DNA of 64,000 nucleotides from Aureococcus anophagefferens. Taxonomy: Eukaryota; Sar; Pelagophyceae; Pelagomonadales; Pelagomonadaceae. The notes under the pieces were generated by a model that worked only from the letters and a program-made list of their open reading frames with translations, was not told the DNA's origin and made no database searches. The DNA is taken from NCBI RefSeq assembly GCF_000186865.1, contig NW_008705564.1, positions 684,444-748,443 of the forward strand. The letters run 5' to 3'. Shown here piece by piece: positions 1-64,000 of this stretch. The position numbers and the translations under genes are program-made. How positions within the stretch are numbered: position 1 is the stretch's first letter; each line of letters begins with the position of its first letter.

Positions 1-1
1 C

Positions 2-322
2 GTGCCCGCGGGGAAGGTTCTCCCGGCGCTGTCGCCGGCGAACTGGCGGTCCCTGGCGCGGTTGCCGCTCGGCGCGTGGTGCCGGCCCCTGGGCTGGGAG
101 CCCGCGTCCCACTGGGGCGTCGTCGAGGCGTGCCGCGAGGCCGCCGACGGCCGCGCGACCTACGCCGTCCGCATGGACGACGTCCGCCGGCCGATCGACG
201 TCGACGACGACGCGCTCGAGCCCGTCGTCCTCGTCCGCGGCGACCCGCGGCGCGGCGAGCACTGGCAGCGCGCCTACGCCGCGTCCGCGCTCTCGCCCCT
301 GCCCCGCGGCGCGGCGTCCTAA
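2..322 (+). CDS. C-terminal fragment of an unrecognised protein (5' partial)
   Basis: The reading frame is open from the left edge to a TAA at 320-322 and encodes about 106 residues. There is no ATG near its beginning, so this is the end of a gene that starts outside the window. The fragment is rich in Trp, Arg and Asp (for example LGWEPASHWGVV and RGEHWQRAYAA) with an acidic DVDDDALEP stretch. I do not recognise a family. The next gene begins 66 bp downstream on the same strand. Another frame is open across the same bases, but its product here is an Arg/Pro low-complexity shadow typical of GC-rich DNA, so I prefer this frame. Moderate confidence. Confidence 0.5.
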   Translation: MPAGKVLPALSPANWRSLARLPLGAWCRPLGWEPASHWGVVEACREAADGRATYAVRMDDVRRPIDVDDDALEPVVLVRGDPRRGEHWQRAYAASALSPLPRGAAS

Positions 323-387
323 CCTTAACTCGCTACTCGGTGGACCCGATCCCTCCGATTGTTGACTTCACCTTGACGCCTACCCTG

Positions 388-1929
388 ATGCGCCGAGCGC
401 TCCGACGACCCTCCGCTGGCCGCGTCGCGCGGCGCTGGTCGCCACCCATGCCGGAGGCGTCGCCGGCCTGGGAGCCGCTGCGCATCGGCTCGTCTCAGAT
501 CGGGGCCTGCGTCGGCGTCCACCCCTACGCCGAGCTCGACGAGCTCTTCGACGGGTTGATCTACCAGGGCGCCGCCGGCCGCGCGCTGCTCGCGCGCGAC
601 GCCGCGGCCGTCGGCGCGGTCGTCGAGACCAAGGACGAGGAGGCGACCCGCATCCTCGCCGGCGCGTCCGCGGCGACGCGGCGCGCGTTCCGCGCGGCCG
701 AGCGCGCCGCGACCGTCGACGCGGCGACGACGGGCGCGGTCGCGGCCGCGCGCGCGGCCGCGGGCCGCGCCGTCGCCGCCGCCGTCGCGCAGCACGAGGT
801 GAGCGCCGCGGAGGGCGCCGCGCTCGCGAGCTACGCGCGCCACGGCGCGCACACGGCCTTTGGCCGCCGCCAGGAGGGCGACGCGATCGCCGCGTACGAG
901 CGCGCGACGGGCAACGCGGTCCGCGACGGCAACAACGTGCGCCACGAGCTCCGCTTCGACGCGTCCGGCGCCTGGACGGCCGCGAAGCGCCGCGAGCGGT
1001 CGCGGTCGCGCGTCGCCCGGGCCGTGCGGGACTTTTCCGAGTCGGACGACGCGGCGCGCGAGATGCCTCCGTGGCCCGCCGCGGACCGGCGCGCCGCGCA
1101 CGCGCTCGCGGACGAGTTGGGCCTCGGCCACGCGTCGTCGGGCGCGGGCGCGGACCGGCGCGTCGTGCTCACGAAGCCGCCGACGGGCTGGCACTACCTG
1201 GACTCGGAGCGCGAGCCCCGGGGGCCCTTCGGCGACGACGCGATGCGCGCCTGGATGAAAGCGGGCTGGTTCGGCGACGACGTGCTCGTGGCGCGCTCGG
1301 GCCGATGCTGCGCGTGCGTCTCCGCGGTCTACCGGCGCCTCGGCGACGTCCGCCGCGGCTGCGGCGACGCGCGGTGCCGGGCCGCGGCGCTGGCCCGTCC
1401 GCCGGTCCCCGCGTGCCTCGCGGTCTACGACGGCGCCTCGTCCGACTCGTCCGACGGCGACTCCGACGACGACCTCCCCGCGGGCGCCGCGGGCGAGCTC
1501 TTCCGCGTCGTCGGCTACGTCGACGGTTTGTCCGACGAGGTCGACGTCGACGACTGGACCGCGCGGCCCATCGTCGTCGAGATCAAGAACCGCATGGCGT
1601 CGACGCGGACGCCGGACCTCTACGACCAGCTCCAGATCGTCGCCTACTGCATCATGACGGGCTGCGCCGCGGGCCACCTCGTCCAGCGCGTCCGGAACGC
1701 GGACGACGCGCCCGTCCGCGTGGACCGCGTCGCGCTCGCGGACCACGAGAGGGACTGGCGCGCCGTCGTCGTGCCGCGGCTCGTCGCGCTCGCCGAGGCC
1801 GTCCTCGCGCTCCGGCGCGACGCGCCGCGGCGCCGCGCGTGGCTGTTGAGCTCGCCCCGGGACCGGTGGGCGACCGCGGCCGCGCTCTGCGACTGGCTCC
1901 CCCTGCCGCCCCCGGAGGCCCCGGGGTAA
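388..1929 (+). CDS. YqaJ/lambda-exonuclease-fold PD-(D/E)XK nuclease with an inserted GYF-like domain
   Basis: Predicted 513 residues. The N-terminal motif GSSQIGACVGVHPY (residues 34-47) and RQEGDAIAAYERATG (about 160-174) match the start and the conserved E/YE..TG helix of YqaJ-type exonucleases. The catalytic core follows at about 376-404 as VGYVDGLSD then IVVEIKNR, giving the D...ExK triad. Between these halves, at about 267-305, lies a GYF-like module (GWHYLD, RGPF, MRAWMKAGWF), a proline-rich-peptide binding fold, followed by a Cys cluster (CCAC...CGDARC) that might bind metal. Such enzymes process DNA ends in phage recombination; the role here is unknown. The ATG at 388 gives an Arg-rich leader that could target an organelle; the ATG at 448 is the alternative. 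The open frame runs further upstream, but that part is low-complexity. Confidence 0.75.
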   Translation: MRRALRRPSAGRVARRWSPPMPEASPAWEPLRIGSSQIGACVGVHPYAELDELFDGLIYQGAAGRALLARDAAAVGAVVETKDEEATRILAGASAATRRAFRAAERAATVDAATTGAVAAARAAAGRAVAAAVAQHEVSAAEGAALASYARHGAHTAFGRRQEGDAIAAYERATGNAVRDGNNVRHELRFDASGAWTAAKRRERSRSRVARAVRDFSESDDAAREMPPWPAADRRAAHALADELGLGHASSGAGADRRVVLTKPPTGWHYLDSEREPRGPFGDDAMRAWMKAGWFGDDVLVARSGRCCACVSAVYRRLGDVRRGCGDARCRAAALARPPVPACLAVYDGASSDSSDGDSDDDLPAGAAGELFRVVGYVDGLSDEVDVDDWTARPIVVEIKNRMASTRTPDLYDQLQIVAYCIMTGCAAGHLVQRVRNADDAPVRVDRVALADHERDWRAVVVPRLVALAEAVLALRRDAPRRRAWLLSSPRDRWATAAALCDWLPLPPPEAPG

Positions 1930-2134
1930 CTTCGGGTTTTTGGTGGAGCGTGTGGGGCCCTCGCGGCGGCGCATACACGTACCAGCGGCGCGACGAGGAC
2001 GGCGTGTCCAGGGCGAATTCGGAAGCTCGGCCGCGGGAGAGACGTCGATCACACAAAGACTAATTTATACAGATTTTCGATATGGGCGGGTCCGGGGCAA
2101 CGCGGACCGCGCCGGGGTCCGTTCGGTTCTTCGG

Positions 2135-2728
2135 TCACAGCTCCTCGAGCTTGAAGATGGTCTGGGACCAGGCGTCCGTCACGGGGGACACCTTGAGGGT
2201 CGCCGCCACGGGGGACGTGACGGAGACGGGGCTCGAGACCTTGGGCGGCGGCGCGGGAGCCTCGGGGGTCCGGGGCGGCGGCGCGGGAGCCTCGGGCGCC
2301 GGCCGCGGCCCCGCGTACCACGTCGAGTCCATGCCCCCGAGGTCGTTCGCGCCCCAGTCGATGTCCTCGCCGTCGTCCGCCGACGCGAGGACCACGCGCC
2401 CCTCGTCCTTGGAGTCGGACCGCGTCCGTCGGAGCTCGAGCGTATCCGAAGAACCGTTCGGCTCGGCGCGCCGGAGGCACCAAGTCCAGATGATTTGGTC
2501 CTTCTCTTCACGGCTGAGGAGCTCCATGTTCGGGAGCCGGGGGGTCGTCGCTAATCGGGGTGGGCTCGGCGGCCCGGCGATTTGAACGCGGACGAGGCCA
2601 CGAAAGCTCTGCGGCGCATCTTCGGGAATGTCCTCGGGGACGAAGCCCGTCTGGCTCGTCCGGTAGAGGTACTCGTCGAGGGCGCCGGCGGGCGTGCCCT
2701 GGGCGTGGGTGGCGCCGCATGAGCCCAT
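2135..2728 (-). CDS. Small putative N-myristoylated protein of unknown function
   Basis: Predicted 197 residues. The N-terminus MGSCGATHAQ has Gly2 plus a nearby Cys, the pattern for N-myristoylation and possible palmitoylation, so the protein may sit on a membrane. The middle section (SREEKDQIIWTWCLRRAE) looks folded. It is followed by an acidic stretch with WYAGP and by two copies of a PEAPAPPP element in a proline-rich linker. No known domain is recognised. It is transcribed toward the nuclease gene, and the two stops are about 205 bp apart. The ATG chosen is the only one that gives the acylation motif. Confidence 0.6.
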   Translation of the reverse strand: MGSCGATHAQGTPAGALDEYLYRTSQTGFVPEDIPEDAPQSFRGLVRVQIAGPPSPPRLATTPRLPNMELLSREEKDQIIWTWCLRRAEPNGSSDTLELRRTRSDSKDEGRVVLASADDGEDIDWGANDLGGMDSTWYAGPRPAPEAPAPPPRTPEAPAPPPKVSSPVSVTSPVAATLKVSPVTDAWSQTIFKLEEL

Positions 2729-3538
2729 TTTCTACGTCGCCTTCAGCAGTAGATGTCAGAGAGACGAACGCAGGAGAGCCCATCCCACTTTGTGAAATTG
2801 CTGCCTGTTCCAAGAGCCGCCCGGGATAAATCCCGCGGTACCTCATGCCGGATTCTTCGATCGCGGGCCCGGCACCCACCCACCCACCTCCTGGCCAATC
2901 AGGGACCTCCGTTTCGTTAGTTGCCTTCAAGTTGCCGCTCGCCGAATCGCCACAACGCGCGCGCGATTCCGCGCGCGCGCTCTCTCGTGTCGCGGAGCTG
3001 CGCGGTCCAATCTCCGCTTTGCGATGAGAACGGGCACCCGCGCCGCTCGACTCGCCGCGGCGAGAAGCGGCGCTTGCCCAGAGACGACGATNGCGGCGTG
3101 AAGACACGTCGCCGAGGCGCCGCGCGACCGTCAGCCGCGGCACTGCGGGTCATGACCGCGCGCGCGCGCGCGCGTTACAAGTACCCATCAGTACACTGTA
3201 GATTTCCAAATCAGGCCTCCGGACCCACCCACCCACCTCGCCATGAGGTTCGAATCTTTTGTCCGTGGGTGGCTCGTGCCTGTTCAACAACATCGGGTCA
3301 GTCAAGAAGAGTGAAGACAACAGAATGGCGAGCGGCACAGAGAGGCCCACGGCAGTCCTGCGTCCCAGCCGTCCTGCCTAACATCCTGCCTCAGTCCCTT
3401 CCCGTCCTCTCGGCCGAATCCCGCCGGTGTCCCGCAGGTCGCAGGTCGCGAAAATCCGCGCGTCCCGCGGGTCGCGCCGGGTCGCGGAGGTCGCCGCGGT
3501 GGGACCCCTCGCACAATCCGATTTACGTGTTAGTTTAC
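2729..3538. other. Non-coding stretch with short repeats and one ambiguous base
   Basis: No convincing gene is seen in about 800 bp. It contains a single unresolved base at 3092, a (GC)n dinucleotide run at about 3160-3175, and two short CACCCACCCACCT tracts near 2875 and 3223. From 3353 to 3500 there is a run of imperfect CGTCC/CCTGCC repeats that ends just before the 3' end of the next gene. A GGTTCGAATC box near 3247 resembles a tRNA T-loop but cannot form the stem. Confidence 0.5.
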
Positions 3539-4515
3539 CTAAAAGCCGAGGTCGACGTCGCCGAGCGACTCCGGCGAGCCTTCGAGGGCGACGCCCCCCG
3601 CGTCCTTGGGGAGGAACGTGCCGTCGGGCGCGTCCGGGAGCGCGACCGCGCCGGGCTCCGGCGCGCGGTCGAGGCGCGCGACGTCGAGCTGCCACTCCCA
3701 CGCGACGCGCGCCTTCTCGCGGCTGAGCTCGTCGACGCGCCGCTCCAGCGCCGGGTTCCCCGCGCGCGCTGGGCCTTGACCCAGGTCGGCTTGAGGACCG
3801 CGAAGATGAACGCGTTGCCCGCCGCGGCGGACGCGGCCCAGGCGAGGAGCGGCGCGAGGTAGTGGTCCAGGGCGTTCGCGCCCGCGGCCCGCCCGACGGC
3901 GACGCTGAGGCCCGCGTTCGTGCACACGTACAACACCTGGAAGCCGACGTTCCGCGAGAAGATGAGCGACAGGCACACGCCGTGGCAGAGGACGACGACG
4001 TAGTTGAGCGGGTGGTGCAGGTACGACGCGACGCGCGCGACCTCGGCCTCGCGCTCGGCGTCGTCGAGCGTCGCGTTGCGGATCAAGCGGAGGCTGTGGT
4101 TCGTGAGCAGGTAGGCGTAGAGCGCGTAGTGCGCGCGCGCGAGGCAGTACGCGCGCGTAACCGGCGACGCGGTCGCGGCGGCCGTCGACGCGGCGACGAA
4201 AAAGGCGGTCCAGGCCGCGCCCGAGACGTGGGAGCCGACGCCCGACGTGACGTAAAGAGAGCTCTCGAAGAGCCGCAGGGCGACGAGGAGCAGCCAGTAG
4301 AAGAGCGCGACGCGCCTCCGGAGCAGGCGCTCGAACCGCCGCTCGTCGTCCGCCGCGAGCCGGAACTCGCAGCACCGCTCGAGATCGTCCCCGCGGTGCG
4401 ACGCGTCCGCGATTGCCGCGGACTCGTCGTCCTCGGACGGCGCGTCGCCGCTCGAGGCTTTGAGCTTCGCGCCGAAGACGCGCCGCACCTGGGCCTGGAG
4501 CTTCTGGGCGAGCAT
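3539..4515 (-). CDS. Six-TM membrane protein, cluster paralog 1 (frameshifted)
   Basis: First of three related minus-strand genes (with 5591-6619 and 8433-9471). All share a Cys-Cys segment, ERRFERLLRRR, about six hydrophobic helices, then a short coiled coil ending in WEWQLDV.RL and a conserved tail of the form L.GSP.SLGD(V/L)DL. Here the frame from the ATG at 4515 runs through the helices to AQRARG. It must then shift by one base at the CCCC run 3758-3761 to continue as NPALERRVDELSREK and on to GSPESLGDVDLGF. The paralogs have no break there, so either the assembly lost a base or the gene is broken. The start is uncertain: an in-frame ATG also lies at 4641. The family is unknown to me; a membrane location is inferred. 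Confidence 0.6.
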
Positions 4516-4874
4516 GGCGATCGCTCCGACGGTCGTCGGCGCGGAGGAAACGAGACCTCTCAAGGGTTCGGACCGCGACGCCCGTCGCCGCGGGTGGCGT
4601 GTCACGCGATTCTTCTCCGTGGAGTTGCGCTTGATCAGCACGAGGGATTTTCACTTGCACAATATTGCATCGATCGAACTCGATCGAACTCGTTCACACC
4701 GTCTGCACTCGTTCACAGGCAGCCCGCCGGCTCGATTGGGCGCGTGAGTCACCTCATGCGCGCGCGAGAAAGAGAGCACATGCGAAGCCCGAGTAGGCCT
4801 CCAGGTGGGATCGTCGGGTGCGCTAACGGCGGGGTGGGTCGCCCGATGCGCGAGAGAGAGAGACTAGCATGTGA
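4516..4874. other. Upstream region of paralog 1
   Basis: No gene is seen. It holds a tandem ATCGAACTCG pair near 4672-4692 and two GATGCGCGAGAGAG-like tracts (around 4755 and 4845). It probably includes the promoter of the minus-strand gene that starts near 4515, and it ends at the target-site duplication of the transposable element that follows. Confidence 0.4.
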
Positions 4875-4882
4875 TTTACGCG

Positions 4883-5392
4883 CAGGGAGCACTTCGGTTA
4901 GGGTTAGACACCGAAAACCGTAAAAAACCGGCTTAAACGGTTACGGTAAGCCCCCCCGTCGACGCGGTGACGGTTCCGGTACGGTTACGGTTTTTGCACG
5001 GTTATTGGGGCTCTAGGACGGTTCCGGTTACGGTGAGGCCCCAGGGCAGCCCGGTGGAGGCCGGTGGAGGCCGGTGGGGCTCAAAATAGGCATATTTGTG
5101 GGATTTTCGTGATGGGACTGGGCTGAATAGCGTCCCCGCAACAAGAATCGGCGCTCTGAAGTCGCACAACGCCGTTGGGTAGGCGTGGAGGGCCTGAAAG
5201 CACCGTACCGCGCGACGGTTGCGAGCCGCTCCGGGACGGTTCCGGTTTCGGTAAGGCGCTGAAAGTCCCGGTTACGGTTGCGGTTCCGGTTCCGGTTTTC
5301 CACGGTTACGCCCCCAAATCCCCGGTGACGGTGACGGTGGTCTCGCGGCGGCCTCGACCGAACCGGAACCGAATTAACCGAAGTGCTCCCTG
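4883..5392. mobile_element. hAT-like MITE (non-autonomous DNA transposon), 510 bp, intact ends
   Basis: The two ends are perfect 18-bp inverted repeats beginning CAGGGAGCACTTCGGTTA (4883-4900 and, inverted, 5375-5392). They are flanked by an exact 8-bp duplication TTTACGCG (4875-4882 and 5393-5400). An 8-bp target site with CAGGG-type ends is the signature of the hAT superfamily. The interior codes for nothing. It carries many short CGGTTACGG/GGTTCCGG subterminal repeats in both orientations and a CCGGTGGAGG triplicate at 5050-5080. The perfect repeats and target duplication suggest a recent insertion. Assignment to hAT rests only on ends and target length. Confidence 0.88.
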
Positions 5393-5407
5393 TTTACGCG
5401 GCCCCAT

Positions 5408-5455
5408 CTAGAAGCCGAGGTCGACGCCCGGGAGCGGCGCTGGCGGGTCCGCGAG
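5408..5455 (-). pseudogene. Relic of a fourth paralog of the six-TM family (C-terminal tail only)
   Basis: On the minus strand the last 15 codons read LADPPAPLPGVDLGF followed by TAG. This aligns with the conserved tail of the neighbouring paralogs (L.GSP.SLGDVDLGF then stop in paralog 1). No recognisable upstream part remains before paralog 2. It ends 8 bp from the right target duplication of the MITE. The match is short, so this is a probable, not certain, relic. Confidence 0.4.
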
Positions 5456-5543
5456 TAAGCGGGCCCGGGCATGCCCGTCCAGCACAGGCTCAACAACAAC
5501 AACATATGATTTTAACGGCGAGGTCGAGGTCGACCTCGGGGTG

Positions 5544-5609
5544 TCGAGGCGGCGAGGTCACGGCGAGAAGTCGAGGTCGAGGCGGCGAGGTCACGGCGAG
5601 AAGTCGAGG
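5544..5609 (-). repeat. Two tandem copies of a 33-bp unit across the stop codon of paralog 2
   Basis: Positions 5544-5576 and 5577-5609 are identical 33-bp units. The upstream copy contains the final codons (DLDFSP) and stop of the gene at 5591-6619, so the duplication copied the end of the coding sequence into the 3' untranslated region. Confidence 0.85.
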
Positions 5610-6619
5610 TCGAGATCCCCGAGGGACGCGTTCGGCGAGCCCGCGAGGACGACGTCCCCCGGTCGTTTGGACCGGTCGCCGTCGTCGGGCGGGCTCGAGA
5701 TGTCCTCGTCGTCGTCCGGCGACCGCGGCGCGAGGCGCGAGACGTCGAGCTGCCACTCCCAGACGATGCGCTCCTTCTCGCGGCCGAGCTGCTCGACGCG
5801 CTTCTTCAGCGCCTCGTTCGCGCCGCGCTGCGCCCGGAGCCAGAGGGGCTTCAGCACGCCGTAGACGACGCCGTTCGCCGCCGCGATGGCGACGACCCAC
5901 GCGAACGCCGACGGCGCGACCTCGTCGAAATCCGCGCCCGCGGCGCGCGTCACCGCGAGGCTCATCGACAGGTGGAGCATGACGTAGAGGGCCTGGAAGG
6001 CGAGGCGCCCGTTGCACACAAAGGCCACGCAAAAACCCTGGAGCACGATGAGCACGTAGTAGATCGGGCTCCGGCGGATCGACGCGTACACGACGCGAAT
6101 TTCCACCTCTCGCGCGGCGTCGCTGAGCTCGTAGACGCGGAGGAAGCGCACAACGTGGGTCACGAGCGTGTAGGCGAGGGAGATGTGGTGCGCGCGCTCG
6201 AGGCACGCGGCCTGGAACTGCGGCGGCGCCGTCGCCGTCACGGACGAGAAGACGACGAACGCCGCGGTCCAGATCTGCGACGCCGCGGAATTGCCCAGGC
6301 CCGAGTTCACGATGTTGATGCTCTCGGCGAGGCGCGCGACGACGCAGAGCAGCCACCAGAAGGCGACGACGCGCCGCCGGAGCAGCCGCTCGAAGCGGCG
6401 CTCGTCGCCCGCGTCGGGCAACGTGAACGCGCAGCACGCGACGTCGTCGTCGTCGCGGCTCCGCGACACGGCGACGCGGTTCGACTCGCCGAAGGTCACG
6501 ACGTGGTCCTCGGGCACGGGCTCGGGCACGCCGCTCGAGAGCGAGGCGTTCGAGCCCTTGTAGCGCGGCAGGCGGGGCCGGAGGGGGCGCGCCGGGCGAG
6601 CGTCGGCCATCTCCCTCAT
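5591..6619 (-). CDS. Six-TM membrane protein, cluster paralog 2 (intact)
   Basis: Predicted 342 residues, the only uninterrupted member of the cluster. After a basic N-terminus (PRLPRYKGSN) and an acidic stretch it has CCAF and DERRFERLLRRR. About six hydrophobic segments follow, including FWWLLCVVARLAE, IWTAAFVVFSSV, YYVLIVLQGFCVAFVC and FAWVVAIAAANGVVYG. The C-terminal region has a short coiled coil (ALKKRVEQLGREKERI), then WEWQLDVSRL, an acidic-proline linker and the tail LAGSPNASLGDLDLDF. No enzyme motif is visible, so the function is unknown. The repeated tail motif may bind a partner; that is inference. Start at the first in-frame ATG; a second lies three codons on. Confidence 0.75.
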   Translation of the reverse strand: MREMADARPARPLRPRLPRYKGSNASLSSGVPEPVPEDHVVTFGESNRVAVSRSRDDDDVACCAFTLPDAGDERRFERLLRRRVVAFWWLLCVVARLAESINIVNSGLGNSAASQIWTAAFVVFSSVTATAPPQFQAACLERAHHISLAYTLVTHVVRFLRVYELSDAAREVEIRVVYASIRRSPIYYVLIVLQGFCVAFVCNGRLAFQALYVMLHLSMSLAVTRAAGADFDEVAPSAFAWVVAIAAANGVVYGVLKPLWLRAQRGANEALKKRVEQLGREKERIVWEWQLDVSRLAPRSPDDDEDISSPPDDGDRSKRPGDVVLAGSPNASLGDLDLDFSP

Positions 6620-6825
6620 GTCAAGTACTCAGGCACACGCGGTGCCCGTGTCGTCGCGACGACGCGACGGGCGGCAACAAGGCGTTGACGCTTTTGATGG
6701 CTCCCGTTTCGCCTCGATATGGACATCACGGGCTCAAGCTGGCTTCAACAGGGCTCCGGTCCGCGCCTTCTCAGGTCTCCTCGAGCGCCTTCCCCGCAGG
6801 CCTATGCTGCAAGCTTACAGAACTT

Positions 6826-8151
6826 TCACGCGAGATCCTTCCAGGGGCAGACGCGCGTCCCGCCCTCGTCGCGGTAGAAGTACGCGGTCCAGGCGAACTC
6901 CTGGGGGTGCTTCTTCGTGCTGCCATCCCCGGCCTGGAAGTCGTGCAGCTCCGCGCGCGGCGTGCCCAGGAAATCAAAAATGCGCCGGAGCTCGCCGTCC
7001 GCGTCGGCGACGAGCTCCTCGTAGACGACGTCGAGGCTCGGGAATCGGCGCTGCCGCAACCGGCCCTGCCAGGTCTTCTTGAGGTGGGCAATCCTCCGCG
7101 CCTTCGCCGCGACCTTCCTTATATGATGCTCGCTGAGGCAGTCCGCGTCGCCGTGGTTCAGGAACTCGCTCACGGCCGTGCGCCTCGCGTCCTTGCGCTC
7201 GAGGTGGACGACGCGGAGCTCGAGCTTGTTCGCGATCTCCGCGAAGTGGTCCCAGTCGCACATCTGGTTGTAGTGGACGACGAGCCCCCGCGCGGCCATG
7301 GCGTCGGCGCTCCGCCGCTTCAGCGGCTCGTCGAGGTCGCGGTAGAGCGCGCCGCGCGCGAATTTGTCCATCCCGAAGAACACGCGGAGGCCCTTTTCGA
7401 ACTTCGCGGGGTCCTTGGGCACCTCGTGCTCGTAGAAGGCCTCCTCGAAGGCGAAGACCTGCGGGTGCCGCCGCAGCTCCGCCATCATGAAGTGCGTGCC
7501 CGAGCGCTGCGTCGAGAGCACCTGCGGGCGTCGCGGGGTCCCCAAACGAGGCGACGTCGCCCGTCGGAAGGCGGCGCCAACGCGGGCTCTATCGGCACGT
7601 GCGAGCGGACACGGAAATGGCACGATGAATCGCGTCTGGTTGTCGACGGTCCAGGGCCCGAGCGACGGCTTGTCGCGGACCTTCGCGGGCTTCCACGGGC
7701 AGACGCGCGTCCCGCCCTCGTACCGGTAGAAGTAGTCGGTCCAGGCGAACTCCTGGGGGTGCATCTTCGTGCTGCCATCCCCGGCGTGGAAGTCGTGCAG
7801 CTCCGCGGGCGGCGTGCCCAGGAAATCAAAAATGCGCCGGAGCCCGCCGTCCGCGTCGGCGACGAGGTCCTCGTAGACGACGTCGAGGCTCGGGAATCGG
7901 CGCTGCCGCAGGCGGTCGCGCCAGGTCTTCTTGAGGTCGGAAATGCGCTGCGCGTGCGCCGTGACCTTCGATTTATCATACTCGTCGAGGCAGTCCGCGG
8001 TGCCTTTGTTCAGGAACTCGCTCACGGCCGTGCGTTTCGTGTCCGTTCGCCGGAGGTGGACGACGCGGAGTTTGAGCGTTTCCGCGATCCGCGCGAAGTT
8101 GTCCCAGTCCACGGCCTGGTTGTAATGGACGACGAGCCCCCGCGCGGCCAT
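6826..8151 (-). CDS. Tandemly duplicated sulfotransferase, first unit N-truncated
   Basis: Predicted 441 residues with two homologous units fused in frame. The second (about residues 210-441) has the PAPS 5'-phosphosulfate loop STQRSGTHFMM, the 3'-phosphate segment RVVHLERKDARRTAVSEF, and the C-terminal block DVVYEELVADADGELRRIF. The first unit starts after the equivalent of the loop: homology extends upstream only to RLYRGLDTPLK (about 8203) before an in-frame stop, so it lacks the 5'-loop and is probably inactive alone. The two units are also very similar as DNA (roughly 6840-7352 and 7690-8203), pointing to a recent duplication of about 850 bp. The family moves sulfate from PAPS to carbohydrates or small molecules; the substrate is unknown. 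The linker could hide an intron. Confidence 0.75.
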   Translation of the reverse strand: MAARGLVVHYNQAVDWDNFARIAETLKLRVVHLRRTDTKRTAVSEFLNKGTADCLDEYDKSKVTAHAQRISDLKKTWRDRLRQRRFPSLDVVYEDLVADADGGLRRIFDFLGTPPAELHDFHAGDGSTKMHPQEFAWTDYFYRYEGGTRVCPWKPAKVRDKPSLGPWTVDNQTRFIVPFPCPLARADRARVGAAFRRATSPRLGTPRRPQVLSTQRSGTHFMMAELRRHPQVFAFEEAFYEHEVPKDPAKFEKGLRVFFGMDKFARGALYRDLDEPLKRRSADAMAARGLVVHYNQMCDWDHFAEIANKLELRVVHLERKDARRTAVSEFLNHGDADCLSEHHIRKVAAKARRIAHLKKTWQGRLRQRRFPSLDVVYEELVADADGELRRIFDFLGTPRAELHDFQAGDGSTKKHPQEFAWTAYFYRDEGGTRVCPWKDLA

Positions 8152-8432
8152 CGCGTCGGCGCTCCGCTGCTTCAGCGGCGTGTCGAGGCCGCGGTAGAGC
8201 CGTGACCCGGTATCACGCGAGCCGAGATCGGATTCTTTGGAAGACGACCATGCGCTTCACCCGAGCCAGCTCGAGCTGTGTGATCTTGCGGGTGCGAAGA
8301 CTGTGCAGATAGTGCCTGAGCCTCGAGGCCCTCCCGCGAGCGCCTCGGCGACGTCGTCAAGACCGAGCGGTCCGAGGTCGAGCGGAAGAACGTGCTCACT
8401 CCCCAAACGACCCCCACAAGATCCTTAAAAAT

Positions 8433-9471
8433 TCACGGCGTGCCGTCGAGGTCCAGGCCCCGGGCGGAGCCGAGGGACGACGGCGACCCCGCGAGCGGCA
8501 CGGCGCCGAGGGCCTTGGGCGCGTTGGACCCCTTCGGCGCATTGCCCCCCTGCATCTCCTCGACGAGGCTCGAGGAGATGGAGGCCGACGAGGACGGCGC
8601 CGTCGCGGCCCGCCGGAGCTCCATCGTGTCGAAGCGCCACTGCCAGACGACGAAGTCCTTCGCGGCGTCGAGCTCGTCGGCGCGCCGCTCGAGGCGCGCG
8701 TCCTCCATGGCCCGCGCGCGCAGCCAGAGCGGCGTGGCCACCATGTAGATGACGGCGTTCGAGAGGACGATGGACAGCATGTAGAAGGCCATGGGCAGCG
8801 CGATGCGCGTCGGATCGGCGCCCGCCGCGGCGACGACGACGACGGACAGGGCGAGGTTGACCGCGACGAGCAGGACCTGGAACCGGAGGCGGTCCGACGA
8901 AATGAGCGGCAACCCGAAGCCCAGGAAGAAGAGGTACAGGTAGTAGGCGGGCGACGACAACGTGCCGTAGACGCGGCCGATCTGATCCTCGAGCTCCGCG
9001 GGCGCGAGCGCGAAGACGCGCTGGAGCCGGATGGCGTGGTTCGCCACCACGTAGAGGAGCGACGCCTGCGGCGCGTGCTCGACGAAGCGGTGGCGCACGT
9101 CCGGCGGCGCCGCGGACGCGGCCGTCGACGCGGACACGAAAAAAGCCGTCCAGATCGCGCCCGCGTCCGCGCCCGCCCGTCTGCAGGTACTGGCCGCTCG
9201 TCTCGGCGACGCGCACGAAGACGAGGAGGAACCAGTAGGGGAGGATGCAGCGCCGCCGCAGCAGCCGCGCGAACGATCGGTCGTCGCGCTCCGTCGCGAG
9301 TTTGGGAACGCAGCACGCGACGTCGTCGCCCGCCGGCCGCGGCACGGCGACGCGCGTGTAGCCCTCGTAGAGGGTCGGCTGCTCCTCGTCGACGACGTCG
9401 GGCACGCCGGAGGACGACGCCTTGTAGCGCTGCTTGTCCCGGCGCGCCTTGGGATGGACGTCGGCGAACAT
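8433..9471 (-). CDS. Six-TM membrane protein, cluster paralog 3 (frameshifted)
   Basis: Third member of the cluster. From the ATG at 9471 the frame gives MFADVHPKARRDKQRYKASS, the CC segment, and the first helix (YWFLLVFVRVAETSGQY). At about 9165-9185, in a G/C-rich run, it must shift one base to continue as ADAGAIWTAFFVSAST and the remaining helices. The C-terminal part keeps the family pattern in weaker form: LERRADELDAAKDFVVWQWRFD and PLAGSPSSLGSARGLDLDG. It is more divergent than the other two and has a Ser-rich linker. The break may be an assembly error because both halves are well conserved. Function unknown. Confidence 0.6.
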
Positions 9472-9896
9472 GGCCCCGCCGAGAGGACGGTCGCACGCTC
9501 GCCGAGCCTCGGGGGGTTCCTTGAGCCCGGCGACGGCGACGGGTTTACGCTTCGCCGCGTCTCTAAACGTAGGGGACCCGGGAGTAACCGCGGGGGACGG
9601 GAGGCTTCGCCCCGGCGCACGACGAGTTTCACTTGGAGATCACGGTCAAGAGGGGAGGCGATTCACGCAAATCTTGCCGCTGACCTTCGGCGATGTCCGC
9701 TGGCTTACGTGGGTATGGGGCACTAGGCCGATCCTCCCGATCGTGCTCTCGCTCCTCGCTCACTACCCTAGCCCTTCCCTTTGATCCTCCCTCCCTTCGA
9801 TTCGTCCCTGCGCCGCGGCTAACTGACATTCGGCGACCCACGGGCATCGTGTCTAGATACACCCACCTCCACCCCCGACGCACAAAACACGGCGCG
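9472..9896. other. Intergenic stretch between paralog 3 and the ankyrin gene
   Basis: About 425 bp with no convincing gene on either strand. It should contain the promoter of the minus-strand gene starting at 9471 and the 3' untranslated region of the minus-strand gene ending at 9897. Composition is less GC-rich than the flanking exons (for example TCACTACCCTAGCCC near 9758). No repeat or RNA is recognised. Confidence 0.4.
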
Positions 9897-10907
9897 TTAG
9901 AGGGACAGGACGTTGGCGAGCTTGTCCTTGGGCTTGTTCTCCTCCTCCCACTCCTCGCCGCCCGCGTCCATGCCGCAGCCCGCCTGGCCGCAGGTCACGA
10001 AGACGACGATGGCCGACGCGAAGCCCGCGAGGGTCCCCCGCTGCTCCTTCATGCGCTTCGCCTTCTCGAGCTCCGCGTCGTCCTTCGCGAGGATGTCCTC
10101 GAGGATCTCGTCGTTGAGCGCCGGGTCGAGGTAGTTCGTCAGCGCCTCGTGGATCGCCGTCTCGCCGAGGCGCCGCGCGAGGACCCAGGGCGAGTGGCGG
10201 TCGCTGATGGGGTCGTGGCTGTGGGCCGCGCCGTGCTCGATCAGCACCTCGACCGCGTTCGCGTCGCCGAGATCGACCGCGTGCCAGAGCAGGGACCGCT
10301 TGCCCCGGTCGCGGAGCCCGACGAGCGCGCCGCCGCCCGCGCGCGACACGAAGCCCTTGATCGCGGCCTCGAAGTCGTAGAGCTCCTCGCCTGCGTCGAG
10401 ATGGAGCTCCCGGCGTACCCTCGGAAGCTCTCGAGCTCGGTCGAAGCGACGTCGGTTTCACGGGCTCCTTTCCGGACGAGCGCGTGGCGAGTGCTCTCGA
10501 CGGAGCGCACACGCACGTGCGGCGACGTCCGTCCATCGAAGTCGCGTCGATAGATGCGGGTTCCGCGCGGCGCCGCGCGGCCCTCGACGGGCAGCCGCTT
10601 CGCGAGGCTCCGCTCCTCGACCTCCGCGCGTTCCCACTGCCTCGGCCCTCCAGTCGCGCCGCTCCTGCGTGTTGAACTTGAGCCGCGACGGCATGGCGAA
10701 GCTGTCCGACGCCGCCCGCGGCTTCTTGGGCGCGTGGGGCTTCGCGGCGTGCTTCTTGTGCGGCGCGGCGTGGGGCTTCTTGTGCGCCGCCTCGGTATCG
10801 TTCCACGCCGCGAGCAGCACGCTCGGCGTCGACGGCTGCGGCTCGCCGAGCTCCCGCGCCTTCGCTGGCTCCTCGGAACCGCCCACGAGCCCCGACAGAT
10901 AGTCCAT
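9897..10907 (-). CDS. Ankyrin-repeat protein with C-terminal membrane segment (two compensating frame breaks)
   Basis: From the ATG at 10905-10907 the N-terminus (MDYLSGLVGGSEEPAKAREL) leads into a His/Lys/Pro-rich stretch. It then passes QWERAEVEERSLAKRLPVEG and EELYDFEAAIKGFVSRAGG into an ankyrin pair (KRSLLWHAVDLGDANAVEVLIEHGA, then SPWVLARRLGETAIHEAL). Near the end is a hydrophobic, Cys-containing segment (TLAGFASAIVVFVTCG) and an acidic tail. Two one-base shifts are needed, at about 10648 (extra G in a GGG run) and about 10415 (missing G). They cancel out, so the second half is in frame again; either sequence errors or short introns could explain them. It is transcribed divergently from the cellulase gene, 95 bp apart. 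Function unknown. Confidence 0.6.
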
Positions 10908-11002
10908 AGCTCACTTCAAGGTGGGTAGCTCGCACTGCACTTTGGGTTCTGTGAAAAGCGCGTAATGGAGGCTGCCCAGTCCATCGAAACGCCCTGACAT
11001 CC

Positions 11003-13258
11003 ATGGCCCTGGATCCGCAGTCGACGCTCATCCAGCTCGAGAGCCTGAAGCTCGAGAAGACGCCGCCGGCGATCAAGCCGCGGCGGTCGCGATCCGCGTG
11101 GTGCGTCCTCCTCGTCGCCGTGTCGTGCCTCGCCGTCGGCTTCGTCGGCGGCGCGCTCTTCGCGCGGCTCACGCGCGACGGCGGCGACGACGACGACGAC
11201 GTCGCGGCGGACGCGAGCGCCGCGGACGCCGCCGCGGACGCCGCGGTGGACGCGGACGGCGCGGTGGACGCGGACGCGCCGACGCCGCGGCCGACCGCCG
11301 CGGCGCCCGCGCCGGCCGCGGCGCCCGCGCCGCGGCCGACCGTCGCGCCGCCGGCGCCGACGGCCGCCGCGTCGACGTTCTGCTGCTACTACACGCCGTC
11401 GGACTGCGGCGCCTGCGAGGACGCGGCGGCGGCCGACGACTGGTGCTCGGCCGCGCGCGACCGCTGCGAGGGCTCGTGCGGCGCGACGTGGTGCGCCAGC
11501 GGCGCGCCGGCGCCGTCGCCGCGGCCCACGGCCGCCGACGGCGCGCCGACGGCGGGCCCGACGGCGACGCCGCGGCCGTCGGCCGCGGCGCCGACGGCCG
11601 AGCGGAGCCTCTTCGCGACGGCGCCCGGCTACTACGTGAACCCGACGCTCGCCGCGAACCTCGACGCGTCCATCGCGACGACGGACGACGCGGCCGTCGC
11701 CGCGACGCTCGAGGCCATGAAGGGCGTCGCGTCGGCGTACTGGATCGACGTCAAGGGGAAGCTGGACCCCAACGGGACGTCGACGGCGGACGCGCGCGGT
11801 ATACTTTTAGACGCCGCGGCGCACGCGGAGCCGCCGCTCGTCGTCTTCATCGTCTACGACCTGCCGAACCGGGACTGCCACGCCTACGCGTCCAACGGCG
11901 AGATCTGCTGCGCGTACAACGACGACGGCACCTGCGACTACGACAACTCGGGCGACTGCGCCGCGGGCCTCGACCAGGGCGGGAAACAAACATATTCGAC
12001 ACGACTTCAATGTTCGTGTATGTGCACGGTTTCGACATACGTTCTTCGCTGTCTGAAAAGAATTCGCCGAGAGGAAACGATGCGTCCAAAAATCAGCCAA
12101 AACGACTGTGATTTGACCGAGCTAGAGAAGTTTTGCTGGACAGGGCGTTCCACTGGGTATTTCGCACACAGGCCTCGACGAGTACAAGACGACCTACGTC
12201 GACCCCTTCGCGGCAATCCTCGCGGAGTTCGAGGGCGTCGTGCCCGTGGCGCTCATCCTCGAGCCGGACTCGCTGCCCAACTTCGCAACGAACCTCGACG
12301 ACCCGCGCTGCGGGAACATAGGGACCAAAAACGCGTACGAGCTCGGCATCGCCTACGCCGTCGAGGCCCTCAAGGCCGCGGCGCCGTCGGCGCACATCTA
12401 CCTGGACGCGGGCCACGGCGGCTGGCTCGGCTGGGAGGACAATTTGGAGTCCTTCGCGTCGACCGTCGCGTCGCTCGGCGTCGAGGACCACCTCCGGGGC
12501 TTCGCGACGAACACGGCCAACTACCAGCCCCTCGGCGAGCCCTGCGCCGACGGCGTCGACTGCATCACGGGGCCCGGCGCGTCGTCCGCCTGCTGCGACG
12601 ACCCCTGCGGCCTCCTGTCCCAGTACAACCGCGGCCAGAACCAGGGCAGCACAAGAGAGCGAAATTCCCAACTTCAAAGGCTCCGATCTCGGCCGTTTTC
12701 CACTCGTTTCGGCTGATCTTTGGACGAGCGATCATCTCTCGGAACGGCCTCGAAGCGTGGATGTTTTTTACGGAACGCGCGCGCGCGGAACACTCACGTT
12801 GAAGCGACGTTGAATCTCTCTTGTCCTGCCCAGGCCAGAACGAGCACGAGTACGCGCGGCTTCTGGTCGACGCCATGGCCGCGGCCATGCCGGGCTTCGC
12901 CCCCAGAGTCGTCATCGACTCGGGCCGCAACGGGAACCCCGGCGCGCGGACCGACTGCGCGTCCTGGTGCAACCCGCGCGACGCGGGCGCGGGCGCCGTG
13001 CCGACGGCGGTCACGCGCGACCCGGACGTCGTCGACGCGTACTTCTGGCTCAAGACGCCGGGCGAGTCCGACGGCTGCACGGCGCTCCTGCCGTCGGCCG
13101 ACGACGAGTGGGTCTCCGACGGCGCCTGCCCCCGCTTCGACCAGGGCTGCGCGTCCGTCGACTCCATCGGCACGGCGGCCGGGGAGCCCTACGCGCCCGA
13201 GGCGGGCCACTGGTACGACTACCAGATCAAGATGCTCGCGGAATTCGCGGACATGTAG
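11003..13258 (+). CDS. Membrane-anchored GH6 cellulase (cellobiohydrolase/endoglucanase), 616 residues, three exons
   Basis: Exons 11003-11966, 12172-12633 and 12834-13258; both introns are introner elements. Residues about 31-53 form a single transmembrane anchor with a basic cytosolic side, so the enzyme is probably a type II membrane protein facing the secretory lumen or outside. An Ala/Pro/Thr/Asp linker, a Cys-rich module (FCCYYTPSDCGACE...CEGSCGATWC) and a second linker precede the GH6 domain. Family residues are present: YDLPNRDC with Asp291 (equivalent to Asp175 of Trichoderma Cel6A), LEPDSLPN with the catalytic acid Asp354 (equivalent to Asp221), DAGHGGWLGW, IDSGRNG and the WLKTPGESDG block. 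It hydrolyses beta-1,4-glucan; a wall-remodelling or feeding role is inference. Confidence 0.92.
11975..12171 (-). mobile_element. Introner element, family B, antisense, intron 1 of the cellulase
   Basis: 197 bp between exact copies of GCCTCGAC (11967-11974 and 12172-12179). The right end CACACAG gives the AG acceptor; the left duplication gives a GC donor, so the intron is 11967-12171. The left end (CAGGGCGGGAAAC) has drifted from the family end CTGTGTGGAAA. Confidence 0.88.
12642..12833 (+). mobile_element. Introner element, family A, intron 2 of the cellulase
   Basis: 192 bp with ends CAGGGCAGCACAAGAGAG and CTCTCTTGTCCTGCCCAG. Exact duplication GCCAGAAC at 12634-12641 and 12834-12841. GC donor from the duplication, AG from the element; splicing restores NRGQNEHEYA. 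Confidence 0.93.
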
Positions 13259-13459
13259 CAACTCACAGACCGGCAGCCCCCAAACTCGAAGACGGGACCC
13301 ACCCCCCAAATTAAAACGGCGCGAAGCCTACCTGCTAGGGGCGCCAGCCGCGAGACCGTTGAAGGTCAACGCGTCGACATTGAGGAAGCCAGGAACCCGG
13401 CCCGGCAGTGACACACGGTTGCTGCCTCCGCCAGTTGCGCGCGGGCAGCCTCTGAGGAC

Positions 13460-16400
13460 ATGCCGCGCGTCCACACGGAGGAGTCGCGCACGGGACCGGA
13501 CTGGCCGCGGTCCCGGTCGCTGGCGACGCCGCGGCGCGAGGGCGACGGCGGGCGGAGCTCCGCCGACGAGCGCGAGAGCGTCGAGAGCCGCGCGTCGACG
13601 AAGCGCACGCGGAGCAAATCCAAGAAGAAGAAGCGGCCGCCGTCGGAGGCGCCGCCGGCCCTCGTCGTCGGCGACCACGTCCAGCTCCAGGGCCTGCCGT
13701 CGAAGCACCTCAACGGGCGGGCGGGCGTCATCGCGCGCGTCTTCAACGACGGCAAGCGCGGCGTGAGGGTGCCCGGCCGCAAGGGCCTCGTGTCGGCCTT
13801 CCGGCGCCAGATGGTCCTCGTCGCGCCGCCCGACGCGGCCGTCGAGGAGACCAAGGGCGGGGACGACGCACCCGCAGTCGACCCGAGCGCGCTCTGGCCG
13901 CCGCCGCCGCCGGAGGCGCCGGCCGCCGCGCCGGCCGCGGCGCGGCCGCGGCCCGCGCCGCCCTCGGAGCCGCCGCCGCCGGAGCCGGAGCCGTCGGAGC
14001 CGCCCCCGGCCGCCGCGACGCCGTCGGCGACGCCGTCGGCGCCGTCGTCGGTGCTGCCGTCGGCGCTGCCGCCCGTCGCGACGCCGCGCGCCGCCGCGCC
14101 GCCGCCGCCGCCGCCGGGGTCGCCGTCGTCGTCCGCGGCCGCGNNNNNNNNNNNNNNNNNNNNNNNNNNNNNNNNNNNNNNNNNNNNNNNNNNGAGGGCG
14201 CCGCGCTGTGTGGAAATCAACCGCTGGTTTGGGACGTCTCGACCAAACTTTGAAATTCTCTATCTCGATCAAGTCGAAGTCGATTCGGCTGATTTTTGGA
14301 CGAATCGATTGATCTCGTCGGGTTCTCGAAGCACAGCTGAAGAGTCCGGCGCAATCCGTTCGATTACGCGCACATTGAAGTCGAGTTGAAGATTTGATTT
14401 CCACACAGGCGCCGCGGGCCCGCCCGTCGGAGACGCGAAGATCGCGGCGATGATCGCCTCCGCGGCGGCGCCCGGCGCGCCCGACGACGGCGGCGGCGAC
14501 GACGACGACGATGACGACGCGGAGCCCTTGGAGCCCCCCGCGCCCGCGGCGCCCGAGGAGCCCGAGGAGCCCGAGGACCCCCACCGGCGCCGCTCGCCGC
14601 GCGCGGGCGACGTCTGCCGGGGCGCCGCGGCGTCGCGGGCCGTCGCGGCGCCCGGGTCGCTGGCCGCGGAGCTCGAGGAGACGCAGGCGACCTTCGAGCA
14701 GGTGCCGGCGCCGCCGACGGGCTTCGGCGCGCTCGCGGCGCTCGACGCGTTCGTGAGCGGGCCCTCGCCGCCGCCGACGCCGCCGCCCGCGCCGCCGCCG
14801 CCGCCCGAGCCCGAGCCCGAGCCGAGCGACGACGACGAGGCCGCGGCGACGCGCGCGCGGAGCGAGTCCGAGGCCGCGGAGAAGACGCAGAGCTCCTGGA
14901 TCGAGTCCGTGCGCTTCGGGGACCTCATCTCCCTCGAGGGCCACCTCGACCCCGCGCTCGTCGAGGACTCCTTCTTCGTCCGCGGCGACGCGACGTCGGG
15001 CCAGGTCGACGCGGCGCTGAGCGACGCCGATTTCCGGAGCTGCCTCTGGCGCGTCGTGCCGGCGCTCAAGTACGAGAAGCTCGAGAGCTGGTGCCGCGCG
15101 AAGACGAATTTGACGCTCGACCGCCGCCACGACCGCGTGTCCGTGTCGGCGCTGCTGGACAGCCTGGGCGTGCGCCTCGAGCGGCCGCCGGCGAAGACGG
15201 CGCCCGCCGCGGCGGAGAACCTCGCCGCTTTGAAGGTCCAGCGCGAGACGAAGGGCAACGCGGAGAAGCTCGCGGCGACGCTCGGGGCGGCAAAAGAGAG
15301 CGACATTCCCAACTTCAACGGCTCCTCTCTCGGCCGTTTTCCACTCGTTTTGGCTGATTTTTGGACGAGCGATCATCTCTTGGAAGAGTCTCGAAGCGTC
15401 GATGGTTGTTTCGGAACGCGCACGCGCGGAACACTCACGTTGAAGCGACGTCGAATCTCTCTTGTGCCGCCCAGGCGACGCTCGAGGACGCGGGCACGGC
15501 GCGCGCGCGGGACCTCATGTTCAACGAGCCCTTCCAGCTCCAGCACGTCGTGACGGGCATGTTCTTCACCTGCGCGTCGTCGCTGGGCGCGGACCTCGAC
15601 ACGCGGCGCGCGCCGGGCCTCGGCGGCGAGGACGGGCGGCCGCGGAAGCTGCTGCTGCACCCGGGCTGCGCCGGGTCCGTGCTGCTCTTCAGCCCCATGG
15701 GCGACGCCGGCGAGGTCGCGCGGCGGGCGCCCGTGTCCTACAACGACAGCGCGTTCCTGCTCGTGCGGCCCCAGGGCGACGGCGCACCGGGCAAGGGCAA
15801 GGGCGCGAAGCAGGGCGGCCGGCGCCTCGCGGGCATCTTCGACCCCGTAGAGACGACGGACGCGGCGCGCGCCATCGCGCTGTCGCCCTGCGACCACGTG
15901 GCCACGGCGCGGTGCCCCCTCCGCGAGCTCGCCGTCTACGCGCAGCCGAGCCCGCTCGCGATCCGGCCCTACGCGCGCTACCCGTCCGCGGCGCTGCGGA
16001 ACCTCGTGCACAACACGCCCTTTTTTCTGTTGAGCCAGCGCCTGCGGCGCGCCGTCGTCGTCCGCGACGGCGGGACTTTGGGGGACCACTGCGCGGTGCA
16101 CGACGAGGTCGACGACGCCGACGACGACCTCGGCTCCGAGGACGGCGAGGGCGCGCGGGAGGCCAAGGTGGGCTTCCAGGAGGCGCAGCGCGAGGACATC
16201 GTGCGCGGGGCGGGGTCCGCGCACCTCGAGAGCGCCATGATGGCCTTCGTGGCCGAGCCGGTGATGCGGCGCGGCCCGGGCAACGACCTGCTCACGCGGG
16301 GCATCTGCTTCGGCGACGTCTTCCACGTGCGCCACGCGGTCACGGGCGCCTACCTCGCCATGGCGCCGACGGTCGCGCCGGTCAAGGGGCCCGGGGGCGT

Positions 16401-19400
16401 GGACCGGCGCGACGCGCTGCTCTTCGACGACGACGACGGCCCGGACTCCGTCGACGACGCGACGCGCGCGCTCCTGGCCTTCAAGCTGCTGCCCGGCGGG
16501 CCCGAGCCGCGGCCGCCCCTGGGCACGCCCGTGCTCGACGGCATGGCCTGCCTCGTCGCGTCCGCCGCGCGGCCCCTGCGCCTGCACGCGGACGCGGACG
16601 CGACGTCCGTGTCGTTCAGCGAGCTCCCGTCGATCTCCGACGCGGACGGCGGCGCGGAGACGGCGCTCACGAACCACGAGTCCTACTACTTCGACCTGCG
16701 GTACCTGACCCCGAAGGAGCACGAGGAGCTAACGCACTGCGCGTCGCTGCGCCGCGTGTCGCACGTCTACACGGCCGTCTGCAAGACGCTGAGCATGCTG
16801 CCGCCCAACGCGGGCCTCACCAGCCCCCGCAAGGGCGACGAGAGCCGCGACGACGACGCCTTCGGCGGGCCCATGCGCGGCTCCGACGCGCGCAAGGTCC
16901 TCGCGGCGCTCGCGTCCGTGACGCGGTCCCTCCAGCGCACGTACGTCGAGCTCGGCGGCCGCGACGAGCCGTCGCGGATGATCATGACGAACCTCAGCGG
17001 CCTCGTCGACGACCCGCCCCGGGCGTCCATGCAGAACATGTGCCGCACGTCGGGCTTTTTAGACGACCTCGTGAACATGGCCGTGACGCCCATCAACCTG
17101 GGTTTAGACATTCGGTTCCACGGGCGCCGCTACGCGGACGACCGCTTCGACGCGTATCTCGCCCCGGTCCAGAAGGCCGTCCTCGCCGTCCTCGGCCGCG
17201 CCATCCTGGACAACCGCGAGTGCGAGGCCCACTTCGGCGTCGGGAGCGTGCTCATCCGCCAGGGCGAGGCGCTGCGGGCGCTGCAGGTCCAGGGCGACGC
17301 GTTCGAGCCCGCGCATCGGAGCCCTTGGTTGGTTTTAAAGGCGGCGATCCTGCGCGAGGTCGCGGACAAGCGCCACTGGTCCAAGGCGAAGCGCCACGCG
17401 GCCTGGCGCAAGGGCACGTCCAAGGTCTTCCACCGGCCCGTGTCCTTCGTCAACGTGGTGTCGTTGCAGGCGGGCCACCGCCTCGGCGCGGAGCGCGTGC
17501 TCGCGACGCTCTTCATCTCGGAGGAGACGCTGACGAACGCCGTCGTCGCCAACGCGGCGCTCGTCCGCAAGTTCTGCGAGTTCATCCTCCAGGTCCACGG
17601 CCCGCGCGCGGAGTTCCTCGAGGTGCTCGCGGCTTTATGCACCGTCGACGGCAAGGACGGGCGGTCGCGGTCCATGCTGCGCATGCAGGAGATCTGCGGC
17701 ACGCTGCTCTTCAACACGGAGATCGCCGGCCAGGCCGCGGACCTCGCGGACCACCTGCTCCTGGCCATCTCGCCGTCGGACCTGCGGGACAACCGCGCGC
17801 CGTCGCTGCCCAAGGAGGTGCACCTGTCGTGGAACGCGGACTCGAAGGAGTACCGCGTCGAGGCCGTCGACGAGCTTTTTTATGATGCCTACTCGCCGAA
17901 GCTGTTTTTTCGCGACGGGCTCAAGGAGGTGCTCTGGCCGGGCGCGCCGCGGCACGCGGAGGCGCGGCCGGCCATCGAGGTCTACGCGCTCGGGGAGCAG
18001 CTCCAGCCCGTGAAGAAGGTGCGGCGCGCCGACGGCATCGCCTGGGTCAAGGAGTCGGACCTGGAGATGAGCGAGAAGAACGTGTCCGGGCCCATCCGGC
18101 TCAAGGGCGACGCGGAACTGGAGGCGCTCGCCGCGGAGGCGACGGACCGGGCCGGCGAGCGGAAGATCGCGACGCGCGAGGAAAGGCTGCTGAACCAGCT
18201 CCAGATCGGGCGCTACTTCGAGGCGCAGCTCAAATTACTGGGCGACCTCTGCGCCGGCCGGTCGGCGCAGAACATCCTGAAGCTCCAGGCGCGCGGCGGC
18301 TTCTCCTACGAGACGCTCGTCGCCGTCTTCCGCGACGCGCGCGTGGCGCCCAGGGCAGCACAAGGGTGATTCAACGTCGCTTCAACGTGAGTGTTCCGCG
18401 CGCGCGCGTTTCGGAAACAGCACCCACGCTTCGAGAGCGCTCCGAAAGATGATCGCTCGTCCAAAAATCAGCCGAAACGAGTGGAAATCGGCCGAGATAG
18501 GAGCCTTTGAAGTTGGGAATTTCGCACGCTTTTGCTGCCCAGGTGGCGCCGTGCCTGCGTTCGGAGACGCTGAACCTGCTCAACAACCTCTACCTGGACC
18601 GCTGGCCCCACGCGCGCGTCGCGGCGCCGGCGCTGCTCTGGGTGCTCGAGGACGTCGAGTCGCGGAGGCTGAGCCCGGGCGCTTCCGCGGACGCGCTGCC
18701 CCGGTCCGCGACGCCCATCGCGGAGCCCGTGCGCGACGGCTTCGCGGCGCTCCGGCGCGAGCTCAGCCGGCATCTCGCGACGTCGGCGACGCTCAACCCG
18801 GAGAACGTCGCGTCCAACGATTTGACGGCCAAGGTCGTCGACATCGCGTCGACGCTCTTCGACTTCGGCCTATTCACGGTGGGCACGGTCGACGACACGA
18901 TCGACCTCGCGCGGCGCTTGGTGGACCTGGCGAACCCGGCCATCGACGCGCCGGCCGTGGACAAGAGCCACCTGAAGCCCGTCGCGCGGGCCAAGGCGCG
19001 CGCGCTGCGGGGCCTCGCGCAGATCAACGACGCGACGATGCACTGGCGCATCGAGCGCATCCTGAGCTACCTGTTCGAGGAGATGGGCGACCGCACCTTC
19101 GACGTGCACAAGTTCCCCAACGTCGACCCCGACCGGCCGAATCTCGGAGACATCCTGCGGACGTGCTACGGCAAGGTCATCGGCGCGCACTCGGAGGAGC
19201 TCCGGTGCGCGGTCGACAACACGTTCAACGGGCCGGACGTGCGGGCCTACGAGGCCGCGGCCTTCGGCCCGCCGGACCATCTGAGGGGCGTGCTCTCCGG
19301 CCTGCTCATCTCCGACGACGACACGTTGTTCGAGGCGGCGCTGTCGGCGCTCGTGGACACGCACTCGGTGCACGGGAAGCTCGTCGACGCGATCGAGCGC

Positions 19401-22400
19401 GGCACGTTCCTGAAGACGTCCAAGGGGCTGCCCGTCTTCGGGAAGCTCGACACGCTGAAGGGGTTGGTCATCAACCTGCGGTCGGCCATCGACACGGCGT
19501 CGACGTGGATCAAGGAGCACACGTCCGCGGCGCCGGCGAGCCCCGCGTCCGTCGACGGCTCGTCGTCGGGGCGCCGCGCGCCGTCGCCCGTCGGGGGCGT
19601 CCCCCCGCCGGTCGCCCGCGACAAGAAGGCGGCGAACGTGCTGACGACGGTGACGAACGCGCTGTTCTGGGTCGAGATCTTCGTCTACTTCGACGAGGAC
19701 GAGGACCGGAAGGAGGCCATGCCGACGGAGTGCAACATCGTCCTGGAGGGCGGCGCGGACTACGACGGCGGCTCCGGGGCGTCGACCATCGACATGGTCG
19801 TCGCGACGTCGCCGCCGCCGTCCTGGCTCCCGGACTGGTTCCTGGACCGCACGAACCGGCCGAGCCACGAGGCGCCGCTCGGCCCGAACGCGCACCACCA
19901 GTCCATCTGCTTCTCCCTGGGGCTCATCGACATCCTGATTCTCGCGTTGAAGATGGGGCGGTCCCTCATCAAGACGACGGACTCGAACCAGCCGGGGGCG
20001 AGCAACGCCATGGCCGTGCTCGTCGACGTGAGGGTCCGCGTGAAGCGGCTCGTCGACGCCGTCGTCTACTGTCTATTGTCGCTCATCGACGGCCACACGC
20101 TGGCGAAGACGTCGGTGCTCGAGCGCATCGAGGACATCATCGACTGCATCGAGGTCACGTCGCCGAAGAATCTGGTGACGCTCTGCCAGAGCATTTTTGA
20201 AGATGAAACCGACCTCTGCAAATCCGCGGACCGCAGGGCAGCAAAAGAGAGCGAAATTCCCAACTTCAAAGGCTCATATCTCGGCCGGTTTCCACTCGTT
20301 TTGGCTGATTTTTGGACGAGCGATCATCTCTCGGAACGGTCTCGAAGCGTGGATGCTTTTTCCGGAACGCGCGCGCGCGGAAAACTCATGTTGAATCGAC
20401 GTTGAATCACCCTTTTCCTGCCCAGGCGGACCGCGCGCTCATCCGCCTCATCTGCTCCTACGCGCACCAGGGCGCGCGCGAGCTCTGCGAGGGCGGCGAG
20501 CACGTGCGCGCCGACGCCGACTCCTTCCTCTGCGCCACGCTCCAATTATTGAGAACCATCGCGGGCGGCGACGAGCGCCAGCCGCACCCCGCGGTGCAGT
20601 CGTGCATCGAGGACGCGCTCTTCGAGAACCAGGACCTCGGCGCCATCGAGCGCTTCCGGCGCATCGCGACGGCGTCGTCGACGTCGCCGGCCAAGGCCGC
20701 GCAGACGTCGGCCAAGGCCGGCGCGTCCATCGCGTCGCAGGACACGCGCGTCGCGTTGATCCAACTGCTGGAGACGGTCGCGCGCGACCGCGCGGCGCTG
20801 TCGATCCGGAACGTGCTGCCCATCCCCTTCCTCGCGAAGGAGCTCATCACGCTCGACGCGCACAAGACGGAGCTATCTATTCGCGTGCAGACCATTCTGG
20901 GCAATCTGTTGTACCACGTCTTCTTCGCGACGGGCGAGCCCGAACTGGTATTGTTCACGGAGACGCTGCGGTCGCTGCTCCTCAACGACGAGCCGCCAGA
21001 GGCCGAGGGGCTCCAGAGATTGCAGGCGTCGCTGCTGGTCTTGAAGACCTTCGCGGAGGCGGTGACGGCCCAGGAGAAGGCGCGGCGCGACGAGGCGGGG
21101 CGCGGGCGCCTGAAGGAGGAGCTCGAGGAGCAGAAGAAGCGCATCGGCCTCGTGTCCATCACGGCCTACAAGGCCCTCGCGCACTGGACGAAGCGCAGCG
21201 ACCGGCCCCGCGAGGAGGCGCGCCTGCTGCGGTCGTCCATCGGCCTCGCGGGCCGCTGTGTGGAATTCAACCACTGGTTTGGGTGGTCCTGACCAAACTT
21301 CAGAATTCTCTAGCTCGATCAAATCGAAGTCGATTCGGCTGATTTTTGGACGAATCGATTGCCCTCGTCGATTTCTCGAAGCACAGCCGAAGAGATTGCG
21401 TCGAAACTGTCGCATACGCTCACATTGAAGTCGGGTTGAAGATTTGAACCACACAGGCGGGCCGCGCGGCGCGCATGCTCGCGCCCGACGAGCTCGAGGC
21501 GGCGGTGATGACGGACCAGCAGCGCCTGGCCAAGTCCCAGGAGTCGTCGAGCACGTCCCTCATGAAGAACGTCAAGGCCGCCAAGGTGCCCAAGACCATG
21601 TTCGACGTGTCGTCCATGTTCGTCGGCGGCGACGAGGAGGCCGAGGCGCGCGCGTCCGACTTCTCGAGGCCCAAGCCCGCGATCGAGCACGTGCTCAACA
21701 CGCTCGTGCTCGACGAGTTCTTCGAGCTGCGCATGGAGCAGGAGCGCATCGCGCTCCTGTTGTTGTTGCGCGGCGACCCGCTGAAGATCGACAAGGACGA
21801 CGACGGCGGCGACGACGCCGAGTCCGAGGACGACGAGGAGGAGAAGAAGAGCGAGGCCGGCGACCACGTCGCCGTCGAGATCGAGGACGAGCCCTTCCTC
21901 AAGGAGGCGACGCCGAGTAAGCGGCCCAGGGCCGCCAAGGCGCCCGCGAAGGAGGTCGAGCTCGCGCCCGCGCCGGCGAAGAAGGCGGCGAAGTCCGCCG
22001 CCGCGGACGTCGAGCCCGCGCTCGCGAAGAAGGGCACGGGCGAGGCGACGCCGCCCCACCCGGGCATCGCGAAGATCCACGCGCGGTTCCTCAAGTACAT
22101 GCGGGACCGCATGGACTGCCACGAGCCCCACACGACGAAGGCGAAGATCGAGATCGTCAAGCTCATCCGCGAGCACCTGGTGCTCGTCGCCCAGACGGAC
22201 TCGACGTCGACCTTCATCGCGACGGACAACCCCTACTCCGTCTTCTCGCCCCAGGAGCGCAAGGTCCAGTTCCTGCTGGACGTGCGGCGCGCGGTCGCGC
22301 GGACGGTGCTCGACGACGTGCTCGAGGGCAACGTCGTCATGGCCTTCATCATGCTGCTGGTCATCGGCACGATCCTGTACGAGCAGGTGCTGGGCTTGAT

Positions 22401-24348
22401 GTACGGCCTGTCCAACGGCTTCGTGGACACCTACGTGTTATTTCTCATCATGTGGATCTTCACGGCCGAGGTGACGATCAGGGCAGCAAAAGAGAGCGAA
22501 ATTCCCAACTTCAAAGGCTCATATCTCGGCCGTTTTCCACTCGTTTTGGCTAATTCTTGGACGAGCGATCATCTCTCGGAACGGTCTCGAAGCGTAGATG
22601 GTTTTTTTGGAACGCGCGCGCGGAACACTCACGTTGAAGCGACGTTGAATCTCTCTTGTCCTGCCCAGGTGACGATCAAGATGACGGCGCACGTCTACTG
22701 CCACCGGACGCTGTCGAAGTTCTTCACGGACTTCTTCTGCGTGATGGATCTTTTGTTGGTGCTCTTCGATCTCATCTCCTACTACGCGTTCGAGTCGTCG
22801 GGCGGCGCGACGAACAACCTGCGGACCGTGCGCATGCTGAAATTATTCAAATCCGCGCGGATCATGCGCGTCGTCGGCCGGGCCGTGAAGATCCGGCGCG
22901 CGAAGATGGCCGCGGCCCAGGCGGAGAAGGACAACGCGGACATGCTCGACCTCATCGGCAACGAGAGCGAGACGACGCTCCGGGGGCTCCACAAGCACGG
23001 CGTCGCGGCGGTGTGCGTCGACACGCTCGACTCCGCGGGCGACGGCGTCCACGACGCGGAGCTCGGCGAGGAGACCTACAAGCTGGCCATGACGTTGCTC
23101 AACACGGGCAACAAGGAGATCTACGACGCGTTCCAGGCCTGCGCGCGGTCCAACTCCGCGGAGAAGCAGTTCTTCGCGGAGCGCGTCATCTGGGACACGA
23201 CGGTCTTCTCGCTGCCGGGGGCGCTCGCGGCCCACAGCGAGACGACGGACGTGGAGCGCTACGAGCGCGCGGAGACGGAGGCGCGGGGGCTCGAGTCCGC
23301 GTCGTCCAAGGCCGTCGCGCTGGGGGCCTTCGCGCCCGACGCGCGCGAGATCGTCGAAACCACCAAAACGGCCGAGGCCATCTCGTCTTCCGAGCTCGCG
23401 GAGCGCTGGCTCGCGTCCATCGTCGCCAACTACTCCGCCGCGGACCAGCTCCTCATCCAGCACGCCATCGAGACGTCGACGAAGAAGGGCGTGCCGGAGA
23501 CGTCGCCCGCGATCAACGAGGCGAAGACGGCGCTCATGGGCCTGCGCTACGGCCAGCTCAACGCCGTGCTCGTCGCCGCGCTGGGCATGCTGAGCGTGCT
23601 CATGACCGACAGCATCTCGAAGATGCTCGACGCGTGCACGGACGGCGTCAACTTCGCGACGGTCGTCACGCCCAACGAGCCGGAGCTCACGCAGCTCAGC
23701 CAGTGGTCCACGGAGGGCAAGATCTACTTCGTCAGCCTGTCCGTGGGCTTCATGAACTTCTGGATCGCCGTCTACATGCTGTGCTACATGGAGTGGAACA
23801 AGCGGCGCGACACGAACGAGAAGACGCTCAAGCGCTTCGCGGGCATCCTGAACTCCTACGGCTCCGTCGACAAGTTCGCGGCGCTCCTGTCCATCATCTC
23901 GTCGCTCAACTACGGCATCTCCGTGACGTCCATCTTCTCCGTCGTCGTCACGCTCGTCGCGACGAAGACCGCCAAGACCATCGAGAAGACCGTGGCGAAC
24001 CTGCCCAAGGTCCAGGACTGGATGCTCGACCCGGACGCGCGCTTCACGTCGACGAGCCACCTCCGGCGCCTGCTCCTGTCCATCGCGCCGAGCGCGTCGA
24101 AGCACATCGAGGAGGCCGTCGCGCTGCTCAGCGAGGGCGACCTCGAGCGCGCGTCCGAGGCCGAACTCATGGACCTCGTCGTCGCGGAGAGCAGCCGCAT
24201 CATGTACCTGGCCAAGGACCTCGGCAAGCAGCTCCACGCGTCGAACGGGCCCTCCGTGTCCACGCGGCAGCGCCAGCCCACGGAGCTGCTCCTCCTGCTG
24301 AGAAACGCCGTCCGGTTCCCGCGCGTCGTCAAGGCGAAGAAGGGCTAG
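13460..24348 (+). CDS. IP3-receptor/ryanodine-receptor-like protein with a C-terminal voltage-sensor-like domain, seven exons
   Basis: Exons: 13460-14197 (contains the N gap), 14409-15274, 15475-18342, 18543-20225, 20426-21247, 21457-22470, 22669-24348; about 3,200 residues. All six introns are introner elements. A KOW-like motif (GLPSKHLNGRAGVIARVF) and Pro-rich linkers lead to the IP3R N-terminal fold (RFGDLISLEGHLDPALVEDSF, FRSCLWRVVPALKYEK). Then come MIR-type repeats (FQLQHVVTGMFFTC; DVFHVRHAVTGAYLAM) and RIH-type helical scaffold (VSFVNVVSLQAGHRLG; CLRSETLNLLNNLYLDRW). The C-terminal part has S1 (about 22328), S2-S3 (about 22425-22790) and an S4-like helix with basic residues every third position (22811-22905). 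Three more hydrophobic helices follow (near 23560, 23730, 23885). I see no GGGVGD-type selectivity filter. The family releases stored calcium; channel activity here is unproven. The 50-N gap makes the frame of exon 1 uncertain. Confidence 0.85.
14144..14193. other. Assembly gap (50 N) inside exon 1 of the IP3R-like gene
   Basis: A run of 50 Ns lies in a GCC/GCG-rich, Pro/Ala-coding tract. The frame entering from exon 1 and the phase needed at the next splice site disagree by one base if the gap is taken as exactly 50, so its true length is probably different. Confidence 0.98.
14206..14408 (+). mobile_element. Introner element, family B, intron 1 of the IP3R-like gene
   Basis: 203 bp with ends CTGTGTGGAAATCAA and TTGATTTCCACACAG, a near-perfect inverted repeat. 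Exact duplication GCGCCGCG at 14198-14205 and 14409-14416. GC donor, AG acceptor at the element end. This is the best-preserved B copy here. Confidence 0.93.
15283..15474 (+). mobile_element. Introner element, family A, intron 2 of the IP3R-like gene
   Basis: 192 bp, ends CGGGGCGGCAAAAGAGAG and CTCTCTTGTGCCGCCCAG. Exact duplication GCGACGCT at 15275-15282 and 15475-15482. GC donor, AG acceptor; splicing gives KLAATLEDAG. Both ends carry the matching C-to-G/G-to-C change (GGGCGG and CCGCCC). Confidence 0.93.
18351..18542 (-). mobile_element. Introner element, family A, antisense, intron 3 of the IP3R-like gene
   Basis: 192 bp inserted in the opposite orientation to the host gene. Exact duplication GTGGCGCC at 18343-18350 and 18543-18550. 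GT donor from the duplication, CTGCCCAG at the right end supplies AG; splicing gives DARVAPCLRSETLN. Confidence 0.93.
20234..20425 (+). mobile_element. Introner element, family A, intron 4 of the IP3R-like gene
   Basis: 192 bp. Exact duplication GCGGACCG at 20226-20233 and 20426-20433. GC donor, AG acceptor; splicing gives KSADRALIRL. Confidence 0.93.
21256..21456 (+). mobile_element. Introner element, family B, intron 5 of the IP3R-like gene
   Basis: 201 bp with ends CTGTGTGGAATTCAA and TTTGAACCACACAG. Exact duplication GCGGGCCG at 21248-21255 and 21457-21464. GC donor, AG acceptor. Confidence 0.93.
22479..22668 (+). mobile_element. Introner element, family A, intron 6 of the IP3R-like gene
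   Basis: 190 bp. Exact duplication GTGACGAT at 22471-22478 and 22669-22676. GT donor, AG acceptor. It splits the voltage-sensor-like domain just after the S2-like helix (EVTI/KMTA). Confidence 0.93.
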
Positions 24349-24581
24349 GGTCGCGACGGCGCCATACCCGCGTCGTCGACGCCTCGGACTGCTGAGTAAA
24401 TGTCTATGTTGACTTTGATGTTGCTTCGTCCTCAAGCTGGATTTTTCCCTATATATCCTTTAGATTTGATGCGTGCAAAAACGTGTGTGTTCTTGCGCAA
24501 CGCAAAAAGAGCATCGGCGTCTCCGACTGCCTCGCCGCCGATCGAAAGGACGCCGAGGACCGCCCCGCGGCCCCGGAGACC

Positions 24582-24779
24582 ATGGGCGCCGGCGCGTCCC
24601 ACAACTACCAGAGCGTCGAGGAGGCCATCCATGCGGGCGTGTCCACGGAGGACCTCCTCGCCAACGGCGTGACGCAGGCCGAGATCGACTTCCTGACCTG
24701 GAACGACATCGACGACAAGCACCGGCGGGGGTCGCGGCCCTGCCAGCCGTCCATGGTGCGGACGCACCGGCGGCGGTGA
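24582..24779 (+). CDS. Tiny putative N-myristoylated protein (65 residues)
   Basis: The ATG at 24582 opens MGAGASHNYQSVEEAIHAG, a good N-myristoylation pattern (Gly2, Ser6). The middle is acidic and helical (VSTEDLLANGVTQAEIDFL) and the last 15 residues are basic. The frame is open further upstream (to 24483), but that part lacks the pattern. It could be the first exon of a longer gene. The next 240 bp before the phosphagen kinase stop are GC-rich with no clear ORF. No family recognised. Confidence 0.45.
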   Translation: MGAGASHNYQSVEEAIHAGVSTEDLLANGVTQAEIDFLTWNDIDDKHRRGSRPCQPSMVRTHRRR

Positions 24780-25016
24780 CGGGCCGGCGCCCGGCCCTCG
24801 GCGCCCGCGCGTCGTCAGGAAGCGACGCCGCGCGGCCCGCGGCGCCGGCCGGCCGCCTCGCCCCCCCCCGGCGAGTCGTCCGCCCCAGCGCCCCCGAGGT
24901 CGTAAGCACAGTCACACGCGGCTGTAGAAAGACGCGGCCGCGGCGGCGCGCGCGGGGGGCGGCGAAGTTGGCGAGGGGGTCCCGGCGGCGCGCGGGGCGG
25001 CGAGCGCGGGCCGCGC

Positions 25017-26226
25017 CTAGGCCGCGGCCTTCTCGGCGGCGAGGAGCTTCTCGAGGCCGTCGTAGAGGGCCTGGATGATCTCGCACTCCTTGATGAAGAG
25101 GCGCGCGCGCGGCGAGATGTCGACGGTGCCGTCGGAGCCGATGGGCGTGTGCTCGCCGCCCGTGCCGCGGACGCTGAGGCCCAGGGGCCCCGCGATCTCC
25201 TTGGCCTTGGTGTCCGTGCCGTCCTTGGTGAGGTTGGGGATCTTCACGTGGACGGACGCGCGCATGCCCGTGCCCAGGTTCGTCGGGCACGACGTCACGT
25301 AGCCGTAGGTGTCGTCCTTGGCGAAGGAGATGCCGTCGATGGACTCGACGGCGTCCAGGAGCTCCTTGAGCTCGTCGAAGACCTCGTTGAGGAGGAAGCC
25401 CTTCTTCATGACCATGATGCGGAGCTGGTCCTCCTCGCCGAACCAGATGATCTTCTTCTTGTCGTCCGACTGCCAGCAGCCGCGGCCGTAGGGCCAGTCG
25501 GAGGAGATGCCCGCGGACTTGAGGTAGGGGTCCGCGTCCATGTCCTTGAACATGACGTGGGCCTTGACGAGCTCCTCGTACTTGGCGTCGTCAATCTTGT
25601 TCGGGTGCGCGACGCCGTCGCCGAGGTCCGGGCTGATGGAGTAGACCGCGCCGCCGAACTTGGCCTTGACGGCCTCGAAGGCGCCGCCCATCTTGATCTC
25701 GAAGGCGATGCGGTCCTCCTTGGTCATGGCGCCGGGCAGCGGGATGCCGCTGAGGTTCCGGCCCACGCGGACGCGCATGGAGAGCTCCTCGGCGAGGCCG
25801 AGCTTCTGGAGGTCGAGGACGCCGCCCTCGCCGACGCCCGACGCGTCCCAGTCGTTGACGTGCTTCTCGCTGTACGCCGGGTCGTTCTTGTGGTAGTCGC
25901 CGATGACCTGCTTGAAGAACGGCGCGAACGTCGAGTAGTCCGTGGGAGTCATCGCGTAGCAGCCCATGCCGCTGTCCGGGTTGTCGACGCCCGTGCGGAT
26001 GCACCCGTAGAACGTCTCCTTGTCCTTGTCGCTCAGGCCGTCGTAGAAGTCGGCGTCGAAGTACCTGGCGCAGCGGGGATGATGTCATCGTTGCCGTTGC
26101 TGGGGGAAATCTACGGGCGTCTGGGGGCCGGGCGCCGGCCGCGCGCTTCGTGCAGCGGTTCCCGGGCTGGTCGGCGGCGACCTTCTCGACGGCGGACTTT
26201 AACTCATCCTTGCTGGGGCACGGCAT
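25017..26226 (-). CDS. Phosphagen (guanidino) kinase, arginine-kinase-like, two exons
   Basis: Exons 26147-26226 and 25017-26064 give 375 residues, the usual length. The intron (26065-26146, 82 bp) appears to use a GC donor and CAG acceptor and is not an introner. Exon 1 encodes MPCPSKDELKSAVEKVAADQ; joining restores GNRCTKYFDADFYDGL. Family features: RVRVGRNLSG, DWPYGRGCW, WFGEEDQLRIM (the usual EEDH has Gln in place of His), the active-site Cys in TSCPTNLGTGMRASVH and the RGTGGEHT loop. The enzyme moves phosphate between ATP and a guanidino compound, buffering ATP. Arginine is the likely substrate, but taurocyamine or creatine cannot be excluded. It diverges from the PsbP-like gene by 226 bp. 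Confidence 0.9.
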
Positions 26227-26452
26227 CGTGTCAGTTTCGGTGGAGCGAGCGACGTTCTGCGCGCAGTTTCAGTGGCTCTGGGGGCTGCCTCGCGAGCGCG
26301 CTAGGGAGAAACAAGAAGATTGCTAGGCCGAAATTAAAGATTCCGGTTGGGGCAAACATGCTTCATCACCAGCCTCAGCAATCCTCAGCAGCACGCTCTC
26401 TCGAGAGCTCGATCCTATTATGCCACCAGCTCGGCGCAGTCGGTCCGCATCG

Positions 26453-27358
26453 ATGGCGGCGCGCCTCCTCGTCGTCGCTTGCGTGGCGCACGCGTTGCAA
26501 CCGCACGCCGGCGATCGCCGCGCTGCCCTGGAACCGCGCGCCTCCTGCGACCGCCGCGCCTTCGCCGGCGACCGCCGCGCCGCCCTGGAACCGCGCGCCT
26601 GCGACCGCCGCGCCTTCGGCGCGCAGGTTGCCGCGCTCCTCACCACGCCCGCGGCGCCCGCGCTCGCCATCTCCGCCACGACCATGAGCGGCAAGACGCG
26701 GCCGGACACGGGCGTCGTGCTCGTCGACGAGCCGACGCAGGTCTCGAGCCGCGGGTCGCTCGCGGCGGCGGCCGAGGTCGTCACGGCCGACAAGGTCGCG
26801 GCGAAGCTCGCCTTCGACAGCCCCTGGCCGCTGCAGAAGGGCAACTACTACGACGTCGAGGCCAGGTCCAAGGAGGGCGGCGACGGGTGCTTCGTCGTCG
26901 TCAAGACGCCGCCGCGCGGCGCCGCGCCGAGCGCGCTGCCGAAGGCGTGGTTCGCGGACAACATCTTCAACATCGAGGGCCGCTACGGCGCCTACGGCGC
27001 GCCCCAGGACATCAAGCTCGTCGGCGACGCGCCCGCGGGCGACGACCGCCTGCTCGAGTTCAGCTTCACGGCGCTGTCGCCCTCGAACGCGCAGGTGCTC
27101 CGGAAGTGCTTCGTCAAGGCCGTGCGCGTGCCGGGGAGCGGCGACACGGCCATGCTCGTCGCGGGCACGACGGCGGCGCGCTGGAAGAAGGAGAACGGCG
27201 AGGCGACGTCGCGCAAGGTCGCCGAGTCGTTCCGCGTCGTCTCCACGAAGCCCACCTCGCTCGCCAAGGCCGAGGAGTCCGATTACCGCTTCTACAAGGC
27301 GAAGGTGTCCCTGTCGTCGTCCCAGAGCACGGGCGGCGCGCAGTACGGCGGCTTCTAA
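26453..27358 (+). CDS. PsbP-like thylakoid-lumen protein
   Basis: Predicted 301 residues. The start at 26453 gives a signal peptide (MAARLLVVACVAHALQ). A transit region built of two tandem units follows, then a twin-arginine lumen leader (DRRAFGAQVAALLTTPAAPALA). The mature part begins near ISATTMSGK. It resembles PsbP-domain proteins in layout: EVVTADKVAAKLAFDSPWPL, then YYDVEARSKEGG, a LLEFSFTAL strand, and the closing AARWKK...VAESFRVVSTKP, like the family ending. PsbP proteins stabilise the oxygen-evolving side of photosystem II, and PsbP-like members assist assembly. Which of these applies is unknown. An upstream in-frame ATG at 26420 would put a basic extension before the signal peptide, so I prefer 26453. 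Confidence 0.65.
   Translation: MAARLLVVACVAHALQPHAGDRRAALEPRASCDRRAFAGDRRAALEPRACDRRAFGAQVAALLTTPAAPALAISATTMSGKTRPDTGVVLVDEPTQVSSRGSLAAAAEVVTADKVAAKLAFDSPWPLQKGNYYDVEARSKEGGDGCFVVVKTPPRGAAPSALPKAWFADNIFNIEGRYGAYGAPQDIKLVGDAPAGDDRLLEFSFTALSPSNAQVLRKCFVKAVRVPGSGDTAMLVAGTTAARWKKENGEATSRKVAESFRVVSTKPTSLAKAEESDYRFYKAKVSLSSSQSTGGAQYGGF
26507..26617 (+). repeat. Tandem duplication in the plastid presequence
   Basis: Two adjacent units, 26507-26563 (57 bp) and 26564-26617 (54 bp), differ by a 3-bp deletion and a few substitutions. They encode AGDRRAALEPRASCDRRAF and AGDRRAALEPRACDRRAF. The second supplies the RR of the lumen leader. Confidence 0.85.
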
Positions 27359-27449
27359 CGCGCGGCGGTCTAGTTCGGGCCGGCGCGGCGCGCGCGGGGA
27401 AAGGGGGCGGCGGTCGCGGCGGCGCGGCGGCGGCTCTGCGGCGGCGACC

Positions 27450-30400
27450 CTAGCCGAGGCGCTTCTTGGCGGGCTGGGTCGCCTTCTTCGCGGCGCCCGC
27501 GCGGAGGGGGTTCGACGCGCCCGCGAAGCCGCTCGGGCGGCGGGGCGAGACGGCCTCGTCGTCCATGTCGACGGCGGCGGACGTGGACCGGTCCCGGGGG
27601 TCGTGGGCGATGCCGCCGACGACCTTCTTCTTCTTGACCGGGACGGCCGCGCGGGGGCTGCTCGCCTTGGCGTCCGCGAGCTCGCGCTTGAGGTTGCGGC
27701 ACTCCGTCTGGAGCTTGCCCACGAGCTTCTTGATCTCGACCTGCTCCTTGATGGACAAGAGCTGCTGGTCGTCCTTCATGAGGTCGTCCATCTTCTTCTG
27801 CAGATGCGGGTTGCCCGCGGCCATCTCGATGCCGTCGTCGAAAATTTCATCATCGTCCTTCTCCCGCGTCTCGCCGTCGGCGAAGACGGAGAAGCAGGAG
27901 CAACTCAGGGACGGGAAGATGTGCGTGACGATCTCCTGCCAGAGCACGGCGCCGAAATACAGGCCCGAGAAGGAGATCACGAAGATCGTCACGTACGTGA
28001 GGCACTTCCGCGTGTACGCGTGGCGGCCGTCGGCGACGTAGTCCGAGTCGAGCATGACCCCGACGAGGCAGACGAGCACGGAGCAGACGAGGAGCACGCC
28101 CTCGACCGTGTTGTACTCGAAGAAGAGCTTCGCGGCGCTGTCGCGGAGCTCGCGCGTCGTCATGGACGCGAAGGTCAGCTTGCCGACGGCCTTGCCCCGG
28201 GCCATGCGGATGGCCTTGTCCTTGGCCGCGGCCGAGGAGAGCTCCTCGTCGTGGAGGATCTTGATGCGGTCCGCGTACTTCGTGAAGATCTCGTCGTGGT
28301 TCGACGACGAGAGGTAGGGCAGGTACTTCATCTGGAAGACGCAGGACGTGAACAGGACCATGAGCAGCATGGCGAGCTGGAAGGACGCGCTGCTGTGGAA
28401 GAGCAAGGTGATGCAGGCCATGCACATCTTCCGGAGCACGACGAACAAGATCCAGTAGGGCACGTCGGGCTTGAAGCGGTAGTAGAGCATGCCGAGCCGC
28501 GCGCGCGTGAGCGACACGTCGTCCAAATACTCCGTGAGCCCCTCCTCGTAGCGGCCCCGGCCCTGGCAGCGCAGCAGCTGGTCGTCGCGGATGAGGCGCC
28601 GCGTCTCCGCGGGGTACATGAGCGCGGCGATGATCAAAGGGTAGCCGAGGATGTAGACGAAGACGAAGACGACGGCGATGGGCACCAAGGAGTACTGCAT
28701 CTCGCCCTCCTGCCAGCAGACCTCGTTGGGCTCGGAGGACAGGTACTCGCGCTTCGTCTCCGTCGCGCCGTCCTCCGCCGCGATCCGCTGGCAGTTGAGC
28801 GGGTCGAGCGTGTTCTCGCACATGTACAGATAGATAAAGTAGAACCCGTAGAGCAGCGTCGACGTGATCATGCCCTTGAGCCTCCGCATGCGCTTGAACA
28901 TCTCCTTCTTCTTGTGCGCGTACTTCCAGACGAGGTAGCTGCGCCGGAAGAAGTAGAACGCGTAGCACGCGGCCGCGAGCCCCAGGGGCCCGAACTGGAT
29001 CGCGAGCCACTGGACGTCGTACTCCACGGAAATCGAACACTCCGGCGGGAAGACGTCCAAGAAGTCGAAACTAAAAATCGCGAGGGAGCTGTAGAGCCGC
29101 TGGAGCTCCGACGGCCACTCAATCTCCGTCGTCGCGAAGACGCTGAGCACCTGCGCGTAGTCGACGCCGATGGCGACGACGGCGACGTCGACGCGCTTCT
29201 TTTTTAACGTGTAGGCCACGGAGCCGCAGACGAGCACGGCGGACGTCAGCAGGGCGACGAGGAGCGCGTAGTTCGTCGGGCACTCGACGCACTCGCCGTA
29301 CGCGCGGTAGTAGAGCAGCTGGTCGCCGCCGTCCCAGCACTCCGGGTTCTTGGTCTTGCCGTCGTCGAGGTAGGCCATGGACACGTCGCAGCACTTGGCG
29401 CACATCGTGTCCGTGTAGCCCGCGTCGCACGTGTTGTTGCCGGCGCACGCGCCGCTCGGCGAGCACGGCCGGAGCTCGTAGCAGTACGTGTCGCGGTGCG
29501 CGTGCCAGGCGTCGCAGGGGATGGCGTCGTCGTCTCTTTTGTCGAGGCGGAAGTAGCCCGCGAGCGAGTAGGGCTCGCCGGCGTTGCTGTGGTCGACGAC
29601 GGAGCCCACGGGCTTCTCCGCGCAGAACTCGTCCTCCAACGTGATCACGGAGCAGTTCGCGAGGGACCCGTCGAAGGCCGACTCGATGGTCCGGCAGGGC
29701 TGGACGCCGTCGCAGAAGTGGGGCGTCCCGTCGTCGGACGCGTCGAAGACCCAGGCCTCGCCGCCGACGCCGAGGCAGAACTCCTGCGCGGCGTCGCACA
29801 CATCCGCGCACCCAAAGTCCGTCTCGTACGCGGCCAGCGCCGTCTGGCCGTAGTAGTCTGCTGCGCAGACCATGGTGATCTTCTCGTCGGCCTCCGGGAA
29901 GGACACGTTCTGGCCCGCGACGTGGATGTAGAGGCTCTGGGGGCCCACGGTGGAAGGCGCGGACTCGCAGTGCAGGTACGGCTCGTCGTTCTGGATGCGC
30001 CACACGGACGACGCGCGCGACTCCCCCACCAAGATCGGCAGGCATTGCCGCCCTCCAATAGTAATATTGACGTCGCCCGCCAGCGCCTCCGTCTCCCCAA
30101 AGTTCTTGCCCGAGAACTGGATGCGGTCGCCGGCCGCGTTCGGGTTCGGGTACGCGATCCTGGAAACGTAGGGCGGGTCGTAGCTGAACGCGCGCGGCGG
30201 GCTCACGAAGTCGCCGACGGCGACGGACACGGCCAACCCCGCGCCGACGCCCCGCGGCACGGTGAAGTAGAGCAGCTCGTGCGTCGACGCCTCGCCGGAA
30301 GGCTGCCTCACGTCGTCGTCGTCGACCTCGACGCCGCCGAAGACGACGCGCGGCTTCTCGATGCCAAAGTTCGCGCCGACGATGGCGATCTCGTAGCCGC

Positions 30401-33400
30401 CCGCCGTCTCGAGGCCGCAGCCGCCCTCGGAGAACCGGTCGCAGGCCGCCTCGACGCACACGCGCTCCCCCTCGTCGTCGAAGCACGCGTCCGCGAGCGG
30501 GCTGCGCGTGTAGTCCGACGTCGCGAGGTAGTGAATCGTCGGCTTGGAGAAGTTGAAGCTCGCGGGCTCCCGCGACGCGACGCACGTCGCCGGGTCGCCG
30601 ATGTCCGCGCAGGCCGACAGCGTCACGGTCAGCGGCCCCTCCGCCTGGCCCGTCGGGGACAGCAGGCCGACGGCCGTCTGGGAGAAGCGGGTCACCTCGA
30701 GGAGCTCCGCGTCGCCGCCGCAGAAGGCGACGTCGGAGCAGAAGCGCACGGGCCCCGCGGACGACCAGCCGCAGCAGAATTCGACGTTCACGTTGGACCC
30801 GATGCCAAAGTCGGAGCCGTTGAGCGCGAGCGCCGTGCCGCCCGTCGTCTTCGCCGCCGACGGCGTCAGGGTTTCGAGGGTGGACGCGCGGAACGCGAGG
30901 GGAATCGACGCGAACTGGCCGGACACGTTGAATACCAGGGAATTCAGGCCCTGGCCGGGCTCGACGGCTAGCGTCACCCAAGCGTGCTGTTCGTCGTCGG
31001 AGGCGACGACGGCGAGGCTCGTCGTCGTCGCCGTGCCCAAGCCGACGGCCGCGACGCCCGGCGCTCCCAAATTCGCGCCCGTCACCGTCACGGACCCGCC
31101 CAACGTCGGGAGCTCCGCGGGCGACACGGCGTCCAGCGTCGGCGGCTCGTAGGCGACGGCGCCGTTGTCGCCCGGCGCGACGGTCGCGGCCTGCCCCGCG
31201 ACTTCCACGACCAGCTTCTTGCCGTCGCCGGCGCCCGCGGGGACGGAGACCGTGACCTCGTCGTGGGTCCAGGCCGTCGCCTCGCACACGACCCCGCCGA
31301 GCGTCACGGTCGCGTCCGCCGCCGCCGCGCCGAAGTTGTCGCCCGCGAGCGTCACGGAGCCGCCGTAGGTCGGCACGAGGCCCGGCGCGGACGCGGCGAC
31401 CTCAGGCGCGCGGTAGCGCACGTAGAGGACGTCCTCCGTCAAATTGGCGGAGTAGGACGGCCGGCCGTTGGCGTACAAGACGACGTCGTTCGCTTTGCCG
31501 GCCCCTGGCGGGATCTCGTAGTCGACGCGGCGCACCGTGCGGCCCTGGATCACTAACGTGGACGTGAACGTCGACGGGTCCACGACGGCGCCCGCGCTGA
31601 CGATGGTCGCCTCCACGCCGCCCACGAGAACCCGCGTCGACGCCGCCGAATCGGAGAAGTAGTAGCCGATGAGCGACGAGACGGCGGGCGCTTCGTCGTC
31701 GTCGAGGCCGCTCGTCCGGTAGCCCGCGGGGTCCGGCTGGTACGCCGCGACGTCGACGATGATCCGCGGCGACTGCTCCGAGAATTCGACGCTCTCGGAG
31801 TACTTGTCGCCGACGTTCACGTAGACGACGCCCGTGGTGCCGTCGTAGGTGAGCGTGATGCGGTCGTGGGCCCACGACGTGACGACCTGGGGCTCCTCGT
31901 TGACGTAGATGGCCCCGTACGTGCCGAAGTTCAGGCCCGTGAGCACGAGGTCCGTCCGCCCGTAGGCCTCGTTGTCCGTGTTCGAGAGCGACTCGATCAT
32001 CGGCCCGCCGTATTCGAAGGTCACGCCGTTGGAGTCGAGCACCGTCGCGCCGTGGTCTGATGAGCCGACGCGCGCGACGACGGAGCGCGCGTGCGCGAAG
32101 TTGGACGTCATCTCCGGCACCGTGAGCTCGACGCACTCCGCGGCGCCGCAGGAGTAGGAATAGCCCGACGCGCCCGGCGACGCGCGCGTCAGCGACGCGC
32201 CGTCCAGGGGCACGACGGCGCCGTCGAAGACGATCTGCACGTACGTCCGCGCGAAGGCCAAACCTAAGTTCGTGCCGTTGACGACGTGGACGGACCCGCC
32301 GGCCGTGTCGCCGGACTTCGGGCTGACGCCGAAGATCCGGGGCCGCGCGTAGCTGAGCAGCGGCGGCGACACGTCCGACGCCTGGCCGTCGACGGCGACG
32401 GTGACCCGCAGATCCACGCCCACGCCCGGCGCGGTGAGGCACGCGACCCTGGAGTCGCTCGCGAGCGTGCAGTTCGTCGCCTCGTACTCGTCGCCCGACG
32501 GGCCGTAGCGCACGTAGTCGAGCTTGCGCTGGAGGCGCCCGAAGTTGGCGCCGACGATGACGATGGCCTCGCCGCCGGCGATGGACGCGTTCGTCGCGTT
32601 GCCCAGAAGACCCAACACCCGCGGCGGCTCGACGCGCGTCGTGGGCGTCGTCGACGTCTGCCCGTCGACGACGACGTGCCAGGAGTGGCCCCGGCCCGTG
32701 GCGGCGACCGTGCGGCAGGTGACGGTCTCGTGGGCCGTCGTGATGGCGCAGAGGCACGGCGAGTCGCCGCCGACGACGCCGCCCAACGCTCCGTCCACGT
32801 CGCACGCGACGTAGCGCTCGTCGTCGTCGGCGGCCAGGTAGGACACGCTGTCCAGCGACGCGTTGCCCAGCGGTCCGAAGTTCCCCCCGTGGAGCTTCAA
32901 CAGCTCGCCGCCCTCCGCGAACGCGCCCACGCGGTCCTCGTCCGACGCCCACGACGATTCGTAGTACGACACGAAGGGCGCCGCGTAGGTCAGGTTCGCG
33001 TCGTAGGCCGCCGACGTCTGGTTCCCGACCGTCGCGCGCACGACGTGGCCGCCGCCCGTGCCCGTCGCCGTCTCGCAGCTGAGCTTCGTGTGCGCGACGA
33101 CGACGCCGCAGGCCGCGGCGGCGTAGAGATCGGGGCGCGACGCGGGGCCGTACGACACGAAGACCTCCGACCCCGCGGGCCCCAGGTTGTCGCCCTCGAG
33201 GTAGAACGTGTCGCCGCCGACCGTCGCCGCCTCGTTGAGGCCGCCGCCGGACGCGGCATCGACGACGGGCGGGCCGTAGCTCGCCGTCGAATCGGACGGG
33301 TGAGAGCTCAGGCCCGCGCGCGTCGCGACGAAGGCGTAGTGCGACCCGACGCCCGGCGCCGTCTCGCAGATGATCACCGTGTGGCTCACGGCGACGTAGC

Positions 33401-36400
33401 AGCCCGTGGCCTCGTGGGCGTCGATGCCGTTGGCGTAGGCCACGGACACGTCCGCGAGGCCCGCGCCCGCGGGGCCGAAATTCTCGCCGAAGATCTCGAG
33501 CGTCTCGCCGCCGGCCGTCCTGAGCGCCTGCGAGCTCTCCACGCCGCCGACGGCCACGGACGAGATGGACGGCGGCGCGTAGACGATGCCCGCGGCGTCC
33601 TCGAAGACGTCGGCCGTCCGCGCGAAGAACGACGACGCGGCCGCGACGCCCACGGTCAGCGCCCAGAACTTGGCCTCGCCGTAGCCCTCGCCGGCGACGC
33701 AGGTGAGCGTCGTCTCGGCGCCGACGGCGAGGGCGCCCGGCGTCGTCACCGCGACGTCGCCGCAGGAGAACTCCGCGACCAGAGCCGCGGACCGGCCGAA
33801 CGTGATGGCCGCGGCCCCTTCGAGCAGCGCCTGGCAGGCGCCGCCGTCGTAGGGCTCGGCGTCGCAGGGCTCCCCGGGGCCGACGCAGTCGCCGCCGCAG
33901 GCCTTGAGGCCGTCCGCGCAGAAGGTGCCGCAGTACGGCGCGAAGCCCGAGCCCGTGAGCGTCACCAACCCGCCGCCGGCGGTCGGCAGGGGGCCGTCGG
34001 CGGCCGTCGCGGCCACGGCCGGCGCCTCGTAGGCCGTCTCGAAGGTCGACAGCGCGGAGAAGGCCGGGGACCCGGGCGAGGACACGGTGACGTTCCAGAC
34101 GTGGCTCCGGCCGACGCCCTCGTCGACGGCCGAGCACGTGACCTCGGAGCCCGGGTTCGTCACGACGCAGCCCGTCGCTTCGTAGGTGGCGCCGTCGCCG
34201 CCGTTGCCGTACGTCGCCGTCACCGTCGGCGGGTTCGACGCGTCGTAGGTCGACGTCGGCACGTCCAGGGGGCCGACGTTCGAGCCCGTGAAGACGATTG
34301 CGAAGGGCCCGCCGCGCGTCGGGAGCACGGACGCGGACGCGGCGTCGATGGACAGGTCGTTGGCGTCGACGACGCTCACCGCGACGTCCAGGGAGGCCGC
34401 GTAGGCCTCGGACGTCGCGCTCTCGGTAGCAGTCACCGACACGGACCACTCCGACGACGACTCGAAGTCGAGGCCGTCGTCCCTCACGTACAGGGACCCG
34501 TCGCGGACCTCGAAGACGGCCGCCGCGGCATCGTCGAGCACAAAGTCCAACACGTCGTTCTCCGGGTCCGTCGCGCCCAGGGGCCCGACGAGCTGGAAGC
34601 CGCCGTTCTCGACGACGGACCCGAGGTTTAAGAAACTCGCGGCGAACGACGGCGGCTCGTTGACGTCCAAAATCCCGATACCGACGAACGCCGTCGCCGT
34701 CAGGCCGGCCGAATCCGTCGCCGTCACCGTCCCCGTGTAGCTCGCCGTCGTCTCGTAGTCGAGCGCGGCCGCGTCGACGACGGACAGGAGCCCCCAGTTC
34801 GTGCCGTCGCCGACCGCGTCGATCGCGAAGGGGCTCGCGCTGCCGCCGTCCAAGGCGAACGAATACGTCACGACATCCCCGGCGTCCTCGTCGGCGCCGT
34901 AGACGTACTGGCCCGCCTGCGCGCCCGCGGCCGCGGCCTCCGTGACCGCCAGGTCGACGGCGGACGCGGGGAACGTCGGCGCCTCGTTGACGTCGCTGAG
35001 CGTGATGCCGACCGTGGCGTAGGTCGTCGCGAAGCCGTCCGTGACCGTGACCTCGAGCGCGTAGGACGCCTGCGTCTCGAAGTCGAGCGCCGCGTCTTCG
35101 GCGACGGCGATCGCGCCGTCGGCCTCGCCCACGTCGAAGAGGTTGGCCCCCGAGCCGCCCACAATAAAGTAGGCGAGCACGTCGTCGACGTTCTCGTCCG
35201 TGGCGATCAACGTGCCGACGGCGACGCCCGCCGCCGAGTTCTCCGGGATCGTGAAGTGTTGATCCGCCGCGATGACCGGCGCGACGCCGCGGTCTAACAC
35301 GGTGATCGTCAGCGTCGCGTCGCCGCTGCCGAGCTCGCCGTCATTGGCGCTATATGTAAAAACGACGTCGACGCCGTCGTCGCCGGACACGAGGTCGTCG
35401 GCCGTGTGGTTCAGGAAGAGGCGCCCCCCCGGCGACGCCCAAAAGTAGGCCGCGAGCTGCGCCGCCAAGGCGTCGCCGTCGTCGACGAAGGCCAAGGAAT
35501 ACGTAAGCGCGTCGCCGTCCTCGTCGAAACCGTCGAGCAGGGCGACCGTGGACCCGACGGCCGTGTTGTCGAGCATCGTCACGGCGACGTCGGCGACGAC
35601 GGGCGCCTCGTTGACGTCCAGGACGGACACGCAGAGCGTCACCTCGTCGGAGCTCAGCGCCGGCGACCCGTCGTCCGTCGCGCGCGCGCGCACGAACACG
35701 AAATTCCCCGTCTCCGCGTCCTCGTAGTCGAAGACGACGTTCGTCGAGATCTCCGACGAGTCCGCGTCCACGGAAAACCGCGTCTCCGGCGACGCGCCGT
35801 CCCCAAAGTCCAGCAGATCATAGACGTGGCCCTGCCCGTCGTCGGGCTCGTACACATCGTCGTCCAGGCCGTAGCTCCCGCCGTCCGCCAGCGCGAGCAC
35901 GGCGCCGACGGGCGTGTTCTCGGGGACGACCAACGCGACGGACGGCGCGTTGTGGTTCGCGACGAGCTCCGGCGCCTCGTTGACGTCCGTGACCGTCAGG
36001 GAGAAGGCCGCGGTGACGACGTTGCCGCCCTCGTCCATGACCGACACCGTCGCGTCGTAGGCGTTCACGGTCTCGTAGTCGACGGCGCGATTCAGCGACA
36101 CGTGCGCCGTCGTCGCGTCGTCGGCGTCCGGCGCGATGGAGAACGTGTTGGCGTCGTCGTCGCCGAGGGACCACACGAAGAGCGTCGCGAAGGCGTCGGG
36201 GTCGTCGGCGACGACCGTGCCCAGCACGGTCCCGACGGCCGCGTCCTCGGCGACGGTCCAATCGCCCGCGCCCGAGAGCGTCGGCGCGTCGTCGACGTTG
36301 GCCATGGAGAGGTCGAAGGTCGTCGTCGCCGAGTACTCGCCGTCGCTGACCGTCACCGTCGCGACCCAGGTCGGCGCGTCGTCGTCGTGGTCTTCGGCGT

Positions 36401-39400
36401 AGGCCTCGTAGTCCAAGCCCGCGTTCGACGACACCGTGATCTCGCCGCCCGAAGACATGGAAAACTCGCCCAGGGACGAGCTCGGCGCCACGGTCATGGA
36501 GAACGTCAGCGCGTCGCCGTCCTCGTCGGACGCGTAGGCCGCGACGGACCCGACGACGGTGCCGACGGCGCTGTGCTCGTCCACCGCGAACGACGTCGCG
36601 CCGTCCCAGACGGGCGCGTCGTTGACGTCCGTGACGGCGACGGCCACGTACACGAGATCCTCGAGTTCGCCGTCGGACGTCGAGAACTGGACGCCGACGT
36701 AGGTCGACGCGGCCTCGTAGTCGAGGACGACCGCGGTCGCGAGCGACGGCGCGGCCGCGTCCGGCAGGCTCAGGATGCCGTGGGGGTCGCTCAGCGCGTA
36801 GGTTAAAGCGTCGCCGTCCTCGTCGGCGGCGCTCAGGTCGCAGGACAGCGCCGTGCCCGGGGCCGCGTTCTCCTCGACGGAGCACTCGACCTGCGTCGAG
36901 TCGGCTGAAAACTCGGGCGCGCCGTTGACGTTTAAAATCGTCACGTAGAGCGTGGCGACGTCGCTCAGGGGCGGCTCGCCGTCGTCCGTGACCGTGACGC
37001 AGATCTCGTAGGACGCCGTCTCGAGCGCGTTGAACGCCGTCGTCTTCGTGTAGACCTGGCCGGAGCAGGCCTCGATGCCGAAGTAGCCGAGGTCGTTGTC
37101 GCCGCAGCCGCCCTCGATGGAGAAGATGGACGCCTGCACGGGGTCCGGCTCCGTGACGTTCGGTAAAAGAGGCCGGCCGACCTCGGAGCTCAGCGCGACG
37201 GTCTCCTCGAAGGCCGCGGCGAAGTCGCCGTCGAAGTGCGGCGCGTCGTTGACGTCGATGACGTCGACGCGGAAGGTGCAGTAGCCCGCGCCCGGGGCGA
37301 AGACGCCCGTCGCCGCCGTCGTCGCCTTGATGGTCGTGTAGTAGCTGTCGCAGTGGAGCGCGTCGACCTCGACGGCCGACGACGCCGCGCCGTCGGACGA
37401 CACGCTCAGCACGCCGTCGTAGGCGGAGCAATCCCCCAGACTCGACAGCGCGCCGGAGCTCGCCAGCGCGACCTCCGACGGCACGAGGGCCGCGCCGAAC
37501 AACGCGACGTCGTCGACGTGGCCCGCGAAGGAGAACGCGCCGCTCAGGCCCACGGACAGCGACACCACCGACAGCGACGCCCCGACGGACGACCGCGTCT
37601 GCGCGACGAAGGTGCCGTCGACGGCGATGGACACGCCCTCCTCCGACACGACGACGCAGAGGTGGGTCCAGGACCCGCCGTCGAGCGGCGGCGCCTCGAC
37701 GGACGCGGACACGGCGGCCGACGTGATGTCGAAGACCGCGTCGCACGAGAACGATAGAACGCCGCCGTGGACCTCCAGGGCGCAGGTGACGGCGCCCGAG
37801 CTGCCCGAGAGCTCGAGGGACGCGAGGCCGTGGCTCCCACTGCTCAGATCCTCCGCCGGCCGCAGCCAAAAGGCCGCGGTCGCGCCGTCGGACGACGCCG
37901 CGGCGCCCGCGGCGTCGTGGTAGTAATACCCGGCCCCGTCCAAGCCCAGCGACGCGTCGCCGTGCTTGCGCTGGATCTGCGTCCCGACGGCGTCGCCGGA
38001 TAACTTCGGCTCGTAACTGTGCGCCGCCTCGAAGTCCTCGTAGGCCGCGGCGAAGCGCGAAAAGTCCGCGGAGCCGCCCCGCGCGTGCGCCGCGAAGGTC
38101 GCGCTCAGCGAACCGTCGCCCGCGTGGGTCGCCGTCGCCGTCGCGACGACGTCGCCGGACGTCTTCTCGTCGACCTCGACGCTCGACGGGCAGGCCACGG
38201 CGACGAGCGGCGCGCGGTCGCCGTCGCCGCAGTACTCCGTGTACCTGTGTGGAAATTAAATCTTCAACCCGACTTCAATGTGCGCGTATTCGAATGTTTC
38301 GACGCACGCTCTTCTGCTGTGCTTCGAGAACTCGACGAGGGCAATCGATCCGTCCAAAAATCAGCCGAATCGACTTCGATTTGACCGAGCTAGAGAGTTC
38401 TGAAGTCTTTGTTTCGACGCCGTCGCAGTACAACCCGTCGCCGTCGGCGAAGCACTCGACGACGCCCGTCCGCGCGTAGATGGACCCCCAGAGCGGCGTC
38501 GTCGCGAAGCCCACGGGGGCGGGCATGGGGTGGCCCGCGCCCGCGGGGCAGTAGGCCGCCTGCGGCGGGTCGACGTACTGGCCGCACAGCGCGGCCGTCG
38601 GCGACGTCGACCCCGCGGCGCAGAAGTAGCCCGCGTCGCAGGCGCCCGAGCACGCGGCGTCGCTCAGGCCCGGCTCGATGCCGTAGGTCCCCGCGGGGCA
38701 GGGCACGTTCTCGCCGCCGGCGCAGTAGGAGCCCACGGTGCACGTCGCGACCTGGGCAGGACAAGAGTGCGAAATTCCCAACTTCAAAGGCTCATCTCTC
38801 GGCCGTTTTCCACTCGTTCGGCTGATTTTTGGACGAGCGATCATCTCTCGGAGCGCTCTCGACGCGTGGATGCTGTTTCCGGAACGCGCGCGTGCGGAAC
38901 ACTCACGTTGAAGAGACGTTGAATCACCCTTGTCCTGCCCTGGTCGCGACGGCTTGTCGGTAGCGGTCGTCGCCCGACGCGGGCGTCGTGTACTCGCCGT
39001 CGAGCGCCGCCAGGGACTCGCTCCCCGTCGACTCGGGGCAGTAGCTCGCCGCGCCGTCGCCGCAGGCCTCGTAGCCGCGTAAGAAGGCGTGGAAGCTCGA
39101 CCCGTCGAAGTCGAAGACGCCGAGCGCGTCGCCCTTCGCGGCGCCGTAGAAGACGTCGTGTTCCGCGTCCGCGCAGACGCCGTAGCCCGCGACGGGCGCG
39201 GCGAACGTCGCCGTCGCGCCGGACGCGAGGTCGACGACCGCTAAAACGCCGCCGTCCCAGGCCCCGTCGTACGCGTACTCCGCGGCGTAGAGCGTCCCGG
39301 AGGCGACGGCCAAGTGCTCGAACCTGCCGGCGAGCACGGTCGACGCCGCGCCGCCGTCGAGGTCGTGGGTCAGGACGGAGCCGGCGGCGGCGTAGTAGAG

Positions 39401-42400
39401 CGTCGACCCGGCGACGGCCAGGCCCGTGACGGGGTTCCCGGCGCCCGCGTTGAACACCTCGGAGAGCGCGCCGAGCCCGCCCGCGGAGATTGTCCCCGCG
39501 CGGACGATGGGCGCGTGGAAGTCGGAGCTGCCGACGTAGAGCGTCGCGCCGTCGTCGGAGATGGCCACGCCGAGGGGCGCGTCCAGTTCGACCTGCAGCT
39601 CGACGGCGCCCGTGGACGCGTCGACGCGGTAGACCTGGGCAGGAAAAGGGTGCGAAATTCTCAATTTCAAAGGCTCCTTTCTCGGCCGATTTTCACTCGT
39701 TTCGGCTGATTTTTGGACGAGCGATCATCTCTTGGAGCGCTCTCGAAGCGTGGATGTTTTTTCTAGAACGCGCGCGCGCGAAACACTCACATTGAAGCGA
39801 CGTTGAATCACCCTTTTCCTGCCCCGCAGTAGACGCCGCTCGCGCCGGACGCGACGGCCGCGTAGACGTAGCCATGGACGGCGTCGTAGGCGATGCCCCG
39901 AAGGTACTCGGCCGGGCCGTTTCGCCACTCCTGCTCCGCGTCGGAGCGGCCGCAGTAGGCGTTGAACGCGGCCTTGCGCGAGGCCTCGCACGACGTCCCG
40001 GCGTTGTTCGGGTCGACGAACCACACCGCGGGCGTCGTCGTCTCGCTCAGGACGCTGCCGCAGCCGCTGGGCAGGCGCACGTAGCACGCCTCGGCGCCGT
40101 CGGACGGATCGGCGACCTGGGCGACGAATTCGACGGTGGACGCGTCGTGGACCGAGGCCTTGTAGAGCGCCCCGCCGCCGTAGTCGGAGAAGTACAGCGT
40201 CCCGTCGTGTACGGCGCAGCCCTCGAGGCCGTAGGCTCGCTGCGCCGTCGGCGCGGCGATGGCCGTGCCCGCGGGGCAGCGGTAGCCCGCGGGGCAGGGG
40301 CCGCTGCAGTCGCTCGTCAGCGCGCCGGACGCGCCGTAGCGGCCCGCGGCGCACGCGCCGCCGCACGCCGCGGAGTGGTGGCCGCTGGCGTCGCCGTAGG
40401 CGCCCGCGGGGCAGGAGACGCAGGACGACGCGCCCGCGAGGCTGTAGGTGCCCGGCGAGCAGGACGCGCACGCGTGCGCGCCCGCGGCGGAGTAGGTCCC
40501 CGCGGGGCAGGGGTTCGCGTAGGCGGCGCCCGCGGTGACGCCGACGCCGTCGGCGTCCGTCGACGACGCCGACGCGTAGGAGCCCGCGGGCACCTCCGCG
40601 CAGTTCGTCGCGCCGCCGGCGCTGTAGAACCCGGACGGGCACGCGGCCTGGAAGCAGGCGCCGGACGTGACGCCGTAGCCGTCGGCGTCGCTCGCCAAAT
40701 CCGTCGGGAAGTAGCCGGGCGCGGCCGCGTGGCACGTCGACAGGCCCGCCTCGTCGGCGTAGCGCCCCTCGGGGCAGTCGTCGCACTCGAGGGAGCCGCT
40801 CGACGCCGCGAAGGTGCACTCCGGGCAGGCGACGCAGTCGAATTCCACGCGGTACTGCCCGCCGGGGCAGACGACGCACTCCGCGGCCGCGGCGCCCTCG
40901 GCGCACGACGCGCAGCCCGTGGACCCCGCGCCCGCGTACTCGCCGGCCGGGCAGGCCGCGCACTGCGTGTTCGCGGAGCCGAAGGCGAAGAAGTCCTCGG
41001 GGCACGTCGCGCAGTCGTCGAGCGCGTCGTGGTAGGCCGTCGCCGTGCCCGCGTCCGCGAGGTACTTGCCCCCGGGGCAGCCGTCGCACGCCCCGGCGCC
41101 GGTCGACGCCTGGTAGGTGCCCGCGCCGCAGACGGTGCACGACGTCGACCCCGCGCTGTTCATGGCCCGGCCCGCCTCGCAGGCCGCGCAGGACGCGCCG
41201 CCGGACGACGGCTGGTACGTGCCCGCGGGGCAGCTGGCGCAGTCGGACGACGAGTCGTGGTAGAGGCGGTTCGTGCCCGCGTCCGAGAGGTAGGTCCCCG
41301 CGGCGCACGCGTCGCAGGCCGTCGCCGCGGCGGCCGAGTACGAGCCCGCGGGGCAGACGAGGCAATCGGACGCCTCGTCGACGTAGGCCGCGTTGCCGTA
41401 GTTCGAGGGGAGGTACGTGCCCGCGGGGCAGGACGCGCAGGCCGTCGCGCCGCTGCCGGTGACGTAGGTCCCCGCGGCGCAGATCGCGCAGTCGTCGAGC
41501 GCGTCGTGGTTCGTGCTGTAGGCGCCGAAGTCGTCGTTGTACGTGCCCGCGGGGCAGGACGCGCAGCTCGTCGAGCCCGCGGTGTTTTGATAAGAGCCAC
41601 CGGCGCAGACGGCGCAGTCGCCGCTGGAGTCGTGGTCCGCCGCGCTCGCGGAGTCCGCGAGGTACTTGCCCGCGGCGCAATTGGAGCAAGAGGACGCGCC
41701 CGTCGACCCCTGGTACTGGCCCCCGGGGCAGACGGCGCACGAGGAAGCACCGGATGCCGAGGCGTAGGTGCCCGCGGCGCAGGACGTGCAGGACGTCGCG
41801 CCGGCCGCCGAGTAGGTGCCCGCGGGGCAAGAAGTGCAGGACGAGTCGCCGCCGCCGGACGCGTAGGTCCCCGCGGGGCACGACGCGCACGTCGTCGCGC
41901 CCGCGGCCGAGTAGGACCCCTCCCAGCAGTCGGCGCAGGTCGTCTGGCCCGCGCTCGGCTGGTACTTTCCCGCGACGCAGGACGTGCAGGACGTGCGCCC
42001 CGTGTAGGGGTTCGCCGTGCCCGCGGCGCACGCGGTGCAGCCGTAGCAGCTGTCGCAGCTCGCGTCGCACGAGTCGTCGCAGCCCCACCAGCAGCCGTCG
42101 TCGCAGCCGTCGTCGCAGTAGAGGCCGCTGTAGGAGCCGGTGCCGCTGTAGTAGCCCGCGGGGCAACCCGTCGAATCCTCGTTGATGCCGCAGAGGCGCC
42201 GCCGCTCGTCCTCGGCGAACTTGGCCGAGACAAGCGAGGCCGCGGCCGCGACGCGCCCCGACCGGTCGAGCGTCACGGAGGCGCCGAGCGCGCTCGTCCT
42301 GGCGCCCGGCGGCGCGGCGGCGGCCGCCGCGGCCGCGAGGGCCCGCGCGCCCGCGGCGCCGACATTCTCGGCGGCGCAGGCGTCGCTCGCGAATTCAACG

Positions 42401-43922
42401 TGGACGGCGACGTCGCCGAGCGCGCCGGCCGCGTCGACGGCGAGCGAGAGGCTCGGCGCCGCCGCGGCGCAGGCCTCGAGCGCCGCGAGGGCGGCCTTGA
42501 GGCCGTCCGACGGCTCCGCGTCCTCGAGGCGCGCGAGGAGCGCCGCCGTTGAGGCGGCGAAGCGGCCGCCGGGCGCCGCGTCGAGGCGCGCCGCGCCCGC
42601 GTCGAGCCAGAGCGTCGACGCCGTCCCGCCGCCCTGCTCGACGGCCGCCGCGGCGACGAGGAGCGCGCGCCGCTGGTCCCGCGGCGCGCCGAAGGCCCGG
42701 GTCGCCGCCGCGGCCGCGCCGGCGGCGACGGCGACGGCCGGCGCGGACTCCGCGGACGCGAAGCGGAGCGCCGCGTGGTCCACGCCCTCCGCCCGCAGCA
42801 CCGCGGCGACGGCGGCCCAGCCGCGGTCCTCGCAGTAGCCGGCCCACTCCTCGGGCGCCTCCTCGAGCTCGAGCGCGACGGCCGCGGCCGCGCCGAAGAG
42901 GGGCGACTCCACCAAGACGTTGACGTCGACGTCCGCCGGGATCGCCGCGGCCGCGAGGTCCTTCGCGGCCGCCGACGCCAGGCCCCCCGGCAGGGCGCGC
43001 ACGAGCGCCGGCGTCGAGTCCGCGACGTCCTCGCAGCCGCCGTCCATGAGCGACCGGAAGCCCACGGTGACGTGCACCGACCTGGGCAAGAACATGGTGA
43101 TTCAACGTCGCTTCGACGTGAGTGTTTCGCGCGCGCGCGTTCCAGCAAAAGCATCCACGCTTCGAGACCGCTCCGAGCGATGATCGCTCGTCCAAAAATC
43201 AGCCGAAACGAGTGGAAAACGGCCGAGATAGGAGCCCTTGAAGTTGGGAAGTTCGCGCCCTTTTCCGGCCCCGGCACCGACGGCGCGTCGTCGTACGCGC
43301 GCGCGCTGTGGAGCGACCGCCGCGGCAGCAGGAGCGAGTCGCCGGGCCCGAGCGTGAGCGTGGAGCACGATTCGAGGAACGGCGCGACCTCGTCGTCGCC
43401 GTAGGTCGCGCAGGTGCCGAGCTTCGGCGACTCGTCGGCGGCGGACGCGCAGACGAACCACGTCTTGCGGCCGAGCACCTGGTGCACGAGCACGTCGGCC
43501 GTGTCCGTGTGGTTCGCCAGCGCCGACGCGCCGGGCGCCGACGCGTAGACGTGGACCGTGTCGCCCGCGTCGTAGTCCGCGACCGCGCCGGGCAGCCCGA
43601 GCGTTTTGAGCGCGTTCGACGACGCGCCGGCGGCGAACTTCTCGAGGCGCGCGACGAAGGACACGCGCGCGTCGCCCGCGAGCGCGGCGCCGGGGTCGAG
43701 GTTCGCCGGCAGCGGGGCGCCGCCGTGCCCCTTGACATCGACGGCGTCGCCGCGCAGGAACGCCACGACGGCGTCGAGCGCCGGGGCTGCCGCGCGCGCG
43801 CGGGCCGGCAGGAACTTTGGCGCGTCGAGGTCCGCGAAGACGGACGCGATGTGGGTCGCGTTCCGGAACTCCGCGGGGAAGGAGGCGGCGGCGACCGCCA
43901 CCAATCCGAGAAGCGCGAGCAT
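27450..43922 (-). CDS. Giant secreted/membrane protein (5,228 residues): Cupin_4 oxygenase, Cys-rich repeats, propeller, LamG, cadherin, IPT/TIG, multi-TM
   Basis: Exons in transcription order: 43922-43282, 43081-39835, 39634-38951, 38751-38432, 38244-27450; all four introns are introners and the summed frame is continuous. Signal peptide (about 1-15), then a JmjC/Cupin_4 domain with facial-triad candidates His138, Asp140 and His205 (NHTD...PRRSLHSA) and SVHVTVGF. An Ala-rich region is followed by about 20 ephrin-receptor-like Cys repeats (CPAGTY..., about 505-1155) and an NHL/YWTD-like propeller (about 1160-1500). LamG-like domain at about 1690-1905. Roughly ten cadherin repeats (linkers DVNDAP, DVNEAP; about 1960-2925). 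Many IPT/TIG repeats (GGxxxxxxGxNFG; about 2930-4410). A further Cys-rich part leads to eight to ten TM helices (from about 4620) and a basic coiled-coil tail. Probably an adhesion or sensing surface protein. Confidence 0.85.
38245..38423 (-). mobile_element. Degraded introner element, family B, last intron of the giant gene
   Basis: About 179 bp. The acceptor end (CTGTGTGGAAATTAAATC on the plus strand) is intact. The donor end has decayed to ACGGCGTCGAAAC in gene sense, and the duplications differ (GTACTGCG against GTACACGG, 5 of 8). The intron is 38245-38431 with a GT donor. Splicing gives GDGLYTEYCGDG. Confidence 0.75.
38752..38942 (+). mobile_element. Introner element, family A, antisense to the giant gene, intron 3
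   Basis: 191 bp. Duplication GTCGCGAC (palindromic) at 38744-38751 and 38943-38950. Read in gene sense: GT donor, CAGGGCAG at the left, CTGCCCAG at the acceptor. Splicing continues the frame with VATCTVGSYC. Confidence 0.92.
39635..39826 (+). mobile_element. Introner element, family A, antisense to the giant gene, intron 2
   Basis: 192 bp. Duplications CGGTAGAC (39627-39634) and CAGTAGAC (39827-39834), 7 of 8 matching. GT donor, AG acceptor in gene sense. Splicing gives ASGVYRVDASTG inside the propeller. Confidence 0.9.
43082..43273 (-). mobile_element. Introner element, family A, intron 1 of the giant gene
   Basis: 192 bp, in gene sense. Exact duplication GCACCGAC at 43074-43081 and 43274-43281. 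GT donor, AG acceptor. Splicing restores DDAPSVHVTVGF in the oxygenase domain. Confidence 0.92.
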
Positions 43923-44127
43923 CGCGCACAGAACGGCAGATCAAGAATGGCTGGCCGTCGACGGAAACGAAAGGCTGAAACGCTCGGCTATCCGGTATGG
44001 TCAATGTAGCTGCTCGAAGCCGACATTGCCCCTCTAGCTTGTGGCAGCTCGGCGGTCGACGAGTTCGAATAGACTTCGCACTGCCGGCGCACGCGCGACA
44101 GCGCCGCGCCGAGCAGCAGCAACAGCC

Positions 44128-46087
44128 ATGCTCCCCGGCCCGCAGATCCCCCAGGCGGGCACGGTGTCGTTCCCGGCCCGCGGCCATCACCACTCTACTA
44201 AGGAGCAGTACCAGATGCAGCGCGAGGTCGCGAGCGCCAACGAGCGCATCGCGTCGGCCGAGGCCTTCCTCCAGCCCCACATCCGCGCGGAGTACGTCTG
44301 CGGCTGGCACGAGCGCATGCGGCGGAAGGTCGAGGAGAACGCCGCGGCGTCCGAGGCCGCGGGAAAGAAGGCCGCGCACAAGCGCCTCGTCACGCTCAAG
44401 CGCGTGAAGCTGGAAGCGTTGTACGCCGAGGACGTGCGCGGCTGGACGTCGGAGCTCGAACCGGCGCGCGAGCGCGACGCCGCGACGAAGAAACGGGTCG
44501 AGCGCGCGGTCCAGGCCGCGAAGGAGCGCGACGACCGGCACGCGGAAGCGGTCGAGGCCGCGCGCGTCCACGTGGAGAACCACCGCCGCGCGAATATGCC
44601 CGAGTTCCGCGAGGCCGCGCAGCTCGCCGAGGCCGCGGCGCTCCAGGAGGAAAGAGTCAAAACCGCCGAGGGGACGCGCGAGGCGCGGGCCGCGGCGGCC
44701 TCCGCGGAAAAGCGCGCGCCGGACGGCCGCGCGTTCGAGCCCGAGGAGGACGTCCAGCCGTTCCTCGACGTCGCCGTGGGCTTCGCCGACGACGGCGCGC
44801 GGACGCTGAGCTCCGCGGCGAAGCGCCGCGCGTTCGTCGGTTCGCTCAAGGGCGTCCTCGAGGGCCTGTGCGCCGCGACCGTCGAGGCGCGCGGCCTCGA
44901 CGTCAAGGTCGTCGGCAAGGCGCCCCAGCTCGTCGCGTCCGTGCGCGTCTCCGCGCCGTCCCGCGACGGCCTCGCGGGCGCCGTCGACGCGTGGCGCGCC
45001 GCGGCGGAGGCGAAGGCGCTCCAGTTGCCGGAACGTGCCGTGCGCGTGGGTCGACGCGCCGAAGCTGCCCGCCATGCTCGCGACGCCGCGCGACGCCGGC
45101 GAGGCCGCGAGCCGCTACCGCGACTCGCTCGCCTCGGCCGTCGCCGACAAGGCCGCGCGGCGGGAGACCGAGGCCGTCGCCGCCGCGGACGAGGACGCGT
45201 CCCTGGCGCGAATCGCGGACGCCGTGGCCGCGAAGCGCGAGGCGGAGCAGCTCGCGGCCGTCGCCGCGGCGCGGGACCGCTTCGAGGCCCTCGTGCGCGA
45301 CGCCGAGTGGGCCAAGAGCCGCAAGGCCGCGGACGCGGCCGCCGAGGCCGCCCTCGACGCCGAGGCGCTCGAGGCGCTCAAGCTCGACGACGCGCGGGAC
45401 GACGACGCGCGAACCGCCCGCGACGCGGCGGAGAAGGCCGCCGCGGCGCTCCACAAGGGCGCGCTGCGGCGCCAGGCCGCGCGCGAGCGCGCGGACCGGC
45501 TCGAGGAATTTACCGCGGACGTCGCCGAGGAGCCGTCGTTCGCGGGTCTGGCCTGGGCGGACCACGCGTCGGCCGCGGCCCGCGAGGCCTTCCTCTCGCG
45601 GCGGCTGCGGGACGACGTCCGGGCGGGCTGGGACCGCGACCTCGAGCGCGGGGAGGAGACCGCGGCCGAGGACCGGAAGCGGCGCGAGGCGGAGCAGGAG
45701 GTCCGCGACCGCCTCTGGGCGCGGCACCGGGCCCGCGAGGCCCACGCGCGCGACGAGGCCCGGCGGGCGTCGGCGGCCGTCGCGTCGGAGAACCTCGAGC
45801 TCCTCGCGGAGAAACGCGGCCGCGCGGCGGACGCGCGCGACGCCGCCGTCCGCGCGGACCTCCGCGCGCTCGAGGACCGCGACGCGCGGCTCCGCGCCCT
45901 CGCGCCGGACGTGCCGCCGAACCTCGCCCACAAGCTCCCGCCGTCCATGCGGCCCGCGACCGCGGACGCGAAACAGCTCCGCGACGCGCGGCTCTACGCG
46001 CACAACGCCGTCGCCGCGGGCCGGCCCCGGACCGCGTCCGCCGTCCACGCGCGCAACTCGTCCCTCCGCGCGGGGCTCATCGGCTAA
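44128..46087 (+). CDS. Ala/Arg/Glu-rich coiled-coil protein (one frame break)
   Basis: About 652 residues. The ATG at 44128 begins MLPGPQIPQAGTVSFPARGH. Long charged helices follow (KEQYQMQREVASANERIASA; KKRVERAVQAAKERDDRHAE) around a small folded segment (VQPFLDVAVGF...GLDVKVVGKAP). The frame must shift by one base at about 45030-45036 to reach VPCAWVDAPKLPAMLATP and a second coiled-coil region ending DVPPNLAHKLPPSMRP...ASAVHARNSSLRAGLIG. Both halves have the same composition, so one gene is likely; an assembly error or an unseen intron could explain the shift. The layout suits a cytoskeletal or flagellar protein, but no family is recognised. Its stop lies 2 bp from the stop of the convergent next gene. 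Confidence 0.6.
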
Positions 46088-46089
46088 GT

Positions 46090-46767
46090 TTACGCGTCCC
46101 ACCACGCGTGGACGTCGACGGGATTCCGCGAGACCCAACCCGTGTGGACCTCGTCGTCGTCCTCCGGGAGGTGGTGCCGGCCGCGCAGGAACGCCGAGCA
46201 GTCGCCCGGCTCGTCGTCCTGCGTGTCCGGCTCGTTTTCTGGCGTGTCCGGCTCGTCCTCGGACGCGCGGCGGTCGGCCTCCGGCGGCGCGCGGCGGGTT
46301 TCGTCGGCGGAGCACTCCTCCTCGTCCGGCGGCGTGCAAACGTCGTCCGGCGGCGTGGAGTACTTGTCCGGTGGTGAATACGGCGGCGGCGCGCGGGCGT
46401 CGTCCTCCAGCGGCGCGCGGTCGTCGGCGGCCGGCGGCGCGCGCGCGTCCGGCGGCGAGTACGCCGCGCGCGGCGTGACCGTCGGCACGTCGGGCGCAGG
46501 CATCGCGGTGGCGGCATCACCGATAACGGTCTTGCGCGGCGCGGCGCGCGCGGCGCATGGCGTCACGGCCGCATGTACTTTCGGCTTTCGGCTGTCGTTT
46601 TTTGAGAGGCGACGCGGCTGGTACACCTTTTTGGGCGCCGTCGATTGATGCGTCGAGTGCAGCAGCGACTGAAGGCTATCTAGCGCCACTGGCCGGCCCT
46701 TCGGATTGCGCTTGCGCCGCTTGGACGAGGTCTCGTCGACGATCATCGTCTCAACCGTGAGCTTCAA
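46090..46767 (-). CDS. Disordered Pro/Asp/Glu-rich protein of unknown function
   Basis: Predicted 225 residues. A short N-terminus with a likely nuclear-import-type basic run (SSKRRKRNPKGRP) is followed by basic KKVYQPRRLSKNDSRKPK. A long Pro/Asp/Glu low-complexity region comes next, with repeated PPD and SEDEPDTPENEPDTQDDEP elements. The C-terminus, GWVSRNPVDVHAWWDA, is Trp-rich and looks like a short binding motif. A nuclear location is inference. It is divergent from ATR (148 bp apart) and convergent with the coiled-coil gene (2 bp between stops). Confidence 0.6.
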   Translation of the reverse strand: MKLTVETMIVDETSSKRRKRNPKGRPVALDSLQSLLHSTHQSTAPKKVYQPRRLSKNDSRKPKVHAAVTPCAARAAPRKTVIGDAATAMPAPDVPTVTPRAAYSPPDARAPPAADDRAPLEDDARAPPPYSPPDKYSTPPDDVCTPPDEEECSADETRRAPPEADRRASEDEPDTPENEPDTQDDEPGDCSAFLRGRHHLPEDDDEVHTGWVSRNPVDVHAWWDA

Positions 46768-46915
46768 GGCGGCGGCACCGTTTTGACGAGATCTTCAAGC
46801 AGGAGAACGAGCGCGAGTGATGCGCTCGACCATTTGAGTTTAAGTAGGCCACGACCGCGCCTGAGCCGCACAAACACGCCCACAACACAACCGAAACACC
46901 ACATGCGCTAGAACC

Positions 46916-49900
46916 ATGTCCGCGCGCGACCTCCTCGCCACGGAGGCGCGCCTCGCGGTCGCCCTGCGCCAGGCACCGACAAACCAGGAGGCCGCGGCGG
47001 CGCTGTCCACCGTGAGCCAGTACGCGGCCCTCGTCAACCAGACGCAGGACGAGCAGTCGTCGAGCGTCCTCAACGACCCGACCGTCGCCGCGTGCCGCTC
47101 CGCGCTCCTCTGGTCGCAGTCGGCGACGGTGCTCAGCGACGGCGCGTCGACGCTGTCGCAGTGCTGCGTGGGCGCCGCGACCGTGGCCCGCGAGGATCCG
47201 ACGGTGGCCCATCGGCTCCTCGCGGACGCGTCGGCCTGCGCGCGCGCCTGCCTCGACGCGGCGGCGGCCGCGCCGTTCGCGGCGGCGACGGTGCGGGGCT
47301 TCGGCGGAATCGCCGCGCACGCGCGGTCCGAGATCGGGCGCCTCGGCGACGAGGCCCGGGACGACGCCGTCGCGCGCGCCGGCGGCGTCCACCGAGCAGG
47401 TTCGACTGAGAGTCTCGAACGCCCGTCCCCGCGCAGGCGCGAGCTCCGGAAGCGGTTCGCGCGCGACTCGTTCGAGGTCTCCGTGCGACTCGAAGACGTG
47501 GCTCACGCGCTCTGGGCCGGGCGGCTCGCCGTCGCCGTGAGCGCGGCGGTCATCGGCGACGCGACGCGCCAGTTCCTCGCGACGGCGCTCTTCCGGGGCC
47601 CGCGGCGCGCGTGCCGGCCGTGGCCGCGCGCCGTCGCGGCGTTCGGAAGCTCCGCGGCGTCGCGCGCGGTCGCGCGCGACGCGGCGCTCGCCGTCGCCGC
47701 GGCGCTCGGCGACGGGCCCGACGTCGCGCCGCGCGCCGTGCGCGTCGCCTTCGCGGCGGCCTGCGCGGACGGCGCGCGCGCGGCGCTCGCCGCGCCGGAG
47801 CGCGACGGGAGCGCCGCGGACCTCCTCGCGGCCCTCGGCGACGGCTTCCGCGCGGCGGCGGCGGGGCTGCCCGTCGCCGGCGCCGCGCACCTCTGCCTCG
47901 AGGCGCGGCGCGCGCGCCTCGCGGCGCTGCCCGCCGAGGGCTCGCCGTGGGCGCGCGCGTGCATCGCCGCCGAGGTCGCGGCGCTCGCCTGCGTCGCGGA
48001 GGCCGCGCGGGCGCCGCCCTACGCCTGGGGCCTCGAGATGGCGGGGCCCGGCGCCTGGCACGCGCGGCGGGGCCTCGAGGCGTGCTTCGCGGGCCCCCGG
48101 GGCTTCGCGGGCGGCGGCGCCGGCTTCGACGTCGCCGCGAAGCGCCACCAGGCCGAGGACGCCCCTCAAGAGGACGCCTGGGACGCGCTGCTGGCCATCG
48201 CGGGCGCGGCGGGCGTCGCGGAGCACACGCTCTGCGCCCGGAGCCTGGCGCTGCGGGCCGCGGCCAAAGCGTCGAGCTTCGAGGCGAAAGCGCTGCAAAC
48301 GGCGCTCGCGGATCTCGCGCGGCGCGCGCTGGGGGACGGCCGCCTGCCCCCGGGCAACGCGCGGTCCTGCGCCCTCGACTGCGCGGCCCACGCGGGCGAC
48401 GGCGCGCTCGCGGTCGCCGCGCTCGACGAGGCCGGCGACGAGGACTTTCTGCCCATCGTCTCCGTGCGGTTGCAGGGGGCGGCCCTGGCCGACGGCGCGA
48501 CGCCGGAGCGCCTCGCCGCGGCCCTGGCGAGCGTCGAGGACGACCCGGACGCCGCCGAGGCGCTCTCGGCCTCCGGGGGCTTGGACGGCCTCCCGCTCGC
48601 GACCGCCGCGCCGCTCCTCGAGGCCGCGGCGACGCCCGCGCAGCGCCGCGTGGCCCTGCGCGCCGTGGGCGCCTGCGCCGACGCGGGCCTCGAGAAGGCG
48701 CTGAAGCGCCTCGCGGCGAAGCCCTTCGTGCTGCCGGTGGACGACGCGGACGTCGCGCGCGCGTCGCTGGAGGCGCTCGCGGCGCTCTCCGCCAGGGCGC
48801 GGCGCCTCGCGCTCGACGCGCGGGCCTACCCGCTGGGCGCGCGCCTCGACGCGCCGCGCGCCGTCGTCGTGCTCCTCGCCGACGCCGCCGAGGCCGGCGG
48901 CGGCGGCCTCGCCGCGACGATGCGGCTCGTCTGCGGCGGCGACGGCGCTTTCGCGCGCGGCGGCTTCGGCGGCGACGCGGGCGCGAAGACCTTCCTCGGC
49001 GACGAGCTCAAGGGCAAGTTCGACCGGAGCTACCGGGGCGCGCGCTGCTGGGACGGCGGCGGCGACGCCGTCGCGACCGCGGGCTTCCCCGCGCTCGCGC
49101 GGGCGCTCGCCGAGGTCGCGTCCGTCGGCGCGCGCGGCGCGCAGCGCGACCTGCGCGACTGGGCGTCCTCGGAGCTGCTGCGGCTCTGGGCGCGCAACGG
49201 CGCCGGGTCCGGCGTCGCCTTCGGGGAGCTGCGGCGGTCCGACGCGCTGAGCCGCCTCTCGGAGCTCGCGTTCGCGGACCTCGACCGCTTCGCCGCGGAG
49301 GACCACACCTTCGTGACCTTCTGCGTGTCCTTGGTGTGCGCGCGCCAGGCGGGCGCGCGGGGCCTGCTGGAGCAGCTCGCGCAGATGCTCGCCGCGGAGG
49401 CGCGGCGGCGGGGCCGCGATTGTACTCCGCGCGACTCGCTCCAGCGGCTGGGCCCGTCGCTCTTCGTGACCATGCACCGCCACGCCCTGGATTGCGTGTT
49501 GCGCTACCTCGGCGGCAAGTTCGACAAGGTCTTCTGGGTGAGCTGCCTGAGCGAGACGACGCTGCAGATCTGCGCGGCGGGCGACGACGAGCGGCGGAAA
49601 AGGGTCGCGTTCGTCGAGGGCGTTTTAGGCGAGCCCTTCGCGGCCATCGTCTCGAAGACGGCCCAGTCCTTGGTGGAGCGCTTCGCGTCGGAGCTCGCGG
49701 GCCCGCGGAGCGACGAGGCGCGGCTGGGGCTGCAGATGGTCGCGTTCCACGTCTACGCGCGCGAGGCCGAGGACCGCCCGAAGAAGAAGGGCACGCCGAG
49801 CCGCGGCGCGCGGGAGAAGGAGGAGGCTTTACGGTCCCTCGTCGGCGAGCACTTCCTGCGCTTGATGGCCGAGATCATCCAGGTGAACTGGAAGCACGCG

Positions 49901-52900
49901 ACGGCCGCGGAGAAGGCGCGGCGCGTCAGGGTCGTCAAGGGCCTCGTGGAGCACCTCGCGGCGAGCGACGCGGCCAAGTACGCCCACAAGGTGCTGGGCG
50001 TGCTGAGCGCCGCGCTCGACGAGGGCTCCGGCGAGCTGTCCGCCGTTTCTGTTACTGCCCTCAGCTGCTACGCGCGGCTGCTGCCGGAGGAGAGCCTCCG
50101 GCGGCACCTCGCGGTCGTCGTGACGGCGCTCGTCCCCTGCCTCCAGGAGGTCGGCGACGGCGCGGCGACGCTGAAGCGCGCCATGGCCAAGCGCGCGAGC
50201 GAGCTGCTCCACTGGCTGCTCGTCGAGCGGCGCGCGGTTTTAGGCCCCGCGTTCGCGTCGGTGCCGAGGCTGCCGGACGTGCCGGGCAACGCCGTCGTCG
50301 ACGCGTGCCGCGCGGCGCTGGTCGACGAGCGGGCGAAGACGGCGAACCTCGACGCCTTCCTGGGGCGGTCCCAGCACGAGCCCGTGGACGTGGACGCGGA
50401 CGGCGGCGACGCGGCGGCGGGCCCGGCGTCGCTCCGGAGCGAGCTCCAACGCCTCGCGCCGCTGCTCGAGGCCGACGCGCCGGGCGTGCGCGCCGCGGCG
50501 GCGACGGCGCTGTCCGAGACGCTGACGGCGCGCCACGACGACTTCGCGGCGCTCGTCTTCAGCGGCGACGTCGGCCAGGCGCGGACCTGCGTGGAAATCA
50601 ACCGCCGGTTCGGGACGTCCCGACCAAACTTTGAAATTCTCTAGCTCGGTAACTTCGCAGTCGATTCGGCTGATTTTTGGACGAATCGATCGCTCTCGTC
50701 GAGCTCTCGAAGCAGAGCCGAAGAGTTTGTGTCGAAACATTCGATTACGCGCACATTGAAGTCGGGTTGAAGATTTGATGTCCACACAGGCGCGGACGCC
50801 CGAGGTCGACGACGTCGCGTCCGCGCTGCTCCGCGGCGCGGCGCGCGGCGCGCGGGACCGGCGCTTCCGCCTCGCCGTCGCGACGGCCTTGGGCGATTTA
50901 GGCGCGCTGGACCCGGCCCTCGTGCGCGTGTCGCTCCACGCGCGAAGTGACCCGACGGACGCGGACGCGGCCGCGCGGCGCGAGTCGTCGACGCGCGCCG
51001 CGCGCGCGGGCACGCCGAACCCGGCGACGTCGGGCAAGAAGAAGCGGCGGGAGAACGAGGCCGACGAGCTGCGCGAGCCCGTGAACGGCGGCGTCCACCT
51101 CCAGCCGCCGCCCTGGGCCGAGGCGCGCGACGTGCTCGGCGCGCGCGTCGTCGCGCGGTACCTCGTGTCCACGCTCCGCGCGGCGACGTCGACGGGCGTC
51201 CAGGACCGGAGCGCCTTCGCCATCCAGGAGCTGCTGAAGCTCATGGACCCGGACGCGGACGACGCGCCGGCGCCGAAGGGGCCGCCGCCGTCGGGCGACG
51301 ACCGCGCGGCGAAGCGGCGCCGCGGCACGCCCGTCGCCGACGGGTCCAAGCGGAAGCGCCGGGGCGCCGAGGGCCTGCCGGACTGGGCGCGCAAGATCTT
51401 CGCGGCCGGCGACTGCTACGAGACCGTGCTGACGTACGCGGCGACGACGTACGCGATCGCGCTGCCGCCCCGGGAGCGCAAGGCGCGCCAGGAGTTCGTC
51501 GCGTCGAGCGGCCACGACGCGCGGCTCTGGGTCAAGTCCTGGGCGCGCCACCTCGCGGTCTTCGCGCGGAGCCGGACGCACGCGCCGGTCTTCGTGGCGT
51601 GCCACGCGTTGATGCGCGACGACGACCGGCTCTGCGCCGCTTTATTACCCTACCTCGTCGCCGACGCGCTGTGCTGCGGCGAGGACGCGGACGCGCTGGA
51701 CGTGGCGCGCGAGCTCACGAAGGCGCTGGAGGTCGCCGCGGACCCCGTCGTGCTGAACCTCGTCTTCTCGCTCCACGCGACGATCGAGCGCTGGCACGAC
51801 GCGGCCCGGGCCCTGGAGCGGGAGGACGCGGCGCGCGCCCGGAGCCGCGGCGCCGTGCCGGCGACGGCGGACCGCTTCGCCTGCTTCGTCGACGAGGACG
51901 GCGGCGCGCCGCGGAAGCCCGTGTCGGAGCTGCTGGCCGTCGCTCTCGAGGCGCTCCCGCCCGCGAAGCTCGCGGACGCGGCGGCGTCCATCGGAGCCGA
52001 CGCGCGGAGCGTGCTCTACCGCGAGCGGGCCCTGCGCGCGGCCCACCTGGGCATGCGCCAGCTCGCGGGCCGCGGCGCGCAGTGGCACGACGGCGCCGAC
52101 GGCTACGTGCCCGTGCTCGGCCAGGCGGACATCGAGCAGCTCGAGGTCGTCGCCTGCCGGCTGGACGACGACGCGGACTACCTGGGCGGGTTGAGCGCCT
52201 GCCGGCGGCGGGCCCAGATGCCGGGCACGCTGCGGCAGCGCGTCCGCGAGATGGAGCAGGAGGCGCAGTGGCAGCAGGCGCTCGACGGCTACGAGCACGT
52301 GCTGCGCGCGGCCGAGGGCGCCGCGCGCGCGGACGCGGCGCGCGGGTTGTTGCGGTGTTTGTTGGAGCTCGGCCACTGCGAGTCGGCGCTGCTGCACGCG
52401 GACGGCCTCGCGGCGCGCGGCGACGCGTCCGTCGCGGCCGCGGTCCGGCCCTTCGCGGCGGAGGCGGCGATGAAGCTCGGGCGCTGGGATAGGTTGGAAA
52501 GGGATGCGCGCGACGACGGCGGCGGCGACGCGCGCGTGGCGCTCGCGACCTGCGTCGCGGCGCTCCAGACGCGCGCGGCGACCGGCGACGCGGGCCCGTT
52601 CCGCGGCGCCGTCGACGCGGCGAAGCTCGCGGCCATGGAGCGCCTCTCGGCGAGCACGGAGTCCTACGGCCGCGCCTACCCCTACGTCGCCCAGCTCCAC
52701 GCGATCCGCGAGGTCGAGCACGCGGCGGAGTTGTTGGACGACCCCGACGCGCGCGACTCGGTGCTCCGGCGCTGGGACGACCGCCTGCTCGCGGGCGCCA
52801 AAACGTCCGCGGCGGGCTGGCTCGCCGTGCGCCGCGTCTGTCTGGAGGTCGCGGGCCTCCCGGAGGACGCGGGCACGTGCGCCATGCGCAGCGCCAAGGT

Positions 52901-55430
52901 CGCGCGGCGCGCGGGGCGCCTCACGGTCGCGTTCGGCGACGTCCGCGACGCGTGCCGCCTCGGCGTCGAGGCGTCCGCGCTCGCGTTGGCGGAGGCCAAG
53001 CTCGCGCGCTGCGCGGCGTCCGGCGGCGGCGACACGGAGGCCCAGGCGGCGCTGCGGGCCTACGCCATGCTCGAGCCCGTCGAGGCGGACCTGAAGGCCA
53101 TCGCGATGAAATTCGGCGTCTCGGGGTGGTCCGCGGACGACCTGTCCGGCCTCGCGCTCTTCAAGGGCCACGAGCGGCACCGGGGCGCGCTCGTGGCGTC
53201 GCAGTCGAAGCTCTCCGCCGCGGACCGCGCGGAGCGCGCGGACGTCGCGAAGCGCCTGGTCTTGGCGACGGACTGTCTGGTCGACGCGCGGCTCCGCCAC
53301 GGCGTCTTCGCGGTCGTGAAGCGCTACGAGCTCGCGGTCGCGCTGCGGCCCGACTGGGCCCGGGCCTACGTGAGCTGCGGCCGCTACTTCGACGTCCTGC
53401 TCGCGTCGCGGCGCCAGCAGACGTCGAGCGACGACGACGATGATGCTGGTGATGATGGTGGCGACGTGTTGGCGCACGAGTACGCCAAGGCGGCGATGAC
53501 GTGGTACGCGCGGGGCCTCGAGCAGGGCGCCAAGGAGGCGCCGTCGGCGCTGCCGCGCCTCGTGACGCTCTGGTTCGAGTTCGGGTCCGTGTCCGTCGAG
53601 AAGCAGGCGCCCCAGAAGCCCGGCGCGCGGCCGTCGGCCAAGACGGAGCGCGCCAAGGCGCTGGAGCGGCTCAAGCAGGAGATCTACGACGTCGTCCGCC
53701 GCGCGTCGCTGTCCATCCCCGCGGCGGTCTGGTACACGGTGACGCCCCAGCTCGTGAGCCGCGCGGCGCACCCGAATCCGTCGCTCATGCGCGGCGTGTC
53801 CGAATTATTGGCGATCATCCTCCACGCGCACCCGGACGAAGCCGTCTGGGCCGTGACCGGTTTGACGCAATCTTTAAACCCGGACCGCAAGAAGGTGGGC
53901 AGCGAGCTCTTTTCGTTGGCCGCGAAGCGCCTCCAGAAGAGCGACGCCCACGCCCGCGACGCCGCGAAGACGCAGAAGATGCTCCACGGCGCGAAGCAGC
54001 TCTTCGCCGACCTCATCGCCGTCGCCAAGCACGTGCCGCCGGACTCCGCGGCGACCGTGGACATGCGGCGCATCGGGAAGCAGGTCAAGGCCGCGCGGGG
54101 CCTACTCGTGCCGACGCGCGCGGCGCTGACGGCGGCGATCGCGCCGCGCGGCAAGGGCGGCGGGCCCGACTGGCCGCGGTTCCCCGACGACTCGCCGCGC
54201 GTCGACAAATTCCAGGACAACATCATCGTCATGAAGTCGAAGGCGAAGCCGAAGAAGCTGACGCTGGAGGCGTCGAACGGCCGGGTCGTGCGCGTCCTCT
54301 GCAAGCGCGAGAAGGACGGCGACCTGCGGAAGGACGCGCGCGTCAACGACTTCAACGACGTCGTGAACCGGCTGCTCGACGCGGACGACGAGGCGCGGCG
54401 ACGGAAGCTGCACCTGCGGACCTTCGCCGTCGTCATTCTGGATGAGGAGTGCGGTCTGATGGAGTGGGTGAACCGGACGCACGGTTTACGGTTCGTCATG
54501 GAGGCGGCGTACGGGCTGCACCCGGACGGCGCGCGGCGCATGCCGGGCTGCTTCGACGACCGCATCCGCGGGCCCTTCGAGCAGAACCAGCGGACCTACG
54601 CCCACGACGGCGTGGCCATGGCGCGCGAGTACCGCAAGATCGTGCTGGGCCAGTACGAGCCCTGCTTCAGCCGCTGGTTCGCGCACCGCTTCGGCGACGA
54701 GCCGGCCGCGTGGCTCGGCGCGCGCGCGACGTTCGCGCGGTCCAGCGCGATCTGGTCCGCCGTGGGCCACGTGCTGGGCTTGGGCGACCGCCACGGCGAG
54801 AACATCATGGTCGACATCGACCGCGGCGAGCAGGTCCACGTCGACTTCGACTGCATCTTCGACAAGGGCACGCGGCTCAAGACGCCGGAGATCGTGCCCT
54901 TCCGCCTGACGCCCCACATGGTCGAGGCCTTTGGCGTGACGGGCGTCGAGGGCTGCTTCCGGCGGAGCCTCGAGGTCGGGCTCCACACGCTGCGGCACCA
55001 CCGCGAGACGCTGCTGAACGTGCTCGAGCCCTTCATCCGCGACCCGACGGTCGGCTGGAGCCGCACGGGCAAGGCCCAGCGCGACGGCGGGCCCGACGAG
55101 CCGCCGGACCGGGGTCTGGGCGACCGCAACGGCGCCAAGGCCGCGACCAAGAAGCGCGCGCCGCCGCCGCCGCCGAAGGCGCACGACGACCCGAAGAACG
55201 TGCTCCGCGTCGTCGCGCAGCGCCTCGACGGCATCTACAACGTGCCCGTGCCGCCGCCGCCGGGCTCGGCGCGGGAGCGCGAGGACCGGGCCCTCGCCCG
55301 CGCGCGCGGCGTGAAGAAGCCCGACGAGCTCCCGCTCTCCGTGCCCGGCCAGGTCGAGCGCCTCATCAAGGAGGCGACCGCGGACACGAACCTCTGCCGC
55401 ATGTACATCGGCTGGACCCCCTTCCTGTGA
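46916..55430 (+). CDS. ATR: ATR-type PIKK checkpoint kinase, 2,767 residues, two exons
   Basis: Exons 46916-50578 and 50790-55430, joined in phase 0; the intron is a family B introner. Length is close to human ATR (2,644). The N-terminal 1,900 residues are helical repeats (HEAT/FAT type). The PI3K-like kinase domain starts near 54200 with KAKPKKLTLEASNGR and CKREKDGDLRKDARVNDF. It contains the catalytic loop GLGDRHGENI (about residue 2550), the metal motif VDFDCIFDKG, and EIVPFRLTPHMV. The protein ends with a FATC motif (LSVPGQVERLIKEAT, MYIGWTPFL), very close to that of ATR rather than ATM, mTOR or DNA-PK. ATR with its partner senses RPA-coated single-stranded DNA and arrests the cell cycle; it acts in the nucleus. 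Start is the first ATG of the long frame. Confidence 0.92.
50587..50789 (+). mobile_element. Introner element, family B, intron of ATR
   Basis: 203 bp with ends CTGCGTGGAAATCAA and TTGATGTCCACACAG. Exact duplication GCGCGGAC at 50579-50586 and 50790-50797. GC donor, AG acceptor; splicing gives DVGQARTPEVDD. Confidence 0.93.
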
Positions 55431-55461
55431 GAGAGAGACCCCTCTCTTAATGTTGTTGTGC

Positions 55462-56006
55462 CTACCAGACGATGTCGCGCTCGGGCCGCACGGCGACGAC
55501 GACGCGGTCGTCGAGCACGCCCGCCTCGATCAAGAAGACGTCCTCCGCGTGCTCGCCGTGGGGGTTGTCGACGCCGCGCTGCGCCTGGCGCGTCGTCGGG
55601 TAGACGTCGTCGACGACGCGGACGGCGGACTCGCCGGGGACGCTCGACACCTCCTCGTCCCAGACGAACGTCGTGCCGCCGTCCTCGAAGACGCAGAGCG
55701 GGTGGATCTCGCCTGCGGTAGACGCGTTTTTGCGAGCCATCGCGCGCGCGGGAGACGCCGCATCGCGCCGCTGTTCAACACGACGCCGACGCCGAGCGCG
55801 TCGCCGTCGCCCGTTTCGTACTCAACAATGTCGTTCTCCGCCGGCTCCCACCAGAGCCCGTCGCTCTCTTCGTCGTCCGCCGCCGACGCGCGCGGCCGAT
55901 GTCTCTCGTGGGAGGCGCTCTGGTGCGTCGGTGCGATGCAGCGGCGCTGCCGGTTTGGTGCGAAGGAGCTCGCGCACCACGAGAGGAGCACCACGAGCGC
56001 ACGCAT
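55462..56006 (-). CDS. Small plastid-targeted protein of unknown function (one frame break)
   Basis: About 181 residues. The N-terminus MRALVVLLSWCASSFAPNR is a signal peptide with the ASAFAP-like motif (ASSFAP) that marks plastid proteins in heterokont algae. A Ser/Arg/His-rich transit region leads to a domain with GLWWEPAENDIVEYETGDGDALGVGVV. The frame then shifts one base at about 55735-55770 and continues GEIHPLCVFEDGGTTFVWDEEV, then RVVDDVYPTTRQ and DVFLIEAGVLDDRVVVAV. Whether the shift is an error or a small intron is open. The fold is not recognised. The start is 62 bp from the divergent TPR-cupin gene; the stop is 31 bp from the ATR stop. Confidence 0.55.
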
Positions 56007-56068
56007 CGGCAGTGCCGAGGTTCACGATGAACTCGCAATGATCACTTGTTGAACCGCCCCAGTCGCCT

Positions 56069-59000
56069 ATGGCGCAGCCTGCGAATGCGGCCTTCGTCGC
56101 CGCGCAGCCCGCGCTCGTCGTCGCCGAGGCGCGGAAGCGCGAGGCCCAGGAATACTTCAAGAGGGAGCAGTGGGAGGCGGCCGTCGCCGCCTTCGGCGAG
56201 GCCCTCGCCACCGTCGCCGGCGCCGGCGATTCGGAGAAGGCCGCGCAGCTGCGGCTCGCCATCGCGCTGAACCTGGCCCTCGCGGCGCTGCGGAGCGGCG
56301 ACGCGGCCAAGGCCGCGTCGGCCTGCGAGGACGCCCTCGCGCTCGACGGGGGCAACCTGAAGGCGCTCTACCGCCGCGGCGTCGCGCGGGGCCAGCTCGA
56401 GGATTGGGCGGGCGCGGCCGCGGACCTCGAGGCCGTCGCGGCGCGCGCCGGCGAGGGGGGCGTCGCCGCGGCGGCGCGCCAGGCCCTCGCGGCCCTCCGG
56501 GACCAGCAGGCGGCGGCGCAGCGCGGCGAGCGAGACGCGGAGGAGGCGGAGGAGGCCGCGCCGCCGAAAGAAGCCAAGCCGCCGCCCAAGTACCTCACGG
56601 CGCCGCCGCCGCCGCGGCCGGCGCCCAAGGTCGAGGCGCCGCCGCCGCCGACGCTCTCCGGCGGCTTCCTCAAGCGCGCGCGCGAGGCCGCGGAGAAGCG
56701 AAAAGCCGCCAAGAAACTGGAAGCCCAGGGACCAAAGAACAGCGAGCCCTGGAAGCAGGGCGCCAAGGCCGCCCTGGCCGCGCGCGCGAGCGCCGTCGCC
56801 GCGGCCAACGACGCGAGCCGCCTCGGCGTCGAGGAGCGCTACGTCGAGGCCGCGCTCGGCGGCGGCGGCGCGACGCCTCTCACCGCGCCGCCGTCGCCGT
56901 ACACCGTGCAAGGCGGCGGCCTCCACGGCGACGTCTGGCGCCGCGCGGCGGTCGTCGCGGCCATGACGCCGCGGCAGCGCAGGGCCGCGCCGGACCCGGC
57001 GGACGGCGACCGCCTCGGCGCGGCCGCGGCGGCGCTCGGCGCGTCGGTCGCCGCGTGCTGCCGGCGCCGCGACGACGCGCGGCGCCGCCTCGAGGACGAC
57101 GACCTGAGGGGCGTCGTCGGCGCCTGCGAGGCGGCGCTGCGCGTCGCCGACGACGCCCTGCCGGGCGCGGCGGCCGTGCTCGGCGACTACGAGGCGCGCG
57201 TGCCCGACGGCGGCGGCGCGTTCGGCGGCGGCTGGGCGCGCGAGGGCGCGCGGGCCACGGCGGCGGCGGCGCAGGTCCGCGCGCGAATCACGGCGCTCGC
57301 CGACGTCGCCGCGCGCTGCGCGCTGCTCCGGGGCGGGGCCGTCGCGGACCTCGCGGGCGACGCGGCCAAGTCCGAGCCGGCCGTCGACGGCTGCCTGGAA
57401 AAGTACGCGGCCGCGCGCCGTCCCGCGGCGGGCTTCGCGGCGGGCCGCCACCGGGGCCGCGAGAAGGTCGCGCGCGACGCCTACGCGGCGCGCGCGGCCG
57501 CGCGCGCCGCGCGCGGCGACGGCGCGGCCGCCGCGGGCGACGCGCTCAAAGCGCTGGCGCTGGACCCCTGGGCCGAGGACGCGCTGGAGCTCGTCGAGGA
57601 CTGCCTCGACGCGACGGCGCTCCTCGAGAAGATGCGGTCGCGGGCCGTCGTCCAGAGCGACGACGCCGTCGCGGTCCGCCTCAACCTGTCGTCGCGGTCG
57701 CGCGACCAGCTGAGCCCGGGGATGGCGTTCCGCGGCGGCGACTGGGCCGACGCGGACCGCGGCGAGAAGCCGCTTCTAGCCATCCGGCCGGGCCAGAAGG
57801 TGCTCGGCGCGCGGAGGGAGGCGCGGAAGCGCACGGTGGAGCGCGGGTTGCAGGACCACGCGACGTACGGCTCGGTCCTCGACCTGTGGCGCGACGCGCC
57901 CGCGGCCTACCGGGCCTCCGCGCCCGCGGGCGACGACTCGAGCGGCGGGCCCGTGCACCTCTTCGTCTTCGCCAACGACGGCTGCTGGACCGGCGGGCGC
58001 CACGTCGTCGTGCCGCGGACGTACGGCGCCCTGAGCGTCGGCCAGGACGCGTGCCGCTGGCTCGGCTACAAGCACGACCGGCCCTACTCGACGTCGCTCT
58101 ACTGCCGCGACGGCTCGGCGGCCGACGGCCTCAACGTGCTGCCCAACTTCTCCTGGGTCTGCGTCGGGGCAGGACAAGGGTGCAAAATTCCCAACTTCAA
58201 AGGCTCCTATCTCGACCGTTTTCCACTCGTTTTGGCTGATTTTTGGACGAGCGATCATCCCTCGGAGCGCTCTCGAAGCGTGGATGCTTTTCCTGGAACG
58301 CAAGCGCGCGGAACACTCACGTTGAATCACCCTTTTCCCGCCCAGGTCTGCGTCGGCGACGACTTCGAGGCGCAGTACGAGTCCACTGCGTCCGGCCGCA
58401 AGTTCAAGCCCTTCGCGGGCCGCATGGCCTACTTCCCGCCCGCGAAGCCCGGCGACGTCGCCGCCAAGTGGCGCGTGTCCCGGCCGGAGCTGCCCCGGCG
58501 CCACGCGCACTGGCTCGTCGCCGGCCGCGGCCGCGCGTTCGACTTTTCGCGCCTCGACGCCGCGCTCGACGACGTCGCCGCGGGCCGCGCGGCCCTCGTG
58601 CGCGGCGCCCACTTCGTGCCCCGGGCGTCGCAGCACTGGGACGCGCCCTACGTGAAAAACGCGCTCCTCAAGGCGGCGTCGCGCGACGTCTCCGCGGACG
58701 CCGAGGGCGCGTACGCCTGCTACCGGTCCAACGACGCGACCTTCTACGTCGAGGACGTCGACGCCTGGGCCAAGCTCCGCGACGAGGACGCGCCCCGGGG
58801 CGTCTTCGCCGCCGCGGCGACGACGACGGCGCCATTGAACGCGGGCGACCCGCTCGCGGACGTCGTCGGCGCGTACTTTGACGACCTCGGCGCGCTGGAC
58901 CCGGCGACGCCGGACGCGAGCCGGCTGCTGCGCGTGCCCCTCTTCAACGGCGCGAACCGCGCGAAACGGCGCCTCGCGCCGAGCCGCCTCGACTCCGACT

Positions 59001-60050
59001 TCGACGCGGCCATGTGGGAGACGCTTCGTCGACAAGGTCGGCCGCGAGGGCCGCTTCGGCGACTTCGAGTCCTGCGAGGCGCGCTTCGCGCGGCCGGGCG
59101 CCCTCGCGACGCCCTGCCGCCACGACCGGCGGGGCCTCGTGCTCCAGCAGTGCCGGGGGACGACGCGCGTCGTCCTCTTCGACCCGCTGCACGGCGCGTC
59201 GCTCTACGCGTACCCGGAGCACCACCCGCTGCGCCGCTACGCGCGCCTGGACCTGGAGCGGCCCGACGTCGGCGCGTTCCCCCTCGCGGGCGAGCTCCGG
59301 GGCGTCGAGGTCGAGCTCGCGCCGGGCGACGCGCTCCTCGTGCCCCGGGGCTGGTGGCGCCAGGAGCACGCGGTCGACTGCGACGGCTCCGGCGAGAACG
59401 TCTTGCTGGAGCTCCGCTTCGCGGACCGGTCCCGGGACTACCGGTCCGAGGCCGTCGACCAGTACGCCATGGGCGGCGGCGTCCTCGACGGCGCGGACCT
59501 GGCCCTCGCGGCGTCGTTCCTCGAGCGCGACGCGGCGCGCGCGCTCGGCAAGCGCCGCGTCGCCGCGTTCGTCGACGCGCTCCGCGCGGACGTCGTCGCG
59601 TCGGGCTGGCAGGTCCACGCCGCGGCCGACGTCGCCGCGCGCGACGCGGCCGGCGGCGACGAGCGGGTCGCGCGCGCCGTCCGCGAGGCGCGCTTCGCCA
59701 TCGGCGAACTGCTGGGCGTCGACGCGCTCGAGTACTTCGTCACGCGCTACCTGTCGGCCGCGCGCTGGACGGGCCTCGAGCGCCTCGACGCCAAGGCCGC
59801 GGCGGCCGCCGAGGACGCCGCGGCGCGGCGGCGCCAGGCCGCGCGCGCCGCCGCGGACCGCGCGGCCGCCCGGGCCTCCAAGGCGCCCGCCCCGGCGCCG
59901 CCGCCCGAGCCCCCCGCGGCGGTCGAGGCGCCGGCGGTCGTCGAGGACGTCGTCGAAAGCGACTCCGACGACACGGACTCGGACGACGAGGCGCCCTTCG
60001 TCGTCGACGTCACCGCGGCGCGGCTCGGGATCGAGTCGGACAGCGATTGA
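56069..60050 (+). CDS. TPR protein with C-terminal JmjC/Cupin_8-like domain, two exons (one frame break)
   Basis: Exons 56069-58156 and 58346-60050, about 1,263 residues; the intron is a family A introner. The first 140 residues form TPR helices (EYFKREQWEAAVAAFGEAL; AACEDALALDGGNLKALYRRG), followed by Pro/Lys-rich linkers and a second helical region. The cupin part (about 59100-59440) has RHDRRGLVLQQC, RVVLFDPLHGASLYAYP, VELAPGDALLVPRGWW and EHAVDC. The usual HxD is not seen; the local sequence reads RHD, so catalytic activity is doubtful. A one-base shift is needed near 59023 (MWET to FVDKVGREG). The acidic C-terminus ends SDSDDTDSDDEAPFVVDV. The family includes protein hydroxylases; the substrate is unknown. 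Confidence 0.7.
58165..58345 (+). mobile_element. Introner element, family A (short copy), intron of the TPR-cupin gene
   Basis: 181 bp, about 11 bp shorter than other A copies near the right end (the AACACTCACGTTGAA repeat region is reduced). Exact duplication GTCTGCGT at 58157-58164 and 58346-58353. GT donor, AG acceptor; splicing gives NFSWVCVGDDFE. Confidence 0.92.
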
Positions 60051-60055
60051 GTAAG

Positions 60056-60061
60056 TTTATT
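60056..60061 (-). terminator. Possible AATAAA polyadenylation signal for the minus-strand receptor gene
   Basis: The plus-strand TTTATT reads AATAAA on the minus strand, 26-31 bp beyond the stop of the gene ending at 60087. The distance fits a polyadenylation signal, but signal usage in this organism is not known. Confidence 0.3.
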
Positions 60062-60086
60062 TTCGGCTGTGGATTTCAGGCGGGGA

Positions 60087-63000
60087 TCATCGCGCGCGGT
60101 AGCGGTCCTTCGTGGCGACGAGCTTCTCGAGTAAGGCTTTGGCCTGAAGGAGCATCAGGACGACGCTCAGTACGACAACCGCGACCGTGAGGCCCGCGAG
60201 GACCGCGCCGACTCCGACCACGGACCAGCTCTCGTCCTTGGTCACGTCGGCCGAGATCAAGAGGCCGGAAAACGTGGCGAAAAAAAGGACCATGGAAGCA
60301 ACGATCGCGAGCGTGTTGTCGAGGTCGTTCGAAAAGGGCCGAGCGATCGAATAGAGCGCGGACGATAGAAATGCGGTCAAGAGGCCGTAAGCGAGCTGCG
60401 TCGTGGAGCCGGGCTGGACAGTCACCGCCACGGCCGTGACAAGCAGACGACGAACGCTCTCCGCTATTTCGAACCACCAGAACCTCGGCAGGTAGTGCAT
60501 CCACAAAAATCCGATGCTCTTCAGCGTGGAGTCGTCGCCCGCGCGACGCTGCGCGTTCTTGCTCTGCTCCGCGAGGGACGCGCGGCCGCACCGCTCGACG
60601 GCCTCTGTCTCTTCGAGGCGGACGCGCCGCGCGCCGTCGTCGCCGAGCGGGGGGTCGATCGCGCGGCGGCGCGCGACCACCAGCGTCGTGAACAGAGCCA
60701 CGATGCCGATGGGGTAGACGAAGACGCACACGATCGCGTAGGCACTGAAGGCCCTAAATTTGGACGTCTTGCAGGAAATGGAGTAGTCGCACGCGAGCAA
60801 GCTGCGCCCGTCGTCGAAGGAGTCGTCGCAGGCGAACGCCTGGAATATCGACGTCGACGTGGAGCTGAAGACGAAGAAACAAAGTTTGAGGAAGAGGTCT
60901 ATGCACTTGGCAGACCTGGTCTTCGAAACCACGGCGACGGTTCCGAGAGCCGCCGACGCGAGAACTGGTCCGATCGTCACGGCCAGCAGCCGGTCGTAAA
61001 ACGAAAGCTTCTTCACCACACACTCCAGGTGGATCAACGAGAAGAGGTCAAGGTTCAGTGGATTGAACAGGTTGAGGACTCGCGTCAGCTGATCGGGCCA
61101 GTGCACGTGATAGTAGATGTCTGGGAGGTACGACATCGTCTGGAGGAAAACGACGAGGATCTTGACTTTCGCCATGATTGCCTCCTCGATGGCGGAGACG
61201 ATGGCGTCGTAGTCGAAGCGCTCAAACGAGGGGTATTTGACGTCGAGGATAATGAGCAGGTCCAGCAAGCGCGGAGGCTTCAGAGACGGGAAAGCCGCGC
61301 GGACGGCAGCGAGGAGCGCGTCGAGGTCGACGATCTCTGGGAGATTCGGCAGGACCTCGCGGAGGATCTCGAGGAGCCCGTCGAGCTGGGGCGGCTCGAG
61401 GCTCGGGAACGCGGAACGAACGGCGTCGAGAACAAGATCGAGCCTCAGAGACGCGAGCGTCGGCATGCCGTCGAGGATCTCGAAGACCAGCCGCAGATCG
61501 GCCAAGTCCGGCACGTCGGGGAGCTTGACCTCGAGGGCGGCGACGAACCGCTGGAAGAAGCGGTCCATGCCCCATGACTTCTCGAGCGCGTCGGCGATGG
61601 ACGCCTCGAGACTCTCTCGCACCGGCTCCAGGATGCGCTCCGCGCGGTCCGCCGCGGGGCTCGCCTCGCCCTCGAGGCTCCAGGTGACCGCGTACGTCGC
61701 GTCGCCGATGCGGCACGCGTCCGGGAGGTCGTCGCCCGCGACGACGAGATAAACGAAGGCGTCGCGCTTCGTGCGGCGGATCCGCTGGAAGGTCGACCCC
61801 GTTGCGACGGACGCGGCCTCGACGATGGCCTCGTCGCCGACGCTCTCCGGGACGGATCGCACGCAGGCAACGGCGGGCCTCGCCCGCGGCGTCTTCGGCG
61901 GTCTCTCGAGCAGCGGCTCCTCTTCCGAGTCGTAGGGGCCCACGCGGCGATTCAGCTCTGCCGACGTTGATTCGGCTCGGGGCCCGTGGAAATCCCGTGG
62001 TGTCGTCGCGGGTTCGGTCCGCGGAAGGGGCGCCTCGGCCGCCGCGCCGCCGCCGCCGCCGTCGTCGTCGTCGTTGTAGAAGGCGCCGGTGACGGCGCCG
62101 TCGAAGGGAAGAATCATCGTCGTGTGATCGTCGCTATCGTCCTCGCCCGGCGCCGGCTCGGGCTCGGGCTTGGGCTCCGCCGCGGCGACGTCGCCCGGGT
62201 CCGTGTAGAGCGGAGCGACCTTGATGACTTTTCTCGGTCTTTTCAGCGACGAAGCCGCTGGCAGCTGCCTCGTTGCGGCTCTGCGGACTGCCTTGCGCAC
62301 CGCGCGCGTCACCAGAAACGGCGACGCGACGAAGAGGGCGAGGAGTAAAAGGTGAAATCCGAAAAAGTGGCGGAACCTCCTTGCTGCCGCGGCGTCGCAG
62401 GCGTGGCACTGGCCGGTGGACATGTCGCGGTAAAAATCGCGCTCGCAGGCCGCGCACAGCGTCTTGTAGTAGCCGTCCGCGCATCGCGTAGCGTTTCCCG
62501 CTCCGCCGACGCATGCGTCCTCGCGGAAGCACTCCCTGACCTTCGACGAGCCGGGCGTCGTCCGCCAGCAGCCGTCGTGCACCGCGATCGTCTCGATGGT
62601 GGTTCCCTCGGCACAGGTCGCATGGTCGGGGCACGAGACGCACCTCGAGCCGTCGATCGCGGTGTCGTCGTCCGCGAGGTAGAGGCCCGCTTCGCAGAAG
62701 TCGCAGGTCGTCGAGCCCTGACGGGACGTGCGCCCGAGCTGGAAGGACGAGCAGCGGTCGCAGCCAAGCTGGCCGCTCTGCGGCTGATACGTCGACGCCG
62801 GGCAGCGCTCGCACTGCTTTTGCCCGGCCGCGGGCTGTCGACGGCCCGGCGCGCACGCCTCGCAGGCCGTGCTGAAGGGCTTGTCCGAGAATTCGCCCGC
62901 GGGGCAGGGGCGACATTCGATCGAATCGGCCGTAAAATAGCCAGGCTGACAGACCTCGCAAAACAACCCCAGTGGACTGAACGTGCCGTTCTCGCAGGGC

Positions 63001-64000
63001 GCGCAGGTGATGTTACCGTTGTCAACCACGACTTCGCGTTCGCCGGGGAGGCAGTTCGAGCAGAATCGCTGCCCGAGTCCAGAGATCCTGCCGGCCGGGC
63101 AACCCGTGCAGACCTCCGCGGCGGGCGCGTTGGAATAGGTATTGTACGGGCACAATTCGCACGTCGTGGCCGTGGTCTCGCTGGCGAATTTTCCCGCAGC
63201 GCAGAGCTTGCACGCGCCAACGAGCGGCACGTAGCCGTCGTCGCTAAATTTGCCGGGTAGGCACCGCGGCCGCGTCGGCGCGGCGCTGGGCAAGCTGGAC
63301 GGCGAGGCCGTCGGAGTGGTCGAAGGGGCGGCGCTCGGAGCGCCACTCGGAGCGCTGCTCGGCGCAGAGGTCGTCGGCCCGCTCGTCGTCGGCGTCGCAG
63401 ACGGAATCGCGGTGGTTGGGGCGGGAGTAGGTTTGGGTGTCGGCGTGGCCGTCGGCGCGGGAGTAAATGACACCTGAAAATCGATCGAATCCACGAGAGA
63501 CCCGTCGTCCGTGCACTTTAGGGTGAGCGTGAATTCGTTCGAACCCGCGTCGCCGGCGACGACCTGCATCTGCTGCCCGTCGTTGGCTATGGTCTGCGAG
63601 CCGACCTCGTTCCCGTCCGGGTCGGTCAGCGCGACTTCGACGGTCGCGCAGCCGGGGCCGCGGTACGCCCAGAGGAGCTCGCACTCGATGCCGTGGACGC
63701 ACGTCGACGCGGAGCCGATGCTCGTGATTGCCAGGACGGAGGCCGTGGGCGGGAACGAAGGGGCGGGCGTTGGCTTCGGCGTGGTGGGATTTGGCGTTGG
63801 AGTCGGAGTCGGCTGCGGCGTCTCGCAATTTGACGAAAAGCTGACGCCGCAATCGGCGACGGCGCAGCTGGACGAGGTCGCGAAGTCTGACGCGGAGACA
63901 GAGCTCGAGATGCACCAGTCGAGGTCCTGGTCGAAGGCTGAAGCACTCAAGAACATGCCGCCCATGTTCGTCACCTTCGACGGGGGATCCTCAGAGCGAC
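60087..64000 (-). CDS. Cys-rich multi-TM receptor-like protein (5' end outside the window)
   Basis: The frame is open to the right edge, so at least 1,304 residues are visible. It enters in a BspA/DUF285-type repeat (SKVTNMGGMFLSASAFDQDLDW), passes a Pro/Thr linker and a beta-sandwich-like segment (TVEVALTDPDGNEVGSQTIA), then a Thr/Ser/Ala-Pro repeat. Eight to ten ephrin-receptor-like Cys motifs follow (CPAGEFS, CEACAPGRRQPAAGQKQC). A TM helix (FHLLLLALFVASPFLV, about 62345) leads to an intracellular part with three imperfect leucine-rich helical units (LRLDLVLDAVRSAFPSLEPP, then LDALLAAVRAAFPSLKPP) and four to six further TM helices up to LVATKDRYRAR. It resembles the C-terminal plan of the giant gene at 27450-43922 without its cadherin and IPT parts. 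Probably a surface receptor; ligand unknown. Confidence 0.75.
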   Translation of the reverse strand, partial: RSEDPPSKVTNMGGMFLSASAFDQDLDWCISSSVSASDFATSSSCAVADCGVSFSSNCETPQPTPTPTPNPTTPKPTPAPSFPPTASVLAITSIGSASTCVHGIECELLWAYRGPGCATVEVALTDPDGNEVGSQTIANDGQQMQVVAGDAGSNEFTLTLKCTDDGSLVDSIDFQVSFTPAPTATPTPKPTPAPTTAIPSATPTTSGPTTSAPSSAPSGAPSAAPSTTPTASPSSLPSAAPTRPRCLPGKFSDDGYVPLVGACKLCAAGKFASETTATTCELCPYNTYSNAPAAEVCTGCPAGRISGLGQRFCSNCLPGEREVVVDNGNITCAPCENGTFSPLGLFCEVCQPGYFTADSIECRPCPAGEFSDKPFSTACEACAPGRRQPAAGQKQCERCPASTYQPQSGQLGCDRCSSFQLGRTSRQGSTTCDFCEAGLYLADDDTAIDGSRCVSCPDHATCAEGTTIETIAVHDGCWRTTPGSSKVRECFREDACVGGAGNATRCADGYYKTLCAACERDFYRDMSTGQCHACDAAAARRFRHFFGFHLLLLALFVASPFLVTRAVRKAVRRAATRQLPAASSLKRPRKVIKVAPLYTDPGDVAAAEPKPEPEPAPGEDDSDDHTTMILPFDGAVTGAFYNDDDDGGGGGAAAEAPLPRTEPATTPRDFHGPRAESTSAELNRRVGPYDSEEEPLLERPPKTPRARPAVACVRSVPESVGDEAIVEAASVATGSTFQRIRRTKRDAFVYLVVAGDDLPDACRIGDATYAVTWSLEGEASPAADRAERILEPVRESLEASIADALEKSWGMDRFFQRFVAALEVKLPDVPDLADLRLVFEILDGMPTLASLRLDLVLDAVRSAFPSLEPPQLDGLLEILREVLPNLPEIVDLDALLAAVRAAFPSLKPPRLLDLLIILDVKYPSFERFDYDAIVSAIEEAIMAKVKILVVFLQTMSYLPDIYYHVHWPDQLTRVLNLFNPLNLDLFSLIHLECVVKKLSFYDRLLAVTIGPVLASAALGTVAVVSKTRSAKCIDLFLKLCFFVFSSTSTSIFQAFACDDSFDDGRSLLACDYSISCKTSKFRAFSAYAIVCVFVYPIGIVALFTTLVVARRRAIDPPLGDDGARRVRLEETEAVERCGRASLAEQSKNAQRRAGDDSTLKSIGFLWMHYLPRFWWFEIAESVRRLLVTAVAVTVQPGSTTQLAYGLLTAFLSSALYSIARPFSNDLDNTLAIVASMVLFFATFSGLLISADVTKDESWSVVGVGAVLAGLTVAVVVLSVVLMLLQAKALLEKLVATKDRYRAR

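Follow-up and report, generated by a model that had tools for sequence, protein, structure and literature searches.

Each of the introners that Huff, Zilberman and Roy described in 2016 from the pelagophyte Aureococcus anophagefferens reportedly brings one of its two splice sites along and co-opts the second. These introners come from the same species as the DNA considered here, and they are compared through the descriptions in citing papers, according to which they have a characteristic length of around 210 bp, insert in both orientations, co-opt splice sites and possess constant direct repeats as well as terminal inverted repeats (PMC9481584, PMC7789003, PMC10228655); the elements presented below have all of these features in common with them. 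One citing paper ascribes canonical splicing motifs to the published set, whereas more than half of the donors are GC here. The introners of Symbiodinium, as described in PMC9860276, are likewise bounded by inverted repeats, with the acceptor in the element and the donor taken from the duplication, but their duplication is of 4 bp rather than 8 bp. By comparison, family 4 of the metagenome-assembled genome labelled Aureococcus sp. TARA shares both the genus, as labelled, and the 8-bp duplication, but is described as carrying both splice sites in the element and as adding 12 bp to the transcript (PMC9860276), whereas removal is exact in the present case. The same paper presents introners as a leading explanation for massive intron gain.

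The window, a 64-kb stretch of the A. anophagefferens genome, contains 14 segments that we interpret, with a probability of about 95%, as introns created by introners of this species, that is, by short non-autonomous cut-and-paste DNA transposons. In all likelihood these elements belong to the published set and do not represent a new case, and the main finding, introners in A. anophagefferens, is already known; the first-pass annotation had rightly placed such introners in Aureococcus, the host being A. anophagefferens itself, where the elements were previously described. Both primers of a published species-specific pair lie in the genome at a single place, with precisely the 141-bp spacing given in print, and assign the host to this species. 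Details of how one family, A, sets the direction of splicing may be new.

Fourteen elements in the window and their host genes

Self-BLAST and profile searches (threshold E 1e-5) recover all 14 elements at the positions first noted (Table 1). The 8-bp flanking repeats are exact (8/8) in 12 of the 14 elements and match at 7/8 in A7 and 5/8 in B4, the same counts as those annotated before; the repeat of B5 is 8/8 under either of two border placements 1 base apart. CAG forms the right end, in gene sense, of all 14 elements, and the donor dinucleotides comprise seven GC and seven GT, in agreement with the earlier view of a GT or GC donor from the left repeat and a CAG acceptor. The division into two families, nine A and five B, has to be revised, as the elements fall into three families, A, B and C: B1 has mixed ends, A-like on one side and B-like on the other, so that the two-family reading was rejected for it and it was placed in C.

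Table 1. Introner elements of the window, with predicted introns, left repeats and host genes (positions in the window)
Element	Intron	Strand	Left repeat	Element span	Body relative to gene	Remark	Host gene
B1 (family C)	11967..12171	+	GCCTCGAC	11975-12171			GH6 cellulase
A1	12634..12833	+	GCCAGAAC	12642-12833	sense		GH6 cellulase
B2	14198..14408	+	GCGCCGCG	14206-14408		exon upstream largely N	
A2	15275..15474	+	GCGACGCT	15283-15474	sense	CGG donor-side end	
A3	18343..18542	+	GTGGCGCC	18351-18542	antisense		
A4	20226..20425	+	GCGGACCG	20234-20425	sense		
B3	21248..21456	+	GCGGGCCG	21256-21456			
A5	22471..22668	+	GTGACGAT	22479-22668	sense		channel-like (Ion_trans)
B4	38245..38431	-	GTACTGCG (5/8)	38245-38423		donor-side end eroded	receptor
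A6	38752..38950	-	GTCGCGAC	38752-38942	antisense		receptor
A7	39635..39834	-	GTCTACTG (7/8)	39635-39826	antisense	CGG donor-side end	
A8	43082..43281	-	GTCGGTGC	43082-43273	sense	CGG donor-side end	receptor (Ephrin_rec_like)
B5	50579..50789	+	GCGCGGAC	50587-50789			ATR kinase
A9	58157..58345	+	GTCTGCGT	58165-58345	sense	CGG donor-side end	TPR/cupin

In the mechanism that we propose, an 8-bp exon segment would be duplicated on insertion, with the element end providing the pyrimidine tract and the CAG acceptor, and the donor GY being co-opted from the duplicated exon bases; since the donor lies in these duplicated bases, exact removal restores the coding sequence. When an element is removed with one repeat, no stop codon occurs over the joined 480 bp in any of the 14 cases, and the best-scoring coding frame is kept across the junction in 13 of them. 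The previous claim that the frame is restored every time therefore stands for 13 elements, B2 not being properly scorable beside an assembly gap of 50 N just upstream of it. At the scale of genes, splicing would lengthen the stop-to-stop frame from 1,003 to 3,224 aa in the channel-like gene, which contains six elements, from 3,601 to 5,234 aa in the receptor gene and from 1,556 to 2,784 aa in the ATR gene. For the cellulase (615 to 647 aa) and TPR-cupin (1,382 to 1,319 aa) genes, the longest frame is an uninformative measure because, in our reading, wrong GC-rich frames win; the local frame test is positive for both. Pfam matches include GH6 in the cellulase gene (12126-12713), PI3_PI4_kinase, FAT, FATC and HEAT_ATR in the ATR kinase gene, and, in the TPR/cupin gene, Cupin_8 and a TPR_9 match under its curated cut-off. 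The gene once labelled IP3R-like does match Ion_trans, but nothing beyond this domain supports that label; a Pfam search of five other frames in this gene gave no match.

Copies across the genome: frame, strand and donors

Copies sampled from the genome share the anatomy described in the window: they are near-identical predicted introns, present in many copies, whose similarity runs to both splice borders, with a target-site duplication of fixed length (8 bp) that gives the GY donor and an element that gives the CAG acceptor, from which splicing itself is inferred. A core of 17 bases has 2,110 genome matches, against 0 for its reversed control, and extrapolation gives about 3,000 copies per genome. 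The window is some 3.5 times denser than arbitrary stretches, with 14 elements in 64 kb versus 5 in 80 kb (10 stretches of 8 kb). The assembly measures 49.05 Mb, whereas the size published for the species is 56.0 Mb; the gap may reflect the strain or the assembly. Viral carriage was also considered; the core matches three stretches of a viral collection, where significant similarity covers only 17-21 bases, and these matches were treated as chance.

The sample consists of 120 profile matches, or 117 copies after removal of 3 duplicates, of which 97 are testable once 14 partial copies, 5 without a usable repeat and 1 with short flanks are set aside. It was drawn from exact core matches (the first 30 on one contig), the best DNA matches to B1, 10 arbitrarily placed stretches, and pattern lists from which antisense copies were over-chosen by hand. 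The coding frame is continuous in 91 of the 97 testable copies, compared with 17.8% for shuffled flanks, and discontinuous in the other 6. In 84 of 85 continuous copies with a single prediction, the ends and the repeat predict the strand that is also the coding one. The repeat offers a GY donor in 94 of 97 copies, and two of the three without GY look like border errors. In family A, the 8-bp duplication is exact in 67 of 76 copies, whose borders were chosen allowing up to two repeat mismatches.

These observations bear on two other origins for the segments. Similar repeats are common within the introns of other organisms, and transposons might simply have landed within pre-existing introns; we consider this extremely improbable, since the element ends and repeats meet the inferred splice junctions in 14 of 14 cases and the left repeat itself copies exon sequence. 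A route via intron RNA, in which the copies spread by reverse splicing and not as DNA, has been put forward for fungal introners in PMC9860276; here it appears highly improbable, as the 8-bp duplications vary in sequence, terminal inverted repeats are present and the bodies occur in both orientations relative to splicing. The introner-type mechanism advanced in the first-pass annotation, with transposition as DNA, is instead favoured by the duplications, the terminal inverted repeats, the two orientations, the splice-coincident borders and the excess of continuous frames.

The donor-side dinucleotides of the 97 copies comprise 52 GC, 42 GT and 3 others; the GC/GT split is 57/43 among 100 matches listed, as counted by eye from 16 bases per match. 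GC-AG introns make up 39.6% of the introns of A. anophagefferens, according to PMC3033335, where this is termed an enigma. Since the majority of introner donors are GC, the duplicated exon bases are suggested to explain why GC-AG introns are common, and the GC donors of introners are a likely source of the excess. A search for U1 RNA, asking whether this snRNA is unusual, found no match in the genome and none in the control either; the putative U1 of the species is described as having the usual 5' end (PMC3033335).

Ends and body orientation of family A

An 8-bp duplication with CAGGG-type ends is the signature of the hAT superfamily, and family A has both, as a MITE of that superfamily would. 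The hAT dimerisation domain (PF05699) has no match in the genome, and the control genomes gave none either. The terminal inverted repeats of family A extend over ~18 bp and invariably differ at position 2, where the two ends agree in 0 of 76 copies (two of them with misplaced borders) versus 43% expected, while positions 9 and 11 agree in 86% and 83% versus 49% and 53% expected. CAG faces outward at one end only, which makes the ends directional. In family B, by comparison, the donor-side end is CTG in 11 of 13 sampled copies (410 exact B sites in the genome), and 4 of the 8 sampled family C copies have symmetric ends; CAG points outward at each of the two ends in family B and in roughly half of the small number of C copies sampled, for which splicing would in principle be possible both ways.

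The ends of family A constitute matched controls, with nearly the same inverted repeat at the used acceptor and at the unused end, so that a single genome suffices, without RNA, to gauge the constraint acting on the acceptor. The pattern CAGGGCAG..CTGCCCAG has 577 forward and 556 reverse genome sites (reversed-pattern controls, 0 and 1). Its variant with the donor-side A changed to G has 103+99 sites (controls 2 and 3), or ~190 copies, as 93 of 100 matches listed are genuine by eye. The acceptor-side change from A to G has 0+1 sites, the one not being an element (controls 0 and 4), and that from A to T has 0 (controls 1 and 1). Genuineness and orientation were read by eye from 80 bases at the start of each match. 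In the sampled copies, the donor-side base is A in 67, G in 8 and C in 1 of 76. The acceptor-side A is kept, while its donor-side counterpart has changed to G in part of the copies; a p-value computed for this contrast was given no weight, as it takes an estimated 188 copies and assumes them to be independent.

Between these ends, the body is sense in 66 and antisense in 34 of 100 CAGGGCAG..CTGCCCAG matches listed, counted by eye. Grouping of all sense copies in one clade (68 sense versus 59 antisense) is rejected on a 135-copy tree (AU p 0.019), which includes 60 added copies (30 sense, 24 antisense, 6 symmetric), 20 of the 24 added antisense ones being over-chosen with a decayed donor-side end. 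It is also rejected with 127 copies, body columns and a quick tree (AU p 0.011), and is not rejected in a smaller set of 38 sense and 36 antisense copies (p 0.097). Many branches are weak, and the starred branches of the body-only tree force only 1 change; exchange between copies could also mimic body flips. We lean towards a body that was turned more than once between directional ends by inversion, perhaps through exchange between the similar ~12-bp stretches of the inverted repeats.

The two orientations might also derive from a symmetric CTG..CAG ancestor that repeatedly lost one acceptor, or from A/T changes that occurred in pairs at the two ends. The symmetry seen in families B and C makes such an ancestor conceivable. 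However, the symmetric form of family A has 13 sites, of which 6 are genuine and 7 are repeat overlaps by eye (controls 4 and 4), and the 6 genuine ones are scattered sporadically in the tree, where the 6 copies require 6 changes; moreover, the donor-side base is A or, by transition, G in almost all copies and C only rarely, a pattern not easily obtained if T had been lost repeatedly. This origin is rather unlikely.

Returning to inversion, we tentatively suggest that direction in family A depends on a single base pair close to either end, at position 2 of the inverted repeat, and not on the body, which would have turned repeatedly between fixed ends and still be spliced. If so, the inverted repeat serves as both pyrimidine tract and acceptor, and the body, branch point included, must function in both orientations. 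Conservation of a branch-point region specific to one orientation was not observed, and in the right-hand region the antisense copies are, if anything, the better conserved ones. Copies with a decayed donor-side end carry longer end branches (8 versus 66 copies, p 0.006).

Elements of the window and their families

Introners of Aureococcus anophagefferens were reportedly described by Huff et al. 2016, and the finding is therefore already known. Self-comparison of the window yields two big groups of ~190-205-bp repeats; its coding regions hold 14 copies (A1-A9 and B1-B5), each flanked by 8-bp direct repeats, and the coordinates and counts that the first-pass annotation had given for them are right. 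The flanking repeats are likewise as claimed, exact in 12/14 and matching at 7/8 positions in A7 and 5/8 in B4, and profile models made from the copies, run at E 1e-5, add no further copy within the window. Two families had been proposed; A and B stand as such, B1 does not belong to B. Its ends are unlike: CTGTGTGC resembles B, CCCGCCCTG resembles A. By these ends and by grouping it forms a third family, C, with copies L002-L008 from other regions of the genome. Further features are collected below; the direct copies of ~510 bp perhaps represent a gene or domain duplication, and the L034 copy possibly lies outside a gene.

Individual features in the window and in stretches sampled elsewhere (L-numbers)
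Sequence	Positions	Feature	Remarks
Window	6838-7348	Direct copy, ~510 bp	88% identity to 7690-8200; apart from the elements
Window	7690-8200	Direct copy, ~510 bp	Partner of 6838-7348
Window	14144-14193	50 consecutive N	Immediately before B2 on the upstream side; upstream exon of the B2 intron uncheckable
L034	1432-1624	Family A element	Repeat without GC or GT start; flanks not frame-continuous
L067	560-744	Antisense family A element	60 bp from the next element; very short exon between
L067	805-995	Antisense family A element

Intron status and the ends of family A

Intron status was judged from DNA by three proxies, namely the coding frame, strand agreement and end tallies of family A. A codon-usage frame test covered 97 of the 117 sampled copies, removal comprising the element and one repeat; the frame is continuous across the element after removal in 91/97, as against 17.8% (346/1,940) with shuffled flanks. 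Among continuous copies with a single prediction, the coding strand is the one predicted from the ends and repeat in 84/85. On the splicing strand, CAGGGCAG..CTGCCCAG occurs at 1,133 places in the genome (reversed-pattern matches on the forward/reverse strand, 0/1). A change of the donor-side A to G gives 202 genome matches (control 2/3), 93 being genuine by eye among 100 matches listed; the same change on the acceptor side gives one, unrelated (control 0/4), and acceptor-side A to T gives zero in the genome (control 1/1), the end changes tallied being A to G and A to T. Common descent may account for part of the donor-side changes, which are therefore not all independent. End branches are longer in copies with a decayed donor-side end (8 vs 66, p 0.006).

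Direction and body orientation

Family B mostly ends in CTG..CAG, with CAG outward at both ends (11/13 sampled copies; 410 exact genome sites, control 0), as do 4/8 copies of family C. The ends of family A are unlike at inverted-repeat position 2 in 76/76 copies (matches expected in 43%). Few family A copies are symmetric (CTG..CAG; 6 genuine among 13 sites), and these are scattered in the tree. L097 and L098, two of the six, have repeats that are one base out of register, which suggests that the donor-side end gained a small insertion. At positions 9 and 11 the inverted repeats of family A co-vary strongly, and both ends of one copy match there far above chance, as if the inverted repeats had been corrected against each other.

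Relative to splicing, family A bodies are sense in 66 and antisense in 34 among 100 matches listed (by eye), and near-identical bodies (up to 96.8%) are found in both orientations. In a tree of 76 copies, the orientation label needs 9 changes vs ~26 in shuffles. The AU test of a single clade of sense copies is not significant with this tree (p 0.097) and significant with 135 copies (p 0.019; body columns alone, p 0.011). The simplest reading of both orientations is that the family A body would invert between the inverted repeats while the ends stay in place; it is held with moderate confidence, because branch support is low and exchange between copies is possible. According to a review (PMC10228655), Huff et al. 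2016 reported insertion in both orientations; no description of directional ends with a flipping body was recognised in the introner literature covered, which takes in subscription papers sparsely and Huff et al. 2016 not at all.

Abundance and donors

The assembly measures 49.05 Mb in 86 contigs, below the 56.0 Mb printed for A. anophagefferens, and the G+C of the window is 71%, the printed values being 69.5% and 67.4%. A species-specific phosphate-transporter primer pair for A. anophagefferens, given in PMC3237563, has one complete site in the genome with the exact 141-bp spacing. An exact 17-base core, found in 10/14 window copies, occurs 2,110 times in the genome, which scales roughly to ~2,950 copies; a sample of arbitrarily placed stretches, 80 kb in all, has five copies and leads, again roughly, to ~3,070, and element density in the window is ~3.5x that of this sample.

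The donor side of 97 copies reads GC in 52, GT in 42 and neither in 3. The acceptor end followed by GC or GT occurs 1,461 times in the genome (control 0/1), with GC in 57 and GT in 43 among 100 matches listed (by eye). In family A, 40/76 donors are GC, compared with 0 to 50% across introner families in PMC9860276. Past these two bases the donor consensus is slight, and none of the 42 GT copies has A at position +3. GT and GC donors differ in intron phase (39 vs 50 copies, p 0.0002), as would be expected of a donor borrowed from codons. Published descriptions of A. anophagefferens agree with the present data in G+C, in introner length (near 210 bp; PMC9481584) and in abundant GC donors (PMC3033335). 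The latter gives 39.6% of introns as GC-AG and terms this an enigma, for which introner insertion is a simple reason on offer.
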